Under the pieces are notes generated by a model. The model searched no databases and was not told the origin of the DNA. It saw only the letters and a list, made by a program, of their open reading frames with translations. Source: Haloarcula mannanilytica (lineage in GTDB: Archaea > Halobacteriota > Halobacteria > Halobacteriales > Haloarculaceae). From it: 64,000 nt of DNA. How positions within the stretch are numbered: position 1 is the stretch's first letter; every line of letters begins with the position of its first letter. Below are positions 1 to 64,000 of this stretch, piece after piece. The position numbers and the translations under genes are program-made. The stretch lies in contig NZ_BIXZ01000009.1 in the NCBI RefSeq assembly GCF_005406125.1, positions 1-64,000 on the forward strand, in the 5' to 3' direction.

Positions 1-2
1 GA

Positions 3-887
3 ATGATTCCGCTAGATGTGTTTGGGTCGGAATCGGTCGCAGCGGACCTGCTGGAACAGGTTCGCTGGCGTGACGGTGTTACCTGTCCTCGCTGCCGTTC
101 TGACCGGACGGTCAGAAACGGCAGCTACAGAGAGTTTCAGCGGTATCTCTGTAAGAATTGCGACCGCACGTTCAACGATAAGACTGGCACGATCTTCGCT
201 CATTCGAAGATTGCGCTCCGGCGGTGGCTGTTCTCAATTTATGCGTTTCTCCGGTTTAACACGAGTCTTCGCCAACTACAGTGCGAAATCGACGTGACAT
301 ACAAAACGATGCACCGGCGCATCGAGCGCTTCGCCAGAGCGCTCGATGCGCCTTCCCTCGATCTTGTCGGACCCGTCGAAATCGACGAAGTGTACGTCTC
401 TGCCGGGAAGAAAGGCCGCGAGCGCGACCGGGAGTCGCGCTCGCGTGGCCTGTCCACGCGTGGGCGTGGTTCGTATAATGGAGACAAGCCACCCGTGTTC
501 ATCATCGCCGACCGCGGCACCGGACAGCGGTACGTGATCCCGGCGAAAGCCGCAGACGAATCGACGATTCGACTCCTGCTGGCCGACCGCCAGCAGGAGT
601 CGCTCACTGTCTATACCGACGGCTTTCGAGCGTATGAACCGCTCGAAGACGACGACGCATTCGACCGCGAATACGTCGTCCACGGCGACGGTGAATACGC
701 CGACGATGAGGTGCACGTCAACACCTGCGAGAGCCACGCGTCGCAGGTGCGACGGTGGCTCTCGCCCCACCGAGGTATCTCCAAAGACAAGCTAACACAG
801 TATCTTAGAGCGTTTCAGCTACGCCGAGAGCTGTTTCGGAAACCCGGCCGAGATGCTCTCAAACACGCTGTTCGAGCAACGCTGTGA
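3..887 (+). CDS. IS1595-family (ISH4-like) transposase
   Basis: DDE-type transposase of an insertion sequence. An N-terminal zinc ribbon (CPRC near residue 28, CKNC near residue 50) is followed by an ISXO2-like catalytic domain. Likely acidic residues lie in VEIDEVYVSAGK (about residue 127), VYTDGFRAY (about residue 205) and the HVNTCESH segment (about residue 240). About 294 residues is normal for haloarchaeal members, so the gene looks intact. The ATG lies at the very edge of the window, so the left end of the element is not visible and the terminal repeats cannot be defined. The gene ends just upstream of a truncated reading frame, consistent with insertion into it. Family assignment is confident; exact IS name is not. 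Confidence 0.88.
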   Translation: MIPLDVFGSESVAADLLEQVRWRDGVTCPRCRSDRTVRNGSYREFQRYLCKNCDRTFNDKTGTIFAHSKIALRRWLFSIYAFLRFNTSLRQLQCEIDVTYKTMHRRIERFARALDAPSLDLVGPVEIDEVYVSAGKKGRERDRESRSRGLSTRGRGSYNGDKPPVFIIADRGTGQRYVIPAKAADESTIRLLLADRQQESLTVYTDGFRAYEPLEDDDAFDREYVVHGDGEYADDEVHVNTCESHASQVRRWLSPHRGISKDKLTQYLRAFQLRRELFRKPGRDALKHAVRATL

Positions 888-910
888 AATCAACAATGTG
901 CTACGGATGA

Positions 911-1378
911 GCGTTCTTCGATAATATTGAGGTTCGAAGTCAGGCCAAGCCACACTTTGTTCGACACTTCCAGGACTACTTCTCCTCGCGTGAAATCACC
1001 CCACGGAATGCGAAACGGTGTGTCGAAGATCTTCGAGATCGTGTTCTCCACGACGCAAAGGAGCGGAAAGACGCACTAATGGATGCTGTCCACGTCATGT
1101 CGTCAACTTATGACAATCAGGAGCGCGCTCGCGGTCTAGTCAAGGAGCACATCGGAATTCGAGAGTCCCGGATACCTCCAGTAGACTCTCAGTGGCTTCT
1201 TGACGCCATAGGGCTTGCAGAACGCGATGTGCTTCAGCGTATTGTGACCGGAGATAAGAAAGACATTGTCCGATATCAGCAACAGCTGACGTCATTATTT
1301 GATGTTTCAATCCTCTATATTTTGGATGAGTTTCATACGCGTTCCCAGGTCGGTCAGGATTCACACGAGATCCTCTGA
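911..1378 (+). pseudogene. 5'-truncated hypothetical gene next to the transposon
   Basis: An open frame runs from just after a TGA at 908-910 to the stop at 1376-1378, and no ATG, GTG or TTG lies in frame before the ATG at 1079. The roughly 56 codons upstream of that ATG read like protein (AFFDNIEVRSQAKPHFVRHF, then a charged stretch). The true gene therefore probably began further left and lost its 5' end where the IS1595 element entered. The C-terminal half is charged and probably helical. No family recognised. Alternatively a 99-residue protein starts at 1079, but that would leave the coding-like upstream frame unexplained. Confidence 0.55.
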
Positions 1379-1469
1379 TTACGCAACGACTGGTTAGAAG
1401 GTACACTGTCGCCGGAGCTGAGGTCCACTCTGACAGGAAGTACTTATGGGTGCCGTCCGGACGAAGCGT

Positions 1470-2036
1470 ATGGGACTCTTTGACACCTTATTTAGCTCAT
1501 CCACCGGGGATACTGTCCCTCAGGCACAGCAACCGAGTCAGCACGAAATCTTCCCCGAGGACAAGTACAATGTCGCATACGCTGTAGCCGCTCGGCGTGA
1601 AGAAATTCGGGCGTTAGAACACCTTCTAAAAGCGGATCAGACCTCACCTACCGCCTTGGAGGCTGAGCCTTTCCTTCAGGATATAATCGAAGATATGGAG
1701 CGGGATCGGGAATACTCCCTCCGCCTTCGCACTTCTGGGGAGGAGCTCGTCGACGATATCCGTGAACTCATAGAGCATTGGGACAATCAGGTAGATGAGC
1801 AGATAGGGACGATTTGGTGGCCTATCGGAGCAGATACGACGTTCAGGTTGTACCTCCATTATCTGGAACTCCGTGCTGATGCGGAGGATGACCAATTTTC
1901 GTTCCCGGAGTCTGCTGGGCAGGTTCACACTCTCGTCCAGCGTGGTCTCAGTGCAATGGAAGATGATGACGACTCGAAGCTCGCTGTAGTCCATAAGCGA
2001 GACATTCCTTGGGAAGAACCAGCTGAGGACAGCTGA
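1470..2036 (+). CDS. hypothetical protein
   Basis: Soluble acidic protein of about 188 residues, not recognised. The start MGLFDTLF at 1470 is preferred because many haloarchaeal proteins begin this way; an in-frame ATG at 1446 would add eight basic residues. The middle is rich in Glu, Asp and Arg and probably helical (about residues 40-110). The C-terminus is strongly acidic. No signal peptide or membrane segment is visible. It is followed by the TRAM-domain gene on the same strand, but the 57-base gap does not prove an operon. Confidence 0.6.
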   Translation: MGLFDTLFSSSTGDTVPQAQQPSQHEIFPEDKYNVAYAVAARREEIRALEHLLKADQTSPTALEAEPFLQDIIEDMERDREYSLRLRTSGEELVDDIRELIEHWDNQVDEQIGTIWWPIGADTTFRLYLHYLELRADAEDDQFSFPESAGQVHTLVQRGLSAMEDDDDSKLAVVHKRDIPWEEPAEDS

Positions 2037-2093
2037 TCCAGTTCGCTCCTTCTCAAAGAGACCGATTAATTGTATCCAGTATCAAACCCAGTT

Positions 2094-2528
2094 ATGGTAG
2101 AAATATCAGACTCCCTGTGTTCGCTTTTCACTGCGAAAATTAAGGAGGAGGATGGCACTTTCGTCATCGAGATTCCTCCGAGTGAGATCAAGCACGGGGC
2201 GCTGACCGGTGATGAAACGTACCGCATCGCTCTCCTTGATTCCTCCTCCGAAGCTGAATCAACATCTCCACAGGCCCCACGGCATCCCGCCTCTCAGGGG
2301 AGCACGAGCCATGATTCATCTGGTCCTCCTGTTGATGAGGGAGAAGTGCGCGACGTGACAATCGAAACCGTCGGTGATCAAGGAGACGGTATTGCGAAAG
2401 TCGAACGGGGGTACGTCGTGATCGTTCCCGGCGCTCAGCCCGGCGACGAGCCAACAGTCGAAATCGAACAAGTTCAGGAGAACGTCGCGTTTGCGAGCAT
2501 TGTCGATAGCGATCCGCGAGCACTCTAA
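2094..2528 (+). CDS. TRAM-domain protein
   Basis: About 144 residues. The C-terminal 60 residues form a TRAM domain, an OB-like RNA-binding fold: it begins VRDVTIETVGDQGDGIAKVE, continues with YVVIVPGAQPGDE, and ends in a beta-rich tail. The N-terminal half begins MVEISDSL and resembles the N-terminus of short haloarchaeal TRAM proteins, with a Ser/Pro-rich linker around residues 50-85. Start at 2094 is chosen over the upstream ATG at 2070 because MVEISD is the usual start of this family. Likely role is RNA binding, comparable to archaeal TRAM-only RNA chaperones; the target is unknown. Confidence 0.8.
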   Translation: MVEISDSLCSLFTAKIKEEDGTFVIEIPPSEIKHGALTGDETYRIALLDSSSEAESTSPQAPRHPASQGSTSHDSSGPPVDEGEVRDVTIETVGDQGDGIAKVERGYVVIVPGAQPGDEPTVEIEQVQENVAFASIVDSDPRAL

Positions 2529-2652
2529 CCTGTTGTCCCTTCTGCGGATCGGTCTTCTTCTCGGTAAACCATCGGTGTGAGAAGGCTCCGTTCGCGTTTG
2601 TCTGATGGAGGTGGTTCTGAAAGTCACGTCACGTTTTCTTCACGCGCTCGCG

Positions 2653-2958
2653 ATGACACAACCTTCCAAAGCCGAAATACAATCTATGACAAAGGAACCG
2701 ATTGAGGTACTCGACGACCTGGCCAACCAGGTCGCCGATGAGTTTGAGGCGTATAGACAGCCGGACGAATTCAAGGATGTCTCGCTCGTGATTGAGAACA
2801 GCGACGAGGAACATCCGACGCTGATCGTCCACGTTGATAGAGAGGACGCGGAGTCCCTTGCCGACCGTATTGATGAGTTCCTCCGCGAGCATGGTGCTCG
2901 TACTGAACGGGAACGACACTCAGCTACGGATGTCCGTGTGTTAGCGACGGTCGACTGA
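2653..2958 (+). CDS. hypothetical acidic protein
   Basis: Small acidic soluble protein, about 101 residues from the ATG at 2653. The frame also allows a start at 2605 (adds 16 hydrophobic or basic residues) or 2686 (MTKEPIEVL). Composition is typical haloarchaeal, with probable helix-strand-strand-helix elements (DDLANQVADEFEAY; VSLVIENS; TLIVHVD; ADRIDEFLREHG). No known family recognised and no link to neighbours visible. Confidence 0.55.
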   Translation: MTQPSKAEIQSMTKEPIEVLDDLANQVADEFEAYRQPDEFKDVSLVIENSDEEHPTLIVHVDREDAESLADRIDEFLREHGARTERERHSATDVRVLATVD

Positions 2959-3042
2959 CACCGCCCCTCCAATTTTTTGACTGACTGCAAGCACCGCTGA
3001 AGGACCCTATCTTCATTTCCGATCAAGGGGGTCCCGACCGCT

Positions 3043-3738
3043 TCAGCTCAGGTGGTTAATCTGTGCAGACAGATACTCTTGGAGAGCGGTGACCGTTTCT
3101 TCTGAGACTGCTGAGGCCCCGAAGTCACTCCGATACCCGTGCTTGAGTTCATCGCTCTCTATGATCTCCAGTCCACGCTCAAGCTGCTCCCGTAGCGCAT
3201 CGTCGTCCCCTCGCCGAAGGTGAGGCGTGACAGCGTTGAGGTCGCTCTCTTCTGCGACCGCCAGGACGTCCCGAAGGTCCGTTTCTCTGCCGCTGTGGAG
3301 CTTTGCCGCCACGAGGACGGCCCCATCGATCACTCTGGCTGTCGTCGTCACTGTGCCTCCGCTCACCTCCTGTTGGTGGCTGTGGTCGTACAGGTAGTCG
3401 AACGACCACTGTGCCTCCGTCTGGCGACACGCGAGTCCGTTCACCAGGAGATCGAAGCCGATCGGCTGCTGCGGCGTGAGCCGCTTCTCGTACTCGATTA
3501 CTTCGGTGTCGTAGAACCATTCTTTGGCGTGGCTGTCCGTTTTCTCGAATCCCCGCTGTTCGAGGAACTCGACGAAGTCAGCTTTGGAATCCGGCGCGAC
3601 GACGATATCGAGGTCCGTGGAGAAGCGAGCATTGAATGCTGAGACAGCGTAGCCGCCAACAAGAACGTACTCGTGGCCCTCTTTGGTGAGCTCCTCGAGC
3701 AGTTCGATGAGCGCGTCACTTCGGTTGTTGAAGCTCAT
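3043..3738 (-). CDS. nucleotidyltransferase, AbiEii-like toxin candidate
   Basis: 231 residues with a minimal nucleotidyltransferase core: LVGGYAVSAFN near residue 26 (the GG/S segment of the family), then TDLDIVV near residue 41 supplying the metal-binding Asp pair, and later a helical C-terminal half. It overlaps the upstream regulator gene by 4 bases (3735-3738), so the two are translationally coupled. This regulator-plus-nucleotidyltransferase order matches AbiE-type (type IV) toxin-antitoxin systems. The toxin role is inferred from gene order; the fold is supported by motif. Next to the ParA locus it could stabilise the replicon. Confidence 0.72.
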   Translation of the reverse strand: MSFNNRSDALIELLEELTKEGHEYVLVGGYAVSAFNARFSTDLDIVVAPDSKADFVEFLEQRGFEKTDSHAKEWFYDTEVIEYEKRLTPQQPIGFDLLVNGLACRQTEAQWSFDYLYDHSHQQEVSGGTVTTTARVIDGAVLVAAKLHSGRETDLRDVLAVAEESDLNAVTPHLRRGDDDALREQLERGLEIIESDELKHGYRSDFGASAVSEETVTALQEYLSAQINHLS

Positions 3739-4409
3739 GGCTGCGCCCGTTCGGTCTCTCGATACGTGACGCCGAGGTCAAGGTCCTCGTACATCCGGTC
3801 GAGCATCGCCAGCGCCGACTGGAACTGGGCGTAGTTCTCGCGCATGTACTCGATCGTCTCTGCTCTCGGTATCACCGGGTACCCTTCGACGTGCTCGATA
3901 TCGAGTGACGCGCGTGGCTCGAGGACCATTTGTAGCGGTCCGCTAAGCTCGTCTCGGGGCTGTCGTTCGAATGCGGTCGGGAGGTCGAAGGACTCGAAGA
4001 ACCCCTCCCAGGCGTCGACGTCCTGCTCACGAACAGCCAGGAACAGTGGATAGTCGTTGGGCTCGCGACCGACTTGGTAGCCGCCCTGAGTCCACACGTA
4101 GACGGCGTCGATCCGCGTGAACGCGAACGGCCAGTCACCGAATTGTGGGATGACGTATGTTTCCTCGATGGAGGGTGGACTGACGCCAGCGCTGGCAGCG
4201 ACGAGCTCGAGCGCTGCGTCGCGTACGCGCTCGTCGACTACAGTGAGGCCGTCATCATAGGAAACGTAGCCTGCCTCTTCCAGCCGATTGACGGCCTGTC
4301 TCACTGTCTCGTAGGGCGTGTGGAGGTGTTGGGCGACACGGCGGATGGAGTCACCACTCTCGATGGCGAGGATAGTCTGTGCCGCCGTGTCGTCGAGAAC
4401 CTCATACAT
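3735..4409 (-). CDS. winged-helix protein, AbiEi-like antitoxin candidate
   Basis: About 224 residues from the ATG at 4409. An N-terminal helix-turn-helix (AAQTILAIESGDSIRRVAQH, then PYETVRQAVNRLEEAGYV) is followed by a roughly 150-residue alpha/beta domain. The reading frame extends upstream to 4538, but MYEVLDD sits directly downstream of an inverted repeat, so 4409 is the better start. It precedes and overlaps the nucleotidyltransferase, the arrangement of AbiEi antitoxins that bind their own promoter. The antitoxin role is an inference; the HTH is clear. Confidence 0.68.
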   Translation of the reverse strand: MYEVLDDTAAQTILAIESGDSIRRVAQHLHTPYETVRQAVNRLEEAGYVSYDDGLTVVDERVRDAALELVAASAGVSPPSIEETYVIPQFGDWPFAFTRIDAVYVWTQGGYQVGREPNDYPLFLAVREQDVDAWEGFFESFDLPTAFERQPRDELSGPLQMVLEPRASLDIEHVEGYPVIPRAETIEYMRENYAQFQSALAMLDRMYEDLDLGVTYRETERAQP

Positions 4410-4415
4410 CTGGTA

Positions 4416-4435
4416 GTTACCAATAATCCGGTAAC
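4416..4435. promoter_or_regulatory. inverted-repeat operator upstream of the AbiE-like pair
   Basis: GTTACC (4416-4421) and GGTAAC (4430-4435) form a perfect 6-bp inverted repeat with an 8-base AT-rich centre, ending 6 bases before the start codon of the regulator. Position and symmetry fit an autoregulatory operator covering the transcription start of the pair. Confidence 0.6.
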
Positions 4436-4518
4436 AGCTAAAGGTCTTACTAGAAGACGGGGTAGAACGGCTCTGTCTGAGTTCTATCACTCGGGACTCT
4501 CCCATTGAATGACTGAAG

Positions 4519-4575
4519 AATGTAGATCTCATAGCCAATCTGCATAATGTGGATAATGTAGATAATGTAAATTGG
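4519..4575. repeat. 9-bp phased repeat array 1 (candidate centromere)
   Basis: TGTAGAT at 4521 is followed by three consecutive 9-bp units starting at 4549, 4558 and 4567 (TGTGGATAA, TGTAGATAA, TGTAAATTG). The region is AT-rich in otherwise GC-rich DNA. It lies upstream of parA and shares its unit with arrays at about 4649-4740, 4803-4880 and 6296-6322. Confidence 0.75.
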
Positions 4576-4648
4576 GCTTCTTCAATTGGTTCGTGTGGGT
4601 GGCAAAGATTGTGATGAATGCGTATGAAATGCTGATTATCTAAATTAT

Positions 4649-4745
4649 GTAGATTGCGTAGGGTCGACGGTGATTATGCCAATTGAGATTGTGCCAACAA
4701 TCTACGTAATGTACAAAATGTAGATTGTGTAGATGGCGTACGCAA
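4649..4745. repeat. 9-bp phased repeat array 2 (candidate centromere)
   Basis: A TGTAGATTG unit lies at 4649. From 4698 a continuous 9-bp phased run follows: units ending in CTAC, GTAC, GTAG, GTAG and GTAC, with TGTAGAT at 4719 and again at 4728. The first unit is in inverted orientation (ATCTAC at 4700), giving the block partial dyad symmetry. Confidence 0.75.
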
Positions 4746-4802
4746 TCTGTCTGGCACAGAATTAAGATGGACGAGCATCATTGACCGCGTATGACCAGTG
4801 CA

Positions 4803-4880
4803 AAACGTACATTATCGACAAAACTCGCGCAACCTTCAACATCTACCCAATGTACATTACCTACAAAATGTACAAAATCC
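4803..4880. repeat. 9-bp phased repeat array 3 abutting parA
   Basis: Read on the minus strand, 4840-4880 consists of four adjacent 9-mers (TTTTGTACA, TTTTGTAGG, TAATGTACA, TTGGGTAGA). A further ACGTACATT lies at 4805. The array ends about 25 bases before the parA start, so binding here could both mark a centromere and control parA transcription. Confidence 0.72.
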
Positions 4881-4902
4881 GCTTCTTACGGGGTGCTGAG
4901 CT

Positions 4903-5775
4903 ATGAGTGCTGACGAGTTTGAAGGGCTCCCCGGAGCAGCTGTCTCGTTGCTCAAGGGAGGGGTAGGGAAATCCACGATCGCGCTCAACATCGCTGATCG
5001 ACTCGCTGCTCGTGGCCATGAGACGGTACTATTGGATCTGGATAAGGACGGGCACATGACGACCCAGTTGGGATACGACGATGCGTACGACCGAGATGCG
5101 AACCTCGGTGACGCCCTTATCGATGGTGAGGACCCCGAAGACCTGCTTATCGAGACGGACTTCGGCGTTCACCTACTCCCGTCGAGTAACGAGCTCGAGA
5201 ACGTCGAGACGAGGCTGAAGGACGAACGGTTCGCAGACGTGAAGCTTCGACGGAACGTCGTCGATCCGCTCATTCAAAACGGATACGACTACGTGATAAT
5301 TGATGCCGCAGGCGGCCGTGGGAAACTCTCCGACAATGCCCTCATCGCCGTCCAGCGCGTCATAATCCCGCTAATCCCGCGTGCTGGCTCGATCAACGGC
5401 CTCAATAAGATGATTGAACGCCAGATCTCCCCAATCCGGCAGAATATCGGGTTGGATATCCTCGCAGTCACTCCGAATATGATTCGCGAAACAATGGGAC
5501 AACGCAACGAGCATCGGACTCTCGTTGAAAATCTCAACCGGGAGTTCGGTTCATTCGTCCCCGAGTACGCTCGTGTGGACCCGGAGATCTTCGATGCCCT
5601 CGATGATTCGGAACGCACCATCGATAGTATTCCGAAGCCAGGGATTCGCGAACGGACCGCGATTTCTCGCGCGTTCAAGCAAGGAATGCCGGTCTCGGAG
5701 TTCGACGAAGATTGCGACCAGATCCCGAATTTCGATCACTTAGCGGACCTCGTGGAGGAACACAGCCATGCCTAA
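4903..5775 (+). CDS. parA: ParA-family partition ATPase
   Basis: 290 residues. Deviant Walker A motif KGGVGKST at residues 18-25, Walker A' LLDLDKDG near residue 44 and the YVIIDAAGG Walker B-like motif near residue 130 identify a ParA/Soj ATPase. Such ATPases move DNA by cycling on and off the nucleoid. There is no N-terminal DNA-binding domain, as in the type Ib / Soj class. The gene follows three repeat arrays and overlaps the next gene by 8 bases, the usual partition layout of ATPase, centromere-binding partner and repeats. No replication initiator (RepH or Orc1/Cdc6) is in the window, so the replicon origin must lie elsewhere or the locus is chromosomal. Confidence 0.9.
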   Translation: MSADEFEGLPGAAVSLLKGGVGKSTIALNIADRLAARGHETVLLDLDKDGHMTTQLGYDDAYDRDANLGDALIDGEDPEDLLIETDFGVHLLPSSNELENVETRLKDERFADVKLRRNVVDPLIQNGYDYVIIDAAGGRGKLSDNALIAVQRVIIPLIPRAGSINGLNKMIERQISPIRQNIGLDILAVTPNMIRETMGQRNEHRTLVENLNREFGSFVPEYARVDPEIFDALDDSERTIDSIPKPGIRERTAISRAFKQGMPVSEFDEDCDQIPNFDHLADLVEEHSHA

Positions 5776-6253
5776 TGAGGACGACCGTTTCGGGGACGTC
5801 GCTGAACAGCTCAAACAAACGGAGGAAGGAGCCGAATCGGATGACGACGAACGTACTGACGCCCAGGATGAACCGCAACCGGATGAAGAGATAACTACTG
5901 AGGACACAGAGTCGGAGACTGAGTCCATTCCTGAGCAGGATGAGGAGGATGTGGACGAATCCACCGGTGGACCGGCCTTCTCCTTTGATGAGACCGATAT
6001 GCACGGCTTCTATGTCCGGGAGGACACGTGGGATGGCGTCACCCGGATGCGATCATCGGTAACTGCTGCGTGTTCTATGTTTGATGTTCCCGAGTTTGAG
6101 GGAAGAGAGTTTCAAGATGCGTGTCTCCGGGTAATTGCGGACCACGGTGATGAGGTTGCCCTCCAGATCCTCCGGGAGCGTGGTATCGAAGCCGATGAGG
6201 AACGTGTTCAGGAAGTTGTTGAGATGCTGAGCGAGCAAGCTACGAACGACTAA
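5768..6253 (+). CDS. acidic ParA partner, candidate centromere-binding protein
   Basis: 161 residues, overlapping the 3' end of parA by 8 bases and hence co-translated. Residues 1-75 are extremely acidic (runs of Glu, Asp and Thr) and probably disordered. The C-terminal half (about 80-155) is compact and helical: WDGVTRMRSSVTAACSMF, ACLRVIADHGDEVALQILRE, EERVQEVVEMLSEQ. No ParB motif is visible. Position makes it the likely adaptor that binds the 9-bp repeats, with the folded C-terminus as the DNA-binding part. That role is inferred, not seen. Confidence 0.65.
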   Translation: MPNEDDRFGDVAEQLKQTEEGAESDDDERTDAQDEPQPDEEITTEDTESETESIPEQDEEDVDESTGGPAFSFDETDMHGFYVREDTWDGVTRMRSSVTAACSMFDVPEFEGREFQDACLRVIADHGDEVALQILRERGIEADEERVQEVVEMLSEQATND

Positions 6254-6634
6254 CATTGGATTTGGCTGATTTTCCTCACCATTCAAATTTTGTGCGCATT
6301 GTACATTATGCAGATTGTGTAGCAAGCTATCTGCTTGCAGTCTTGCGATTATTCTCAGAACCGGGTCCGAACGGCGGTCGCGGTTTTAGTATATCGGTAT
6401 ATGGTTTATACCGTTGGTCAAATCCGAATTTCAGGGGATAGAACCCTTCTATCATCGGAAAAATGGTTATGAGATTTCTGTACTCGATGGTCCTGATTAC
6501 GCCGGTAATCACGACCACTTTGAAGTACCCCGGCGCCGTCGGTGAAGCACGAATGCTGCAACCGCCTCACGACGACGCTTCCCCCAGGGTAGAGGACCCG
6601 AGACCGGGGCTGCAGGACGGTGGAGGGCCGGTGA
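6254..6634. other. intergenic region with repeat array 4 and a hairpin
   Basis: Holds three more 9-bp units at 6296-6322 (GCATTGTAC, ATTATGCAG, ATTGTGTAG in phase) directly after the ParA partner, so repeats bracket the operon. Further on, CGGTATA (6395-6401) and TATACCG (6407-6413) form a perfect 7-bp stem with a 5-base loop. No gene is supported here; the rest is unremarkable. Confidence 0.6.
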
Positions 6635-7867
6635 ATGCCTGACCGAGCGCTTTCGACGCCGCTCGACGACAGCTTCGAGCGCTACCTCCAAGACAAGGGG
6701 AAAGGCCGGGGCGGCGGCGGTGGGAACTATCGACGTAACGCTGCACGCGAGCTCGAACGGTTCGCCGAGTGGGCCGCCGGCGACCGCGGCGCCGACGACT
6801 GGACCGGGATCGCCGACGACGTCGGCCGCGAGCCGACCTTCGACGATCTCGACGAACGCGTGTTCCGGGAGTACGCCCGACATCTCGGTGGAGATCGGGG
6901 ACTCAAGCAGAACACAGTACAAACCTATTACCGCTATATCTCTGCGTGGTGTGGCTGGTGCGTCAACGAGGGATATCTTGAGGCCCACTACGCGCAGCGA
7001 GCGAGTGCGATGGCGCCGCTGCCGGAGGACGACGGTCGCAAGCCCGGCGACCAGCAGGCCTGGACGTCCGAACAGCGCCACGCCCTCACCCGTCACGTCG
7101 ACGAACGGGCCCGCGACGCCGTCGAGGCGTACACGACACTCCCGGAGGATACTGATCCCCTCGACAAGCAGCGAGCACGCTACGCGGCGTTGAAGGCGGC
7201 TCGTGACCGGGCGCTGGTGTTTGTCCTCGCGTACACCGCCGTCCGCGTTGGCGAACTCCTCCGCGATCCGAACGACCCGCGCCGGCGCGGCGTCCGCTGG
7301 GAGGACCTCTCCGTCGACGACGGGAGTATGGACGTCTACCGGAAGAAACAGCAATGGGATGCCGCGAGCCTTCCCGATCCGGTGATCTCGCCGTTGCGAA
7401 GCTATCGCCAGTTGATGGACCCACCAACGGAGCGCTGGCCGGTGTTTCCGACGTTCGACCAACGGACGCTCGCAGGGCTCGTCCGGGAAAACCTCGCCGA
7501 ACGAGGGGAACGCCCAGAAGCAATCATTGAACGCCGTGCGGAGTACGCTCGCGACCTGCTGCTGGCGCTCGATGTGGACATTCGGCCGCCGTCGATCACG
7601 ACGGACGGCGCACGGTCGATTCTCCAACGACTCTCGGAGGCCGCGGAGATCGACATCGACCATCCGAAACACGATTATCTTGCTCCGCACGGTGGCCGTC
7701 GTGGCATGGGCGAGGTTCTGGTCCGGGCATTCGGATATACTGTGGCGGCCCGATATCTCGATAATTCTGAGGAGATGGTTCGTGAGCGGTACTCGCATAT
7801 CGAGGCTGGTGAGTTAGGTGATGTCGCTACTGAGGCCCTTGAGGAGATCGATAGTGTACCGCAGTAA
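6635..7867 (+). CDS. tyrosine recombinase / phage-type integrase
   Basis: 410 residues. An N-terminal SAM-like core-binding domain (about 10-135; NTVQTYYRYISAWCGWC) precedes a C-terminal catalytic domain. Catalytic residues: Arg in YTAVRVGELL (about 205), His-x-x-Arg in LAPHGGRRGMG (about 352-355) and the nucleophile Tyr in VRERYSHIE (about 387). This is a complete set, so the enzyme should be active. It resembles the haloarchaeal XerC/D-like integrases that excise or integrate elements or resolve plasmid multimers. It follows the partition locus on the same strand. A Gly-rich run near residue 25 is unusual. Confidence 0.88.
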   Translation: MPDRALSTPLDDSFERYLQDKGKGRGGGGGNYRRNAARELERFAEWAAGDRGADDWTGIADDVGREPTFDDLDERVFREYARHLGGDRGLKQNTVQTYYRYISAWCGWCVNEGYLEAHYAQRASAMAPLPEDDGRKPGDQQAWTSEQRHALTRHVDERARDAVEAYTTLPEDTDPLDKQRARYAALKAARDRALVFVLAYTAVRVGELLRDPNDPRRRGVRWEDLSVDDGSMDVYRKKQQWDAASLPDPVISPLRSYRQLMDPPTERWPVFPTFDQRTLAGLVRENLAERGERPEAIIERRAEYARDLLLALDVDIRPPSITTDGARSILQRLSEAAEIDIDHPKHDYLAPHGGRRGMGEVLVRAFGYTVAARYLDNSEEMVRERYSHIEAGELGDVATEALEEIDSVPQ

Positions 7868-7900
7868 CTTATTTCGAGTGAGAGGGGTAGACCGTCGCGT

Positions 7901-8554
7901 TCACACCGCGTCGACGGTGAACAGCGAGTCGTCGCTGAGGACGACCTGTACCCGGCGGTGCCAGGCGTCAGCGAAAGCCTCTCGTTGCTGGTCAGTTGCC
8001 GATTCGTCGAGAATCCCTTGGAGGTTCCCGATTGCGGGTCCACCGTCAGGAACGTCGCTGACGTGGTAGGTCACTTCGACGGTCTCGTCCGTGTCGGTTC
8101 GCCGGAACCGGAACGTCGGGTCCGCCGTGTCCGGGTCGAACGCGTCGAAGCGCAGGAGGTCGCGGCGGCCGCCATAGCCGCCGGCGAGCCCGCTGAATCC
8201 GTCATCGCCGGTCGCGCCAGTCACGTACGAGATGATGCGGCTCATCACGCCGTACGCGGCATCGTCCTGCGGGCCGGCCGTCTGGACCTCGATTTCGCTC
8301 CGGACTGGATAGTCGTCGGGATACAGGGCGTCGAGCCCGAGCTGGACGATCCGATAGGCACCCGAGGCTGTCGGACAGGAGTGTCCGGCTTCTTTCACCG
8401 CGTCCCGGTAGGTGACGACGAACGGCTCGCCCGGTTCGAGGACGCCGAGGGCCTCCGCGACGGGGTCGCGGATTTCGATCGGGTCGGCGTCGTAGTCGAC
8501 CTGCCAATTGGTTCTCGTCTGGGTCGTGTCAGTCGCAGTCGAATTCGATGTCAT
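7901..8554 (-). CDS. FmdE-like protein in the CPG-ATPase operon
   Basis: 217 residues. The segment VTYRDAVKEAGHSCPTASGA (about residues 46-65) resembles the His/Cys entry motif of the FmdE family, which binds metal. The remaining alpha/beta region with Asp- and His-rich stretches fits that fold less clearly. It lies 28 bases downstream of the P1B ATPase gene on the same strand and is likely cotranscribed with it and the HMA chaperone. A metal-binding accessory or buffering role is inferred from context. Assignment to FmdE is moderate. Confidence 0.55.
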   Translation of the reverse strand: MTSNSTATDTTQTRTNWQVDYDADPIEIRDPVAEALGVLEPGEPFVVTYRDAVKEAGHSCPTASGAYRIVQLGLDALYPDDYPVRSEIEVQTAGPQDDAAYGVMSRIISYVTGATGDDGFSGLAGGYGGRRDLLRFDAFDPDTADPTFRFRRTDTDETVEVTYHVSDVPDGGPAIGNLQGILDESATDQQREAFADAWHRRVQVVLSDDSLFTVDAV

Positions 8555-8582
8555 GAGTTGTGGTTGTGATCGTGTCTCGTGG

Positions 8583-10502
8583 TCAGTAGCGGAGCAGTCG
8601 CATCCCGTTGAGGATGACGAGGAGGACGCTGGCCTCGTGGACCAGCATTCCCGACGCGAGGGTGACGTAGCTGGTGAGCACGCCCGCGAGGAGGACGGTC
8701 ACGGTCAGCACCGCGAGCCCGACGTTCTCGAGGACGTTCCAGCGCGTCGCCTTGCTGAGTTTGACCGCGTACGGGATGCGTTCGAGGTCGTCGGCCATCA
8801 ACGCCATGTCAGCCGTTTCGATAGCGGTGTCCGTTCCCGCAGCACCCATCGCGATGCCGACATCGGCAGTGGCCAGCGATGGCGCGTCGTTGATGCCGTC
8901 GCCGACCATCGCGACGACGTGGCCGTCGGCCTGGTAGCCCTCGATGACGGACTGCTTGTCCTCGGGGAGGAGTTCGGCACGGTACTCGTCGATACCGACC
9001 TCCTCGGCAACGGCAGCGGCCGTCCGCTCGTTGTCGCCGGTGAGCATCACCGTCTCGATGCCAGCGTCTTGGAGCGCCGCGACGACCCCAGGAGCGGCCT
9101 CCCGGAGCTCGTCCCGCATCGCAATCGCGCCGATGATGTCCCCGTCCCGAACGACGTGGACGACTGTCTCGCCGCGCCCCTCACGCTCGCGGACGTAGTC
9201 GGCGACCCGATCGGGGACATCGACGTCGCGGTCGTCCAGCAGCGCGCGGTTGCCGACGACGACTTCCTGGCCATCGGCATGGGCGATGACGCCCTTGCCG
9301 GCGACCACGTCGAAGTCGTCGGGATCGGGGACCGACCTGCGCCCCACGTCCGTATCGTCCGCTTGGGCGACCGTCGCTCCACCGTCCGTCGCAGCCGTCT
9401 GGCGTTCGCGGGCCATGTCGACGATGGCGTCCGCGAGGTGGTGTTCGCTCTTCTTCTCGGCGGTCGCTGCGAGCGAGAGGACGTCGGCGGCGGCGACGCC
9501 GAACCCCTCGATACCGGAGACGGTGGTCTCGCCCTTCGTGAGCGTCCCCGTCTTGTCGAAGGCGACGAGATCGATCTTGCCGGCGCGTTCGAGGTGTTCG
9601 CCGCCCTTCATCAGCACGCCCGACCGGGCGGCGTTACCGATGGCCGAGACGATGCTGACCGGTGGCCCGATGACCAGCGCGCCCGGACAGCCGATGACCA
9701 GCAGCGTCAGCGACAGGATCGCGTTCTGCGTGACCGCGTACGCGCCGATAGCCAGGGCAATGACGGCCGGCGTGTAGTACTTCGCGAACCGGTCGATGAG
9801 ACTCTCCGTGGGCGACTGAGCCTCCTGGGCCTCCTCGACGCGACGGATGATCCGTTCGAGAGTCGTATCCGATCCCGCTCCCGTCGTCCGGATTTCTAGC
9901 GCGCCCTCCTGGTTGACCGTCCCGGCGTACACCTCGTCGCTGTCGGCCTTGTGGACGGGCGCGCTCTCGCCGGTGACCGGCGCCTGGTTGACTGCGCTCT
10001 CGCCGTCGACGACGGTTCCGTCGACCGGGATCTTCCCGCCCGGCTTTACGACGACGACTTCGCCCTCTTCGACATCGCGGGCGGAGACCTTTTGGAGTGT
10101 CCCGTCGCGACGGACGGTCGCCGTGTCGGGCGTCATCTCCAGTAGCTCCTGAAGTGCCGTCCGGGTCTTCCGCATCGTCCGGCCTTCGAGGTAGCTGCCA
10201 AGGCTGAACAGGAAGACGACGGCGGCGGCTTCCCAGTACTCCCCGATGACGATAGCACCGATGGCGGCCAGCGTCACCAGCGTCTTGATGCCGAGCGTCC
10301 GGTTGGTGACCTCGTGGTAAGCGGTCTTGGCGATGTCGTAGCCACCCACGACCGTCGCGAGGACGAGGATGGCGGCGCTTGCCATCTCGAAACTCGTGAG
10401 GTAGCCGAGACTCCAGCCACCGCCGTACAGCAGGCCGCTTGTCGCCGTGACGATGGCCTTCCGGTGGTTCCGGTAGTACTGCGTGATCGATTGTTTGTTC
10501 AT
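8583..10502 (-). CDS. P1B-type heavy-metal ATPase with CPG motif (Zn/Cd-type candidate)
   Basis: 639 residues, with no N-terminal HMA domain of its own. Actuator loop TGES at residues 177-180, membrane motif CPG at 272-274 within IGCPGALVIGPP, phosphorylation Asp316 in DKTGTLT, SEHHLADAI in place of the usual SEHPLA near residue 353, and hinge GDGINDAP near residue 551. The last membrane helix carries HEASVLLVILNGMRLL, a His-Glu signature shared with Zn/Cd-type (P1B-2) pumps. CPG replaces the CPC of ZntA. The HMA domain is supplied by the adjacent 71-residue protein 4 bases upstream. Divergent from an ArsR-type regulator. Likely exports Zn, Cd or similar; substrate inferred. Confidence 0.85.
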   Translation of the reverse strand: MNKQSITQYYRNHRKAIVTATSGLLYGGGWSLGYLTSFEMASAAILVLATVVGGYDIAKTAYHEVTNRTLGIKTLVTLAAIGAIVIGEYWEAAAVVFLFSLGSYLEGRTMRKTRTALQELLEMTPDTATVRRDGTLQKVSARDVEEGEVVVVKPGGKIPVDGTVVDGESAVNQAPVTGESAPVHKADSDEVYAGTVNQEGALEIRTTGAGSDTTLERIIRRVEEAQEAQSPTESLIDRFAKYYTPAVIALAIGAYAVTQNAILSLTLLVIGCPGALVIGPPVSIVSAIGNAARSGVLMKGGEHLERAGKIDLVAFDKTGTLTKGETTVSGIEGFGVAAADVLSLAATAEKKSEHHLADAIVDMARERQTAATDGGATVAQADDTDVGRRSVPDPDDFDVVAGKGVIAHADGQEVVVGNRALLDDRDVDVPDRVADYVREREGRGETVVHVVRDGDIIGAIAMRDELREAAPGVVAALQDAGIETVMLTGDNERTAAAVAEEVGIDEYRAELLPEDKQSVIEGYQADGHVVAMVGDGINDAPSLATADVGIAMGAAGTDTAIETADMALMADDLERIPYAVKLSKATRWNVLENVGLAVLTVTVLLAGVLTSYVTLASGMLVHEASVLLVILNGMRLLRY

Positions 10503-10506
10503 AGTG

Positions 10507-10722
10507 TTAGGCGGGCTGGGGAGTGTACCCCTGGTTTTCGATGGTCTCTGCGAAGGCGTCGGGGTCAGCGACGCTGTCGTCGTACTCGATCTCGACGCGG
10601 CCGGTCGCGTAGTGGACTTCGACGTGCTGGACGCCGTCGACGTTCGACAGGGCGCGTTCGACGGTACTCGCGCAGGTCGGGCAGTCGAAGTCGAGGACGC
10701 GGAATTGGGTTGTGTCGCTCAT
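10507..10722 (-). CDS. HMA-domain metallochaperone
   Basis: 71 residues forming a single ferredoxin-like heavy-metal-associated domain. The binding motif is FDCPTCAST, Cys14 and Cys17. An Asp before the first Cys replaces the GM of copper chaperones, as in Zn/Cd-type HMA domains. It is the first gene of the operon and ends 4 bases before the CPG ATPase, which lacks an HMA domain, so it probably acts as that pump's detached metal-binding domain. Confidence 0.85.
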   Translation of the reverse strand: MSDTTQFRVLDFDCPTCASTVERALSNVDGVQHVEVHYATGRVEIEYDDSVADPDAFAETIENQGYTPQPA

Positions 10723-10760
10723 TACAGTTTGAGATAGTGCCCGTACCTCAATAAGTATTT

Positions 10761-10766
10761 TTTATA
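10761..10766 (-). promoter_or_regulatory. TATA box of the HMA-ATPase operon
   Basis: TATAAA on the minus strand, followed by further A/T, about 39 bases upstream of the HMA start codon. At the normal archaeal spacing the transcript would begin around 10737 with a short leader. The adjacent ArsR-type regulator gene is divergent, so its operator probably overlaps this site. Confidence 0.55.
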
Positions 10767-10923
10767 TGATATGTTTGAATTCGGATACGAGTCGTTGGAA
10801 CAGTCAAACGGGTCGTCTAGGGCTTTCGCTATCGCGGGTCCATCCTGTACTGGATACCTCGACAGACACCTACCCGACTCCTGCCCCGCTACCTTTTCCC
10901 GCGTGCTCGCGCTCAGTCCTCGT

Positions 10924-11448
10924 ATGAGTGATTCCGATACCGACCACCGTCTCGACGACATCGCGGTGCGAGACACTCGGATTTCGGACGCCATCGACGA
11001 GCCGATGCGGGCGATGGTCCTCGACATTCTGTCCGAGGAAGCCCTAACTGCGACCGAGGTCCACGAACGCCTCGACGATCGCGGCATCGACCGGACGGAG
11101 AACACGGTCCGCCATCACATCAACGAGCTCCGGGATGCGGGCCTCGTCGACGTCGTTCGCTTCGAGGAGGGGCGTGGTGGGACGACGAAGTACTACCACG
11201 CGAACACGATCGTCCTCTCGTACTCACTACCAGATTCGGCCGACGCCGCCGTCGAGGAGATGATCGACGCTGCCCAGCCCCAGATCACGGACGCGCTCAC
11301 TACGCTCACCGACGAGTACGACGACGCTATTGAGGAGATCGTCGAGGATATGCAGCCCTGCGAGCACTGCCAGACCCAGAAGTACGAGACGTACGTTCTT
11401 CTGACCGTCCTGCGACGTGCGTTCGTTCGCGCCCACAGAAATTCCTGA
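10924..11448 (+). CDS. ArsR-type winged-helix metal-responsive regulator
   Basis: About 174 residues from the ATG at 10924; the frame continues upstream to 10771 but that part has no protein-like features. Winged helix at about 20-90 (ILSEEALTATEVHERLDDRG, TVRHHINELRDAGLV), then an acidic helical region and CEHC near residue 143, a plausible metal-sensing cysteine pair. Divergent from the HMA/CPG-ATPase operon, consistent with a repressor released by metal. Family and local regulation are well supported; the metal is not. Confidence 0.8.
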   Translation: MSDSDTDHRLDDIAVRDTRISDAIDEPMRAMVLDILSEEALTATEVHERLDDRGIDRTENTVRHHINELRDAGLVDVVRFEEGRGGTTKYYHANTIVLSYSLPDSADAAVEEMIDAAQPQITDALTTLTDEYDDAIEEIVEDMQPCEHCQTQKYETYVLLTVLRRAFVRAHRNS

Positions 11449-11477
11449 GGGGGAACCACCCCTACGCTGGCAGGGTC

Positions 11478-12944
11478 TTAGAAGGAGAACCGATCACGCG
11501 CGGATTGCATCGCGAGGCGAGTCAGGAGTCGCGCAGGGCCACGCTTTGGGAGGTCCCGTACAGTCTCGATGCTGGTCGGCGGTTCACTACCACCAATGTC
11601 TAACTCCCAGCCTGTCTCGTCCATGAAGCGTTCGACAGCCTGATTTACTCGCTGTCGCACGTCGTCCGAGTCCATTGTCTCGGGCACACCATTCCGGAGG
11701 ACGACGTCGCCGTCAACGATCACTGTCTCGACGTCGGCCGGGACCGCGTTGTTCACGACGTGTGCGGGAACGTTGGTCAGTGGCGTGAACTTCGGTTTGT
11801 CGACGTCGAGGAGGATAATATCCGCGCGCTTTCCCGCTTCGATACTGCCGATCTCGTCGCCCATCCCCAGCGCGCGTGCGCCCTCGATAGTGAGCATTCG
11901 TATCAGTTCCATCGAGTCGAACTGCCCGGCTGAACGCTTGAGATTTGCCGCCAGCCGAGCTTGCCGCGCTTCACCGAACATGCTGTACGAGTCGTGCCAG
12001 TAGTGGTCGTCAATCCCTACTCCGACGTCGACGCCGGCGGCTCGAAGCTCGGGAACGGGCGTCCACTGCGTCTCCCCGTCCGGATTCCAGTAACAGAAGA
12101 CGGACGGGCAGTGCGCAACAGCCGCGTCCGCCTCGGCGGTTCGCTGGATGTCCTCTTCGTCGGCGAGGCGGAAGTGAGCAGCGACCAGTCGGTCGTCCAG
12201 GAGTCCAACGTCGTCGAGCAATCCTACCGAGTCCTCGCCACCGTTCGCTCGTGCCATCGTGTTACTCTCCTCGAGTTCGAGCAAGTGCGTGTGGACGAGC
12301 AGGTCCGGGTACTCTGCGGCGAGGGATGCGGTCCGTTCCCACAGCTGCCTGGTACACGACCAGTCGTCGTGCGGGCAGATCGTCGCCCTGATTCGGCCGT
12401 CGTACGTGTCGTGGTACGTTTCGACGAACTCGCGAGCACGGGAGAACTGCTGATCGACTGGTTGGTCCCAGAAGAGGTCCGAGATCGCCGGGCCGAAAAA
12501 TCCGCGGAGCCCTGCTTCCCCGAACGCCTCTGCACCTGCGGCAGGCCGTGCGTCCATCGAGTTCACGGTCGTGACACCGCCCAAGAGGAAATTGAGCGCT
12601 GCGAGCTCGACGCCTGCCTCGACGAGGTACTCGAATTCGCCGTTCCCTAATCTGTTAAACAAGGCCGTCCCACTCCCAAGCATCTCCGTCAGCTCGAGTT
12701 CGCTAAACGCACCGATGAGCGGTGTCATCTCCAAGTGCGTGTGGGCGTTCACCAACCCCGGCATCACCAGTTTCCCGTTCCCGTCGATAACGGTGGACGC
12801 TTCTAATTCTCCGTCTCCTGCACGTGATGGTCGGACTTCTTCGATACAGCCATCGGTGATGCATACTGTGCCGCGCTCGTACAGGCGGTTCCGCTCGTCG
12901 GCTGTGAGAACGAGTGCATCATGGATTGCCAGATCGACAGCCAT
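11478..12944 (-). CDS. amidohydrolase / metal-dependent deaminase (TrzA/AtzA-like)
   Basis: 488 residues of the amidohydrolase superfamily. Metal ligands are visible: HTH (His68, His70) in VNAHTHLEMT, His218/His220 in LLVHTHLLE, His257 in VAAHFRL, and Asp312 in GIDDHYWHD. The set and spacing fit mononuclear Zn/Fe cytosine-deaminase, chlorohydrolase and S-adenosylhomocysteine-deaminase-type enzymes. The N- and C-terminal beta sandwich (AIHDALVLTADE; KRADIILLD) is present. Substrate is not deducible. It converges on the ArsR-type gene and has no obvious tie to metal transport. Confidence 0.82.
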   Translation of the reverse strand: MAVDLAIHDALVLTADERNRLYERGTVCITDGCIEEVRPSRAGDGELEASTVIDGNGKLVMPGLVNAHTHLEMTPLIGAFSELELTEMLGSGTALFNRLGNGEFEYLVEAGVELAALNFLLGGVTTVNSMDARPAAGAEAFGEAGLRGFFGPAISDLFWDQPVDQQFSRAREFVETYHDTYDGRIRATICPHDDWSCTRQLWERTASLAAEYPDLLVHTHLLELEESNTMARANGGEDSVGLLDDVGLLDDRLVAAHFRLADEEDIQRTAEADAAVAHCPSVFCYWNPDGETQWTPVPELRAAGVDVGVGIDDHYWHDSYSMFGEARQARLAANLKRSAGQFDSMELIRMLTIEGARALGMGDEIGSIEAGKRADIILLDVDKPKFTPLTNVPAHVVNNAVPADVETVIVDGDVVLRNGVPETMDSDDVRQRVNQAVERFMDETGWELDIGGSEPPTSIETVRDLPKRGPARLLTRLAMQSARDRFSF

Positions 12945-13272
12945 CGTAAATTAGGAAGTGGATGTGACAGTTACCGTACTGGACAACCGAGCAGGCCGGC
13001 GAAGGCTGTTCTTCCAGGTGGTGTTCCCCTCATTTGGGATATCATCGGTCTCTACTGGTCCCATTAGCCTCTAATACGTCGGCGTGATTTAATCAGATTC
13101 CCCTTTTGAATCTGAAGTCGGATTCCGTGGAGCTTGTGGAGGTTTGCAATGTTTTCCCCTCTTCACGATAGATCATCTATGGCCGACGGTTACGATGCCA
13201 TAGTACTGATACCCTCATAGGCAGTATATTCTAATCAAAACCGCAATAGATGATCCCTACAATGATACACCT
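12945..13272. other. intergenic region upstream of the YHS permease
   Basis: 328 bases without a supported gene, between divergent genes. Contains TTTTGAATCTGAAG around 13104-13117, a weaker relative of the dyad seen upstream of several copper genes, and an AT-rich stretch at about 13220-13245 that may carry the permease promoter. Confidence 0.4.
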
Positions 13273-14667
13273 ATGCAGGCGACGATAATCGACGGAGTTC
13301 TTGAATCCCTTCGTATCGGTGTCGGATTTCTCTGGACGGCGGCGTGGGCGATCATCATGGGCCTCACGATTACGAGTCTCGTCCAGGTCTACGTCTCGAA
13401 GGAGCGGATGGCACAGGTGCTGGGTGAGGGCGATCTAACTGGACTTACCAAGGCGACTGTGTTCGGAGCAGCAAGCAGTGGCTGTAGTTTCGGCGCCGTC
13501 GCCATCGGGAAGGGCCTGTTCAAGAAGGGGGCGCACGCGGTGAACTTCCTCGCGTTCATGTTCGCGTCGACGAACCTCATCGTCGAACTAGGGCTGATGA
13601 TTCTCATCCTGCTTGGCTGGGAGTTCCTCGTCGCGGAACTGCTCGGCGGCCTGATTCTCATCGCCGTCATGGCCGCCATCGTCCACCTCACGCTTCCCGA
13701 AAACCTGTTTAACGAAGTCCGCGAGAAGCTCAACGAGCGCGACCACCAGGCGGGCGTCACGGAAGATCCCACCTGCGGGATGGAGGGGAAAGACGAGTAC
13801 ACGCTCACGACCGACGGCGGTGAGACGCTCAAATTCTGCTCGGAGGGCTGTATGGAGACCTATCGCCAGGAGACGTCGAGTAGCGGCGGGTGGCGTGACG
13901 AGTTGCTGTCGTGGGGTGGCTGGTACAAGGTCGGGAATCAGTACCGCAAGGAGTGGTCGATGATCTGGAAAGACATCGTCGCCGGCTTCCTTATTTCTGG
14001 GTTCGTCATCGTCTTCGTCCCGCAGTGGGTGTGGAACACGCTGTTCATTCAGGGCGACGGCCTGCTCGTGACTGCCGAGAACGCCGTCATGGGCGTCATC
14101 ATCGCCGTCCTCAGTTTCGTCGGCAGTATGGGCAACGTCCCGTTCGCCGTCGCGCTCTGGGGTGGTGGCGTCAGCTTCGCCGGGATCATCGCGTTCGTCT
14201 ACGCCGACCTCATCACCGTGCCCGTCCTGAACGTCTACCGGAAGTACTACGGCTGGAAGGTGATGCTGTACATCCTCGGCGTCTTCTTCGTCACGATGGC
14301 GTTCACCGGCTTCCTCATGGAGCTGCTGTTCGACGCGCTGGGTATCGTTCCAGATCTGGCGGGCGGCGAGACGGCGACTGAACAGACGTACTTCGAGCTC
14401 AACTACACGTTCTACCTCAATATTATCGCCTTTGCGCTCTCCGGGTTCCTTCTGTATGTCTACCGGCGGGGACTCGGCGCACCAGGTCAGTATCGAGATC
14501 CGGTGTGCGGGATGCGAACCGACGATGAGGGCCCGAGTGCGTCCCACGATGGGACGACGTACTATTTTTGCTCAAAGAAATGCAAGCGTACGTTCGAAGA
14601 AGAACCAACGGAATTTACTAATCAAAGCCCGCAAATATCGAGCCACGATCACGATCATGACCACTGA
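13273..14667 (+). CDS. permease with two YHS metal-binding domains (DUF318/UPF0718-like)
   Basis: 464 residues. Two blocks of about four membrane helices (roughly 10-140 and 235-395). The first contains the GAASSGCSFGAVAIGKGLF motif typical of UPF0718 permeases, a group that includes Cu/Zn and organoarsenical exporters. A YHS/TRASH domain sits in the cytoplasmic loop (CGM near Cys168; FCSEGC at Cys189/Cys193). A second lies at the C-terminus (DPVCGM, YYFCSKKC), followed by a HDHDHDH tail. Probably a metal or metalloid exporter with built-in cytoplasmic metal sensing or delivery. Two YHS domains plus a His tail is a rich arrangement. Substrate inferred as copper or zinc from context. Confidence 0.82.
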   Translation: MQATIIDGVLESLRIGVGFLWTAAWAIIMGLTITSLVQVYVSKERMAQVLGEGDLTGLTKATVFGAASSGCSFGAVAIGKGLFKKGAHAVNFLAFMFASTNLIVELGLMILILLGWEFLVAELLGGLILIAVMAAIVHLTLPENLFNEVREKLNERDHQAGVTEDPTCGMEGKDEYTLTTDGGETLKFCSEGCMETYRQETSSSGGWRDELLSWGGWYKVGNQYRKEWSMIWKDIVAGFLISGFVIVFVPQWVWNTLFIQGDGLLVTAENAVMGVIIAVLSFVGSMGNVPFAVALWGGGVSFAGIIAFVYADLITVPVLNVYRKYYGWKVMLYILGVFFVTMAFTGFLMELLFDALGIVPDLAGGETATEQTYFELNYTFYLNIIAFALSGFLLYVYRRGLGAPGQYRDPVCGMRTDDEGPSASHDGTTYYFCSKKCKRTFEEEPTEFTNQSPQISSHDHDHDH

Positions 14668-14792
14668 TGATCGCACTGTGGTTCATCCGCTGTGATGGGG
14701 TTCATCATCACAGTTTCAATCCGCAATTGTCACACCTACTGCGCTCAAATAGACGGTATGAATAGTCAAATCCCGCAACTCGGGGCTGTCAT

Positions 14793-15392
14793 ATGAATCG
14801 CCGTCGAGCAGATACTGTCGTCGGTGTGCTTCTCGGGTTCGTTCTCCTGGCCGGCGGGGTACTCAGTTGGCGGGCCTATCAACAGCGTCGGGCTATCGAG
14901 CAATCGATGGGGTCAATGATGGGTTCATCTATGGGAACGATGCACGGCCCAGACCCCCTCTGGTACGTGGTTGGAACCCTGCTGGTTGCTGGCGTTATCG
15001 GTGGCGTCTATTACGTGGTCCGGGGAGAACTCACCGATCCAGAAGTGGCCGACACAACGGCGCCTGTCGATCCTGCACAGACATCGGCGGCAACAGCTAC
15101 GTCGATGGATGATGACGCTGCACCGGCGACGTCTATCAATCCTGAATCGGACCCCCAAGCACGCGTTCTCGATCTCTTACCGGATGATGAACGACGCGTC
15201 CTCGAACCCGTCCTGAACTCCCCCGGAATCACGCAGATTGAACTTCGGGATCGATCTGAGTTCTCGAAGAGTAAAGTAAGCCAGACCGTGAGTTCACTCG
15301 AGGAGCGAGGTCTGCTGTATCGGGAACGACAGGGTCGGACCTATCGTGTGTATCCGAGTGATGACCTTCGGCAGCAACAACCGGGAAAATAG
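14793..15392 (+). CDS. membrane-anchored winged-helix regulator with Met-rich outer loop
   Basis: 199 residues. Two membrane helices (about 9-27 and 57-77) flank a short outer loop with six Met and a His (SMGSMMGSSMGTMHGPD). A flexible Ala/Asp/Thr linker follows (80-120), then a C-terminal winged helix (about 125-190; EPVLNSPGITQIELRDRS, KSKVSQTVSSLEERGLLY). The C-terminal HTH resembles the membrane-linked haloarchaeal DUF7343-type domain. The layout suggests a one-component regulator that could sense extracytoplasmic Cu(I) through methionines. Topology and HTH are seen; sensing is inference. Confidence 0.75.
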   Translation: MNRRRADTVVGVLLGFVLLAGGVLSWRAYQQRRAIEQSMGSMMGSSMGTMHGPDPLWYVVGTLLVAGVIGGVYYVVRGELTDPEVADTTAPVDPAQTSAATATSMDDDAAPATSINPESDPQARVLDLLPDDERRVLEPVLNSPGITQIELRDRSEFSKSKVSQTVSSLEERGLLYRERQGRTYRVYPSDDLRQQQPGK

Positions 15393-15560
15393 TCGCTATC
15401 TATCGGGCGCTCTCCCTCTCGAATTCCGTAGGTATGAACGGTCTCCCTCGAGCAAAACGGTTAGAAGATGTTATAGACGTTCTCGAACGTTCTCCTGTAT
15501 GGATTCACACCCATGTCGATAACTCCCGAGCAGGCCTACGAGTAACCGAGGAGAGAGACA

Positions 15561-15881
15561 ATGACCAACTTCAAACTCGGCCGGTGGCTGCTCGTGGCGC
15601 TCGCGATTGTCGGACTCGCGTTCGCCGCACCGGCAGTCAGCGCACACGACAACGCAACGACCGCTGACGACGCGCCTACGGACAATGCCACCGCAGATGA
15701 ATGGGCCACTTGGATGGAGGCACAGATGACCGAACACATGGGCCCGGGTAGCGTCGAGTGGATGGAGTCGCACATGGGTGTGACCGTCGACGAGATGGCC
15801 CAGGACATGGCTGACGGGGAATACCACGACGGGGCTGACGACGGCTACAACGGCGGGATGTACGGGCAGGGCCACTGCTGA
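15561..15881 (+). CDS. secreted Met/His-rich small protein
   Basis: 106 residues. N-terminal Sec signal peptide (LLVALAIVGLAFAAPAVSAH; cleavage likely after SA near residue 27). The mature part is acidic with repeated Met and His (WMEAQMTEHMG, WMESHMGVTVDEMAQDM) and ends GGMYGQGHC. The composition fits an extracytoplasmic copper-binding or scavenging protein. No named family recognised. Followed by the SHOCT gene 57 bases downstream, probably in one transcript. Confidence 0.68.
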   Translation: MTNFKLGRWLLVALAIVGLAFAAPAVSAHDNATTADDAPTDNATADEWATWMEAQMTEHMGPGSVEWMESHMGVTVDEMAQDMADGEYHDGADDGYNGGMYGQGHC

Positions 15882-15938
15882 CGGCTCTGGCCGTTTCGAT
15901 CGCTCCAATCGAACACCACAACTCACCAACGCAAGATA

Positions 15939-16292
15939 ATGACGCAACTCACCACTCACATCGGACGCACTGCTCGGCGACTCGCGATCCTCGCCGTCCC
16001 GCTGCTAGTTGCGGCGACTGGACCGGCTGTTGCCCACGGTAGTGGGAGCTACGGCGGCGGCATGATGGGGGGCGGCTGGGGCCTCTTCGGTGGAGCGATG
16101 GGGCTCTGGGGGTTCCTCTGGATGGGGCTCCTCATCGCCGTTCCGCTCTACATTGTCTATGCGCTCCTCAATCGAGGCTCCGGTGGGAACGAAGAGCAGT
16201 CGCTGTCGGTTCTCCGTGAGCGCTACGCCCGCGGAGAGCTCTCGGATGACGAATTCGATCGGCGGCGAGAACAGCTCGAACGCACCGGATGA
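15939..16292 (+). CDS. small membrane protein with C-terminal SHOCT domain
   Basis: 117 residues. Signal-like hydrophobic N-terminus (about 14-32, ending VAHG), a Gly/Met-rich segment (GGGMMGGGWG), a membrane helix (about 53-76) and a C-terminal SHOCT motif (LRERYARGELSDDEFDRRRE). SHOCT is a short helical-hairpin module thought to mediate protein contacts. One of four SHOCT proteins in the window. Confidence 0.78.
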   Translation: MTQLTTHIGRTARRLAILAVPLLVAATGPAVAHGSGSYGGGMMGGGWGLFGGAMGLWGFLWMGLLIAVPLYIVYALLNRGSGGNEEQSLSVLRERYARGELSDDEFDRRREQLERTG

Positions 16293-16362
16293 CTGGAGCA
16301 GCTGCTGTTCCAGCCGATACATCATATTCCCAACGGCCGCCGTTGCGGCACCCAACCGTTAA

Positions 16363-16378
16363 CCCCGTAGACGGGGTA
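16363..16378. promoter_or_regulatory. perfect inverted repeat just upstream of the DUF302 gene
   Basis: ACCCCGT (16363-16369), AG, ACGGGGT (16372-16378): a 7-bp perfect inverted repeat whose end is 9 bases before the start codon at 16388. Could be an operator over the transcription start or a hairpin in a short leader. Confidence 0.55.
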
Positions 16379-16387
16379 TGATACTTC

Positions 16388-16804
16388 ATGGAATACACAA
16401 TACAGACTTCAGTCACCGGTGAGTTCGACGACGTCGTCGACACGACGATTGCGGCGCTCAAAGACGAAGGATTCGGCGTCCTCTGTGACATCGACGTCCA
16501 AGCGACGCTCGAGGAGAAACTCGGCGAGGAGTTTCGACAGTACTGCATCCTCGGTGCGTGCAACCCGGGGCTGGCACACGAGGGCCTGAACGAAGAGATC
16601 GAACTCGGCGCACTCCTCCCGTGTAACGTCATTGTCTACGAAACCGACGGCGGCGAGGTCATGGTGAGTGCCGTCGACCCACAACAGCTCGTCGGCATCG
16701 CCGACAACGAGGCACTCGACTCGATCGCGAACGAGGTCCACGACCGGTTCGAACGCGTTCTCGCCAGCGTCGCGGACGAACTCGAATCATCGACCGAGAT
16801 CTGA
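16388..16804 (+). CDS. DUF302 family protein
   Basis: 138 residues matching the DUF302 pattern: an N-terminal beta-alpha unit (FDDVVDTTIAALKDEGFGVL), IDVQATLEEKLG, then CILGACNPGLAHEGL with two Cys near residues 55 and 60, and a C-terminal helical end. DUF302 proteins are small soluble dimers often found beside metal or respiratory genes; biochemical role not established. Begins just after an inverted repeat and is followed 3 bases later by a SHOCT gene, so the two are probably cotranscribed. Confidence 0.85.
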   Translation: MEYTIQTSVTGEFDDVVDTTIAALKDEGFGVLCDIDVQATLEEKLGEEFRQYCILGACNPGLAHEGLNEEIELGALLPCNVIVYETDGGEVMVSAVDPQQLVGIADNEALDSIANEVHDRFERVLASVADELESSTEI

Positions 16805-16807
16805 ACC

Positions 16808-17161
16808 ATGACATCATCAAACCAACTCGACACCACAACCATCGTCCTCCTCATCCTCGGGGCGATCATCGTCCTCCCCTTGCTCACGATGGGGATGGGA
16901 TTCGGCGGGATGATGGGATACGGTGGAATGATGGGTGGATACGGGACGACCAGCGGCTGGTGGCCACTCGTCGGGATGCTCGTCCAGCTGGTCTTCCTCC
17001 TCCTCCTGCTCGGTGGCGGATATCTCGTCTTCCGTCGCGTGACGGCATCGCAGTCGTCGCGGAATCCCGCAATGGAGGAGCTGCGTATGGCATACGCCCG
17101 CGGAGATCTCACCGAGGAAGAGTTCGAGGCGCGTCGGAACAAGCTCGAACGCTCGGAGTGA
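16808..17161 (+). CDS. membrane protein with Gly/Met-rich segment and SHOCT domain
   Basis: 117 residues. Membrane helix 1 at about 10-32, a Met/Gly/Tyr-rich stretch (FGGMMGYGGMMGGYG), helix 2 at about 55-76, then SHOCT (LRMAYARGDLTEEEFEARRN). Starts 3 bases after the DUF302 stop. Similar to the protein at 15939 but with a different N-terminus. The Met-rich segment could bind Cu(I); inference. Confidence 0.78.
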   Translation: MTSSNQLDTTTIVLLILGAIIVLPLLTMGMGFGGMMGYGGMMGGYGTTSGWWPLVGMLVQLVFLLLLLGGGYLVFRRVTASQSSRNPAMEELRMAYARGDLTEEEFEARRNKLERSE

Positions 17162-17203
17162 CGGTCCGACCACCAACCTCCGGCGTTACTCACGTCCGGC
17201 CCC

Positions 17204-17216
17204 TTGGAATCCGAAA
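17204..17216. promoter_or_regulatory. copper-type dyad motif upstream of thioredoxin/halocyanin
   Basis: TTGGAATCCGAAA (minus strand TTTCGGATTCCAA), about 70 bases upstream of the thioredoxin start. Close to the TTTGGATTCCAAA dyad upstream of copA; see the finding on the shared motif. Confidence 0.45.
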
Positions 17217-17284
17217 TCTGTGACCCTCACAGCTTTCGGATGTGAATAGAAGTGTGCTAAAAGCATAAGACCATACTAGCTACT

Positions 17285-17593
17285 ATGACGGAAGTTATCC
17301 TGTTCACACAGGAGACTTGTGGAGCGTGCGCAACGCAGCGAGAGAAAAACGAGGGTATCGAAGATGCGTATCCGGATGTCGAGTTCCGGGAGGTCGACAT
17401 CCAGACCGATCTGGAGACGGCCGAGGAGTACGGTGTCCGAAAGACGCCAACGACGCTCGTGTATGCAAACGGGGAACAGACGGCCGAGTTCATCGGCATC
17501 GTCGACCGGGACGAATTGGAGGCTGCCATCGAGAGCGCCGGCCAGCAATCGCCCGGACTCACGAACCGGCTCGCCAGCATCATCCGTGGATAA
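17285..17593 (+). CDS. thioredoxin-like protein
   Basis: 102 residues with a thioredoxin fold. The active site is TCGAC (Cys16, Cys19) after a beta strand (EVILFTQETCGAC), and the cis-Pro segment is KTPTTLVY near residue 60. The CGAC active site differs from the standard CGPC. No signal peptide, so probably cytoplasmic. Followed after 19 bases by the halocyanin-SHOCT gene. Could reduce metal-bound or oxidised thiols; partner not known. Confidence 0.82.
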   Translation: MTEVILFTQETCGACATQREKNEGIEDAYPDVEFREVDIQTDLETAEEYGVRKTPTTLVYANGEQTAEFIGIVDRDELEAAIESAGQQSPGLTNRLASIIRG

Positions 17594-17612
17594 CAGAAGC
17601 CAACCAGCTACA

Positions 17613-18359
17613 ATGACAGACTACAGTAGACGCCAGTTCCTGGGAGCGCTCGGTGCTGGCACAGTCGCGAGTGCGGGATTCACCCAACCAGTCGCCGCAC
17701 AGGAGACGCCCGTCGTGAAGATGGGCAACAACTACTTCGACCCGATCGGGCTCCACGTCGAACCTGGCACGACCGTCCGCTTCGAGATAGCAGCCGGAGC
17801 TCACTCGGCGACGGCCTATCCGGACCGCGTTCCCGCCGACGCCACCGCCTTCGACAGCGGGACCATCTCGCAGGGGAGCTTCGAGCACACGTTCGAGGTG
17901 CCCGGAACGTACGACTACTACTGCATCCCTCACAAGACGGTCGGCATGGTCGGTCGCATCGTCGTTGGTAGCCCTGGCGGTCCAGCTGAAGACAGCCCGA
18001 TCCCGGACGGCGAGGTCCCAGACAGCGAAACGATCGTCCAGAACGGCGCCGTTGCCGTCGGCTCGGACGTCGACGGCAGTGGGAGTACCGATGGCGGAAT
18101 GATGGGTCCAGGGATGATGCACGGCCGGAACGGTGGATGGTTCGGTGGGCTGCCGTTCGTCGGCGGGGCACTCGGGATGCTGGGGCTGGTCGGCGGCTTC
18201 CTCTACTGGGCAATGGGTCGAGGCGATGCACCTCCAGAGAGTGACGATTCCGCTATGGAAACCCTCCAACGTCGTTACGCACGAGGCGAGATCGACGAAG
18301 AAGAGTTCCAGAAGCGTCGTGAACGGTTGGAGACTGGGAGTGAAGACCCATCTCGGTAA
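17613..18359 (+). CDS. Tat-exported halocyanin-like copper protein fused to SHOCT
   Basis: About 248 residues from the ATG at 17613 (the frame runs upstream through the thioredoxin gene but that part is out of context). Twin-arginine signal SRRQFLGALG; type 1 copper (plastocyanin-like) domain with ligands His in GAHSATAY, Cys and His in YYCIPHKTVGM, and the axial Met. Then a Met-rich linker (GGMMGPGMMHG), a membrane helix (about 180-200) and a SHOCT motif (RRYARGEIDEEEFQKRRE). The blue-copper domain faces outside and SHOCT inside. The fusion links electron transfer or copper binding outside to a protein-contact module inside. Confidence 0.82.
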   Translation: MTDYSRRQFLGALGAGTVASAGFTQPVAAQETPVVKMGNNYFDPIGLHVEPGTTVRFEIAAGAHSATAYPDRVPADATAFDSGTISQGSFEHTFEVPGTYDYYCIPHKTVGMVGRIVVGSPGGPAEDSPIPDGEVPDSETIVQNGAVAVGSDVDGSGSTDGGMMGPGMMHGRNGGWFGGLPFVGGALGMLGLVGGFLYWAMGRGDAPPESDDSAMETLQRRYARGEIDEEEFQKRRERLETGSEDPSR

Positions 18360-18643
18360 GGCGCGGTGTCGTCGCCATTTCTACACGCCTGAGGTCCCTC
18401 GCTCAGGAGTCCTTCGAAGACCTGTTCCTACGCCGCGGCACTTCTCCGCGGAACGTAAGCCGCACTCATCGGTGCCCAGAGAACGAGGGACACAGCAGCA
18501 ACCAGAGTCCACCGAACCGTTTGCCCGATCAGACGGTCGTAGTGAAATCCGAGTCAAACTATCCAATTGAGCGAAGCTGGATATAGTGCTGTTTGGGTCT
18601 TCTCCCCTACAGTTACCGGAGTAAGTAGTCTACTGGCCTGATC

Positions 18644-19405
18644 TTACTTCTCCTGTGTAATTCGGTAGTAGACGCCGATTGTGAGGACAGCTACGAGGAG
18701 GAGGTATCCAGTAGCCCACACCAATGAGAGAGTCGTATCTACGTCCGTTGTGAGTCCGGTATCGACCATCACACGGACGGGCCAATAGCCGGGGAGTAGT
18801 TTCATCCACCATTCGGGCTCGGACTGGATGAACAGCGGATCCTGGAAGAGTCCGATATCGAGCATCGGGAGAATCAGCATTAGCCACATCCCGGCTAGGC
18901 GGTCGAAGACGGCCCCGACGAGCATCCCGATGAGACCATACGTGACCGAGACGACGAGCATCGCTGCGACGAACCACCAGAGATGCTCAGGCTGGAAATC
19001 GACGAGCATCACGCCGACTGAGACGCCGGTGACGATGAGAGTGATTGCTGCGAGGACCCCAAACCGGGCAGTGATTACCTGTCGTGCACGATAGCCGGCG
19101 ACTGCCAGACGCCCATCCGTGTCTTTGGCTTCTCGCATCAGGAACAACCCAGCGAGTCCCGCGATGAGGGCGCTCGTAATCGGCGTCATAATCACGCCGT
19201 GGACCTCAGGCATCCCTCGCATGACCGTCACCGTCTCACCGTCGACGAGCGTCCGAACCGGCATCTCGACATCCTGGGTGACTGCGAACGCCAACGTGAT
19301 GAACGAGACCGGTAAGACGACCAGTAGAGCGACGAGGACGTAGTTTCGCGCCTGTTCTTTGATGCCGATTGTGAACGCCGTTGTCGTACGACTCATGCAG
19401 ACCAC
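18644..19405 (-). CDS. ABC transporter permease
   Basis: 253 residues with six predicted membrane helices, ABC-2 type. Starts within the upstream permease gene (13-base overlap, 19393-19405), so it is the third gene of an ATPase-permease-permease operon. A large outer loop around residues 40-75 (VEMPVRTLVDGETVTVMRG) precedes helix 2. Paired with 19393-20130. Resembles NosY or Cu-processing ABC-2 permeases only in general layout; substrate unknown. Confidence 0.78.
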   Translation of the reverse strand: MVCMSRTTTAFTIGIKEQARNYVLVALLVVLPVSFITLAFAVTQDVEMPVRTLVDGETVTVMRGMPEVHGVIMTPITSALIAGLAGLFLMREAKDTDGRLAVAGYRARQVITARFGVLAAITLIVTGVSVGVMLVDFQPEHLWWFVAAMLVVSVTYGLIGMLVGAVFDRLAGMWLMLILPMLDIGLFQDPLFIQSEPEWWMKLLPGYWPVRVMVDTGLTTDVDTTLSLVWATGYLLLVAVLTIGVYYRITQEK

Positions 19406-20130
19406 CCACCACTGGTGCGCATCGTCATTCCGAACACTGCGGTGACGAGTACGAGCAAGACTAGCAGGTATCCGGCAACGAAGCCGAGATCACCCGTCGT
19501 ATATGTACCTTGAAACATCGCCTCCTGAAGGAGTTCCTTCGGATGATAGAGCGGGAAGTACTCCACGAACTCGGGAACGTCGGCGGTCAGCGGGCTGTCG
19601 CCACTGAGGAACGCGTCCATCATCGCCAGGAACACCACGACGAGCGAGCCTTCGAACAGTCGCGGAAGGAGCGCCCCAACGAGTGCACCAAGAAACGCAT
19701 AGACGAGGCCGGCAAGTACGAGGAATCCGAACGTTAGAACAGGGGCTTCCGGTGAAATCGTCAGCCAGAGAACGCCGTAGTTTACGGCAGCCACGACGAC
19801 TGTGACACCCCCGAGCGTCGCTAATCGAGTCGCAAGCAGTGTTCGGGGTGGATAGCCTGTCTGAACGAGTCGTCGATCGGCTGCCCGCGCACTAATCATC
19901 TGTGCGAGTCCCATCAGACCGGCGATGATGGCGACCCCGAATATCGCTCCGAGGAGGCGACCCAGATCGATCGGAATCGCATCGACCGTCGGCATGGTCG
20001 GCAGTCCTGCCATCGCTTGTCCCCAGCCTTCGATAACGACAACCGGAAGGAGGAGTGCTAGGACAACATTCAGGGGAGTTCTGAGGAAGGTGGAGACGTT
20101 CGGCCGGATCCCCGTCCAAACCCTATTCAT
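19393..20130 (-). CDS. ABC transporter permease
   Basis: About 245 residues from the ATG at 20130, which overlaps the 3' end of the ATPase gene by 8 bases; an ATG at 20163 is possible but gives a longer overlap. Six hydrophobic segments, ABC-2 type. Same architecture as its neighbour, so the two probably form a heterodimeric channel. A DAFLSGDSPLTAD outer loop lies near residue 165. Substrate unknown. Confidence 0.78.
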   Translation of the reverse strand: MNRVWTGIRPNVSTFLRTPLNVVLALLLPVVVIEGWGQAMAGLPTMPTVDAIPIDLGRLLGAIFGVAIIAGLMGLAQMISARAADRRLVQTGYPPRTLLATRLATLGGVTVVVAAVNYGVLWLTISPEAPVLTFGFLVLAGLVYAFLGALVGALLPRLFEGSLVVVFLAMMDAFLSGDSPLTADVPEFVEYFPLYHPKELLQEAMFQGTYTTGDLGFVAGYLLVLLVLVTAVFGMTMRTSGGWSA

Positions 20131-20866
20131 CGGTCTCTTCCCCCCGTTCACTGGCCGTTGCATCAGTCTCGCCTTCCTGGTCAGTCACGTCGTAGACCTG
20201 TCCATCACGTACCTCGTAGATGCGGTCGAGACGACTTTGCTCTTCGATCAGGTGTGAAATCATCGTGACAGCTGTTCCGTCGGCAGCGAGTTCCTCAGCG
20301 AGATCCCAGAACGTTAGATACGTTTCCCAGTCAAATCCGGTGTAAGGCTCGTCCAGCATGAGGACGTCGGGGTCGTGCATCAGGGCGATACTGAGATTGA
20401 TTTTCTGCCGGTTTCCACCGCTGAGTTGGTCGATTCGGTAGTCAAGGTACTGCTCGAAATCGAGTTTCGACGCCAAGTGGTGTTTGGCCTCGTCGATTTC
20501 TTCGGCGGTCATTCCGTATCCGGAACCGAACAATCGGAACGTCTCTCCGACCGTCAAGCGGTCGTAAAGCAGTGGTTCCTGTGGACACCAGCCAACGGTT
20601 CCCGTCCGTTCGACTGTTCCGGAATCCTGTTCGAGGACACCGACGAGGATGTTCATGAGCGTGGATTTGCCCGACCCGTTCGCGCCGACGATTCCGACGA
20701 TTTCCCCCCTCCGAATTTCGAGATCGGCATCGGTGAGGACGGTCACTGACCGCGTAAATGGAAAACTCGATCCGTACGTTTTTTCAATCTCATTAGCACG
20801 GACGAGTACCTTGTTGCTTGTAGCTTCTCCTGTGGTGGTTGTGGACGCTTCCATAGGTGTATACAC
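20123..20866 (-). CDS. ABC transporter ATP-binding protein
   Basis: 247 residues. Walker A GANGSGKST near residue 60, Q-loop CPQEPLLYD near 95, signature LSGGNRQK near 150, Walker B VLMLDEPYTG near 169, and the switch His in MISHLIEE. CcmA/NosF-like exporter ATPase of an ABC-2 system. First gene of the operon with two permeases. An alternative start lies 12 bases downstream (20854). A TTTCAAATCCAAA dyad lies 27 bases upstream, suggesting metal control. Confidence 0.88.
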   Translation of the reverse strand: MYTPMEASTTTTGEATSNKVLVRANEIEKTYGSSFPFTRSVTVLTDADLEIRRGEIVGIVGANGSGKSTLMNILVGVLEQDSGTVERTGTVGWCPQEPLLYDRLTVGETFRLFGSGYGMTAEEIDEAKHHLASKLDFEQYLDYRIDQLSGGNRQKINLSIALMHDPDVLMLDEPYTGFDWETYLTFWDLAEELAADGTAVTMISHLIEEQSRLDRIYEVRDGQVYDVTDQEGETDATASERGEETDE

Positions 20867-20892
20867 ACGCTCCTAATTCACTGCGATTACTG

Positions 20893-20905
20893 TTTCAAAT
20901 CCAAA
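20893..20905. promoter_or_regulatory. copper-type dyad motif upstream of the ABC operon
   Basis: TTTCAAATCCAAA on the plus strand (TTTGGATTTGAAA toward the ABC genes). Only one or two bases differ from the perfect dyad near copA. Lies between the ABC operon and the TRASH-Lrp gene at 20963. Confidence 0.45.
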
Positions 20906-20962
20906 CTATTAGCAGCAAACTCGTGAGCAATCAGGGATTGAGTATACAGCTAATGCTAGACT

Positions 20963-21565
20963 CTAAGCATCAGATTTCTCTTGACTTTCTGTATACTGTT
21001 CCCTATACGTTGTTTCACAGTTCTCACTGCAAAACTGCTGGAGTGAACCACCGACACGGGTGGCTAGTCCGTCTTCACCGACAGTGGTTCCGCAATTTGC
21101 ACATTTGAGTGCGGATTCAGTCCCCTCGGCATACGTTGAGTGAGCAGCGCTCGACAGCAGTTGGACGTCGTATCGCCGCACGTCAGTCAGTGGTAGATAT
21201 TGCTGCGCCCAGTTTCCGACTATAGTCCGCGGCGGCGTCGCAACAGCCACGATTTCGCCCTCCACAGTTGTGAATACGTGTTCTACGGATGGGCTCTCGA
21301 GGATCGATTCTCGAAGAGAATCCGTCTTTCCGAGCTCAGGCTGGAGGCGTACCATGACGTGTACCCGGTTTTCGTACTGTGTGAGGTCGAGATCAACGGT
21401 GAATCGACGAATGACATCTTCTTGCTCCAGCTGACGGACGCGTGCTGAAACGGACGGGGCTGAAAGATTTACTGCCTCAGCAATAGTGCTGTATGGTCGT
21501 CTCGCGTTCTCCGCTAAAAGACGGAGGATTTCGCGATCCGTGTCGTCAAGTTCTGGTTGGGTCAT
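20963..21565 (-). CDS. Lrp/AsnC-family regulator with C-terminal TRASH domain
   Basis: 200 residues. N-terminal winged helix (about 5-55; DREILRLLAENARRPYSTIA, PSVSARVRQLEQEDVI), a RAM-like alpha/beta domain (60-145), and a C-terminal TRASH zinc-finger-like domain (CANCG near 156, FCSENC near 179). TRASH-Lrp proteins are known haloarchaeal copper regulators: metal binding to TRASH changes DNA binding. Divergence from no neighbour is seen; the ABC operon follows on the same strand. Paralogous to the regulator at 31963. Confidence 0.85.
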   Translation of the reverse strand: MTQPELDDTDREILRLLAENARRPYSTIAEAVNLSAPSVSARVRQLEQEDVIRRFTVDLDLTQYENRVHVMVRLQPELGKTDSLRESILESPSVEHVFTTVEGEIVAVATPPRTIVGNWAQQYLPLTDVRRYDVQLLSSAAHSTYAEGTESALKCANCGTTVGEDGLATRVGGSLQQFCSENCETTYREQYTESQEKSDA

Positions 21566-21648
21566 CGAAAGGCGGAATGGGGGTGAGGGGATCGGGTGAA
21601 TGGGGGGGGGTGTGGGGGGAGCTACGACGCAGGTGAGGGGTGTGACGG

Positions 21649-21789
21649 TTAGACGTAATTCTCCGGTGTCGAGGTGAATGTCTCCTTGCAGCCCTCGGCA
21701 CAGAAGTAGTACGTCTGACCGTCGTACTCAGCTGTGGCCGCCGGATCACTTTCATCGACGTCCATTCCACAGACTGGATCAGTTGCCAT
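21649..21789 (-). CDS. 46-residue stand-alone YHS domain protein
   Basis: A complete small gene: ATG at 21787-21789, stop at 21649-21651. It encodes MATDPVCGMDVDES, then YDGQTYYFCAEGCKETF and a short tail, a single YHS/TRASH domain with Cys7, Cys30 and Cys34. A good Shine-Dalgarno-like GGGTGAAA precedes the start by a few bases. Probably a cytoplasmic metal carrier or partner of the YHS permease and TRASH regulators. Overlapping longer frames have no protein-like sequence. Confidence 0.85.
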   Translation of the reverse strand: MATDPVCGMDVDESDPAATAEYDGQTYYFCAEGCKETFTSTPENYV

Positions 21790-21840
21790 TCGGTTTCACC
21801 CCACATCAATGGTACGAGGGCCTGAATCAAGCAATTTGTT

Positions 21841-21855
21841 CTTAGCAATCCAAAG
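21841..21855. promoter_or_regulatory. copper-type dyad motif upstream of the YHS gene
   Basis: CTTAGCAATCCAAAG (minus strand CTTTGGATTGCTAAG), imperfect inverted repeat (5 of 7 pairs), 51 bases upstream of the YHS start codon. Same core as the motif near copA. Confidence 0.45.
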
Positions 21856-21981
21856 TCGGGATACATAGCGATTTGCGCCGTGCTGCACGGTTTGGCTTTT
21901 CTGACTCCACAATCAACGGTTAGTACCTCACAATCCCGAACTATCGTTCGAGTATACCAACGGATTCCTATCTGTGTCCTA

Positions 21982-22054
21982 TATAAATACTGGAGTCTGA
22001 ACCAATTCTAAACCTATGGGTCACGATCCACCACACGACAATCACGAGCAGTGA
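21982..22054 (+). other. TATA box and leaderless 12-codon His-rich micro-ORF
   Basis: TATAAA at 21982-21987 is followed at the spacing of a leaderless archaeal transcript by ATG at 22016. The frame encodes MGHDPPHDNHEQ and stops at 22052-22054. It contains three His and three Asp in twelve residues. Nothing protein-like continues after the stop. Could be a metal-binding micropeptide, a leader peptide, or the remaining 5' end of a deleted His-rich metal-transport gene. Promoter is plausible; the peptide is speculative. Confidence 0.3.
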
Positions 22055-22138
22055 AGACCCCACAGGTCCATCCAAATTCGTGGATGCTCAAGCGTCGACG
22101 TGACGATCCGATTCTTTCTTGCGCCGTGCAAGTAGCAG

Positions 22139-23020
22139 TCAAGTAGTCTCTAGTTCCGCAACGAAGATAACGTGTCGCAGGAACGGCAGCGCGTGGTGAG
22201 CCTTCCGTACCTGCTCAGTAATCGCTGGGGGATCGAGATCATACGCTCCTAACAGTCGTTCAATGAGAGCCCGGAGCGGGCTCGTGAGTAGCTGGAGGTA
22301 CAGCGTCGTCCACTTTCGGAAGCGTCCGACGCTGTGTTTCGTGATATCTTCGACCGCTTTGAGCTCAAAGCTCGTCTCGTCGAGAGCAGCTTTGTATCCT
22401 TCAACAGTACCCAAGGACGGCATATCCCACGCATCCGCAAATGAATCGACCAATCTCCGTTCCGTTTCAGTCACGTCTGACTGCATCACGAGATCGGAGA
22501 CTACGAGAACCCCCTCGGGTTCGAGGGTATCTGCGACTGTAGCGAAAACGCGATTCCGCTCGGGGAGGTATACGAGTGCGTCGATGGCTGTACACGCGGT
22601 AAACGAGTCCCTGGTAAACGGGAGTTGTGTCGCGTCACCGATGATGAACTCGGAATCGAGGTGCTTACCCCGTGCGTTCTCGGTTGCCATCTGGATGTTG
22701 TACGGAACGAGGTCGACACCAGTGACGTTGAAGCCGAACTGATAGGCGAGGTGGAGGGCTGGACCCCCCCGACCGCAGCCGACATCGAGGAGGCGCACTC
22801 CGTCGGTTGTGGGTAGATGCGACGCGACCCTTGAGCCGACTTCCGTGACGAGGCGACGTTGACTCGAACCGGCTATATGTGGCTGGTACCACTCCGAGTA
22901 GCCGAGATTGAGGAACTCGTCAGTATCGAACAGGAGGTCGAACGCCCGCCAGATATCGGCTCGCTCGCCGCGGTAAGAAAACTGGTCGGTGATTCGGTGG
23001 CGGAGAGTACTCTGATCCAT
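22139..23020 (-). CDS. class I SAM-dependent methyltransferase
   Basis: About 293 residues from the ATG at 23020 (upstream frame to 23092 is not protein-like). SAM-binding motif I LLDVGCGRGGPALHLA near residue 78, motif II acidic residue in VTGVDLVP, and DATQLPF then DALVYLPE further on. The N-terminus (YRGERADIWRAFDLLF) and C-terminal helices resemble small-molecule methyltransferases. It starts 7 bases after the 23028-23399 gene and is the last gene of a DUF411 to Cys-protein to methyltransferase cluster. Substrate unknown. Confidence 0.82.
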   Translation of the reverse strand: MDQSTLRHRITDQFSYRGERADIWRAFDLLFDTDEFLNLGYSEWYQPHIAGSSQRRLVTEVGSRVASHLPTTDGVRLLDVGCGRGGPALHLAYQFGFNVTGVDLVPYNIQMATENARGKHLDSEFIIGDATQLPFTRDSFTACTAIDALVYLPERNRVFATVADTLEPEGVLVVSDLVMQSDVTETERRLVDSFADAWDMPSLGTVEGYKAALDETSFELKAVEDITKHSVGRFRKWTTLYLQLLTSPLRALIERLLGAYDLDPPAITEQVRKAHHALPFLRHVIFVAELETT

Positions 23021-23027
23021 CGGCCAC

Positions 23028-23399
23028 CTACTCGAGTTCGGAAACCTCCGAATAGCAGTACTCGGATTCGTCGCAGTACGCGAGGTCGGCACACCCGCGA
23101 GGACGCTGGTAGTCGATTCCCTTGTGCCGCCGGAGATACGTCACGTAGCCGTCGTCCACGCGGTCTAGGATGTCATGACAAATCCACTTCTCCCCGAACC
23201 AAGTGGCGCCCAGATTTCGGTACGGACACAGGAAGATCGTCCGTTCGACCGAATCGATCTGTGGCGTCTCGACGATCCGGACACCGACAAGACGATACGC
23301 GATACGAAGACGGGTGACGACCGAGTCCGGCGTATTCGCGCCAAGGAAAAGTACGTACGCGAACACATACCCGAGGCCATGGAGGAGTCGTCGAATCAT
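23028..23399 (-). CDS. unrecognised Cys-containing protein with N-terminal membrane helix
   Basis: 123 residues. One hydrophobic helix at the N-terminus (about 7-22), then a charged soluble domain with five Cys: FLCPYRNLGA, WICHDIL and a C-terminal cluster GCADLAYCDESEYCYSE. The cysteines suggest metal or Fe-S binding. Between DUF411 (52-base gap) and the methyltransferase (7-base gap), so probably part of one operon. No family recognised. Confidence 0.6.
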   Translation of the reverse strand: MIRRLLHGLGYVFAYVLFLGANTPDSVVTRLRIAYRLVGVRIVETPQIDSVERTIFLCPYRNLGATWFGEKWICHDILDRVDDGYVTYLRRHKGIDYQRPRGCADLAYCDESEYCYSEVSELE

Positions 23400-23451
23400 C
23401 GTTCAGGCTGTCGACTGCCGTCCCAAAGTATCTTGACCAGATGTTCTCTGT

Positions 23452-23946
23452 TCAGATCTCGGTGTACACGTCACCTGTCTTTCCGCCGCCGAGTTTGTAG
23501 ACGGTGAATGTGTCGGACTTCGTCCCGCCCATCCCCGGCGATCCAGCCGGCATCCCGGGCAACGCGATGCCGTCAATCGCCGGCTCTTCCTCGAGCATCG
23601 TCGCGATAACCTCGGCAGGAACATGTCCTTCGACGACGTACTCGTCGAGGACGAGTGTGTGACAGCTCTGTAGATCCGATGGAATACCGTGTTGGCGCTT
23701 GAGATCCGTCACGTCCTCGGTTTCGGTTTCCCCGAGCGTCGTGTCGAGCTGTTCCCGCAGGTACGACGCATATTTTCCACAACAGCTACAGCCTGGTGAA
23801 CTGTATTGTTGGGCGTTCGTCACCGCTAGCGTTCCCTCGATATCCCACTCATCCCCACTCGATGACCCCAAACAACCGGCGGTTCCGAGTGCGACTGTCG
23901 TCGCACCGACCCGTAGTAGTTCGCGACGAGTTACGGCCCGTTCCAT
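23452..23946 (-). CDS. DUF411 metal-binding lipoprotein
   Basis: About 164 residues from the ATG at 23946. Twin-arginine-type signal (TRRELLRVGATT) with a lipobox-like GTAGC near residue 24. The DUF411 domain follows: SPGCSCCGKYASYLRE with three Cys near 52-56, and SCHTLVLDEYVVEGHVPAEVI near 95. DUF411 proteins are associated with copper and other heavy-metal resistance in bacteria. Export and lipid anchoring place it on the outer face. First gene of the cluster with the Cys protein and methyltransferase. Confidence 0.85.
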   Translation of the reverse strand: MERAVTRRELLRVGATTVALGTAGCLGSSSGDEWDIEGTLAVTNAQQYSSPGCSCCGKYASYLREQLDTTLGETETEDVTDLKRQHGIPSDLQSCHTLVLDEYVVEGHVPAEVIATMLEEEPAIDGIALPGMPAGSPGMGGTKSDTFTVYKLGGGKTGDVYTEI

Positions 23947-24402
23947 ATGCTCGTCACTTGGCTCGGAAGTATTCAATTGTACGTCGACCTTTCCTGTGTA
24001 TTGAGAACGGATTCAAGCACGACGGGGAAGGTGACTTTCAGTTCTGAGGAGGAAACCCCAAAGGTCAGAGTCCCGTATTCGTCTCTATGTGGCGACCCTC
24101 ATCGGTCGAGGGTGCTGCCGTGACGGTTTTCCGTCAACGAGCATATCGGCCTTAAATTGCGCCCAACATGACCCAGAGCATGACTCGTCGCACCGACTCC
24201 GACACTTCACTCCTCGAAACTGTGGGAAATACGCTCTCGTCGAACTGATGCGACTCCAAACGACGTCTCCACTCTTTTCGAAATAGACGTGCTATAGCGA
24301 GTTACTTGCGATAAAAGCCTCAAGTCACCACCCCAGAGACTGTTCTCCCGGTTTCGATTCTTAACAGAAAGCACGGTAAATCGTCGTTACGTATAGATAT
24401 GT
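23947..24402. other. intergenic region, no gene supported
   Basis: About 455 bases between divergent genes. Short frames exist, including a 26-codon one near 24168 (MTQSMTRRTDSD), but none has a recognisable domain. The last 40 bases before the UspA gene are AT-rich and could hold its promoter. Confidence 0.4.
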
Positions 24403-25401
24403 ATGAACTCCCCCAGCCATCTAGAAGTTCGAGAAGGTGCGGACATCAACCTGTACAACCAGATCCTCATTCCACTCTACGGAGCTGATATAAGGGACTC
24501 AGTGGTCCAATATGGTCTATCACTTGCAGAAACGTATGATGCGGCTCTCCACGTGTTATATATTCAAGATGAGGAACGCACGGAGGTGGAATCCGATCAA
24601 GTCACTAAACAAGAGGAATGGGACGCAGCAGCGGTAATTGAACCCGTGGTGGATCAGGCCCACTCGCTCGGACTCAATGTGATACCAGCAGTGGATAGTG
24701 GGCACTCTCCAGGTGTTATTCGGGAATACGCTGAGGAGAATGATATCGATTTGCTTGTCCACCAGAAACCTACACAGACTAGATTAGCACGAATTCTCCG
24801 GAGAGACGTCTCCAGCCACATCATTCAAAATATCTCTCTTCCTGTCTTGACGATACCTGATATGGATCCCTCTGATCCGGTAGGAGAGTTATCTACTAGT
24901 CAGTTCACAGATATTCTCGTGCCTACGGATGGATACGACGAGGCATCTGTGGCCTTCAAACATGGGCTACAAATTGCTAAACGGTATGATGCAACCCTAC
25001 ATGGACTTTTTATCATTTCCGAACAGTCCTATTCGAGTCGGCCTGGATTCACGTGGGAAGAGGTCACTGACTCTTGGGAACAGCGGGGAACTCGGCTCTT
25101 GGAGGACATTACGGAGAAGGCAGCGACCTTGGACGTTCCTGTCCGAACTACGTTGAGCTTTGGTCAACCTCAGCAGGAGATTCTCAAATACACTGAGGTG
25201 ACTGACATCGACCTTGTTACAATGGGGACACGAGGATTGACTGGCATTCGTCGGCTATTACAGGGAAGCGTCGCAGCTCAAGTGATCGAGGAAGCAGATT
25301 ACCCCGTTCTAACGATTAACCGAAGGACAGCTGAATTGAAAAAACACCCGTACACCTTTCTTCGAAAGACAAACCAGAATCGGAAGTCAAGGCTATATTG
25401 A
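24403..25401 (+). CDS. tandem universal stress protein
   Basis: 332 residues with two UspA domains. Domain 1 (about 19-150) begins YNQILIPLYGA and lacks a clear ATP-binding Gly motif. Domain 2 (about 165-310) begins TDILVPTDGYDEA and carries the GTRGLTGIRRLLQGSVAAQV segment, the G-x-x-G-x-(9)-G-S ATP-binding motif. The C-terminal 20 residues are basic. Cytoplasmic stress-response role by family. Codon and base use look more AT-rich than neighbours, suggesting separate origin. Confidence 0.85.
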   Translation: MNSPSHLEVREGADINLYNQILIPLYGADIRDSVVQYGLSLAETYDAALHVLYIQDEERTEVESDQVTKQEEWDAAAVIEPVVDQAHSLGLNVIPAVDSGHSPGVIREYAEENDIDLLVHQKPTQTRLARILRRDVSSHIIQNISLPVLTIPDMDPSDPVGELSTSQFTDILVPTDGYDEASVAFKHGLQIAKRYDATLHGLFIISEQSYSSRPGFTWEEVTDSWEQRGTRLLEDITEKAATLDVPVRTTLSFGQPQQEILKYTEVTDIDLVTMGTRGLTGIRRLLQGSVAAQVIEEADYPVLTINRRTAELKKHPYTFLRKTNQNRKSRLY

Positions 25402-25665
25402 AATATTATTTGTAATATGCTAATTTCAGTCTTAAATTCGGAAATTCTAATTGCGTATTAATCCCCGTTTCTTCTACCAAACCAAAGAGTGTTAAGTTCG
25501 TTCTGCTGAATAAAGCGCGCGTACTGACCAGAAGGAAAACCAAGAAACGACAGGGCTACTCCTAAAAATCGTGTTTGTCTTCACGTTTAGGTGCATCAGA
25601 TGGACGTTAGTGCGAGCAACGCGAAAAGTTAACTGGCAAATGGCTCCACGGACTGAGTTGTTGAA

Positions 25666-25953
25666 CTAGTCGTCCATGCCGGATGGGGTTTGGCCCGTAG
25701 TCGATCCCGACGGTGCCGACCCTGCGGCAAACTTGTAAACGGCGACGAGTCCCCAAATCACCAAGCCGAGCAGGATGATGCCCGCCCTAATGTCGATGGG
25801 GACCACTGCAGCGTGTTCGATTGCTCCCTCGCTATCGACTGGGTGCCCGGCTCCCAGTAGCATGTCGAGCAGGCCGATCACGACGACGCCCAAGACAACC
25901 AGGCCACCGCCGACGTACATGGCGATTTGGTCTGCCGTTGATAAGTCACTCAT
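25666..25953 (-). CDS. small membrane protein, partner of DoxX
   Basis: 95 residues with two membrane helices (about 10-32 and 53-74) and a Pro/Thr/Ser-rich C-terminus. Begins 6 bases after the DoxX gene, so surely cotranscribed. Resembles the small DUF-type proteins often paired with DoxX/DoxD in haloarchaea; a specific name is not certain. Possibly a quinone-linked or membrane-stress partner. Confidence 0.65.
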   Translation of the reverse strand: MSDLSTADQIAMYVGGGLVVLGVVVIGLLDMLLGAGHPVDSEGAIEHAAVVPIDIRAGIILLGLVIWGLVAVYKFAAGSAPSGSTTGQTPSGMDD

Positions 25954-25959
25954 TGGTAG

Positions 25960-26493
25960 TCACCCGAGGAGTTTCCGTAATCGCGTGTTCTCGAACAGTT
26001 CCATCTCACGCAGGCGGTTATCGACTGCCAGGACGCCGCCCGCTCCAAGTGCCACAATGGTTCCGAAGACCATGATCCCAAGGAGTTCACCCGTGACCAT
26101 ACCGTTGGCCCAGCCGCCACCGTAGCCGTTGATGAAGTAGAAGAACAGCATCATGAAGGCACCAAAGAAGGCGGCGGTCCTCGTGAGGACACCGAGTATC
26201 AGCCCGAGACCGATGGCGGTTTGCCCAAGCGGTACCGCCACGTTGACGAACGCCAACAGGATGCCGTCGCTGAACGGCGTGACGAAGGGGGCGAGAATCG
26301 TGCCCTGAGCGGCTCCGCCGACGAACCAGCTGGCGTCGAAGGGCCACGCCCAGATCTTATCAAGGCCGGCGTGGAGCATCCACCACCCGGCGGTCAGCCG
26401 GAGCAGCAGGATCCAATACGACAACCAGGCTCCTGAGACCGAGAACGACGTCTCAGTTCCGAGAAATCTCGTTCGAATGGATTGTGTTGACAT
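25960..26493 (-). CDS. DoxX family membrane protein
   Basis: About 177 residues from MSTQS at 26493. Four membrane helices. DoxX signature: LRLTAGWWMLHAGLDKIW near residue 37, NVAVPLGQTAIGLGLILGVLTR near 95, and FFGAFMMLFFYFINGY near 120. The family is linked to thiol oxidation, sulfur or quinone metabolism. A second DoxX gene lies at 37384. First gene of a two-gene operon with the 95-residue protein. Confidence 0.85.
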   Translation of the reverse strand: MSTQSIRTRFLGTETSFSVSGAWLSYWILLLRLTAGWWMLHAGLDKIWAWPFDASWFVGGAAQGTILAPFVTPFSDGILLAFVNVAVPLGQTAIGLGLILGVLTRTAAFFGAFMMLFFYFINGYGGGWANGMVTGELLGIMVFGTIVALGAGGVLAVDNRLREMELFENTRLRKLLG

Positions 26494-26817
26494 GGCATAC
26501 TTCACCTCACGACTGGGTTTATCAGAAGTGGTAAAAAGATTGGTGGTGGTTCGTGATCTCTAAGAGTCGGGGCTCATTGCAGGAACGCGGGTGTCAAAGG
26601 TGAGTTGGATGATCCTCAAGAAGGAATTCGGTCACCCTCAACGCACTGATTGTGTGCTGGGGCATGTAAGCAGGAGCACCGATGAATCTGAGCCCACCGA
26701 TTTCTGGATTTCGGAAAATTCTGTTTGAGGGACTGAATTCATCTACTGATCTAATCCTTTGTACTTACCGATCCTCTCAGTAGCTAACAGATTCTGAGAA
26801 TTTAACTCGAGTGGATA
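26494..26817. other. intergenic region, nothing recognised
   Basis: About 324 bases, AT-rich toward 26700-26817, between the DoxX start and the 3' end of the reductase-like gene. No ORF, repeat or RNA supported. The first 40 bases upstream of DoxX probably contain its promoter. Confidence 0.4.
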
Positions 26818-27993
26818 TCAATCAATTAACTCCCACTGGTTAGTCATTCCTCCATAGACACGGTTTAAAACTCGTCGTCTCGAGAAAATACGGGCAAATA
26901 AAACAGGGTGGCGGAGGAGACGCAGTAGAACTGTACTCGGAGACCGGTCAACGTCTTCAATATCGATCCCGGCAGCGGCACGAATTGCTGCTCCCAGAAC
27001 CTTGGGATTACGAGTTTCAAGAAAGTATCTCACAACTGTGGCGAAAATGTACTCCGTTTTCATCCTCTGATATAATCTATCAGGATAATTGTGTAATTGG
27101 CCTCTGTTAGCCAGCTCTGCGGCCAAGAATCCCGATTCAATGGCCTGTGAGATCCCCTTTCCGGTGAGTCGGTTTGCTATACCTGCAGCATCACCCACTC
27201 GTACGACTGAATGCTCCGGTAGATGGGTTCTGTCGGGATCAAGGCTTGGTCCCTCGGGAATGATTGCGACGTTCGTCCGTTCCTGCGACGGGACTGGCCA
27301 CCCATTCCGCTCACAGGCTTCCCTCAATGCCTTCATATAATCATTAGGCCGGTCACTGACCGTCCAGCCGATACCAACGTTGGCTCGTTGCGATGTCTTC
27401 GGGAATGCCCACGAGTACCCTGTATAGTTCTCCAGAATTATCCGGCTGTTCGGGTACAACTCGGTGAAGTCCCCTTCGACATCACTGTTAAGCGCTACCA
27501 TATATCCTGAATACTCGTTGGTTGTTCCGAGCGCTTTACTAGAGAGTGATGGCTGACCGGTTGCATCAACGACGAGATCATACTCATCGGTGAACTCGTG
27601 GAAATCTGTCCGTGTGATAGACTGGTTTTCGTGGATGTCAACACCCTTCTCTGAGAGTTGTTCTGCCCAGGACTGCTCAACGACATTTCGGTCCGTTATA
27701 TATGTATCCGCAGCAGGAAAGGTGCCGGCTCCAGTGCGGTGGCGATCGGCGTCGATTCCGTCATACACCTCCACTTCCATCGCTGGCAGCGGGTTGAGAA
27801 AGCCGTTCTCTACAGTCGGTTCGAGTGGGATCTTCGATACCGCTGTCATCGCTTCTCCGCAATTAACGCCTTTGCTATCGTAGGACTGCCGCTCATATAG
27901 TTCGACGACGAATCCAGCGTCGTCGAATCCAGCAGCTGCTGCAAGCCCGGCCATCCCTCCACCTATTACCGCAATTTTGGACGTTCGAGTCAT
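26818..27993 (-). CDS. FAD-dependent reductase, geranylgeranyl-reductase-like
   Basis: About 391 residues from the ATG at 27993. FAD-binding Rossmann motif AVIGGGMAGLAAAAGF at residues 8-23, Arg in ELYERQSYD, a GVNCGEAM segment (the Cys-Gly of the active-site region in GGR enzymes) near 46, DATGQPSLSS near 145, and GDAAGIANRLTGKGISQAIESG near 280 (second FAD motif). GGR-like enzymes reduce isoprenoid lipid chains or carotenoids. Last in the CopA-DUF7123-DUF63 strand group, 28 bases after DUF63. Noticeably more AT-rich than CopA. Substrate unknown. Confidence 0.8.
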   Translation of the reverse strand: MTRTSKIAVIGGGMAGLAAAAGFDDAGFVVELYERQSYDSKGVNCGEAMTAVSKIPLEPTVENGFLNPLPAMEVEVYDGIDADRHRTGAGTFPAADTYITDRNVVEQSWAEQLSEKGVDIHENQSITRTDFHEFTDEYDLVVDATGQPSLSSKALGTTNEYSGYMVALNSDVEGDFTELYPNSRIILENYTGYSWAFPKTSQRANVGIGWTVSDRPNDYMKALREACERNGWPVPSQERTNVAIIPEGPSLDPDRTHLPEHSVVRVGDAAGIANRLTGKGISQAIESGFLAAELANRGQLHNYPDRLYQRMKTEYIFATVVRYFLETRNPKVLGAAIRAAAGIDIEDVDRSPSTVLLRLLRHPVLFARIFSRRRVLNRVYGGMTNQWELID

Positions 27994-28021
27994 CGGTTTT
28001 TGCCAATCTTTGAGGCCATCG

Positions 28022-29023
28022 TTAAGCTCCCAACAGCATCCGAAGTGACCCACGAACGCCCATCGGGAGTCCGATCGCTCCGATGAAGAACGTCATAAGC
28101 CACCACCACGTGTGATTCATCTCCTCTTTCGCATCGGCGAGATACCACACGATGCCGACAGTCACGACGAGTTTCAGCACGAACGTCGATCCGGAGAATC
28201 CAGTCGCCTGGTACACGAGATTCGTCACGACCAGCTTTGGGGAGTAGCCGAGGAACGTCACACCGATGAGATTCTGCGCAGCGTCCCACAACTGGCCGAA
28301 AACGGCCAGCAGAATTAGCGGGTGTCGAAGGTGTGTGATATTGACGAAACTCGCGCCCCAGTAGTAGAGTGCGGTTACGCCGAGCGCTATCCCCGTCGTC
28401 GCGACAGGAACCCATAGGCGGAGTGGGGTCGATGTCGAGAGGCCGTGCCAAACAGCCCACCAGACGGCCCCGACAGCCCACACCGACCCGACGAGCCCGA
28501 CTGTTAGCGGGATAGATCCGATATTTTGGTCACGCAAGAGTGCACCGACACCGAGCGCGAGGATGGTGACAGCGGTGACGACGATGTAAATCGATGGCGT
28601 GATGAACCACACCGCGTAGTCCCCGAGCAGCCCGAGATCCTCGAGGGCGCGCATCGCCCCACCTGCGATGATGATCGGAGCGAACCCGTAGGCCAGTCGT
28701 GCGTCGAACGTGACGTCGAGTTGGTCGAGATACGCACGTAGTCCGGGGAGGCTGTATACGACTGCCGCGAGGTAGATTACCGTGTTCACCGCGTTGTAGC
28801 CCTGGACAGCACGAACCCCCTCGTGCGTGACTGGCTGACCGGCCGCATCGGCGACGACTGGTCCCCAGAGATACTGCCAGATGAACCGGTCGTAGACCAA
28901 CGTCGGAAACACGAGGATGCCCCCACCGAGGAGGACGAGCGGGGCCAGCAGGTACAGCGCCCACCACTCGCGTGAGCCGGTCTCCGGAAGGACAGTCTCG
29001 ACGCGGCGGGTGACAGTACTCAC
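28022..29023 (-). CDS. DUF63 family membrane protein
   Basis: About 333 residues with eight to nine membrane helices. The likely start is a GTG at 29021-29023 that overlaps the TGA of the upstream DUF7123-like gene (GTGA), although the frame runs up to 29071. DUF63 features are visible: LVYDRFIWQYLWGPVVADA near residue 40, GYNAVNTVIY, and FGQLWDAAQNLIGV near 220. DUF63 is an archaeal membrane family of unknown function, sometimes near lipid or copper genes. Translationally coupled to the preceding gene. Confidence 0.82.
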   Translation of the reverse strand: MSTVTRRVETVLPETGSREWWALYLLAPLVLLGGGILVFPTLVYDRFIWQYLWGPVVADAAGQPVTHEGVRAVQGYNAVNTVIYLAAVVYSLPGLRAYLDQLDVTFDARLAYGFAPIIIAGGAMRALEDLGLLGDYAVWFITPSIYIVVTAVTILALGVGALLRDQNIGSIPLTVGLVGSVWAVGAVWWAVWHGLSTSTPLRLWVPVATTGIALGVTALYYWGASFVNITHLRHPLILLAVFGQLWDAAQNLIGVTFLGYSPKLVVTNLVYQATGFSGSTFVLKLVVTVGIVWYLADAKEEMNHTWWWLMTFFIGAIGLPMGVRGSLRMLLGA

Positions 29024-29244
29024 GACCCGTTCACCTCCAATCGCCACGTCGTGCTTTTCGAGCGCCCCCACTGTTCGAGTGAAACGATTGTGAGTTCGTC
29101 CTGGAGCTGGCTGAGGTACTGCGCGACTGCCTTGGGAGATCCGTCGAGGTCGCTGGCAATCTCGCGAGCCCGGAGGTATGTCGGTTCGCTACTGGCTGTC
29201 TCGACGAGGTACCTTCGAACCGTGTGCCGGGAAATATTCGACAT
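29020..29244 (-). CDS. small winged-helix protein (DUF7123-like)
   Basis: 74 residues from the ATG at 29244. Winged-helix-like: HTVRRYLVETASSE, LRAREIASDL, SPKAVAQYLSQLQDEL, and TIVSLEQWG. Matches the short haloarchaeal DUF7123 type in size and pattern. Starts 17 bases after copA and overlaps DUF63 by 4 bases, so it sits within a copA operon. Could be an operon regulator; DNA binding not shown. Confidence 0.72.
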   Translation of the reverse strand: MSNISRHTVRRYLVETASSEPTYLRAREIASDLDGSPKAVAQYLSQLQDELTIVSLEQWGRSKSTTWRLEVNGS

Positions 29245-29261
29245 TGATCTAGAGGTGACGG

Positions 29262-31868
29262 TTAGCGAAGAAATCCGAAGAGCTTGTAGTCGTGATCGGG
29301 GGTGTACCGCCGGAACAGGAGACTGTTCGTCAGCACCGACACCGACGAGAACGCCATTGCTGCTGCAGCGAGCACGGGCTGGAGGAGGCCGAGCGACGCT
29401 AACGGAATCATCGCCGTGTTGTAACCGAGCGCCCACACGAGGTTCTGTTTGATCTTCTGGAGTGTCGCGTCTGAGATTCGGATCGCCTTTACCACGTCGA
29501 GCGGGTCGTCTCGCATCAGCGTGACGTCTGCAGCTTCGATGGCGACGTCGGTGCCGGAGCCGATTGCTGTCCCGACGTGTGCGACCGCGAGTGCCGGAGC
29601 GTCGTTGACGCCGTCACCGACCATCATCGCCTGCCGGCCCTCGTCTTGAATACTGTCGACCGCGTTGGACTTGTCCTCAGGAAGGACTCCTGCGCGGACG
29701 TTCTTCGGGTCGATACCCACCTGTTTAGCGACCGCACGGGCAGTTCGCTCGTTGTCGCCCGTAATCATCATCACGTCAACTCCCCGCTCCTGGAGTGCTG
29801 TGACAGCCTGCTTGGAGCTTTCCTTCACTGTGTCGGCGTCGGCGACCACACCCACGAGCTCCCCCTCGTAGGCGACCAGCATCGCCGTCTTCCCCTCGTT
29901 CTCGAGGCGTTCCATCGTCTCCTCAGCGGGAGAGGGGTCGATCCCGTTGTCCCGCAGCAGCTTGCGGTTGCCGACCAGCACCTCGCTGTCACCAATGACT
30001 GCTTTGATCCCGTGGCCCGGAACGTTCTCGAAGTCGTCAGGCTCAGTCACGTCCAGGCCGCGTTCTTCGGCCCCTTCGACGATTGCACGGGCGAGCGGGT
30101 GTTCGCTGCCGCTTTCAGCTATCGCCGCCAGTCGAAGCACATCATCCTCTGAGAGGCGCTCACGGGTGCTGAGCTGTCCACCATCTGGGGTCGGCTCGCC
30201 ACCGTCAGTCACCACATTTCCATCGCTATCAAAGACGACCACGTCGGTGAGTTCCATTTCCCCTTCGGTGAGTGTGCCCGTCTTGTCGAAGACGACTGTA
30301 TCGACGTCTTTCGCTCGTTCGAGGATGTCACCGCCCTTGAACAGGACGCCGTTCTGGGCACCAATCGTCGTCCCGACCATCGTCGCTGCGGGCGTCGCCA
30401 GCCCCAGCGCACAGGGACAGGCGATGAGGATCGAGGACGCGAAGACAATTATCGCGAACTCGAAGACTGAAACGGTCCCACCGACCGGGGCCGGGCCGCC
30501 AGCAACCTGACCCCACAGCGGGAGCCAGTCGACGAAGCCAGCGAGAGCCTCGGGGAACAGGAACCAGACGACACCCCAGAGAAGGGCGTTCGCGATGACC
30601 GCAGGCACGAAGTACGCGGAGATGCGGTCGGCGAGATTCTGGATGTCGGGCTGGCGCGACTGGGCCTCCTTGACTGTCTGGACGATCTGTTGGAGGGCCG
30701 TGTCTTCTCCAACCTTCGTCGCCTCCACGACAAGGACGCCGTTCTCGTTAATCGTCGAGCCGACGACCTCATCGCCCTCCTCTTTCTCGACAGGCACAGA
30801 TTCGCCAGTGACCATTGACTCGTCGACGGCAGACTGACCGTCGACAACGACACCGTCTGTGGGAATCTTCTCACCTGGACGGATTTTCATCCGGTCACCA
30901 GTTGTGACCTCTTCAAGCGGAACTTCTTCTTCACTGCCGTCCTCGCGGACAATGGTCGCCGTTTCGGCTTCCATTTCGAGGAGCTTTCGGAGGGCCTCAC
31001 CCGCTTGGCCCTTCGACCGAGCTTCGAGATAGTTACCCAACGTGATGAACACGAGGATGAGGGCTGCCGTGTCGAAATAAAGTCCACCTGCAATGAGTTC
31101 AGCAAGGACTGCCACAGAGTATAGATAGGCCGTTGTTGAACCGATCGCAATCAGCACGTCCATATTGGCGCGGCCGTTCTTCACGATCGCCTTGTACGAG
31201 TTCTTATAGAACGGCCAGCCGAGGATCGCCTGTACCGGCGTGGCGAGGAGGAACTCAACCCAGCCAAGTTCCACACCGAAGACGGCTTCAGGGACGATCG
31301 CGCCACCGAGCAGATAATTGTCGATGAGGAAGAAGAGCAACGGTGCCGATAACACTGCCCCAAAGAGGGTCAACCTGAGTTGTTTCCGAGTTTCGGCTTG
31401 ACGGGCGGCATCTCGTGCGTCCTGGCCCGACTCTTCGTCGGCACCATCTTCGCGGACGGGCGAGTAGCCAGCCTCCTCGATAGCATCGTACAGCGCACCA
31501 ATAGATACTTCCGCAGGATTGTAGGTGACCTGTGCTTCGTCGGTTGCGTAATTGACCTCCGCATTAACGACGCCCGGAATATTTTCAAGAGCGGTTTGGT
31601 TGGTCTCGGCGCAGTTGGCACAGGTCATATCGGAGATGGCAATCGTTACCGTCTCAGAGACTGCGCCGTACCCGGCCTCGTCGATCGCGTCGTAGATTTC
31701 TTTGAGCGATACCTCTTCAGGGTCGTAGGTGACGGAGCCCTCGTCGGTGGCGAAGTTCGCATCCGCCTCCGATACCCCGTCGAGCGATTCGAGAGTGTCC
31801 TGGATCGTCGCCGAACAGTTGGCGCAGGACATTCCCGTGATATCAAGATGGATTGTTTGGCTTGTCAT
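29262..31868 (-). CDS. copA: copper-translocating P1B-1 ATPase CopA
   Basis: 868 residues. Two N-terminal HMA domains with GMSCANC (Cys15/Cys18) and DMTCANC (Cys83/Cys86). Eight membrane helices, TGES (354-357), CPC at 484-486 in ACPCALG, phosphorylation Asp528 in [16 protein letters not shown], and hinge GDGVNDAP near 760. These are the features of Cu(I)-exporting pumps. The second HMA is followed by an acidic linker ([11 protein letters not shown]). Located downstream of a TRASH-Lrp gene with a perfect TTTGGATTCCAAA dyad between them, and followed by DUF7123-like, DUF63 and GGR-like genes. Confident in family and metal. Confidence 0.93.
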
Positions 31869-31942
31869 GCTTGTTCTACTATACGGGGTCTAGGTTTAGG
31901 CGATTTACTGCTTCGAGAGGCGGGGTTTCGACTGCAGGAAAA

Positions 31943-31955
31943 TTTGGATTCCAAA
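31943..31955. promoter_or_regulatory. perfect copper-type dyad upstream of copA
   Basis: TTTGGATTCCAAA: TTTGGA and TCCAAA form a perfect 6-bp inverted repeat around a single T, 75 bases upstream of the copA start and just after the TRASH-Lrp gene. The clearest member of the shared motif set and a candidate operator. Confidence 0.5.
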
Positions 31956-31962
31956 GACAGCG

Positions 31963-32553
31963 TTACGCTCCCTCTTCGAGTCGCTGATACCGATCGTCGA
32001 ACCGTGTGAGACAGGACGGACAACAGAAGTGATAGATCTCTCCGTCGATTCTCGTCGTTTCACCTTGATTATCAACGGTATTGTTACATTCAGCACAGGT
32101 GAGTGCAAATTCGACGCCATCAACGGACGGCGTCCATTCAAGCTCGTCAATTAGCGTGACGGTGTAATCTGCTACATCGATCTCGTTAAAGAGTCCATCT
32201 ACCCACTGACGTACGTTCTGGGCTTCAACACGGGCATAGAACCAAAGATCTCCTTCGGAGGTCGTGAAGACGTGTTCAACGCCATCTGACTCTCGAGCCC
32301 GCTCGCGGGCGGCCTCCAACGACGCTGAGCCGATTTCGGCCTGAATAAATACCGGTACACCAGCTCGGAGATGAGCCCGGTTGACGTCAATCGTGAAGTT
32401 GTTAATGATGCCAGCTTCCTGTAATCGCTTTACCCGGTCAGACACGGCTGGCCCCGACAAGTCGACCTCCTCGCCAATATCGCTGAACGGGCGGCGGGCG
32501 TCATCAGCGAGTAACGAGAGGATTTCTAAGTCGGTTTCATCCAAATTGCGCAT
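31963..32553 (-). CDS. Lrp/AsnC-family regulator with TRASH domain, copper-regulator candidate
   Basis: About 196 residues from MRNLDETD at 32553. Winged helix (about 5-50; EILSLLADDARRPFSDIGEE, PAVSDRVKRLQEAGII), RAM-like alpha/beta domain (60-140), and TRASH domain with CAECN near 152 and FCCPSC near 175. Archetype of haloarchaeal copper-responsive Lrp proteins. Directly upstream of copA on the same strand and divergent from a copper chaperone, with motif sites on both sides. Likely controls both. Confidence 0.87.
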   Translation of the reverse strand: MRNLDETDLEILSLLADDARRPFSDIGEEVDLSGPAVSDRVKRLQEAGIINNFTIDVNRAHLRAGVPVFIQAEIGSASLEAARERARESDGVEHVFTTSEGDLWFYARVEAQNVRQWVDGLFNEIDVADYTVTLIDELEWTPSVDGVEFALTCAECNNTVDNQGETTRIDGEIYHFCCPSCLTRFDDRYQRLEEGA

Positions 32554-32633
32554 ACGACCGCTTCGTCTCGCAGGATACATTATTGTTGCCCACAACACAC
32601 CTTCGAAATCGGTGATCCAGGGCTGCGACAACA

Positions 32634-32644
32634 TTGGATTCTAA
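32634..32644. promoter_or_regulatory. copper-type motif between regulator and chaperone
   Basis: TTGGATTCTAA, 4 of 5 pairs symmetrical, in the divergent region between the TRASH-Lrp gene and the copper chaperone, 43 bases upstream of the chaperone start. Confidence 0.45.
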
Positions 32645-32687
32645 GCAGAAAACCACATAGAATACTCGCCCCTATCTACGAATGGAT

Positions 32688-32885
32688 ATGACTCAGACAA
32701 TCACCGTCGAAGGAATGACCTGTGAACATTGCGAGCAGACCGTCGAAGAGGCACTCGAAGAAGTTGAGGGGGTTACGTCTGCTACTGCGGATCGTGACTC
32801 AGAATCCGCGACGGTCGAGGGGTCCGCTGAACGGGATGAGCTTGTGACTGTGGTCGAAGACGCTGGATACGATGCCTCTGCGTAA
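32688..32885 (+). CDS. copZ: copper chaperone, HMA domain (CopZ-like)
   Basis: About 65 residues (an earlier ATG at 32682 adds two). Single HMA domain with GMTCEHCEQT (Cys13/Cys16 counting from 32688); the EHCEQ after the first Cys and the GMTC entry are typical of Cu(I) chaperones. Short acidic C-terminal part. Divergent from TRASH-Lrp/copA and followed by aconitase. Closely related to the chaperone at 39368. Delivers Cu(I) to CopA by family function. Confidence 0.87.
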   Translation: MTQTITVEGMTCEHCEQTVEEALEEVEGVTSATADRDSESATVEGSAERDELVTVVEDAGYDASA

Positions 32886-32956
32886 CAAATCCCGATTCTC
32901 GTCGAATCGGATTCGGAGAGGGATTGATACGACTGCCAATCCCAGGTGTAGATACT

Positions 32957-35740
32957 ATGACTGATACACTTCCGTTCGATGCCGTCCGCGAGCTCGACGT
33001 CGACGGGACGACGTACAAGATGGCCGATCTTCGAGCACTCGAAGAGCAGGGGCTCTGTGACCTCGACACGCTCCCTGTGAGCATCCGTATTCTGCTTGAG
33101 TCGGTGCTCCGGAACGCCGACGGCGAAACTGTTACTGCAGCGGATGTCAAGAATGCTGCTGGCTGGAAGCCAGACGTACCGGACGCAGAGGTTCCGTTCT
33201 CTCCATCACGAGTCGTCCTACAGGATCTCACTGGCGTGCCCGCAGTTGTCGACCTGGCGGCCCTTCGATCCGAAGTCGACCGCAAAGATCGGGACCCGAC
33301 CCTGGTCGAACCAGAGATCCCTATTGATCTCGTAATCGACCACAGCGTCCAAGTCGACTACTTCGACTCCGAGGACGCCTACGAGAAGAACGTCGAACTG
33401 GAGTACGAGCGCAACGCCGAACGGTATCGCGCGATCAAGTGGGCGCAGAACGCCTTCGAGAACTTCAACGTCGTCCCGCCGGGGACCGGCATCGTCCACC
33501 AGGTGAATCTCGAGCATCTGGGCCGGGTCATCCACGCCCGCGAGCGAGACGGTGAGAAATGGCTCCTGCCGGACACACTCGTCGGCACGGACAGCCACAC
33601 CCCAATGATCGGTGGCATCGGTGTGGTCGGCTGGGGCGTCGGCGGCATTGAAGCGGAAGCGGCAATGCTCGGTCAGCCGGTCACGATGAAACTTCCCGAG
33701 GTCGTCGGCGTCCGCCTCGAAGGCGAATTACCCGAGGGCGCGACGGCGACGGATCTCGTGCTCCACATCACCGAACGGCTCCGCGAGGTCGGCGTCGTCG
33801 ACCGGTTCGTCGAATTCTTCGGTCCTGGTGTGGAGAATCTCACAGTCCCCGACCGGGCCACGATCGCCAATATGGCGCCCGAACAGGGCTCGACGATCAG
33901 TATGTTCCCGGTCGACGAGCAGACGCTCGAGTATCTCGAACTCACCGGGCGTGACCCCGCCCACATCGACCTTGTTCGCGAGTACCTCGAAGCGCAAGGG
34001 CTATTCGGAGAACAGGAACCGGAATACACCGAGGTGGTCGAGTTCGATCTTTCGACTGTTGAGCCGAGTCTCGCCGGACACAAGCGGCCACAGGACCGGA
34101 TTCCGATGGGGGACGTGAAACAGAGCTTCCGGGGACTTCTCCACGGGGAGTTCGAAGACGACCTCGATGATGTCGACGAAGACGCCCTACAGCGGTGGCT
34201 CGGCGAAGGTGATGCAGCTGGTGCGGAGACCGACGGCGGTGTTCAGGTCGAACCCGAATCGGAACTGCACCCGTTAACCAAACGCGTTGAGGTCGACCTC
34301 GACGGTGAGACAGTGGAAATTGGACACGGAGACGTCCTCGTCAGCGCCATCACGAGCTGTACGAACACTTCGAACCCGTCGGTGATGATCGCTGCTGGTC
34401 TGCTTGCCCAGAACGCCGTCGAGAAAGGTTTAGATGTCCCGCCGTACGTCAAGACGAGTCTCGCACCCGGCAGTCGCGTCGTCACGCAGTACCTCGAGGA
34501 ATCGGGCCTGCTTCCGTATCTCGAAGAGCTCGGGTACGCGGTCGTCGGCTACGGCTGTACCACTTGTATCGGGAACGCCGGACCACTTCCCGATCCCATC
34601 GAGCAAGCGATCGACGACCACGACCTCTGGACGACGAGCGTCCTCTCCGGAAATCGGAACTTCGAGGCGCGTATTCACCCGAAGATCCGCGCGAACTACC
34701 TCGCGAGCCCGCCGCTCGTCGTCGCCTACGGCCTCGCAGGGCGGATGGACGTCGACCTCGAGAACGAGCCGCTAGGCACCGACGAGGAGGGGGGATCGGT
34801 GTATCTGGCGGACATCTGGCCCGACGCAGCGGACGTGCAGGCAGCAATCCACGAGAACGTCTCTCCTGAGATGTTCGAGGAGAAGTATGCCTCTGTGTTC
34901 GAGGGTGACGAGCGGTGGGCTGCTCTCGACGCGCCCACAGGTGACGTCTACGAGTGGGACGACGACTCGACATACATCCGAGAGCCGCCGTTCTTCCAGG
35001 ACTTCCCCCTCGAAAAACCCGGCGTCGCCGATATTGAGGATGCACGCTGCCTGCTGACACTCGGCGATACCGTTACGACCGACCACATCAGCCCTGCTGG
35101 CCCCTTCGGATCTGACCTCCCTGCCGGCCAGTGGTTGCTCGATAACGGCGTTGAGCCGCACGAGTTCAACACCTACGGCGCGCGCCGGGGCAACCACGAG
35201 GTGATGATGCGGGGAACGTTCGCCAATGTCCGCATCGAGAACGAGATGCTCGACGATGTCGAGGGTGGCTATACGATCCACCACCCAACCGACGAGCAGA
35301 CGACCGTGTTCGAAGCCAGCCAGCGCTACCGCGAGGAGGGAGTCCCGCTCGTCGTGATGGCAGGCGAAGAGTTCGGTACCGGCTCCAGCCGGGACTGGGC
35401 GGCGAAAGGAACGGACCTACTCGGTGTTCGCGCAACCATCGCCGAGAGTTACGAGCGCATCTACCGCGACAACCTCGTCGGCATGGGTGTGCTCCCCCTG
35501 CAGTTCGATGATGGCGACTCGTGGGAATCTCTCGGTCTGGATGGGTCTGAGATCTTCACGATCCACGGCCTCGATGACGGGCTCGATGTGATGGACGAAC
35601 TGACCGTTATCGCCGAGCGCGCGGACGGGTCGACTGTCGAGTTCCCGGTCACAGCACAGGTCGGCACGCCGGCCGCCGTGACCTATATCGAACACGGCGG
35701 CATCCTCCACTACGTCCTTAGACGGCTCCTCATGCGATAA
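32957..35740 (+). CDS. acnA: aconitate hydratase (AcnA type)
   Basis: About 927 residues from MTDTLPF at 32957 (frame opens at 32924). Hallmarks of the AcnA/IRP-type enzyme: VVPPGTGIVHQVNLEHL, LVGTDSHTPMIGG (about 210), SCTNTSNPSVM (Cys of the 4Fe-4S cluster), GCTTCIGN (the other two cluster Cys), and DHISPAG, plus FGTGSSRDWAAKGT (swivel domain). Complete. It interconverts citrate and isocitrate in the TCA cycle. It sits 71 bases downstream of a copper chaperone and is likely cotranscribed. An Fe-S dehydratase of this kind is a classic target of copper, so a copper-linked copy is notable. Confidence 0.92.
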   Translation: MTDTLPFDAVRELDVDGTTYKMADLRALEEQGLCDLDTLPVSIRILLESVLRNADGETVTAADVKNAAGWKPDVPDAEVPFSPSRVVLQDLTGVPAVVDLAALRSEVDRKDRDPTLVEPEIPIDLVIDHSVQVDYFDSEDAYEKNVELEYERNAERYRAIKWAQNAFENFNVVPPGTGIVHQVNLEHLGRVIHARERDGEKWLLPDTLVGTDSHTPMIGGIGVVGWGVGGIEAEAAMLGQPVTMKLPEVVGVRLEGELPEGATATDLVLHITERLREVGVVDRFVEFFGPGVENLTVPDRATIANMAPEQGSTISMFPVDEQTLEYLELTGRDPAHIDLVREYLEAQGLFGEQEPEYTEVVEFDLSTVEPSLAGHKRPQDRIPMGDVKQSFRGLLHGEFEDDLDDVDEDALQRWLGEGDAAGAETDGGVQVEPESELHPLTKRVEVDLDGETVEIGHGDVLVSAITSCTNTSNPSVMIAAGLLAQNAVEKGLDVPPYVKTSLAPGSRVVTQYLEESGLLPYLEELGYAVVGYGCTTCIGNAGPLPDPIEQAIDDHDLWTTSVLSGNRNFEARIHPKIRANYLASPPLVVAYGLAGRMDVDLENEPLGTDEEGGSVYLADIWPDAADVQAAIHENVSPEMFEEKYASVFEGDERWAALDAPTGDVYEWDDDSTYIREPPFFQDFPLEKPGVADIEDARCLLTLGDTVTTDHISPAGPFGSDLPAGQWLLDNGVEPHEFNTYGARRGNHEVMMRGTFANVRIENEMLDDVEGGYTIHHPTDEQTTVFEASQRYREEGVPLVVMAGEEFGTGSSRDWAAKGTDLLGVRATIAESYERIYRDNLVGMGVLPLQFDDGDSWESLGLDGSEIFTIHGLDDGLDVMDELTVIAERADGSTVEFPVTAQVGTPAAVTYIEHGGILHYVLRRLLMR

Positions 35741-35808
35741 TCTCTCTCAACTGACTCTATTTCTGGAAGCACAAGCAACACGAAAAACTTTGAGTCCAAA
35801 TTAGCGTT

Positions 35809-36309
35809 TCAATCGTGCGTAGACTCTGTTCGGATGATGCCCGCTACGTTATCCATCTGAGCTGAAACGTGTGCGCTCTCACCAGCAACATGCGTAATTA
35901 AATCGTCCAGAGTGATCATCCCGATAACGCTCCCGTCTTCAACAACCGGGACGTGTCGAGCACCCGCTTCGTTCATTTGTCTCAGGACTTTTGGAATCTC
36001 AGCATCTGCTGGCACAGTAAGTGGGTCACGCGTCATCACGTCAGCAGCTCGTACGTCGTCTCCACTCGTCTCGGCTGTGAGCACACTTAACTCGCTTTCC
36101 TCGGTGAGCAGGTTAGCAATCAGGTCTCGATCGGTGATGATACCAGAGATCTGATCGGATTCTTCGACGACCACGTACCTGGCACACCGCGATTGGGAGA
36201 TCATCGTGTGAGCGATCTCGGCAACCGTGGCGTCAGGCGTGACACGGGCGACCGACTCATCAGCAATACGACCAATATCCATCCGGAGGTCAGTTGGTCT
36301 GGTACCCAT
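35809..36309 (-). CDS. tandem CBS domain protein
   Basis: 166 residues. Two CBS domains: about 12-75 (IADESVARVTPDATVAEIAH, GIITDRDL) and about 88-150 (ADVMTRDPLTVPADAEIPK, RHVPVVEDGSVIGMITLDDLI). The GMITLDDL and GIITDRDL ends are canonical. Likely binds an adenosyl ligand and regulates an unknown partner. Alternative start at 36282 (MDIGRIAD). Convergent with aconitase. Confidence 0.85.
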   Translation of the reverse strand: MGTRPTDLRMDIGRIADESVARVTPDATVAEIAHTMISQSRCARYVVVEESDQISGIITDRDLIANLLTEESELSVLTAETSGDDVRAADVMTRDPLTVPADAEIPKVLRQMNEAGARHVPVVEDGSVIGMITLDDLITHVAGESAHVSAQMDNVAGIIRTESTHD

Positions 36310-36493
36310 GCTAATCAGTACGACTCATAACAGGAAATAGCTTAGCATCAGCTGGTCGTCATAGAAATCCTCCACTCTTCAACCGTGAGAGACGACAATC
36401 TCCAAACTTTGTGAAGTTACAAAAAGTGTTACCAACTACGCCACTATCCAAGAGCGCTGGCTTTTATAATCTAGTCTCAATAAGTAAAGAGAA

Positions 36494-36943
36494 ATGTACG
36501 ATACGGTTTTGCTCTCGACTGACGGGACAGTTGCTTCTGAGGAAGCTGAATCCCATGCTATCGCGCTAGCAGAGGCCCATAATGCCGATCTTCATGTTCT
36601 GTATGTGGTCGATGAGGACGTCGTAACAGCATACAGCGGTGACGAGTACGTTGATGAAGCCGAAGGCCCAGAACATGGCCTCGAAGAACTTGGAACGGAA
36701 ACAATCGCAGACATCCAATATAAAGCGAAGGAGGTCGGTGTCAATGTTGTCAAAGCAATTGAGCACGGCCGACCGGCTGAGACGATTGTACGGTATGCTG
36801 ATGCCGAAGATATGGATCTACTTGTACTTGGAACGAAACACCGGCCGGAAGAATACCGGGCCTTGCTCGGAAGCGTGACCGACCGCGTCCTTCGATTGAC
36901 GACCCGCCCAGCGACCGTCGTGAAGACGGAAGTCGACGAATAG
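36494..36943 (+). CDS. universal stress protein
   Basis: 149 residues, single UspA domain. Starts MYDTVLLSTDGT; the ATP-binding motif GTKHRPEEYRALLGSVTDRVL is at about 116-136. Acidic helical insert around residues 50-65. Cytoplasmic stress protein by family. Single gene between a CBS protein and a SHOCT protein. Confidence 0.85.
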   Translation: MYDTVLLSTDGTVASEEAESHAIALAEAHNADLHVLYVVDEDVVTAYSGDEYVDEAEGPEHGLEELGTETIADIQYKAKEVGVNVVKAIEHGRPAETIVRYADAEDMDLLVLGTKHRPEEYRALLGSVTDRVLRLTTRPATVVKTEVDE

Positions 36944-36954
36944 GGGAAGAACAG

Positions 36955-37353
36955 TCAGTAACGGCCGCCGTCAGGCGTGAGTCGGGCGCGCCGGCGTTCG
37001 AACTCCTCGTCGTCGATTTCGCCGCGAGCGTACCGTTCCTGGAGGACAGCGAGTGCGCTATCCTCGGTGGGGCCGTCCGATGGCGACCGCGTTGTCAGCC
37101 AGTAGACGATGTAGACGGGAAGGGCGATCAGAAGTGCCATCCACAGCAAACCGATCAACATCATCCCCCAGCTCCATATTCCCCACCCGGCCATGTGACC
37201 ATCATTCCACATCCCGTCATGCCAGTCCCACATCACTGTATCTGGAACAGCAGCGTGCGTCAGAGTCATTCCAATGATGACGGCTAGCGTCAGTGCTCCG
37301 ATGACGATGAGTCCCAGAGAACGAATCCCGCGTGCTTGAATTGGATTTTGCAT
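36955..37353 (-). CDS. membrane protein with Met/Trp-rich outer segment and SHOCT domain
   Basis: 132 residues. Membrane helix 1 at about 12-33, then an outer stretch rich in Met, Trp, Asp and His (MWDWHDGMWNDGHMAGWG), helix 2 at about 58-83, and a SHOCT domain (LQERYARGEIDDEEFERRRA). Same design as the genes at 15939 and 16808. The Met/His stretch could bind copper. Next to DoxX on the same strand (30-base gap). Confidence 0.78.
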   Translation of the reverse strand: MQNPIQARGIRSLGLIVIGALTLAVIIGMTLTHAAVPDTVMWDWHDGMWNDGHMAGWGIWSWGMMLIGLLWMALLIALPVYIVYWLTTRSPSDGPTEDSALAVLQERYARGEIDDEEFERRRARLTPDGGRY

Positions 37354-37383
37354 TATTGTACTCCTGAAGAGAGTTCGGCGTGG

Positions 37384-37944
37384 TTAGCCGAGGATGTATT
37401 CGAGGGCGGGGTAGCGCTCAACGAGCGTCTCGCCACCGACGTCGTAGTTCTCGATGTACTGGTCGAGGCCCAGGATGCGGCCCGCGGCGAACGCGGCGAC
37501 CGCGAGGAACACGAGCATGTACGCGAAGTCCCCGTTGATGAACCCGTGGCTCATGTCCCAGTTCCCGAAGTAGAACATGAGCATCATGAGCGCGCCGAAG
37601 AACGCCGCGAGGCGGACGAACGCGCCGACGAGCAGGCCGAGGCCGATGAACAGCTCGCCCCACGGGACGGCCACGTTCGCGAACTCGACGAACCACGGCG
37701 TACTCCCCATCCACGCGAACATCCCCGCGAGCGGGTTGCCGTTCGTCGCCGCGACGTTCGTGAGGTAACCGCCCGCGGCGAACTCGCCGGTGATCTTCGT
37801 GAACCCGGAGTACGCGAACGCGTAGCCCATCATGAGACGGAGCGCGAGCACGAACCACGCACTGAGACTGTGAACTTTCCCGCCGACGGTCAGACCGCCG
37901 ACTCTGCTCTCGAGCTGATTCATGCCGGAGTCGAGTGTGGACAT
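37384..37944 (-). CDS. DoxX family membrane protein
   Basis: 186 residues, four membrane helices. DoxX motifs LRLMMGYAFAYSGFTKI near residue 35, FVEFANVAVPWGELFIGLGLLVGAFVRLA near 85, and FFGALMMLMFYFGN. Paralog of the gene at 25960. Upstream (in transcription) of the SHOCT gene, probably one operon. Thiol- or quinone-linked role inferred from family. Confidence 0.86.
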   Translation of the reverse strand: MSTLDSGMNQLESRVGGLTVGGKVHSLSAWFVLALRLMMGYAFAYSGFTKITGEFAAGGYLTNVAATNGNPLAGMFAWMGSTPWFVEFANVAVPWGELFIGLGLLVGAFVRLAAFFGALMMLMFYFGNWDMSHGFINGDFAYMLVFLAVAAFAAGRILGLDQYIENYDVGGETLVERYPALEYILG

Positions 37945-38058
37945 AGTTATTGCACCTTCAACTATCAGTACGGAGGCAGAGACGATATAACGGCGAGCCG
38001 GCGTTCTGGGTCAGAAAATCGGCGGGCTATATTACGCTCCTGTCGCGAGTAGAGACGT

Positions 38059-38409
38059 GTGACTGAGGAGGCCGACCCGTCGGAAATCTTCGCGACACTC
38101 GACGACGAGTACGCCCGCGACATCCTCGTGGCGACGAAGACCGACCGCCTGTCTGCGAAGGAGCTCAGCGAGGAATGTGACATGTCACGCCCGACCGTCT
38201 CGCGCCGTGTCACCCGCCTCGTCGAGCAGGGCCTCCTCGAGGAGTATACGCACGTCGACCCCGGGGGACGGCACTACAGCGAGTATGAGGCGCGCCTCGA
38301 ACGCATCGAAATCCTCCTGCAGGCGGAGGGCTTCGACGTCAACATCGACATCCGGCCTGACCCCGCCGACCGGATTACGACCATCTTCGAGGAAATGCGG
38401 GGAGACTGA
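38059..38409 (+). CDS. winged-helix regulator, first gene of an HTH/DUF7521-like pair
   Basis: 116 residues from a GTG start (GTGACTGAGG). HTH at about 10-70: IFATLDDEYARDILVATKTD, SAKELSEECDMSRPTVSRRV. Then PGGRHYSEYE and a C-terminal acidic tail. Starts after a short gap from the divergent DoxX operon. Followed 3 bases later by a small membrane protein. A homologous HTH/small-membrane pair is at 62879-63531. Confidence 0.78.
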   Translation: MTEEADPSEIFATLDDEYARDILVATKTDRLSAKELSEECDMSRPTVSRRVTRLVEQGLLEEYTHVDPGGRHYSEYEARLERIEILLQAEGFDVNIDIRPDPADRITTIFEEMRGD

Positions 38410-38412
38410 ATC

Positions 38413-38688
38413 ATGGACCACACGCTATTCGTCATCGGCAAACTGTTCACGACCGCGTTAGCACTGGTCATCGCATATCAGGCCTATCGCGGGTACCAAC
38501 GACATCACACGCAGTTACTCCTGTACGTCGCCGCCGGCTTCGCATTGGTCGGGCTTGGCGGCCTCCTTGAAGGCGTCCTCTTCGAACTCCTCCAGGTGTC
38601 GATCTTCGAAGCAGGATTCGTCGCAGCACTCGTCACCGCAGCCGGGATGCTGTCTATCCTCTACGCCCTGTATGCCCCGAATCCATAA
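38413..38688 (+). CDS. small membrane protein, DUF7521-like
   Basis: 91 residues, three membrane helices (about 5-25, 34-58, 66-86), no soluble domain. Pattern IGKLFTTALALVIAYQAYRGY with GFALVGLGGLLEGVLF resembles the small haloarchaeal membrane family often downstream of an HTH regulator. Likely a membrane partner of the regulator at 38059. Paralog at 63253. Confidence 0.7.
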   Translation: MDHTLFVIGKLFTTALALVIAYQAYRGYQRHHTQLLLYVAAGFALVGLGGLLEGVLFELLQVSIFEAGFVAALVTAAGMLSILYALYAPNP

Positions 38689-38825
38689 GGATTCAGGACG
38701 CCCATTCGACAAGCGGCCTCTGCGCGTCGTGCCCGGTTCGAAGCCGCTACTGTTCGGACTCCCCTCGTTCTCGATAGTGTAGCGTCGCAGTGGGAGTTAT
38801 ATCCATATCGGTCGTACCATATCGT

Positions 38826-39221
38826 ATGATTCGAACACTCGTCGGTGTCCTCGGCGCTATCTCAGCGCTGTTCCCGGACGAAATCGTCGAGCTCTTCGAG
38901 AAACTCGCCATTTCGAATCCAGACGAGGGAACAGTGAGAGGGTGGATACGTCCAGCAGTCCGGTCGGAGGGTGTTCTGATAGCTGCGCTTTCACTCTTTA
39001 ACGGGCGAGCATACGCATTGCTGATGAATCTTACCGGCGTGTTCGGTGCGATAGTCCTCTTATTTCCCGACCTGTATCAGAGATTTGCCACCGCGTTCCT
39101 GTACGAGCGTCCAGAGTCGATAGAATGGAACGAGCGATTCCGCTTGGGCATTCGGGCTATCGGCGCACTCTATGTCTTTTTAGCGGCGAAGACGTACAGA
39201 GAGCGTCACAACGATACTTGA
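38826..39221 (+). CDS. hypothetical membrane protein
   Basis: About 131 residues from MIRTLVGV at 38826. Three or four membrane helices (about 4-20, 45-62, 68-86, 105-122), basic ends. No family recognised. Followed by a copper chaperone but with 146 bases between; no clear link. Confidence 0.6.
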   Translation: MIRTLVGVLGAISALFPDEIVELFEKLAISNPDEGTVRGWIRPAVRSEGVLIAALSLFNGRAYALLMNLTGVFGAIVLLFPDLYQRFATAFLYERPESIEWNERFRLGIRAIGALYVFLAAKTYRERHNDT

Positions 39222-39281
39222 GCCACCTCGCTATTGACACCTGGCGCATCCGATGTCTAGTTCGTTACGGCCGCAGGTATC

Positions 39282-39297
39282 ACTTTGAATCTAAAGT
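39282..39297. promoter_or_regulatory. copper-type dyad upstream of chaperone/CopB operon
   Basis: ACTTTGAATCTAAAGT: ACTTT and AAAGT repeat arms with a GAATCT centre, about 70 bases upstream of the second copper chaperone. Extends the shared motif. Confidence 0.45.
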
Positions 39298-39367
39298 TTG
39301 AGCCCCACGATATCAGTATGATCGAAGGGGAAATCCGCTAAAGAGAGGAGGCCGTGTGTATCCCTGT

Positions 39368-39565
39368 ATGACGACGACGATCATCGTGGAAGGCATGACG
39401 TGCGGTCACTGTGAGCAGACGGTCGAAGAGGCCCTCGAAGAGGTATCCGGCGTGACTGACGTGACCGTCGACAGGGAGAGCGAACAGGCGAGCGTCGATG
39501 GTGAGGCAAATGTCACAGCTCTCGTGGAGGCCGTCGAAGACGCCGGGTACACCGCTTACGCCTGA
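39368..39565 (+). CDS. copZ: second copper chaperone, HMA domain
   Basis: About 65 residues from the ATG at 39368. Binding motif GMTCGHCEQT; the rest (VEEALEEVSGV, DVTVDRES) closely matches the chaperone at 32688. Upstream of and probably cotranscribed with the CopB-type ATPase. Two near-copies in one window imply duplication or separate partners. Confidence 0.85.
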   Translation: MTTTIIVEGMTCGHCEQTVEEALEEVSGVTDVTVDRESEQASVDGEANVTALVEAVEDAGYTAYA

Positions 39566-39697
39566 GAATCGCGCGGACCACTCCGAGACAACGGCCAACC
39601 GTTGTCTTTGAAGCTTCGCTACGCTGGTCCTGCTGTACAGTTTCAGTGGGGAAGATTCAGGGGGCCAGCGGATCCACCTCTACAGAGAATATGGGCT

Positions 39698-41980
39698 ATG
39701 GACGACCACAAAGATACAAATGAGAATCCCCCTGGAGGGGAACACCAGCAGGACGACAGCAGTCACCAGCACGAACACGGCGAGCAGGATGAATCGGACG
39801 CCGAGTCGGACGAGCAGCGGGTAGAACAGGAGCTACTGGAAGAAGAGGCACACCCTGCTGCGGAGAGTGAGACGGTGCTCGACGAGCAGCACGAGCACGC
39901 TGGACACGAGGGCGACGGGCACGGCCACGGTTCCCATGAGGGCCACGGTGAGGGGCATGGCGGGATGCACGAGGGCCACGAGCAGATGTTCCGCCGGCGC
40001 TTCTTCGTCTCGACGCTCCTGTCGATCCCAGTCCTGCTATACAGCGAAATGCTGCAGGAGTGGCTCGGGTTCTCCGTCCCCGCGTTCCCGGGCAGCGAGT
40101 GGATCAACCCCGTCTTCGCGGTCATCGTCTTCGCGTACGGTGGGATGCCGTTCCTCCAGATGGCGGTGCCGGAGCTGAAAGACCGGTCGCCGGGGATGAT
40201 GACGTTGATCTCGATGGCGATCACCGTCGCGTTCGTCTACAGTCTCGCGAGCGTGGTCTTCCCGACGCAGTCTGCGTTTTTCTGGGAACTCGTCACGCTG
40301 ATCGACATCATGCTGCTGGGCCACTGGATCGAGATGCGGTCGGTCCGGCGGGCCTCCAGCGCGGTCGACGAACTGGCGAAACTGATGCCAGACACCGCCG
40401 AGCGTATTACCGACGACGGAGAAACCGAGGAGGTTCCCGTCAGGGAGCTCTCGGAAGGCGATCTCGTGCTCGTCCGGCCGGGCGCAAGTGTCCCTGCTGA
40501 CGGCACCGTCGAGGAAGGTGATTCGGACGTCAACGAGTCGATGATCACTGGCGAGTCCAAGCCCGTCTCGAAGGAGCCTGGCGACGAGGTCATCGGCGGC
40601 ACCATCAACGGCGATGGTAGTCTCCGCGTCCGTGTTGGCGCGACGGGCGAGGAGACGACGCTGGCGGGCATCATGCGTCTCGTCGAGGAAGCCCAGCAGA
40701 GCAAGTCCAAGACGCAGGTACTGGCCGACCGGGCGGCAGGCTGGCTGTTCTACGTCGCGCTCGGGGCGGCAGTCGTGACGGCGATTGCGTGGACCGTCGC
40801 GGTCTCGTTCGACGCGACCGTCATCGAGCGAGTCGTGACGGTGCTCGTCATCGCCTGCCCGCACGCCCTCGGGCTCGCCATTCCGCTGGTCGTCGCGATC
40901 AACACGTCGCTCGCCGCTCGCAACGGGATGCTCGTTCGCGACCGCATCGCGATGGAAGACGCACGGAATCTGGACGCGATCATCTTCGACAAGACAGGGA
41001 CGCTTACCGAGGGCGAACACGGCGTCGTGGATATGGCGACCGTCAACGGCGTCGACGAGGACGACGCGCTCGGGCTGGCGGCAGCCGTCGAGAGCGACTC
41101 CGAGCACATGATCGCGCGAGCGATTCGCGAGGCCGCCGACGAGCGAGACCTAACTACTCCCGACGCGACCGCCTTCGAGGCGATCAAAGGCCGAGGGGTT
41201 CGCGCAAACGTCGACGGAAACGAGGTGTACGTCGGTGGGCCGAACCTGTTGACCCAACTCGATAGCGAGATCCCCGACCATCTCCAGCGCTTCGCTGACG
41301 AGGCCGGCCAGAACGCCCAGACAGTGGTGTATCTCGTTCGTGACGGAGAGTTGATCGCCGCGGTTGCGATGGCCGACGTGATCCGTGAGGAGAGTTTCCG
41401 CGTCGTTGACGCCCTCCACGATCTGGGCATCGAGGTTGCGATGCTAACTGGCGATTCCCAGGACGTCGCCAACGCTGTCGCCGACGAACTAGGCATCGAC
41501 ACGGTGTTCGCGGAGGTACTCCCCGAAGACAAGGACAAGAAAGTCCAGGAACTCCAGGACCAGGGGAAGCTCGTGGGGATGGTCGGCGACGGTGTGAACG
41601 ACGCGCCGGCGCTGACACGGGCCGACGTCGGCATCGCCATCGGGAGTGGCACCGACGTTGCGGTCCAGTCGGCGGACGTCATCCTCGTCCAGAACAACCC
41701 GATGGACGTCGTTCGGCTCGTGAAACTCAGTAAGGCGAGCTACCGGAAGATGCAAGAGAACATCGTCTGGGCGGCGGGGTACAACGTGTTCGCGATTCCG
41801 CTTGCAGCAGGCGTGTTGGCACCGATCGGGATTCTGTTGTCTCCCGCTGTCGGTGCGCTTCTGATGTCGCTGAGTACGGTGATCGTCGCGATTAATGCGC
41901 AGTTGCTCCGGCGCGTCGACCTATCCCTCCCCGAGCTCCCAAGTGCGACTCCACCTACTGACGCTCAATCTGCTGACTGA
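39698..41980 (+). CDS. copB: CopB-type P1B-3 ATPase, CPH motif
   Basis: About 760 residues from the ATG at 39698. The N-terminal 100 residues have no HMA domain but are very rich in His, Asp and Glu ([29 protein letters not shown]). Eight membrane helices, TGES at 284-287, CPH at 387-389 in ACPHALG, phosphorylation Asp431 in [16 protein letters not shown] in place of SEHPLA, and GDGVNDAP near 640. CPH and a His-rich N-terminus define P1B-3 Cu(II)/Cu(I) exporters. Probably cotranscribed with the chaperone upstream. Confidence 0.92.
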
Positions 41981-42062
41981 GAAGTGCTTTCTCGTCATTC
42001 ACGTAAGGCTAAATCTTTCGGATAGATAATTATTTCTGGCACTAGGAGGCCGTTTTTACGAC

Positions 42063-42854
42063 TTAGAAGATACCCAAAATGAATCCCGTACCCATCACGA
42101 TGAGGATCGTCGCCGTGAATGCTGGCAGGTACTCGGCGTAGTCTTCAAGCCGATCCTCGTAACGCTGGTAGCCAGCCACGAGTACCAGCGTCACACCGAC
42201 GAGTGACGTAATGACGGCCAGCGAGTAGATGAGCATCAGTTCGAGGCAATAGGTCGAGCCGGTGCAGATCGCAATAATATCGAACTCCTCGTTGTGGGTG
42301 AATCCGAGGGCGAACGCGAGGGCTGCCATGCCGTAGAGCCCGCGATCTGGCGTCTCGTCGAGGTGATCGTGAGAGTGTGAATGGTCGGACTGGCCGGCAA
42401 ACGGGACGGCCCGCCGAACTCGAGCGATCCACCCCTGATTATCGTCGGTGCTGTGGGAATGATCGTGACTGTGGTGGGCGTGATCTTGATCGTGGCCGTC
42501 GTGCTCGTGATGGTCACCGTGGTCGTCATCGTCATCCGGCGCGGTGTGATCATGTCCATTGAAGTATTGCCAGATCCCGAGGGCAATGAGTAACGCTCCA
42601 GCGACGTAGTTCATCCAGCTGATCTGGGTGAGGTCGAAGTACGAGAGCGCCCAGAAGTACACGACTACCATCGCGATACTACTGATGAGATGTCCGATCC
42701 CGAGAATGAGGCTCGATGCGGCGCCGTAGAACCATTTGTTCTGTTTGTCGAGCGCGTAACTCGCTGCAATCGCCCATCCGTGGCCCGGGGCGAGCCCGTG
42801 AGTGAGACCGAGAGCACTTGCCCCGAGTGCGAGTCCGAGAATTCCGTTTGCCAT
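42063..42854 (-). CDS. NicO/RcnA-type nickel-cobalt exporter
   Basis: 263 residues. About six membrane helices with a long cytoplasmic loop at about 100-165 very rich in His and Asp (HDHTAPDDDDDHGDHHEHDGH, HAHHSHDHSHS). Motifs LTHGLAPGHGW near residue 18 and ALGFTHNEEFDIIAICTG near 180. The HxxxxHG-type pattern and His loop match the NicO family. Divergent from a NikR regulator, consistent with Ni/Co efflux under nickel control. Confidence 0.88.
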   Translation of the reverse strand: MANGILGLALGASALGLTHGLAPGHGWAIAASYALDKQNKWFYGAASSLILGIGHLISSIAMVVVYFWALSYFDLTQISWMNYVAGALLIALGIWQYFNGHDHTAPDDDDDHGDHHEHDGHDQDHAHHSHDHSHSTDDNQGWIARVRRAVPFAGQSDHSHSHDHLDETPDRGLYGMAALAFALGFTHNEEFDIIAICTGSTYCLELMLIYSLAVITSLVGVTLVLVAGYQRYEDRLEDYAEYLPAFTATILIVMGTGFILGIF

Positions 42855-42891
42855 CTACTCGATAGCAGAATGAGATCGCTTATACCGGTTG

Positions 42892-42920
42892 TTATGACCC
42901 GATTCGGGAGTTCGTAATAA
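42892..42920. promoter_or_regulatory. dyad in the NikR/NicO divergent promoter
   Basis: TTATGAC (42892-42898) and GTAATAA (42914-42920) form an imperfect inverted repeat (6 of 7) with 15 bases between. An inner CCCGATTCGGG (42898-42908) is a separate perfect 5-bp repeat. Long spaced dyads of this kind fit tetrameric NikR operators; it lies between the divergent genes. Confidence 0.5.
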
Positions 42921-42955
42921 TGACACTCTTGAGGAGCGCCGTCTATGGCTTAGAT

Positions 42956-43357
42956 ATGAGAACGAGTTTGAACATTCCGCAAGAGGTTCTCGAATCGTTC
43001 GATACGACGTGGCAAGACGAAGGATTGGAATCACGCTCCCGTGCCGTCCGCGAGGCGATTCACGAATACATCGAGCGCCACACAGAGCTCGAAGGGTTAG
43101 AAGGTCCTGCCGTCGCGGCGCTGGCGTTCGATTATGAGCACACACTCGTCATCGGCGAACTCCATACCGTCCAGCACGAATTCGAGGATGTCATCGGCAC
43201 CACACAACACATGCACCACGGGGAGTGGTGTCTCGAGACGGTTTTCTGTCAGGGATCCGCAGCTCGAATCCGGGAGTTGGTGTACCGACTCCGTGATTTC
43301 GATGCCGTCGGCCGCGTGAACGTCATGTTCCTCCAACCGGAACTCTCCACGGAATAG
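42956..43357 (+). CDS. nikR: NikR-type nickel-responsive regulator
   Basis: 133 residues from MRTSLNIP at 42956. N-terminal ribbon-helix-helix (residues 1-45; TSLNIPQEVLESFD, SRSRAVREAIHEYI) and a C-terminal ACT-like metal domain. His74 (VQHEFED), His85 and His87/His88 (TQHMHHGEW) and Cys92 (WCLE) resemble the NikR high-affinity nickel site. Divergent from the NicO exporter. Likely represses or activates it in response to Ni. Start chosen at the RHH, not the earlier ATG at 42920. Confidence 0.87.
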   Translation: MRTSLNIPQEVLESFDTTWQDEGLESRSRAVREAIHEYIERHTELEGLEGPAVAALAFDYEHTLVIGELHTVQHEFEDVIGTTQHMHHGEWCLETVFCQGSAARIRELVYRLRDFDAVGRVNVMFLQPELSTE

Positions 43358-43669
43358 AGCGACTGAGTCGTCTGCTCCAATCAGCACTCCTATCGATACG
43401 TGTCTCTCATATGCGCACGTTGCGATGGACTGTCTCCGACGACCGCGTAAGGTGGAGACAATGTTGTCTTCTGCTGTATGGGATATCGGGATGTCTATCT
43501 CGTCCTTGGTGATGAGGAGACGGAGAGTCAATAGATGCGTATGACACACGAGGCGATGCATCACCGGCGCTACAGAGATTCGGCGCGATGGAGACTCTAC
43601 TGGATCGGGGACCGGGTTATGTGTTTTAGTTCAGGGAGAGAGCCTGCAGTTTGCCGTATCGAGGGTTGT
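43358..43669. other. intergenic region between nikR and the CDF gene
   Basis: 312 bases between convergent genes. No repeat, RNA or gene recognised. A 'GTCTCTC...' region and short open frames are not protein-like. Presumably holds the transcription ends of both genes. Confidence 0.4.
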
Positions 43670-44578
43670 TCATGCGGGAGAGGTGGTTGATTCATCAGCG
43701 TCTTTCCACTCTCCGAGCCCTGCCGGATCCAGGTGGACGTGGACATCAGCGACTGGCTCGATTTCACGGACGCGCCGGCGGAGTTCTGATTCAACGTCAT
43801 GTGCTTCGACCACCGATAGTTCTTGATCGACTTCGGCGTGAAACTCGACTTCGATCATGTGCCCAGAGTAGTACGCGACAAAATCGTGAATACCATGAAC
43901 AGCAGAGTGTTCCCGGATGCGCTCCTTGATCTCTTCCTGTTCTGATTCCGGAGGAGCGCTATCGGCGAGATACTGAATATTCTCTCGCGAGATATCTACG
44001 CCTTGGTGGATAACGAGTAGACTCACGATGCCGCCTGCAATCGGGTCAAAAACTGGGTAACCAACTGCCATACCGAGGACACCCACCAGAGCCGCACCAG
44101 TCGTATAGAGATCGTTAAGACTGTCCGCAGCAAGCGCGCGGAGGCTCGGGAGCTGGAGTTCCTGATTCTTGTATTGGGTATACCAGTAACAGACGTACAT
44201 ATCACCGAGTGCAAACAGGAGCCCGATAATAAGCCAAATACTGTACTCAGCGGTCACTCCAGTTAGAATTGAGTGACCCGCATCGTACAGCAGTTTGAGT
44301 CCGAGGAGAACGAGCATGCCACCGACGAAGAGCGCGGAGAGGGGTTCGAATCGGTTGTGTCCGTGGGGGTGTGACTGGTCTGCATCCTCATAGACGGACT
44401 GGCCCCAGATCAAGACGACACCGCTTGCAAGGAGGTCTGCAACGGAGTGCGCTGCGTCGGCAGTAAGGGCGAGACTTCCTGTGAGGATCCCGAGTGCCCC
44501 CTCGACACCAATTTTGAGAGCATTTAACAGAACATTTGCCCAAGAGACTTTGAGAAAGGCTACACGTGAATCCGCCAT
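43670..44578 (-). CDS. cation diffusion facilitator (CDF) metal exporter
   Basis: 302 residues. Six membrane helices in the first 200 residues. Metal sites in TADAAHSVADLLAS (helix 2, His47/Asp51 area) and LAADSLNDLYTT (helix 5). The SHPHGHNRFEPL loop follows helix 2. The cytoplasmic C-terminal domain (about 205-295) ends with VHVHLDPAGLGEW. Exports divalent cations (Zn, Co, Ni or Fe) by proton exchange; specificity unknown. Divergent from the CPW ATPase. Confidence 0.9.
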   Translation of the reverse strand: MADSRVAFLKVSWANVLLNALKIGVEGALGILTGSLALTADAAHSVADLLASGVVLIWGQSVYEDADQSHPHGHNRFEPLSALFVGGMLVLLGLKLLYDAGHSILTGVTAEYSIWLIIGLLFALGDMYVCYWYTQYKNQELQLPSLRALAADSLNDLYTTGAALVGVLGMAVGYPVFDPIAGGIVSLLVIHQGVDISRENIQYLADSAPPESEQEEIKERIREHSAVHGIHDFVAYYSGHMIEVEFHAEVDQELSVVEAHDVESELRRRVREIEPVADVHVHLDPAGLGEWKDADESTTSPA

Positions 44579-44903
44579 AATATAGCGATACTGCTACATC
44601 CACATAAGAGGCCTCATTAGGCGCGTATAATCGAGTTTTTGATTCAATCTAAACTTTTCACGGTGCGTTGAGAGTCAACGGGTAACCAAGAGGCTCTTTA
44701 TATAACTGTACCTACCTATGCAATAGATAGTTGACCCAACGTATCCTAACCCGAGCCCACTAGGACCTCGAGCGACTGCACCGCTCTCTCCGAACAGCAT
44801 TAATATCGATGCATCTGTACCCCCAGTAATGGCCGTTCGACTGAGGTCGGTATCCACGTTCCGCGGTCGAGGCTGTACCTCTTCTCACCGGTGGTGATCA
44901 GCT
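44579..44903. other. divergent promoter region with motif and in-frame leader ORF
   Basis: 325 bases. Contains TTTGATTCAATCTAAA (44638-44653), a weak member of the shared dyad set, 60 bases upstream of the CDF start. A TATA-like TTAATAT at 44800-44806 would give a leaderless transcript beginning near ATG 44829; that frame (MAVRLRSVSTFRG, about 22 codons) ends in TGA at 44895-44897 in the same frame as the ATPase start at 44904. Leader peptide or just a start-site ambiguity. Confidence 0.4.
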
Positions 44904-47438
44904 ATGTCTCCATCTTATTCATCACCTGCCACGTGCGCGCTCTGTGGTGGTGCTGTCCCCAATGACCGAGTCGCGGATGAAGACGGCGGCGTCTACTGTT
45001 CTACCGGGTGTCAGGACGTCCAGCGCGTCCTCGGTGACGAGGAGCATTCCAGTCGCCCGGAGACGACACACGGACCCACGGCCGGGCCCGGTGCTGACGA
45101 TGACGCTGATGAACGCGAAACAGACACCCACGGAGAGCGGGCCGAGTCACGGGTATTTCTCCACGTAGAGGGGATGCACTGTGCGACGTGTGAAACCTAT
45201 CTGGAGTCGATTGCCGAAGACTGTACGGGAGTTACTGACGCTACAGCGAGCTACGTAACCGAGACGATTCGCGTTGAGTACGATCCCACGAGCATCTCGG
45301 CGGATGCTCTCTGTGACGCGCTTAGTCCGCTGGGCTATACGGCAACGCGTCGTGACGGTGGCAGTGATGGTCCGACGACTGTCGTCGGCCAGTCGCGGCG
45401 GCAAGACGAGACGGGTGGCCGAGACATCGACGAGGTACTCGGGTTTCGCTACGCTGCGGGCGTTATTTTCGGGACGTTCATGCTCCTGCCGTACGCGGTG
45501 CTCCTCTATCCAGCGCAGCTCTCGTCGTTCTTCGGCGATGGGACGCTGGACATGTACGCGAGTGCGTCCGGGATTGGCGGTGGAGATGGCCTGTTGATCC
45601 TGCCGCTCTTTCTTGTCCTGACGGGTGTGGTCCTAGTGTTCACCGGCCTTCCGCTCTTACAGGGTGCGTATGTCAGTCTGAAGATGCGACAGCCGAATAC
45701 GGATCTGCTCGTCGCACTCCCCGTCGTGAGTGCCTACGTGTACAGCACGATCGCGTTTCTCCTCGGGCGGATCGACGTCTTCTACGACCTGACGATCGTG
45801 GTTGCCGCGAGTGTGGTCGCTGCGATCTTCTACGAATCACTGAGCAAGCAGCGGGCGATGGACTGCCTGACGGACCTCACCATCTCGCGGGTTACTGACG
45901 CCCGACGATATGACGCCGATGGGACCACGACGACGGTCGACGTGAATGACCTCGAACCAGGAGAGAGCGTGCTCGTCCGTGAGGGCGAACGTATCCCGGT
46001 CGATGGAGTCCTTGCCGAGGGCGAGTGTACGGTCGACGAGGCGGTTGTGACGGGCGAATCGCTCCCGGTGCTGAAGCGAGCGGGTGACGACCTCGTCGGC
46101 GGCGCGGTCGTCACGAACGGCGCCGCTGTCCTCACGGTGAGTGACAGTGCATCCAGCAGTATCGACCGACTCATCACGTCGGTCTGGAATCTCCAGAGTG
46201 GGGACCACGGCGTCCAGCGACAGGCCGACCGGTTCGCGTCGTTCGTCATTCCAGTCGTCGTGGGTGGGGCTGTTCTCGCCGGCGGCTGGTCACTCGTGGT
46301 GGGGGCTGGCGTCCTGCTCGCCGTCCTGACGGCGTTGTCAGTGCTCTTGGTCGGGTGTCCATGGGCACTCGGGCTCGCGACGCCCCTCTCCGTCGCAACG
46401 AGTATCGAGGAGGCAGTAGACCGCGGCATCGTCGTGTTCGACGAAACTGTCTTCGAGCGCCTTCGGAACGTCGACGTCGTCGTCTTCGACAAGACCGGTA
46501 CCATCACGACCGGTCGGATGGAGGTTCTTGAGGCGGATGCACCGGCAGATCTGTTGGCCGCCGTCGCAGACCTGGAGCAGCGAGCATCGCACCCGGCGGC
46601 GGACGCGATCGTGACCGCATTCGCTCAAGAGGGGCAAGCTGGCGAGGGTCCCAGAGCCGATGGTGGGGTCGCGAATGAAGACGACCGCGAGCGAGCACGT
46701 AACATCTCCGAGTTCACGAGCCACGCGACCGGCGTCGAAGGGGTTGTTGACGACACGCGAGTTCTCGCGGGCAATCTCGATCTCTTTGCGGATCTAGAGT
46801 GGTCGGTGAGCGATGCCCTCGAAACTCGGGTGACAGCGGCCCGTGACGTCGGGCAGCTTCCGGTTATCGTCGGTCGTGATGGTCGTGCGGAGGGTGTCAT
46901 CGTCGTGGGCGACGAGCCACGAGCGGGCTGGGACGACACGCTCATGCAGTTGAGTGCCCGTGATATGGAGATCGTCGTCCTGACTGGCGATGACGAGGCC
47001 GCCACTGACTTCCTCGGCACTCACCCCGGAGTCGACCACGTGTTTGCAGGGGTTCCGCCGGCGGGCAAGACTGCGACGATTCGGCGGCTACAGTCTCAGG
47101 GACAGGTCGCGATGGTCGGTGATGGAACGAACGATGCCCCGGCGCTCGCGACGGCCGATCTGGGTATCTCGCTCGGCGGTGGGACCGCGCTCGCGTCCGA
47201 TGCCGCGGATATTTCTATCGTCGATGACGACCTTGCGGCGGTCGAGGCGACGTTCGACCTCGCAGATGCAGCACGTCGGCGTGTCAAACAGAACAATGGG
47301 CTATCGCTGCTCTATAATGGGATCACGATCCCCCTTGCGGCGGCGGGGTTGCTGAATCCAGTGTTCGCGATGGGAGCGGTCGTGGTGACTGGCGGTCTTC
47401 TCGCGGCGAATTCGTTTCGAGACCTGCTTAACGAGTAG
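44904..47438 (+). CDS. P1B-type ATPase with CPW motif and N-terminal TRASH and HMA domains
   Basis: 844 residues. TRASH domain at 11-36 (CALCGGAV, YCSTGC), acidic linker, HMA domain (GMHCATC, Cys93/Cys96), then eight membrane helices. TGES 383-386, CPW at 485-487 in VGCPWALGLA, phosphorylation Asp529 in DKTGTITTG, SHPAADAI, and GDGTNDAP near 743. The third residue of the metal-translocation motif is Trp, not Cys, His or Ser. Combination resembles the FixI/CtpA-type pumps that load oxidases in having a Cys-rich N-terminus. Metal not predictable; copper is plausible. Divergent from the CDF gene. Confidence 0.87.
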   Translation: MSPSYSSPATCALCGGAVPNDRVADEDGGVYCSTGCQDVQRVLGDEEHSSRPETTHGPTAGPGADDDADERETDTHGERAESRVFLHVEGMHCATCETYLESIAEDCTGVTDATASYVTETIRVEYDPTSISADALCDALSPLGYTATRRDGGSDGPTTVVGQSRRQDETGGRDIDEVLGFRYAAGVIFGTFMLLPYAVLLYPAQLSSFFGDGTLDMYASASGIGGGDGLLILPLFLVLTGVVLVFTGLPLLQGAYVSLKMRQPNTDLLVALPVVSAYVYSTIAFLLGRIDVFYDLTIVVAASVVAAIFYESLSKQRAMDCLTDLTISRVTDARRYDADGTTTTVDVNDLEPGESVLVREGERIPVDGVLAEGECTVDEAVVTGESLPVLKRAGDDLVGGAVVTNGAAVLTVSDSASSSIDRLITSVWNLQSGDHGVQRQADRFASFVIPVVVGGAVLAGGWSLVVGAGVLLAVLTALSVLLVGCPWALGLATPLSVATSIEEAVDRGIVVFDETVFERLRNVDVVVFDKTGTITTGRMEVLEADAPADLLAAVADLEQRASHPAADAIVTAFAQEGQAGEGPRADGGVANEDDRERARNISEFTSHATGVEGVVDDTRVLAGNLDLFADLEWSVSDALETRVTAARDVGQLPVIVGRDGRAEGVIVVGDEPRAGWDDTLMQLSARDMEIVVLTGDDEAATDFLGTHPGVDHVFAGVPPAGKTATIRRLQSQGQVAMVGDGTNDAPALATADLGISLGGGTALASDAADISIVDDDLAAVEATFDLADAARRRVKQNNGLSLLYNGITIPLAAAGLLNPVFAMGAVVVTGGLLAANSFRDLLNE

Positions 47439-47500
47439 CGGCTCCAACCCCGCGAAGCGGCAGATACCTGCTGTGATCGGATGAAGACGGCCTTCGTGGT

Positions 47501-47659
47501 TTATTCGAGAAATTCGAAGGCACGGAGGCCCGTGTGCCCGACCGCAAAGCCTGCGACGATGATGCCTCCAGAGAGGATCTGGTAGAACGGGGTCGACGGG
47601 AGAATGCCGGTTCCGAGTGTGCCGACAACGATCAGTACCGCTGCTAGTCCCAAAAACAC
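47501..47659 (-). CDS. small membrane protein, uncertain start
   Basis: A conserved-looking frame ends with TAA at 47501-47503 and encodes two hydrophobic helices (LGLAAVLIVVGTLGTGIL; ILSGGIIVAGFAVGHTGL) and the end LRAFEFLE. No ATG is in frame; usable starts are GTG at 47657-47659 (used here) or TTG at 47651-47653. Upstream codons VSRWEGKSRQY look coding, so the original start may be a lost codon (GTC at 47690-47692) or the gene may be slightly broken. Downstream of the 47731 gene. Family not recognised. Confidence 0.5.
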   Translation of the reverse strand: MFLGLAAVLIVVGTLGTGILPSTPFYQILSGGIIVAGFAVGHTGLRAFEFLE

Positions 47660-47730
47660 GTACTGTCGACTTTTCCCTTCCCATCTTGAGACGTTCGCTC
47701 AAACCGCGTTCTCACGGCAGATTCGGCATT

Positions 47731-48945
47731 TCAGTCGGCTGGGATGATGGCAGCCGATTGCTCGGGCTGTCGGGCTGTTTGGACCGAGTAGAGCAGACTG
47801 CCAGTAAACAAGAGGAGACTTCCGACGATGAATACCGCACTGAGCGGCGAAGCGGAATCGACGAATACCCAGTAGAGCGGGGCAGCAATCGATGGCCCGG
47901 CAGCGAGCACCGCGATCTTCGCGACGAGTGGCCCGCAGCACCCACAGGTACACGTCCCGACGATTGCAGCACTCCCGGCGGTCCCTTCGGTCATACCAGC
48001 CCGTTCCTCAACGCGCCAGTGACGCGCGATGAGAGCGGCGTTCAACCCGATGAGAGCGCTCAGCATCCCGACGACGATGACCTGGCCAGGTGACAAGGCT
48101 AGGAAGAACGGGATGTGTACGAACGGGAGATGCGGAATCGCGATTTCGAGGGTGGGCCACGATACCAGCTGATAGATTGCGGGCAGAACGACGACCGTCA
48201 CCTCCTCGGGGAAGCCTTCTTCGGGGAAAAACGAGAGGTAGCCCGTCACGGTAACAAAAAAGAATGCTAATACGACACCGACGCCGATGCCGAAGCGACG
48301 CGCAACCGGATCACGCATAACTGCGCGAATGACACCCCCTGCGTCCTTCCAGATGACATAGCCGATCAGAATTGGCGTGCCGAGGACGATAGCGTACCCA
48401 AGTGGATGTGTATCCCTTGCCAATTCTGGGAGAAGGTAGGGGTACGAGATCCACAATCCCATGAGGATGCCGAGGAACGTGTACCGTGGGCGGGATGGCC
48501 AGCGCAGCCACCCAATGACGAAGCTCGCGACCATGATGCCCAAGCCACTCAGCAGGGCCAGTGGCTGATACCACGCTCGGGGGAACGGCATCGAACTCGC
48601 AGTGTACGTCGGATCCGGGGAGAGCCCCTCGAAGAGAACGGCTCCAAGCGCAGTGATAGCTATCCCGACGAATACGCCGTACAGAGCGGTTGTCGGCGTG
48701 ATACGATCTGTCCGTTTGAGAAGGATAAACCCGCCGAGGATGGCGGCACCGACCAGTGCCAAGATGAGTCCGTGTCCTTGCGAGAGTCCACCGCTTCCGG
48801 TTGTACCGTGGGCGGATGCGACGGGAATCTGAGTGAGCGTAACAATCGCGGCGAGAAGTATAGAGAGTGGCCGAACAGACCCTCCGATTTGAGGGGTCTG
48901 TCCACGGGAGGAACCCTCCCGTGGTTGAGGCTCTTCCGGTGACAT
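47731..48945 (-). CDS. multi-pass membrane protein with CTCGCC motif
   Basis: 404 residues. Hydrophobic leader with SAHG (cleavage-like, about residue 45), about ten membrane helices, and a Cys cluster GTCTCGCCGPLVAKI near residue 340 near the start of the last helices. Not assigned to a family; a metal- or thiol-linked membrane function is possible from the Cys cluster and context. Divergent from a CaCA exchanger (49155). Confidence 0.6.
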   Translation of the reverse strand: MSPEEPQPREGSSRGQTPQIGGSVRPLSILLAAIVTLTQIPVASAHGTTGSGGLSQGHGLILALVGAAILGGFILLKRTDRITPTTALYGVFVGIAITALGAVLFEGLSPDPTYTASSMPFPRAWYQPLALLSGLGIMVASFVIGWLRWPSRPRYTFLGILMGLWISYPYLLPELARDTHPLGYAIVLGTPILIGYVIWKDAGGVIRAVMRDPVARRFGIGVGVVLAFFFVTVTGYLSFFPEEGFPEEVTVVVLPAIYQLVSWPTLEIAIPHLPFVHIPFFLALSPGQVIVVGMLSALIGLNAALIARHWRVEERAGMTEGTAGSAAIVGTCTCGCCGPLVAKIAVLAAGPSIAAPLYWVFVDSASPLSAVFIVGSLLLFTGSLLYSVQTARQPEQSAAIIPAD

Positions 48946-49154
48946 TATTCGGTCTTGGACAGGGAGCCACTTCTACCTGACTGATTCGAGAGAGCCACTC
49001 GGAGAGATATGCGTCACCCCATAGACGACGGTGTGCCACTTCTGTGGAGCCCCATGAGAAACATACGCCACCGGATGCTATACCGTCGTCACGTTCTACC
49101 ACTAGTCCGACCCACCTACTATGGATCCCCGGCACGTATCTCCGTTCGACAGGT

Positions 49155-50228
49155 ATGGTCCAGCTGAGTCCGTGGCTGTGGGCGGTCATTCTGGTCGTCG
49201 GGGTCTTCGCTGCTCACTGGGGTGCCGAACAACTTTCGCATCCAATTAAGAAGCTCCGCCGACAGTTGGGATTGACCGCGGTCGCAGGTGGTGCCCTCGT
49301 CGGGATCGCTGCCGCCGGCTCCGAAATCGGCATCAACGTCACGAGTGCCTATCGCGGTGTCTCCGACATCGGGCTGGGAATGATGCTCGGGTCGAACATC
49401 GTCTCCATTCCACTCATCGTTACTATCGCCTACGTCGCCTCGCGGAAGCGAGACCTTGGCGGCGAAACGGAGGGGCAAGATACACGTCGCGACGGTGGAC
49501 AGGGAAGCACGTCGTCTGGCGGTCAAACAGCGACGCACGGTCGCCACCGCCAGGAGAATCTCCTTCGGATTCAGAAGGAGGCCGTTACCGTCCTGATACT
49601 GCCGTATCTCGGCATCCTCGGTCTGGTCGCCGTCCTCACGCTGCCGGAATCCGGGCGGGGACTCCAGCCCATCGATGGGTGGATTATGGGGGCAGCCTAC
49701 CTCGCATATCTGGGCCAGGCGTTCTTCAGGGGTCGCTCCGAGTCGGAGGACGTGCAGTGGACCAAGAAAGAACTCGGCCTCGCCGGTGCCGGGCTGGTCG
49801 TCCTCGCGTCGGGAGCGTACGGTATCGTTCTCTCGACGGAGAACATCGTGGCTGCACTCGGGATCTCGAGGCTCGTGGGCGGGTTATTCGTGACGGCGAT
49901 CGTAACAGCGATCCCCGAGATGTTCGCGACGTGGAGCGTCGTCAGAAGCGGTCAGGTCACCGCCGGGACGACGAGCGTTATCGGTGACAACGCGGTCACG
50001 ATGACCGTAGCGTTCGTGCCGCTCGCACTCGTCACGGTTCCGATCGAGGACTTTCAACTCTATTGGGTGAATCTGTTATTCGTGGCGCTGATGCCGGCCG
50101 TGTACGCGGGGCTGACCCACTGGGGAGCGACCGAACACGGGTTCACACACTGGCAGGTCTTGCTGTTCGATGCCTTTTACTTCCTATATATCGGCGTGAT
50201 GGCCCTCAGTGTATTAAATCTCTTCTAG
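49155..50228 (+). CDS. CaCA-family sodium/calcium exchanger
   Basis: About 357 residues from MVQLSPWLW at 49155 (upstream frame to 49044 not protein-like). Two alpha repeats: LVGIAAAGSEIGINVTSAY with GMMLGSNIVSIPLIV (about 44-85), and FVTAIVTAIPEMFATWSVV with TSVIGDNAVTMTV (about 240-285). The central loop is hydrophilic (Gly/Ser/Thr-rich, 100-130). Ten helices. Cation/proton or cation/Na exchange; ion not certain. Confidence 0.85.
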   Translation: MVQLSPWLWAVILVVGVFAAHWGAEQLSHPIKKLRRQLGLTAVAGGALVGIAAAGSEIGINVTSAYRGVSDIGLGMMLGSNIVSIPLIVTIAYVASRKRDLGGETEGQDTRRDGGQGSTSSGGQTATHGRHRQENLLRIQKEAVTVLILPYLGILGLVAVLTLPESGRGLQPIDGWIMGAAYLAYLGQAFFRGRSESEDVQWTKKELGLAGAGLVVLASGAYGIVLSTENIVAALGISRLVGGLFVTAIVTAIPEMFATWSVVRSGQVTAGTTSVIGDNAVTMTVAFVPLALVTVPIEDFQLYWVNLLFVALMPAVYAGLTHWGATEHGFTHWQVLLFDAFYFLYIGVMALSVLNLF

Positions 50229-50379
50229 TACTTGCTTGTCATCCCGAAATCGTTAATCTCCAGAAGATACGGTGGAGTTCCGATTCGATCCCCAAATACT
50301 GGAAATTGGCGACGTTTGTTTTGCCGTATTCCGCTTCGTTCTACGTATGTACGCCTGGTGTCGGCTGTCCCGCATCTCT

Positions 50380-50964
50380 TCACTCAAACTCACCGTAGTC
50401 TCCTCCGTATTTGATAAAGAAGTAAGCAAGGCCGAGCACTGCGCTCATCGCACCCGCTGCGACGATTCCGAGCGTCTTTGCGCTATCCGGGAGAGTGGGT
50501 GCACCACCACCGCCACCACCATCACCGCCACCGCCCCCGCCGACAGTTACTGTCCCCGTCATGCCCGCAGATTCGTGGGGAATGCAGAAATACCCGTATT
50601 CTCCTTCCGTCTCGAACGTATGCTCGTACGTTCCATCACCTCCAATACTGCCATCCGGATACGCATCACGAGCTGATGATTCGCTGTCAAAGTCACCGCT
50701 CGCAAAATACTCCGCGTCGTCGGGAATTTCGTCTTCATAGGCCGTGACACTATGTTCGATGGATCCAACATTCTCCCAAGTGACTGTCGTCCCCGGATCG
50801 ACCTGCGCCTCGGCGGGGACGAATTCGAGGTTGTCGTTCATGTCAATCGTTGTTTCCTGGGCGGCAGCTTCGGTTGAAGCCGCCGTTACCGTTGCAGTTC
50901 CCCCAACAGCTGCCCGAAGTACCCCCCGCCGTGATACAGGATGGTTCTCCTGCTCCTCGGTCAT
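50380..50964 (-). CDS. halocyanin-type blue copper protein, membrane-anchored
   Basis: About 194 residues from MTEEQEN at 50964. Twin-arginine signal (VSRRGVLRAAVGG). Type 1 copper domain with His in SIEHSVTAY, Cys and His in YGYFCIPHESAGM and axial Met. Gly-rich linker (GGGGGGDGGGGGG), then a C-terminal membrane helix (about 168-185). A soluble electron carrier held at the membrane. One of three halocyanin-like proteins here. Confidence 0.87.
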   Translation of the reverse strand: MTEEQENHPVSRRGVLRAAVGGTATVTAASTEAAAQETTIDMNDNLEFVPAEAQVDPGTTVTWENVGSIEHSVTAYEDEIPDDAEYFASGDFDSESSARDAYPDGSIGGDGTYEHTFETEGEYGYFCIPHESAGMTGTVTVGGGGGGDGGGGGGAPTLPDSAKTLGIVAAGAMSAVLGLAYFFIKYGGDYGEFE

Positions 50965-51048
50965 AGACACCACTACGCACGATGCGTCAATAGTGAATGT
51001 GGTACATACGTCGAAATCCGTGTTTCAGCCTTACTTCAATGTGAACGT

Positions 51049-51766
51049 GGCACTGTCTAGTTTAGGACCTCCTCGACCGATGTTCGATCAGCAAGCGATT
51101 GGTGCGGTCTGAGATGGTTATAATAATGTGCAAACAGAGCAATCTATTGTCGAACGCTCCGCCGACTGCCCACCCACGAAGTATGGAAATAGTCGAGGCG
51201 CATTTTCAGCGTGTGGAACCATTTTTCGATGAGTTTTCGGTCGGTATAGTCCACCTGACTGTTCAATCCTATTCGAACAAGGGCAGTCCGATATCCGAAC
51301 TGATCAACGAGAAACGTCGTGTCTGAGAAATCGCGTTTCTCACGAAGTCCAGACAGGAACGCAGCCGCTGGATCGGTGCCATGGCGTCCGAACAACGCCA
51401 CGTCAAGAATGAGTTTCGTGTCGAGGTCTATTGCAGCGTATAATCAAGACCACTCACCGTTAATTTTGACAGCGGTTTTGTCGACGGCGACCCGCTTCGG
51501 CTGCGCCTCAGGCGGGTCGGGAACGCTGTCAGCCAGCCTATGTACCCACTGCCAAACAGCTTTATTAGAGCGTTCAACACCTAATTCAGAGAGAATCATT
51601 GTTGTCTCTCTAAGTGAACAACCGGTCGAGTGAAGCCGGACGGCGAACACTCCCGAGTTTCTTCTAAATCCGCCGCAAAGCATTCGCTGAGCGGGTCTGC
51701 GAGCATCTTGACCAACTAACTCAACGACCTGCTCACTTCTCAAACTGGCTTAATTAGACAGTGACG
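51049..51766 (-). mobile_element. decayed IS6-family insertion sequence
   Basis: Element of about 0.7 kb holding a broken IS6 transposase. Imperfect terminal repeats: GGCACTGTCTAGTTTAG at the left (51049-51065) and GTCACTGTCTAATTAAG on the other strand at the right (about 51750-51766); 13 of 15 core bases agree. No 8-bp target duplication was seen. Ends are approximate. Confidence 0.65.
51057..51743 (-). pseudogene. IS6-family transposase with two in-frame stops
   Basis: A single frame of about 228 codons with TGA at 51444-51446 and TAG at 51144-51146. The frame is otherwise continuous (51444-51743, then 51144-51441, then 51057-51143). Canonical motifs are kept: FAVRLHSTGCSLRETTMIL, VAVDKTAVKINGEWS, YAAIDLDTKLILDVALFGR, LIEKWFHTLKMRLDYFHTSW, and after the second stop HYYNHLRPHQSL. 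Both stops fall where this family normally has Trp (GEWSW-LYAAID and VRQ-W), so two Trp-to-stop point changes explain the inactivation. Truly dead unless suppressed. Confidence 0.85.
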
Positions 51767-51801
51767 AATTCAGTAAATATCTGAAGAACTGAAGGTCGAG
51801 A

Positions 51802-52536
51802 CTACTCCAAATAGATAGAGATGAGCGTAAACAGGGCGAATCCTCCCACGAGTGCGACGGCAGCCAGACGGGCCTCACCTTCATTGTGTGCCTCGGGAAT
51901 GATCTCCTCGACGGCAACCGTGAGCAGGATTCCGGCCGTAAAGGCGAGCAGTCCGAACTTGACGATCGCAGGTTGACCACGGACGAGCCAGTACCCGACG
52001 GTGACACCGAGAAAGATTGGAAGTGCGAACGAGAGGGATAACAGTAGCCGTGTTCGCCGCGGGATGCCCTTCGATTTGAAGGTGGCAATCGTGGCGAAGC
52101 CCTCTGGAATGTCGGCAGGAACCTGACCGAGTGCGAGGAGGAGTCCAAGACCTAGCGAAATCGTCGACCCGGCTCCGATCATCACGCCGTCGCTAAAGAG
52201 ATCGACGGCGACGCCGGCGAAAATACCCCAGGCACCTGACTTTGCACGTCCCCCGCCGGTTCGAGCGGCGATGAGGTCTGTGAGACTGTCAAGACCGATC
52301 GAGAAGAATCCTCCCGCGAGGAAAACGACGAGCACGAGCCACGGCGGGTCGGCTTCCAACGTCGTCGGAAGCAGCTCGATACCGACGACAGCGAGGATAA
52401 TGCCCGCCGCAACGTGGAGCGCTAAGCTGAGTGTATCGCCGGAGATCTCGAACCGTTCGGCGACGAGCCCACCGGAGATGTTCCCAAGGGCCGGCATCGA
52501 ACTCAATAGGAGCGCTGTCAGATAGCTGGTGGCCAC
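51802..52536 (-). CDS. ZIP-family metal transporter
   Basis: 244 residues, about eight membrane helices. Family motifs: LHVAAGIILAVVGIELLP near residue 40, GVAVDLFSDGVMIGAG near 110, DIPEGFATIATFKS near 142 (metal-binding helix), and VEEIIPEAHNEG near 210. No long His-rich loop. Imports Zn, Fe or related metals by family; specificity unknown. Lies just beyond the decayed IS. Confidence 0.86.
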   Translation of the reverse strand: MATSYLTALLLSSMPALGNISGGLVAERFEISGDTLSLALHVAAGIILAVVGIELLPTTLEADPPWLVLVVFLAGGFFSIGLDSLTDLIAARTGGGRAKSGAWGIFAGVAVDLFSDGVMIGAGSTISLGLGLLLALGQVPADIPEGFATIATFKSKGIPRRTRLLLSLSFALPIFLGVTVGYWLVRGQPAIVKFGLLAFTAGILLTVAVEEIIPEAHNEGEARLAAVALVGGFALFTLISIYLE

Positions 52537-52858
52537 GCTATTGACCTACCCATAATTCGGGTTTGACTCGGAAAGCCCTTACTCCGCTATCGAGGATTTT
52601 AGCAGTATCCCGTCCCGTAGCGCGAAAATCTACCCTCTCTCCGTGAGGACTCCTCCAGACCCCTGGTCTATCTGCGGTCACTCTCGGAAGAGTGCAAACG
52701 GATCTCCGTAAGAAATCGTGTTTGTACTTGCCCCCTTGTACTCGACGGAACCTACGAGTTGACGGACAATTTGGCCGTTCCGTCACTTATTACGGAGTGT
52801 ACAACGCTGTTCAGTTCGGCGGCGCGTATCTTGGTGCAACCAGGATACTCTGAACCAA
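52537..52858. other. intergenic region, nothing recognised
   Basis: 322 bases between the ZIP start and the 3' end of the 52859 gene. One minus-strand frame is spurious in composition. The first 50 bases upstream of the ZIP gene probably hold its promoter. Confidence 0.4.
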
Positions 52859-53296
52859 TTACGACTCGCCCAGAAACACCAGGAGATGAATATGCTTGAG
52901 AAACCAGAGCGGTAATATCACGCCGATCCCGACGCCAAAGAGTGGGCTATTCGAGGCGAGCCACACCACCTGTGCGAGAACCGTACCAAGCAGTACCACG
53001 CTATTGTACGCGATTCCATTAATCAGAATGTCTCCCGGTGTCTGTGGCCGTGGCCACTGTACGAGACTGTAATCACTCTTCGATGTTCGACTCGCGCTGA
53101 GTGCAATTATGAGTCCGGCCAATCCACTCCCAAACCACCCAAGGAGCACTATCGGGAGTGAAAACAAGCTGACTCCCAACACCAGACCGGCTCCGACCGG
53201 AAACATGATAACGACGAGTTCGACAACGGTGCATCGAGTAAGGTTAGTTCGCAAAGAAGTTAGCATATTCTTGACCCAAATCTGTACATCGGTCAA
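52859..53296 (-). CDS. hypothetical membrane protein
   Basis: About 145 residues, or 135 if it begins at the ATG at 53266 (MLTSLRTN). Four membrane helices (about 24-45, 48-66, 88-110, 118-138) and short soluble ends. No family recognised. Positioned beside the tRNA-like gene and downstream of nothing clear. Confidence 0.6.
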   Translation of the reverse strand: MTDVQIWVKNMLTSLRTNLTRCTVVELVVIMFPVGAGLVLGVSLFSLPIVLLGWFGSGLAGLIIALSASRTSKSDYSLVQWPRPQTPGDILINGIAYNSVVLLGTVLAQVVWLASNSPLFGVGIGVILPLWFLKHIHLLVFLGES

Positions 53297-53357
53297 CCAA
53301 CCATTTCACTTCGTTCTTGGGAGACTTTTCTTCTCCTCGTCGGTGACCGGTCGAGAA

Positions 53358-53432
53358 TACTCCGTCGAGGATTTGAACCTCGGTCCTCGGCGTGAGATGC
53401 CGAGATGATTGGCCGAGCTACACCAATGGAGC
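53358..53432 (-). tRNA. tRNA-Glu (CTC), acceptor slightly degenerate
   Basis: 75-base cloverleaf: acceptor 5' GCTCCAT, TG, a weak haloarchaeal-type D arm (GTGT... TCAT), anticodon arm TCGGC-ATCTCAC-GCCGA with anticodon CTC, short variable loop GGAC, and T arm CGAGG-TTCAAAT-CCTCG, then ACGGAGT and A73. The acceptor pairs except A6-C67 and one G-U at the top. A functional tRNA-Glu is expected to be GCTCCGT/ACGGAGC, so two changes weaken it. May be an accessory copy or a decaying one; it could also mark an attachment site. Confidence 0.7.
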
Positions 53433-53502
53433 ATTTTGAGCTCACTGGCCAATCCAGTTAAACCCACTCACTTCACGACATCGAATCCGACGACGCAGAC
53501 GA

Positions 53503-53733
53503 CTATCTGGTGTCTGCAGAGGAAACCACCCAATGTTTGATGAGTTCGTTTACGTTGTAGAAGAGGATACCAACTGAGAGGAGGGTCGTGACGAAATAAA
53601 TAATCAATCCTGGTGGGCCACCGATCGATGTACCGATTGCACCTCCTCCAAACCCGATGACCGTGAGTTCGATCCACGTCACTACGATCCGAGACAGCAA
53701 TCGGGGTTCCGAATTGGGCTGTGTCGATGTCAT
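53503..53733 (-). CDS. small membrane protein downstream of cydB
   Basis: 76 residues with two membrane helices (about 18-35 and 44-63). SRIVVTWIELTVIGFGGGAIG then GLIIYFVTTLLSVGILFY. Lies 93 bases downstream of cydB on the same strand. Could be a small subunit of the bd oxidase, as such subunits are short and hydrophobic, but no motif proves it. Not otherwise recognised. Confidence 0.55.
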   Translation of the reverse strand: MTSTQPNSEPRLLSRIVVTWIELTVIGFGGGAIGTSIGGPPGLIIYFVTTLLSVGILFYNVNELIKHWVVSSADTR

Positions 53734-53826
53734 CGGTTCAGAGTACCATATTTAGGACGCGATGTTGATTTTCTGTTTCACTCTGTCCACGCAACTCAAC
53801 GATACGCCGTTGGCTGATTATACGTC

Positions 53827-54831
53827 TCATCCGTAGGTTTCCTCGGTATCGACGGGACCACTGAACGCTGAATAGAGCACGACAAAGTAGCCGAGGACGA
53901 TCGGGAGCAGCACGCTCGCCATGATCGACATAATATTGAGTGGAAGCGTAGAGATAATCGCCTCTCGGACGGTGAGTCCTGCGGTCCGATCCACGAAGGG
54001 AAACAGAAGGGTTGCGACAAGCCCCACGAGTCCGAAGACGAGTGTGGCTGTCGCCGCGAACGCGGCGTAGTACCGACGTCTACGGAGCGCGACGGTATAG
54101 ATTCCCGTCAGGGTAGCAGTGAGCATCACAAGTGCGACGACGGTGATCGAACGGAACGAGGAGCGCAGCCCTGGCTCAGTGACATATATCACTCCGAGAG
54201 TAATGATCGCGATACCAAGATAGCCCACGGCAGCTCGGATACCGTAGTCTCGCATCTCATCTCGCAGAGCGCCACGGGTTTTCAGGCCGAGGAACGCCGC
54301 ACCATCGACAATCGTGAGGACAAGGACTGTGACACCACCGAGGACCCCCACTGGGGTGATGAGGCCGGTCGCTCCGACCAGCCAGTTCATCACGAACAGC
54401 CCCAGCAGAAACGGTGTCACGGTACTCCCGATGACGAACGAATAGCCCCAGAGTGTCCGCCAGCGGTCGTCTTCACGCTCCTCGTACATCTCTGGAGCAA
54501 GCCCTCGGAGACCGAGTGCGGCTAGAATCGCGAACATCAACAGATAGTACCGGCTGAAGAGATTCGCGTAGACGGACGGAAACGCCGCGAATAGTGCCCC
54601 ACCGAAGACGACGAGCCAGACCTCGTTCCCGTCCCAGAACGGCCCGACAGCCGCCAACAGCTGTTCTTTCTCGTGATCGTCGTTACGGGTCGCAAACAGG
54701 ACGCCTACGCCGAAGTCGAAGCCGTCGAGAAAGAGGAACATCCCAAAGATGAAAAACAGCAGCGCGAACCAGAGTTCGGCGAGCGGCAATCCGAATAAGG
54801 GCTTCGTAGCCAGCGATTCGACATTAGTCAC
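53827..54831 (-). CDS. cydB: cytochrome bd oxidase subunit II
   Basis: 334 residues with about eight or nine membrane helices. Family motifs LDGFDFGVGVLFATR near residue 35, AVGPFWDGNEVWLVVFGGALFAAFPSVYA near 62, and SRYYLLMFAILAALGLRGLAPE near 93. Completes the quinol oxidase with CydA (8-base overlap). Alternative terminal oxidase with high oxygen affinity or cyanide insensitivity, not copper-dependent, which suits a metal-stress island. Confidence 0.9.
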   Translation of the reverse strand: MTNVESLATKPLFGLPLAELWFALLFFIFGMFLFLDGFDFGVGVLFATRNDDHEKEQLLAAVGPFWDGNEVWLVVFGGALFAAFPSVYANLFSRYYLLMFAILAALGLRGLAPEMYEEREDDRWRTLWGYSFVIGSTVTPFLLGLFVMNWLVGATGLITPVGVLGGVTVLVLTIVDGAAFLGLKTRGALRDEMRDYGIRAAVGYLGIAIITLGVIYVTEPGLRSSFRSITVVALVMLTATLTGIYTVALRRRRYYAAFAATATLVFGLVGLVATLLFPFVDRTAGLTVREAIISTLPLNIMSIMASVLLPIVLGYFVVLYSAFSGPVDTEETYG

Positions 54832-56257
54832 CGGACGTCACCTCTGACTCTTGGATGTGGGCAGCATCACTCTGCGTGAGTTCGTCCCGGGGTGGTGGTC
54901 CCGCTCGGATGATACGACCGACGACGTATGTGTAGAGGCTCAATAACAGGATGTACCCAGCAACGAATCCGAGGAGCGTGAACGTTGCTTCGGCGCCTGT
55001 GAGGCTCGGAGAGACGCCGGCACTCGTCCTCATTACCCCCTGAATGACCCACGGTTGTCGCCCGACTTCGGTGACGATCCATCCGACCTCTACGGCGACG
55101 AATCCCAAGAGAGACGACGCCATCAACGCCTTATGCAGCAGGTCATCCTCGAAGAGTTCGCCACGCCACCATCGATAGACGCCCCAGACGGCCAGCAGAA
55201 TGAACCAGAAGCCGAGCGCCACCATAATCCGGAACGCCCAGAAGACGATCGCCACTGGTGGAGCTTTCGTTGAGAAGGATTCGAGGCCGCGTATCGTTGC
55301 CTGTGGGTTTCCTCCACTCGCGAGCCAGGATGCGCCACCCGGGATGCCGATGCCAAAGAGATCTTTTGTACGGGGGTTCAGCAGGTCATTAACGTCCGTG
55401 GGGAACGCGACGATATACTCGGGGACGTAGGAGTCAGTTTCCCAAACGGCTTCCATCGCGGCGAATTTCTGTGGTTGGGTTTCGGAGACGTGGCGGGCAT
55501 ACTCATCACCCTGAATCACTTGCAGTGGGGCCGTGATGAGCAGGACAGCGAGTGCGATTTTGAGCGTCTTCTCCCAGAAATCGATGTGTTTAATCGGATA
55601 CCCCCAGACGTGGTGACGGAACACGTAGTAGGCGGCAACGCCGGCCATGAAGAGCGCGACCGACTCGACAGCAGCGTTCTGCATATGGATGAACATATAA
55701 GGGAATCGTGGGTTGAGATAGGCCGCGAGCGGATCGGTAAGCTTCACAATTCGATTGCCGTTCTCTACGACAATTTCGAACCCACGCGGCGTCTGCATCC
55801 ACGAGTTCGCGATGAGGATCCAGACGGCTGAGAGCCAGGTGCCGAGCCCGACAGCGATACTCGACAGGAAGTACAGCCGGTCAGACACCCGGTCCCGTCC
55901 AAAGACGAAGATACCGAGGAACGTGGCTTCAAGCATGAATGCCATCATTCCCTCCAGGGCGAGCGGGCCGCCAAACAGCTCCCCCGCGGTCGTTGAGAAC
56001 GCGGCGAAGTTCGTTCCGAATTCGAACTCGAGGACGAGTCCGGTTACCGTTCCAACGACGAAGCTGACCGCAAATATTCGTGTCCAGAACCGACGAAGCT
56101 GTTCGTACACCGGCTGTTTGGTCCGAATCTCTTTCCATGTGAAATAGATGAGAAACGGTGCAAGGCCCATACTCATCACTGGGAAGATGATGTGAACGAT
56201 CGTGGTGAGCGCAAACTGGAGTCGGCTCGCAAGAACGGGATCAACCACCGGTCTCAC
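54824..56257 (-). CDS. cydA: cytochrome bd oxidase subunit I
   Basis: 477 residues, about nine membrane helices. Heme-ligand regions: His in ALTTIVHIIFPVMS near residue 20, GGPLALEGMMAFMLEATFLGIFVFG near 95, and VTEVGRQPWVIQGVMRT near 415 (the GRQPW signature). The long hydrophilic Q-loop lies at about 245-325; its length and sequence look like the short-loop (CIO) type. Overlaps cydB by 8 bases. Reduces O2 with quinol electrons and pumps charge. Confidence 0.92.
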   Translation of the reverse strand: MRPVVDPVLASRLQFALTTIVHIIFPVMSMGLAPFLIYFTWKEIRTKQPVYEQLRRFWTRIFAVSFVVGTVTGLVLEFEFGTNFAAFSTTAGELFGGPLALEGMMAFMLEATFLGIFVFGRDRVSDRLYFLSSIAVGLGTWLSAVWILIANSWMQTPRGFEIVVENGNRIVKLTDPLAAYLNPRFPYMFIHMQNAAVESVALFMAGVAAYYVFRHHVWGYPIKHIDFWEKTLKIALAVLLITAPLQVIQGDEYARHVSETQPQKFAAMEAVWETDSYVPEYIVAFPTDVNDLLNPRTKDLFGIGIPGGASWLASGGNPQATIRGLESFSTKAPPVAIVFWAFRIMVALGFWFILLAVWGVYRWWRGELFEDDLLHKALMASSLLGFVAVEVGWIVTEVGRQPWVIQGVMRTSAGVSPSLTGAEATFTLLGFVAGYILLLSLYTYVVGRIIRAGPPPRDELTQSDAAHIQESEVTSGD

Positions 56258-56435
56258 CTCGACAGATGTCGTTATTGGTCTGAACGATGATTCGCAGATC
56301 GGGTAAAAAATGGACCCCTGTCGGATAGAATGCCATCACTCCGACTTTGCGACTTCGGTACGTCAAATGAAGGCGGTGTCCTATGTATTGGGAATCCGCC
56401 TTCGACCCTTATACTGGGGGATTTGATTAGTGAGT

Positions 56436-57020
56436 ATGGAGCGTCGACAGGTCCTCAAGACAGCCGGAATTCTCGCAACAGGTGGCGTAACCAGTCTCGC
56501 AGGTTGTAGTTCTGGAAACGGTGATGGTAGCGGTGAGCCGACTACGACCGAGACTGAGGAGACGACCGGCGGTTCGGGAGGAGAAACGGCCGGTGGCGCG
56601 GGGGGATCGAACACGGTTATGATGGTCACCGAAGGGAGCGAGTACTATTTCGATCCCATCGGTCTGTTCGTCGAATCCGGGGAGACAGTCACGTTCGAAA
56701 TCCAGAGTGGGAGTCACTCAGCAACTGCCTACAAACAAGGAACGAGTTCAGCAGAGGTGACGCGGATTCCCGACGGAGCGGAAGCGTTCAACAGCGAGGT
56801 TCTGAGTGAACAAGGCGCAACGTACGAGCATACGTTCGAGACCACGGGCACGTACGATTATTTCTGTATCCCGCACAAGTCCCTGGGGATGGTTGGTCGG
56901 ATTGTCGTTGGCGAACCCGGCGGTCCCGCGGAGGGGAGTATGCCGCCGGACGGAGACGTTCCCGAAAGCCAGACCATCGTCGATCAAGGCAGCGTCTCGT
57001 ACAGCTCGTTCTCCGGGTAG
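56436..57020 (+). CDS. halocyanin-type blue copper lipoprotein
   Basis: About 194 residues from MERRQVLK at 56436 (MSMER at 56430 also possible). Twin-arginine-like start and lipobox LAGC near residue 23, then an Thr/Glu/Gly-rich linker. Blue copper domain: SGSHSATAYKQG, YDYFCIPHKSLGMVGR. Closely similar to the domain in 17613-18359 (YYCIPHKTVGMVGR), so a paralog. Divergent from cydAB; an electron donor to the respiratory chain is a plausible role. Confidence 0.87.
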   Translation: MERRQVLKTAGILATGGVTSLAGCSSGNGDGSGEPTTTETEETTGGSGGETAGGAGGSNTVMMVTEGSEYYFDPIGLFVESGETVTFEIQSGSHSATAYKQGTSSAEVTRIPDGAEAFNSEVLSEQGATYEHTFETTGTYDYFCIPHKSLGMVGRIVVGEPGGPAEGSMPPDGDVPESQTIVDQGSVSYSSFSG

Positions 57021-57123
57021 GCGGCCGCGTACACTGCGAGCTGTGCGCTCCGGAATCACTTGTACACTATATGGCCGACATCGACTGTGCTTCGGACCTA
57101 CAGTATGGAGACACACGCTGCCG

Positions 57124-57876
57124 ATGACGCTCGCACAAGGCTCGTGGCCGACATACACGGATGCTGCCCTCGATAGTGTTCGGCAGGAACGACGCGAGGT
57201 CGAGCGCGAGTGTCAAGCTTTCCAACGGTTTCGCCAGCGTATTCAGACTGCCGACACACAGACTCCTCGGTTCGAACGGTCCGTTGTTGGAGTGGATCAG
57301 AGCCTGACATCCGAAGAGAAGTCGATCCGTGATACTATCGAGCCGTGGTATTATGATACTGTGATGGCGGTCGACCACTACGGCGACGTGTACGGTGATT
57401 CGTTCGAGGCGAGCCTCAGTGCCGAGTTCGGGGTCGATGTGCTGGTTCTCATTTCAGAAGCGACTACGTTCTCACCGCTCATCAAACAACGACTCCTCGA
57501 GGCCGCACAGCAGTGTATTGACAACCGCCGGGTCTTTCTGGAGACGCTCAAGGCTGAATTCACTACGCTCAAAGACGCGCAATCTACAGTTCAAGAGATT
57601 CGAGAGGCGATAGCAGAACTTGATTCTACGGAATCACAGGGAATCTCAGATACTGAACTGACCGATCGATACGACACGCTTCACACGTTGACTGATGAAT
57701 GTAAGAGTTGGATCCAGCAACGGCAGGAGGTAATCCACGCTCATCGAATCGATCGGTCGGCAGACGTGGATGCCTACACTGACCTCTGTTCGTATCTCTA
57801 TGAGGGTCTGGAGGTTGATTATCCGGTGTTGGCGATGTTTGTCGATCTCTTGGAGATCATCTCCCAATATGAGTAG
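57124..57876 (+). CDS. hypothetical helical protein (DUF7260-like)
   Basis: About 250 residues from MTLAQGSW at 57124 (upstream frame is not protein-like). Almost wholly helical with coiled-coil-like stretches (VRQERREVERECQAFQRFRQ, EAAQQCIDNRRVFLETLKAE). Resembles the haloarchaeal DUF7260 type in size and pattern; not certain. Function unknown. Confidence 0.58.
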   Translation: MTLAQGSWPTYTDAALDSVRQERREVERECQAFQRFRQRIQTADTQTPRFERSVVGVDQSLTSEEKSIRDTIEPWYYDTVMAVDHYGDVYGDSFEASLSAEFGVDVLVLISEATTFSPLIKQRLLEAAQQCIDNRRVFLETLKAEFTTLKDAQSTVQEIREAIAELDSTESQGISDTELTDRYDTLHTLTDECKSWIQQRQEVIHAHRIDRSADVDAYTDLCSYLYEGLEVDYPVLAMFVDLLEIISQYE

Positions 57877-57985
57877 TTCTCTCTTTCACCTCCTACTCAG
57901 TCTTGATGTCCTCCCATGGCTGAACAGTAGTTGCTGATTTGGCTGCGATTAGTGCTGGCAAACTGGGCGCTGGAATCGAAGGACC

Positions 57986-58004
57986 CCGTGCACCGGGTGC
58001 ACGG
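57986..58004. repeat. perfect 8-bp inverted repeat in an intergenic region
   Basis: CCGTGCAC (57986-57993), CGG, GTGCACGG (57997-58004). A strong GC stem between the DUF7260-like gene and the next small gene. No T-run follows, so it is not an obvious terminator. Possible operator or mRNA hairpin. Confidence 0.55.
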
Positions 58005-58159
58005 CTTTCAGAATCGGCGTGAGTGGGTGTCGAACATATTAGATAATCGACCCCAGCAATTACTGTGAAGGGGTGGGCTTCCGCTTACACCGTGTTAGTT
58101 CCGGTTTCCAGCAAATCTACTTTGTTAACGGTTTTGTCTATCCGGTCACAACAGTACAT

Positions 58160-58345
58160 ATGGAATTCGACTTCGTGCGCTCGGTGGCTCCCCTCGTCGT
58201 TATTGTCGCCGTCGCGGCGATTGCGCTCACGACCGTGATGACTTCCTCGACAGTCTTCATGATGGTTCTGCCCTCAATGATTATCTTCTCGGTCATCGCG
58301 TTCTTCCTGGGAATGAAACATGGCGAGTTCCGCGCCAGTCCATAA
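58160..58345 (+). CDS. small two-helix membrane protein (DUF7333-like)
   Basis: About 61 residues from MEFDFVRS at 58160. Two membrane helices (about 8-28 and 31-50), SSTVFMMVLPSMIIFSVIAFFLG, then MKHGEFRASP. The MKHGE end is typical of a short haloarchaeal membrane family (DUF7333-like in my recollection). Start chosen because the upstream extension is not protein-like. Confidence 0.6.
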   Translation: MEFDFVRSVAPLVVIVAVAAIALTTVMTSSTVFMMVLPSMIIFSVIAFFLGMKHGEFRASP

Positions 58346-58454
58346 CAGGCCGACCCAGTAGCCGAAATCCGCGGGGTTGCGATCCATGCTAGCCGCCAGC
58401 TGTGTTGATTCAGATTATTTCGATGACCGGTACGCAGTCCTAGCGACGGCTGTT

Positions 58455-59180
58455 TTAGAGTCCGCCCGTCGCCGTCAGATAGGCCCCTGCGAACTGCACC
58501 GCGTTATACGTCCCGTGAATCACAGCCGGCACTGTGAGGTTGTCCGTATACTCGTACGCTGCTCCCAGTACTAAGGCTAGGACGAATGCGATACCGATGT
58601 ACACCAGTTTGCCTTCCCCTGACAACGAGAAGAGATGGATCGATGCGAACAGAGCGCTTGCGAGGATAATTGCACGAGCCGGATGGAGACTTTCACGTAG
58701 GGTACCCTGTACGAGGCCCCGGAACAACAGTTCTTCTCCCGGACCGACCAATAGGAATTGGAGCGGGATGAGAAGAAGGAATACACTCGGATTTTGTCGC
58801 CCGACTTCGACGATCTGATTCTGAGCCGAGTTCAGACCGAGGGCCGTGATTACTGAGGACGCCACAAAGAGCAACCCCAGGATCGCTATACTCCCCCCGA
58901 CAATCACCGCCCCATCACGCTTGTCAGGGAGACGAACTGGGACGAATCGCAATCCGAGATCACGGCCTTTGAGATAGAGGACGGCGATGCCCCCAAACGT
59001 CACTCCTTGGAGGAAGAACGTGCTCACAACCAGTCTGAGGCCTGGACGTGACGTGAGGTCGACTCCGAACAACCCGACGACCGTCCCGACGGCAAGGATT
59101 ACGATAGCCCCCGCGACGTATGACCCATATGTGAGACCAATCGCCGAGGCGACAGAACGGAAGCGAGATATCGACGACAT
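58455..59180 (-). CDS. CPBP-family intramembrane glutamic protease
   Basis: 241 residues, seven to eight membrane helices. Catalytic motifs: GEELLFRGLVQG near residue 147 (EExxxR), FASIHLFSL near 177 (second motif), and VIHGTYNAVQFA near 222 (HxxxN). These are the ABI/CPBP features. Abundant in haloarchaea; may process prenylated or membrane proteins. Substrate unknown. Confidence 0.87.
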   Translation of the reverse strand: MSSISRFRSVASAIGLTYGSYVAGAIVILAVGTVVGLFGVDLTSRPGLRLVVSTFFLQGVTFGGIAVLYLKGRDLGLRFVPVRLPDKRDGAVIVGGSIAILGLLFVASSVITALGLNSAQNQIVEVGRQNPSVFLLLIPLQFLLVGPGEELLFRGLVQGTLRESLHPARAIILASALFASIHLFSLSGEGKLVYIGIAFVLALVLGAAYEYTDNLTVPAVIHGTYNAVQFAGAYLTATGGL

Positions 59181-59278
59181 TAATCAGATGTGAGCGTAGG
59201 GCTCCACCCTACAAGCTGGCTTCGATAGGTCGATTCCGGCGCTGTTCATTCCAAGACATCCCGCGGTAGTGATTTTAT

Positions 59279-59722
59279 TCATAGCTGACGTTCAGGTTCA
59301 ACGAGGTTCGATCCAGCGAGGACTGTAATTGTAACGAGCACGAACGCGATCAGTGAGAGATTCGGAATCGTGAGTCCGAGCACCGGAGCCTGCCACTGGA
59401 CGACTGCACAGGGACCAGCAAAGGTGCATGAGGCCGTCGTTGCTTGGAGTACGGAGTGATATCCCGCGATTGAAGCTCCCACCACGGATAGTGGCACGAC
59501 CGTTCGCCAGATTGTGTTGTGGCTCTCGAGAGCGGCAACGCCAAGAACGACGACAAGCGGATACATGAGGATACGTTGATACCAGCAGAGGGTACACGGA
59601 ACGAGACCGAGGCCGAGACTGAACCAGAGGCTTCCCAGGGTCGCAACTGCCGCGACGCCTGCCCCGCCTGCAAGCCAGAATCGTCCGTCGGACATCCATG
59701 ACTCAGTTTGATCCAGCTGCAT
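59279..59722 (-). CDS. dsbB: DsbB-family disulfide oxidoreductase
   Basis: 147 residues, four membrane helices. Active-site pair PCTLCWYQR near residue 42 and second Cys pair ASCTFAGPC near 98-104. Re-oxidises a DsbA-like partner and passes electrons to quinone. Overlaps the DsbA-like gene by 20 bases, so the two are cotranslated. Confidence 0.88.
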   Translation of the reverse strand: MQLDQTESWMSDGRFWLAGGAGVAAVATLGSLWFSLGLGLVPCTLCWYQRILMYPLVVVLGVAALESHNTIWRTVVPLSVVGASIAGYHSVLQATTASCTFAGPCAVVQWQAPVLGLTIPNLSLIAFVLVTITVLAGSNLVEPERQL

Positions 59723-60689
59723 CTTCGATCAACTGTCTTGTTCGCTCTTCGTTTCCGAGTGGATTGACCGTCGTGCCATCGATGAGGAGCGTGGGTGTGG
59801 CGTCGACACCGGTATCGCTCGCAGCCCTGTCAGTCGCCCGCAGCACGTCGTCGTACTGGTTTTCTTGGATCGCCGTGCGGATCGACGCCGTCTCGGAGAC
59901 GCCTGCGGCCTGAGCAAACTCGACCAGTCTCTCGGCGGTCGCCCACTGGTCGCTCTCGGGTGGCTGATTCCGGAACACGTATTCGTGGAACGCCCAGTAC
60001 GAGGCTGGCTCGGTGTTCCAGACAGCTAACCCGGCTTGGCCGGCTGCGGGTGCATCGGGGCCCAGAAATGGGTCGCCACCGATATATGCGAGATTGCGGA
60101 ACTTGAGCGCGATCGTTCCTGGTTCCACGTAGTCCGTCACGAGTTGTGAAAGCATCTCCGTACTGAACTGGGCGCAGTACGGACACTTCCAGCTCCCGAA
60201 GTATGTGACCGTGACATCGGCATCAGCAGACCCCATCGTCGCATACCGGGATTCGCTAGGCGAGTCGGGAATCGGGGCAGTGGCGACGGCGCCCGTATCA
60301 CCTCCAGCATTCGCACCGCCCTCCGGTTCAGTACTCGTATTGTTAGAGAGAGCGGTGGCGCCGATCACGAGACCGGCAGTGGCGGCACCACCGCCGGCGA
60401 GGAGAAGCTGTCGGCGGGTCAGTCCTCCGACAGCAGCTCCGACACCTCCCTCGGAGAGCCGCTCTGAGAACGTGCGTGAATCGACGGCTGCGTCCGCCCG
60501 TTTGTAGTCCACACGTGAGAGGTCGTCGGGATGAGCGGCGAGCCAATGTCTGTAGAGCTGCTCGTCAGTCTCGTCACCGAGTTGTTCACCACAATAATGG
60601 CAGGCGCTGTGAACGTTCCATGTGTGGTCACGCGCTGCTCCAGCTGTTTCGAATTGATCTGTACAGATCGGGCAGGTATGGGCAGTCAT
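59703..60689 (-). CDS. DsbA-like thioredoxin with N-terminal C2H2-type zinc-finger region
   Basis: 328 residues. N-terminal 60 residues have Cys/His clusters (CPICTDQF, HTWNVHSACHYCGEQL, HWLAAHP) that look like two zinc fingers. At about 91 an internal twin-Arg plus hydrophobic segment (TRRQLLLAGGGAATAGLVIG) follows, then a DSBA-like thioredoxin domain (about 150-325) with active site SWKCPYCAQF and cis-Pro segment VDATPTLLIDG. Probably a membrane-tethered thiol oxidase facing outside, with DsbB downstream. How an N-terminal zinc-binding region and Tat-like motif combine is unclear. Confidence 0.82.
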   Translation of the reverse strand: MTAHTCPICTDQFETAGAARDHTWNVHSACHYCGEQLGDETDEQLYRHWLAAHPDDLSRVDYKRADAAVDSRTFSERLSEGGVGAAVGGLTRRQLLLAGGGAATAGLVIGATALSNNTSTEPEGGANAGGDTGAVATAPIPDSPSESRYATMGSADADVTVTYFGSWKCPYCAQFSTEMLSQLVTDYVEPGTIALKFRNLAYIGGDPFLGPDAPAAGQAGLAVWNTEPASYWAFHEYVFRNQPPESDQWATAERLVEFAQAAGVSETASIRTAIQENQYDDVLRATDRAASDTGVDATPTLLIDGTTVNPLGNEERTRQLIEDAAGSN

Positions 60690-60793
60690 TCGTGATCACT
60701 ACTCCAGGTAGCAGATTTCATAGGCATCGTGTTGTGCTCTCATAGTGAGCTGTATTGTCGGTATCTGTGGCATTGTTTTATGACTCGCTGTCA

Positions 60794-61309
60794 TCAGCGG
60801 CGGAGATATGCGACGAGGAAGGTCGTCAGGAGACAGAGGAGAATGAGAATTGCCACGCCGAGATGGGTCGTCACGATGATCGGTTGGAGATCTTCCGTGA
60901 CGGTCAATCCTCCGAGGATAACCTGTAACGGAAGGAGGACGAGAGCGGCCGTGGCCGACCATTTGACAATCGGTGTATTCCGGTGTGTCACCCATGCTCC
61001 AACGGTCGTGCCGACGATCAGAACCCCGGCCGTCATCGCCAGTCCACGGTGAGCCCACTCAGCGAAGATTTGGAGTGCAGAGTATGGCGAGTTAGTAATG
61101 ATCTCGGGTTGAAGGAAGGGAACCCACGTCCCGTAGCAGGTCGGCCAATCGGGACAGGAAAGTCCAGCACCGATTGCACTAGTGTAGGCGCCGAGAAGCA
61201 TCACGATATACGTCACTAGTAGCGTGAACCCGGCGATATGCCTGTACTCGACCGGAATCTGTGAAATCGTGGTTCGCACGTCGTGCCAGCGGAGTCGGGC
61301 TTGAGACAT
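60794..61309 (-). CDS. ctaA: compact heme A synthase (CtaA/COX15-like)
   Basis: About 171 residues from MSQARLRW at 61309. Four membrane helices (about 26-46, 75-95, 102-122, 138-160), half the usual eight-helix length. Conserved features: GAGLSCPDWPTCYG (loop Cys pair), FAEWAHRGLA (heme-ligand His), LQVILGGLTV, and IVTTHLGVAI (second His). Half-size CtaA is known from other archaea as a compact variant. Converts heme O to heme A for aa3-type oxidase. Upstream of the Dsb genes on the same strand. Confidence 0.83.
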   Translation of the reverse strand: MSQARLRWHDVRTTISQIPVEYRHIAGFTLLVTYIVMLLGAYTSAIGAGLSCPDWPTCYGTWVPFLQPEIITNSPYSALQIFAEWAHRGLAMTAGVLIVGTTVGAWVTHRNTPIVKWSATAALVLLPLQVILGGLTVTEDLQPIIVTTHLGVAILILLCLLTTFLVAYLRR

Positions 61310-61481
61310 AATATTGGGTAGGGACGCTGACTGGCGGTGTGACGAGTTGATGTCTTGGAGACAAAGTGTTAGGCCGGATTCCCAGCGAGTGGGACACCGC
61401 CTGCTATTCATTGAGGAGCCGTCCCACGGCACTGTTAAGAAGACCCACGGTTTGTAGGGAAACCCCCTATACGCCGATAGT

Positions 61482-62441
61482 ATGATGGCTCAAGAACATA
61501 CCCAGGAACGATCAATTGAACGCGACCGTGAGGTGAAGTCTGCTAACGACAACACCTGTCCCGAGTGTCAGGGCCGTGTTACCCGGAACAGCGACAGCGG
61601 CGAGGCGACCTGCGAAAGCTGTGGGTTGGTTTTTGAAGATGATCCAATCGACCACGGCCCGGAGTGGCGTGCATTCACCTCGGACGAACGCGATGAAAAG
61701 AGTCGGGTCGGTGCGCCGACGACGCAGCTGATGCACGACAAGGGCCTGAGTACGACTATCGGCTGGCAGGACAAAGATGCCTACGGCCAAGCCGTCTCCG
61801 GTCGCAAACGTGCTCAATTACAGCGCCTTCGGACGTGGGACGAGCGGTTCCGGACGAAGGATGCCCACGAGCGGAATCTCAAGCAAGCGCTCGGGGAGAT
61901 CAGCCGGATGGCGTCCGCTCTAGGACTTCCGGAATCGGTTCGGGAAACTGCAGGCGTCCTGTATCGGCGTGCTGTCGAGCAGAACCTGCTCCCCGGTCGC
62001 TCGATCGAGGGTATGTCGACGGCGTCGTTGTACGCGGCTGCTCGACAGCATGGAATGCCACGGCCGCTGACGGAGTTCGCCGATGTCAGCCGTGTCGAGA
62101 AAATCAGGATCCAGCGAGCGTACCGATATCTGTCCCGAGAACTTGGGCTGGAGATCGAGCCGGAGGATCCCATGCAATATATCCCACAATTCGCGTCATC
62201 GCTTGACGTGAGCGACGAAGCAGAACGGCGCTCTCGAGAACTGCTTGAGGTAGCTACAGATAATGCCGTCCACAGTGGAAAGAGTCCAGCCGGATTGGCG
62301 GCTGCCGCTCTGTATGCTGCGACCCACCTCACGAACGAGCAGCTCACACAGGAGACGGTGAGTGAGGTCGCCCACGTGAGTCGAGTCACGATCCGGAATC
62401 GATACCAAGAGCTTCTCGAGGTGTACGCGCAGCATGACTGA
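61482..62441 (+). CDS. tfb: transcription initiation factor IIB (TFB)
   Basis: 319 residues. N-terminal zinc ribbon (CPECQGRV near 27, CESCGLVF near 47), B-reader/linker (ATTTQLMHDKGLSTTIGWQDK pattern near 80), then two cyclin-like core repeats (about 120-215 and 216-315) with the HTH of the second repeat (VSEVAHVSRVTIRNRYQE). Recruits RNA polymerase to TATA-TBP. Haloarchaea keep several TFBs, and an accessory copy here may direct an island-specific promoter set. Divergent from ctaA. Confidence 0.92.
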   Translation: MMAQEHTQERSIERDREVKSANDNTCPECQGRVTRNSDSGEATCESCGLVFEDDPIDHGPEWRAFTSDERDEKSRVGAPTTQLMHDKGLSTTIGWQDKDAYGQAVSGRKRAQLQRLRTWDERFRTKDAHERNLKQALGEISRMASALGLPESVRETAGVLYRRAVEQNLLPGRSIEGMSTASLYAAARQHGMPRPLTEFADVSRVEKIRIQRAYRYLSRELGLEIEPEDPMQYIPQFASSLDVSDEAERRSRELLEVATDNAVHSGKSPAGLAAAALYAATHLTNEQLTQETVSEVAHVSRVTIRNRYQELLEVYAQHD

Positions 62442-62500
62442 CCGGCCGGCCTTTGCGGGCGAAATACAGCTACGGATATGCCAATGACACGTTATCTACT

Positions 62501-62728
62501 ATGACCGAGTTCTCAATACAGACCGAGGTCGAAGTATTGGAGGTGCTCGTTGACGAGTCACCTTGCCATGTGATGGAGATCACTAATATCGTCGATGGGC
62601 ACCCGATCACTATCGACCAAGCGTGTGCTCATCTCCACAGTGAGGGCTGTATTGTTCCGCGCGGGAGGGGTCTCTACGAGATTACCGACGCCGGCGAACA
62701 ACGACTCGAAACTCAACAGGAATCATAG
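62501..62728 (+). CDS. small winged-helix protein
   Basis: 75 residues from MTEFSIQT at 62501. wHTH: EVLEVLVDESPCHVMEITNIVDG, TIDQACAHLHSEGCIV, and a wing RGRGLYEITDAG. Follows tfb after 59 bases. Local regulator candidate; no specific name. Confidence 0.7.
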   Translation: MTEFSIQTEVEVLEVLVDESPCHVMEITNIVDGHPITIDQACAHLHSEGCIVPRGRGLYEITDAGEQRLETQQES

Positions 62729-62878
62729 CGTTTCATAACTGTGTCACTATGTTCACCCTCATTGGATGGATCAGCCATCATCACTCCCCAGCCCGGATCC
62801 GTAATGAATACGGGGTGCCGATGGACCCTCTCGTCCATAATCGGACTCCATTTCCCGACGAACACGTATTCTCGAATA

Positions 62879-63256
62879 ATGGGAGATAATTCAGTGTCTT
62901 CCGAGGACCCTCCAGGGCTGCAGGATGTCCTCGATGCGCTGGATGATCCCGCGTGTCGGACTATTCTCCGGGAAACTATCGAACCAATGACTGCGAACGA
63001 GCTCCTCGACGCATGTGACATCCCCAAGTCGACGCTGTATCGAAAATTAGAACTCCTCAGTTCCGCTTCCCTCGTTCGAGAACAAGAGACGATCAACCCT
63101 GGAGGTGGACGGGTTACCTACTACGAACGGTCGTTCGAGGATGTCACGATCTCTATGGACGACTCAGGTACGTTTTCAGTGAATGTCGATCGGCCACCGC
63201 AATCTACCGACGAACGGCTTGCAGATATCTGGTCGATGATGGGGGACGAAGTATGA
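62879..63256 (+). CDS. winged-helix regulator, second HTH/DUF7521-like pair
   Basis: About 125 residues from MGDNSVSS at 62879 (upstream frame is not protein-like). HTH at about 15-75: DVLDALDDPACRTILRETIE, ANELLDACDIPKSTLYRKLELL. Then NPGGGRVTYYERSFED and an acidic C-terminus. Overlaps the next gene by 4 bases (ATGA). Related in layout to the gene at 38059. Probably regulates this operon. Confidence 0.77.
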   Translation: MGDNSVSSEDPPGLQDVLDALDDPACRTILRETIEPMTANELLDACDIPKSTLYRKLELLSSASLVREQETINPGGGRVTYYERSFEDVTISMDDSGTFSVNVDRPPQSTDERLADIWSMMGDEV

Positions 63257-63531
63257 ACGGCGTCATCACGGCGATTGCAGTCGTCAAGTTCGTAATCCTG
63301 CTTCTCGGTGGCGGGATCACCTACATTGCATTTAAGGCCTATCGGCGTACGGGTGCGGACTCGCTACGTGTCCTTGGTGTCGGGTTCGGTATCATCACAC
63401 TCGGGGCAATCCTGACTGGCGTGGCCAACCAGTTCTTTTCTGTCGGATTGGCACTCGGCGTGCTCATCAACAGCCTGTTCGTCGCGCTTGGTCTCGCGGT
63501 CATCATGTACTCGCTGTATATCCAGAAATGA
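63253..63531 (+). CDS. small membrane protein, DUF7521-like
   Basis: 92 residues with three membrane helices (about 5-27, 38-60, 66-88). Similar to the gene at 38413 (KLFTTALALVIAYQAYR versus VVKFVILLLGGGITYIAFKAYRR). Overlaps the regulator by 4 bases and the next gene by 4 bases. Confidence 0.72.
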   Translation: MNGVITAIAVVKFVILLLGGGITYIAFKAYRRTGADSLRVLGVGFGIITLGAILTGVANQFFSVGLALGVLINSLFVALGLAVIMYSLYIQK

Positions 63532-64000
63532 ACGCCATTCCGAATGGTGCCGTTCCTGATCTCCGTCGGGGTAGCTACCTAATCCTTTTCGGCGTGGTTC
63601 TGTTCGTTCTCACGCTTGTTAGCAGTGCAATGCTCGCCCCTGCGATTGGGACGGCTTCGGAGACAGACCAGACGTCCCGGACCTTGGTCGGGTCTCAGGG
63701 GGGTGGCCCAGGCTGGCACGAATACGGTAGCGTCTACCTCCTCAACGGTACGAACACTACCTGGCGCGAATCGAGTGCTGATAGCTATTTCGACGTCACA
63801 CAAACGGAGAACGGAACAGTGTTAGCCGGGTTCATGGACAGCGGGTACGCTTCGTGCGGACCGTACGAGTCTCCCTGTACCCGAACGGGATTCCGAGTCA
63901 TTGACCCCGGACAAGACACTCGGGTGCTTTCGGAGTACAGCTTCCCGGTGCGAACGAACAAGAACAGCGAAGTCCACGATGTCGAACGACTCGAATCGGG
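63528..64000 (+). CDS. arylsulfotransferase-like secreted protein, partial at window end
   Basis: The first 157 codons are in the window; the gene runs off the right edge. ATG at 63528 overlaps the preceding stop. N-terminal membrane/signal helix (LILFGVVLFVLTLVSSAML), then GGGPGWHEYGSVYLLNGT, SADSYFDVTQTENGTVLAGFM and CGPYESPCTRTGFRVIDPG, patterns of the beta-propeller arylsulfotransferase (ASST) family. Third gene of the HTH/DUF7521-like operon. No downstream catalytic part is visible. Confidence 0.68.
   Translation, partial: MNAIPNGAVPDLRRGSYLILFGVVLFVLTLVSSAMLAPAIGTASETDQTSRTLVGSQGGGPGWHEYGSVYLLNGTNTTWRESSADSYFDVTQTENGTVLAGFMDSGYASCGPYESPCTRTGFRVIDPGQDTRVLSEYSFPVRTNKNSEVHDVERLES

Follow-up and report, generated by a model that had tools for sequence, protein, structure and literature searches.

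A near-palindromic dyad (consensus from sequence, CTTTSGAWTCSAAAG) recurs upstream of copper genes in the 64,000-nucleotide stretch of Haloarcula mannanilytica DNA analysed here (the window), and it very probably represents the operator of the TRASH-Lrp copper regulators (CopR/HVO_1752 type). An earlier note on this DNA had described such a dyad upstream of many metal genes, linked it to two TRASH-Lrp regulators in the window and proposed a copper regulon. Because the motif of that note was judged by eye, we replaced it with a matrix learned from other genera only and made symmetric.

Derivation and enrichment of the dyad

From 30 regulator loci we removed 9 at 80–100% identity (the window copy and its near copies) together with the near-duplicates L044, L047, L053 and L054. 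De novo discovery in the non-coding DNA beside the 17 other-genus orthologues of the window TRASH-Lrp regulator, with the window sequence excluded, returned CTTTGGAATCGAAAG, which is in effect the dyad seen by eye; its log-likelihood of 269.6 compares with 45.8–53.9 in five shuffled sets, the form of control that the note had proposed. A run on untrimmed flanks had yielded only the conserved coding signature of the chaperone and CopA, and the flanks were then trimmed to non-coding DNA. A second set of 19 TRASH-Lrp loci from other families, 41–48% identical to the second window regulator (Reg2), gave TTTGGGTTCGAAAGT (142.1 compared with 51.2–61.9 in four shuffled sets); these flanks were left untrimmed, and the downstream side alone yielded a coding-like word.

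The dyad is strongly enriched in the window. The 13-base pattern TTTGGATTCCAAA, to whose matches the site starts given in the earlier note lie within one base, occurs 25 times with up to three mismatches on both strands, near-palindromes being counted on each, compared with 7.6 ± 3.3 in 100 dinucleotide shuffles, none of which gave 25. Scored with the matrix, the window holds 13 sites of at least 12 bits, compared with 2.3 per composition-matched shuffle (30 shuffles). A 400-kb stretch sampled from this genome (GC 0.63; window GC 0.50–0.67 in 2-kb steps) contains 9 such sites, or 1.44 per 64 kb. The motif is thus far commoner here than chance would give. Between 13 and 45 kb, 10 sites of at least 13 bits were observed where the 400-kb genome sample predicts 0.32, bearing out the claim of a shared dyad; 2 of the 10, at 38910 and 33262, lie inside open reading frames and were set aside as probable chance matches. 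Sites at 52068, 57968 and 49563 fall outside the 13–45-kb region. Five of the 13 window sites are thus probably not operators, and since about one site of 13–14 bits is expected per shuffled window, each single site of that strength leans on conservation and position. Among random 160-bp segments of the same genome, 0.2% contain a site of at least 12 bits.

In pNG600, the homologous plasmid of Haloarcula marismortui annotated in RefSeq, 8 of 9 sites of at least 11 bits in the 40.6 kb searched are intergenic, compared with an intergenic share of 18.4% for this stretch (binomial P about 1e-5), position being judged by the gene calls of others and the sites not being independent of the window set. 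Across the 4.2-Mb genome, the sole other perfect copy of the dyad, on contig C7, precedes an orphan copper-chaperone gene with no adjoining regulator, a prediction come true elsewhere in the genome that supports the putative copper link; a third near-perfect site (C4:84961) has no copper gene adjoining. The relaxed pattern (three mismatches) proved too loose for genome-wide use, with 161 matches compared with 91 in a reversed control: of 15 such loci inspected, 13 are beyond the window and 10 of these fall inside predicted frames, and the C7 chaperone site is the only clear new target.

Regulators and candidate target genes

Seven of the eight sites listed in the earlier note score 13.6–20.2 bits (31942, 20892, 21841, 13103, 17202, 32632 and 39282), and the eighth, 44638, scores 2.8 bits and was rejected; the CDF/CPW region is therefore not a member by the dyad motif. 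The best dyad of the window, 31942–31956 (minus strand; 20.2 bits), is the one that had been called perfect; it reads CTTTGGAATCCAAAT toward copA and lies between the Reg1 stop codon and copA, whose ATG follows 73 bp further on, an offset shared by 8 of 8 related islands (15.8–20.2 bits). The copA gene (29262–31868, minus strand) encodes a P1B-type ATPase with two HMA stretches by Pfam. Reg1 (31963–32553, minus strand) is a TRASH-Lrp regulator of the CopR/HVO_1752 type. We take its longer open reading frame, to 32634, to start too early: the 196-aa length matches the annotated pNG600 copy, and several relatives carry an in-frame stop somewhere in the longer frame. A further dyad (32632–32646, 13.8 bits) occupies the divergent region between Reg1 and chap1 (32682–32885, plus strand; start 32682 or 32688), an HMA copper chaperone by Pfam PF00403 whose pNG600 counterpart starts 41 bp downstream of the dyad; in one related island (G056) the chap1 site is down to 4.7 bits. 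Directly after chap1 and co-directional with it lies the aconitase gene acnA (32924–35740, plus strand), identified from layout and pNG600 annotation. Because no dyad stands before acnA itself (its upstream DNA scores 3.2 bits at best), the gene is probably read from the chap1 promoter and probably belongs to the set through a chap1 operon. copA and chap1 flank Reg1 in an order identical in pNG600, the linkage expected of archaeal CopR/CopT regulators.

Reg2 (20963–21565, minus strand) is 40% identical to Reg1. Both carry an Lrp/AsnC-type helix-turn-helix (PF13404; 54.4 bits in Reg1, 59.9 bits in Reg2) and a C-terminal TRASH domain (PF24273; 88.2 and 47.2 bits, respectively). PF08394 (Arc_trans_TRASH) matches only a paralogue on contig C21; for these proteins PF24273 serves better as a TRASH model. 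The TRASH cysteines CxxC and CCxxC are invariant in 17 aligned relatives; Reg2 has CSENC instead of CCxxC. A search for the Lrp ligand-binding (RAM) domain with PF01037 found nothing up to E 0.001, but LrpA chain 1i1g_A aligns to regulator residues 4–125. Between Reg2 and an ABC operon (18644–20866, minus strand) lies a dyad at 20892–20906 (minus strand; 15.2 bits), 37 bp before the likely ABC ATG (20854). The operon comprises an ATPase (20123–20866) and permeases at 19393–20163 and 18644–19405, assigned by Pfam for the ATPase and one ABC-2 permease and by pNG600 annotation for the other. Its dyad is present in 4 of 4 non-redundant copies at 72% identity or more (window included) and in 1 of 19 remote ABC homologues. 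On the other side of Reg2, a dyad at 21841–21855 (minus strand; 14.6 bits) lies 51 bp upstream of the YHS–Reg2 genes and recurs at the same offset in G009 (12.7 bits). The YHS gene proposed earlier keeps this site with an amended frame: the open reading frame 21546–21866 is the wrong frame, and frame analysis places a 46-aa gene with a GTG start at 21649–21789 (minus strand), as annotated in pNG600. Of 7 distinct sites at Reg2 operons, gathered by hand, 1 has an intact GAWTC core, compared with 41 of the 70 distinct sites that flank regulators (Fisher P 0.04, post hoc), weak support for a putative separate Reg2 operator.

A dyad at 17202–17216 (plus strand; 13.9 bits), with a weaker second copy of 6.6 bits 31 bp downstream, lies 68 bp upstream of a thioredoxin-family gene (17285–17593) followed by a plastocyanin/halocyanin-like gene (pair 17285–18359, plus strand; Pfam and pNG600 annotation); of 13 non-redundant orthologues, the window type among them, 9 carry this dyad, and of 8 remote thioredoxins none does. 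Since remote ABC homologues and remote thioredoxins mostly lack the site, membership tracks copper-island clades rather than protein families at large. The dyad at 39282–39296 (plus strand; 13.6 bits in the window, 16.6 bits in G103) lies 71 bp before the likely ATG (39368) of chap2, an HMA chaperone gene (39356–39565) followed by a CopB-type ATPase gene (39602–41980; pair 39356–41980, plus strand; Pfam). Overlooked earlier, a dyad at 24351–24365 (plus strand; 13.5 bits) stands 37 bp upstream of a gene for a universal stress protein with two Usp stretches by Pfam (24403–25401, plus strand); AGAAAG follows directly 3′, as at chap1, and the dyad is absent from the only diverged Usp homologues met (G009, 37%; G034 and G110, 29–30%). 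The weakest assignment is the dyad at 13103–13117 (14.3 bits), between a divergent gene (11478–12944, minus strand) and a gene for an ArsP_1-type permease with a YHS domain by Pfam (13273–14667, plus strand). A site of at least 12 bits occurs in 6 of 12 non-redundant homologues of the permease, counting the window type; in 4 of these 6 it lies at −84 or −83, and the window permease scores only 8.2 bits at −84. The copper gene set first proposed thus gains support from the other-genus footprints and the C7 chaperone, loses CDF/CPW and acquires Usp.

Conservation, promoter layout and alternative explanations

The dyad accompanies TRASH-Lrp regulators across genera. An upstream dyad of at least 12 bits is present at 47 of 52 non-redundant regulator loci, and a dyad precedes copA at 30 of the 33 with a recognised copA; when only the 44 clusters dissimilar to the training loci are considered, the corresponding counts are 39 of 44 and 23 of 25. 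Loci without a recognised copA have a downstream site in only 5 of 19 cases. A more distant TRASH-Lrp set has a flanking dyad at 9 of 19 loci, and plain Lrp genes without TRASH have one in 0 of 20, upholding the proposed link to TRASH-Lrp regulators.

A dyad accompanied by spaced weaker copies is a common form for Lrp-type operators. In many promoters here a weaker second copy lies about 31 bp away (three helical turns); among 26 divergent regions with a second site, 19 show a spacing of 30 or 31. In Trx promoters (n = 11) the +31 copy averages 4.6 bits (0 of 300 shuffles), and in copA promoters (n = 32) it averages −2.0, but there too with 0 of 300 shuffles; the window copA promoter has no clear +31 copy, its best second copy being at +17 (4.0 bits). 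Distances from dyad to start codon fall into two classes, 35–41 and 68–73 bp, and an AGWAA stretch and a TATA-like box adjoin the proximal dyads.

Might the dyads instead be operators of another DNA-binding protein, such as a plain Lrp or an unlinked metal repressor, that merely travel with copper genes? Operator binding is itself a prediction, no regulator adjoins the chaperone gene next to the C7 dyad, and 6 of 10 control TRASH-Lrp genes lack a flanking dyad, including the C21 paralogue (55% identical); two of the four that have one are Reg1 and Reg2 themselves. We nevertheless consider this explanation unlikely, given the association with TRASH-Lrp loci set against none in 20 for plain Lrp, and given that a dyad with spaced weaker copies is one usual Lrp-type form in the available text of PMC7830388.

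Smaller still is the probability that core promoter sequence (BRE/TATA context), conserved along with the genes, accounts for part of the signal. The box and AGWAA stretch abutting the proximal dyads would fit, as would the long near-identical DNA common to related islands; yet the same near-palindromic word stands at two start-codon distances, its two sides change together between Trx promoters (CCTTGGAATCCGAAA, CTTTCGAATCGAAGG), and only 0.5% of random 215-bp segments of the genome contain the dyad. Chance occurrence of an AT-rich palindrome in AT-richer intergenic plasmid DNA could draw on the 5 of 13 window matches that are intragenic or outside the island and on the relaxed genome pattern with its 161 matches compared with 91 in the reversed control, and as an account of the whole set it is refuted by composition-matched shuffles, the real-genome background, the annotated plasmid and the other-genus footprints, leaving it a negligible probability. 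The earlier caution that sites could be partly chance therefore falls for the set and stands as a possibility for 13103, 24351 and the intragenic matches.

Comparison with known systems and a candidate copper regulon

An operator of TRASH-Lrp regulators fits what is described for haloarchaeal relatives. In Halobacterium salinarum, deletion of VNG1179C (CopR) abolishes copper induction of yvgX, and yvgX and two chaperones are its reported targets (available portions of PMC3551603 and PMC1779511); counting against this reading, CopR is also described as a repressor and heat-shock regulator (in part of PMC5605881). The likeness covers an Lrp protein with a TRASH domain targeting a P1B copper ATPase and HMA chaperones (PMC3551603, PMC1779511 and PMC5605881, as available), whereas the mobile island here carries a pair of paralogous regulators and a broader set of genes. 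The available text of the literature searched gave no operator word for haloarchaeal CopR; for VNG1179C a ChIP-chip motif is published in a figure of PMC4236453 and a refined matrix in supplementary figures of PMC4177876. As the available text of PMC7830388 describes it, Pyrococcus furiosus CopR is an octameric TRASH-Lrp regulator beside copA that stimulates copA from a semi-palindrome just upstream of the BRE and a C-enriched TATA box, with a footprint extended in steps of about one turn. The Haloarcula system resembles it in regulator, copA linkage and predicted promoter layout, but the haloarchaeal operator is a different word: the P. furiosus motif TTNNCAWWWTGNNAA has one one-mismatch match in the 64 kb compared with 0.8 expected, which is not above chance. 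Reg1 and Reg2 share the TRASH subfamily PF24273 with Haloferax HVO_1752, whose deletion strain grew like wild type under many conditions (available text of PMC8223754), a further point against the proposed role. In Hfx. alexandrinus, copA, lrp, copZ and petE (the plastocyanin gene) are induced by silver (part of PMC10694973); the accessible parts of PMC10694973 and PMC8223754 describe no operator for HVO_1752 or the copA–lrp–copZ cluster. By description, the Sulfolobus/Saccharolobus cop cluster (CopT/CopR) likewise groups a TRASH regulator, a copper-binding protein and copA (portions of PMC3600143 and PMC10694973).

We envisage a dimer of Reg1 and/or Reg2 on each dyad, with adjacent dimers joining on one helix face as in other Lrp octamers. 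Copper, possibly delivered by the chaperones, would reach the TRASH cysteines and alter the complex, which would then aid the basal machinery at a weak TATA-like box immediately downstream; we favour activation over repression with reasonable confidence. Joint induction of chap1 and acnA would supply a spare Fe–S aconitase during copper stress. Only tentatively do we extend this to a mobile haloarchaeal copper island in which two paralogous TRASH-Lrp sensors would read a single operator word at two registers (roughly 36 and roughly 70 bp ahead of the start codon), three-turn phasing would place neighbouring dimers in a copper-gated Lrp wrap, Reg2 would be splitting off its own sub-regulon (YHS–Reg2 and ABC) with a half-degenerate operator, and the regulon would include the spare aconitase.

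The regulator class is not new, since H. salinarum CopR was already known; the gain here is a putative operator, its phasing and a wider predicted gene set. The data suggest that a copper regulator present in almost identical form in several genera moves together with its operators. They provide a concrete, testable candidate operator for the haloarchaeal CopR/HVO_1752 class, previously known from knockouts, and predict thioredoxin/halocyanin, the ABC transporter, the YHS protein, Usp and aconitase as new regulon members. They also suggest a function for HVO_1752, whose deletion is reported to have no phenotype, and offer a promoter grammar with which to study archaeal Lrp action at a weak TATA promoter.

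A shared dyad before the metal genes

An earlier note on this DNA had proposed that near-copies of TTTGGATTCCAAA lie at eight places before metal genes and that these genes, with two TRASH-Lrp regulators, form a copper regulon. Scored with a matrix built from loci of other genera, seven of the eight claimed sites reach 13.6–20.2 bits, and the word is commoner than chance (25 matches with at most 3 mismatches versus 7.6 in shuffles). The site at 44638 scores 2.8 bits and was rejected as a dyad. De novo motif discovery with a shuffled control recovered the dyad without any window sequence. Using expectation-maximisation seeded with random words of the set, we analysed trimmed non-coding DNA from both flanks of the TRASH-Lrp regulator gene in 17 loci of other genera in the same family (62–73% protein identity), with the window omitted to avoid circularity. 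The resulting word, CTTTGGAATCGAAAG, has a log-likelihood of 269.6 versus 45.8–53.9 in five shuffled sets that were given fewer starts each (30 versus 80 for the real set), and is returned by the upstream flank alone and by the downstream flank alone.

Matrix scans covered the window, the fetched loci and 445 kb of genome, and genome-wide searches used patterns. The window holds 13 sites of at least 12 bits versus 2.3 per shuffle, and the top-scoring site, at 20.2 bits, precedes the P1B-type ATPase gene copA. Between 13 and 45 kb, a stretch picked to contain the span of the earlier claim, we observed 10 sites of at least 13 bits, two of them inside open reading frames (ORFs), against 0.32 expected from a 400-kb sample of this genome. 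Most of the window is poorer in GC than that sample, so the comparison with shuffles is the more cautious measure. Three further window sites of at least 12 bits fall outside the stretch, and 0.2% of random 160-bp pieces of the genome attain 12 bits. Two gene models were corrected: the start of regulator Reg1 (31963–32553) is taken as 32553 rather than 32634, making the site at 32632 intergenic, and the YHS gene is a 46-amino-acid frame at 21649–21789.

In the 4.2-Mb genome, whose contig C9 begins with the window, the only other perfect dyad lies at C7:23463, 58 or 70 bp (depending on the start codon chosen) before a further HMA copper-chaperone gene; none of the neighbouring frames seen encodes a pump. 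A third site, C4:84961, is one mismatch from the consensus (19.2 bits) and has no copper gene adjacent, so the genome-wide record is imperfect. This site overlies a doubtful ORF; a 413-amino-acid ORF without evident copper link starts about 170 bp further on.

Association with TRASH-Lrp regulator genes

Both window regulators share one layout of site, regulator gene(s), site and target: 32632 site, Reg1, 31942 site and copA; and 21841 site, YHS, Reg2 (20963–21565), 20892 site and the ABC operon. Among 52 non-redundant loci, from an alignment of the best 80 of 217 relatives found, all at named loci, 47 carry a dyad of at least 12 bits within 170 bp upstream of the regulator. In 33 loci pattern matching located the start of copA, and 30 of these have a dyad before it; of the other 19, in some of which the pattern missed copA, 5 have a downstream dyad. 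When only the 44 clusters that differ from the training loci are counted, the upstream dyad is present in 39 and the pre-copA dyad in 23 of 25. A second de novo set, of 19 TRASH-Lrp loci from other families just 41–48% identical to Reg2, again returned the word, as TTTGGGTTCGAAAGT (142.1 versus 51.2–61.9 in four shuffles), with 9 of the 19 reaching at least 12 bits on some side.

As a control we fetched 30 loci from 78 Lrp-type matches in this genome and six relatives. Flanking sites occur at 4/10 TRASH-Lrp genes, two of them Reg1 and Reg2, and at 0/20 Lrp genes without the TRASH domain; dyads thus accompany TRASH-Lrp genes, though some TRASH-Lrp genes lack them. No flanking dyad was found at a third TRASH-Lrp gene of this genome (C21:6834–7415, 55% identical to Reg1), which is also its sole match to PF08394. 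A chromosomal TRASH-Lrp gene (C1:555768–556373) has a 13.9-bit dyad (C1:556451) about 77 bp past its matched end.

Site position, spacing and a proposed mode of control

Plasmid pNG600 of Haloarcula marismortui (NC_006394.1) provides external annotation for a homologous island. Across 40.6 kb, 8 of 9 sites of at least 11 bits are intergenic, versus 18.4% of bases, although this stretch, being homologous to the window, does not supply an independent set of sites. Distances to annotated starts are 73 bp (copA), 71 bp (the HMA chaperone gene chap2), 68 bp (Trx, the thioredoxin gene paired with halocyanin), 51 bp (YHS), 41 bp (the HMA chaperone gene chap1), 37 bp (the universal stress protein gene Usp), and 155 and 158 bp (a permease/amidohydrolase pair); the ABC site lies 145 bp from the annotated start, and its window copy 37 bp from the likely ATG. 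The dyad occupies two positions relative to the start: proximal (chap1, ABC and Usp; 35–41 bp), directly abutting AGWAA, and distal (copA, chap2 and Trx; 68–73 bp). The YHS dyad resembles the proximal class at 51 bp, without AGWAA.

Many promoters show a weaker second copy about 31 bp from the first. The best mean second score falls at +31 in copA promoters (n = 32) and in the 11 of 13 Trx promoters whose main site scores at least 10 bits, a result reached by 0/300 shuffles. In 26 of 52 divergent chaperone–regulator regions there is a second site of at least 5 bits, and 30 or 31 bp separate the two highest-scoring sites in 19 of these 26. In the window, Trx has a +31 copy (6.6 bits), chap2 a weak copy at +32 (2.2 bits) and copA no clear +31 copy. 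A spacing of 31 bp is three turns and would fit dimers of an Lrp octamer sharing one helix face; Pyrococcus furiosus CopR is described as an octamer of this kind, with footprints at steps of about one turn (PMC7830388).

Many copA promoters have a TATA-like stretch containing C or G, and a copper-loaded regulator might rescue such a weak promoter. Published work points both ways: yvgX is described as not copper-induced in a Halobacterium salinarum VNG1179C deletion, which speaks for activation (PMC3551603, PMC1779511), whereas CopR is elsewhere presented as a repressor of copper ATPases (PMC5605881) and Thermococcus onnurineus CopR as a repressor (PMC7830388), which speaks against it. For P. 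furiosus CopR, the same source places a semi-palindrome just before the BRE, with a C-enriched TATA box (PMC7830388). That operator word differs from the haloarchaeal dyad and does not exceed chance in the 64-kb window.

Predicted targets and the copper island

The Trx/halocyanin pair is the best new predicted target. Sites of at least 12 bits occur 80–84 bp before the aligned start in 9 of 13 non-redundant orthologues (at least 70% identity, the window type among them) and vary in both halves at once (CCTTGGAATCCGAAA, CTTTCGAATCGAAGG); remote thioredoxins have a site in 0/8 cases. The ABC site is present in 4/4 non-redundant close copies and 1/19 remote homologues, and permease homologues have a site in 6/12, mostly closer to the gene than in the window. 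An island in another haloarchaeal genome (G009), with proteins 67–88% identical to those of the window (chap1 63%), retains dyads in front of Trx, ABC, YHS, copA and Reg1/chap1, with their offsets unchanged; its permease site lies at −84, not −170, and its Usp homologue (37%) has none. A different palindrome, approximately GAATATTCGGTAWATGCCGAATATA, recurs upstream of remote ABC homologues, at the start of many operons that share about 60% identity with the ABC operon of the window, and is probably the operator of another regulator.

Within the window, the copper dyad is absent from the divergent NicO-type nickel transporter and NikR regulator pair (42063–43357). No strong dyad of their own was found for the DUF302 and DUF411 genes (16388–16804, 23452–23976; best 2.0 and 7.2 bits), whose proteins are candidates for copper handling. 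Directly behind chap1 on the same strand, inside the copper island, lies acnA (32924–35740), named aconitase in the pNG600 record, for which no own dyad was found. Copper damages Fe–S dehydratases, and the island aconitase is possibly a spare Fe–S enzyme for copper stress. The island has probably moved recently, as judged from sequence identity: the Reg1 protein is 99–100% identical on plasmids in nine records (hosts Haloarcula, Halorubrum, Halobaculum, Natrinema, Natronomonas, Halobacterium hubeiense, Salarchaeum and Halobellus), and large island parts are near-identical in several genomes of other genera.

In archaea, this class of regulator, its role with copper and the copA–regulator–chaperone cluster are already known. 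We found no operator sequence printed in the available text on VNG1179C, the H. salinarum CopR; a ChIP-chip motif in a figure (PMC4236453) and a refined matrix in supplementary figures (PMC4177876) exist, and priority for the operator word is therefore not claimed. The gain over what was known is a defined predicted operator and a larger gene set.
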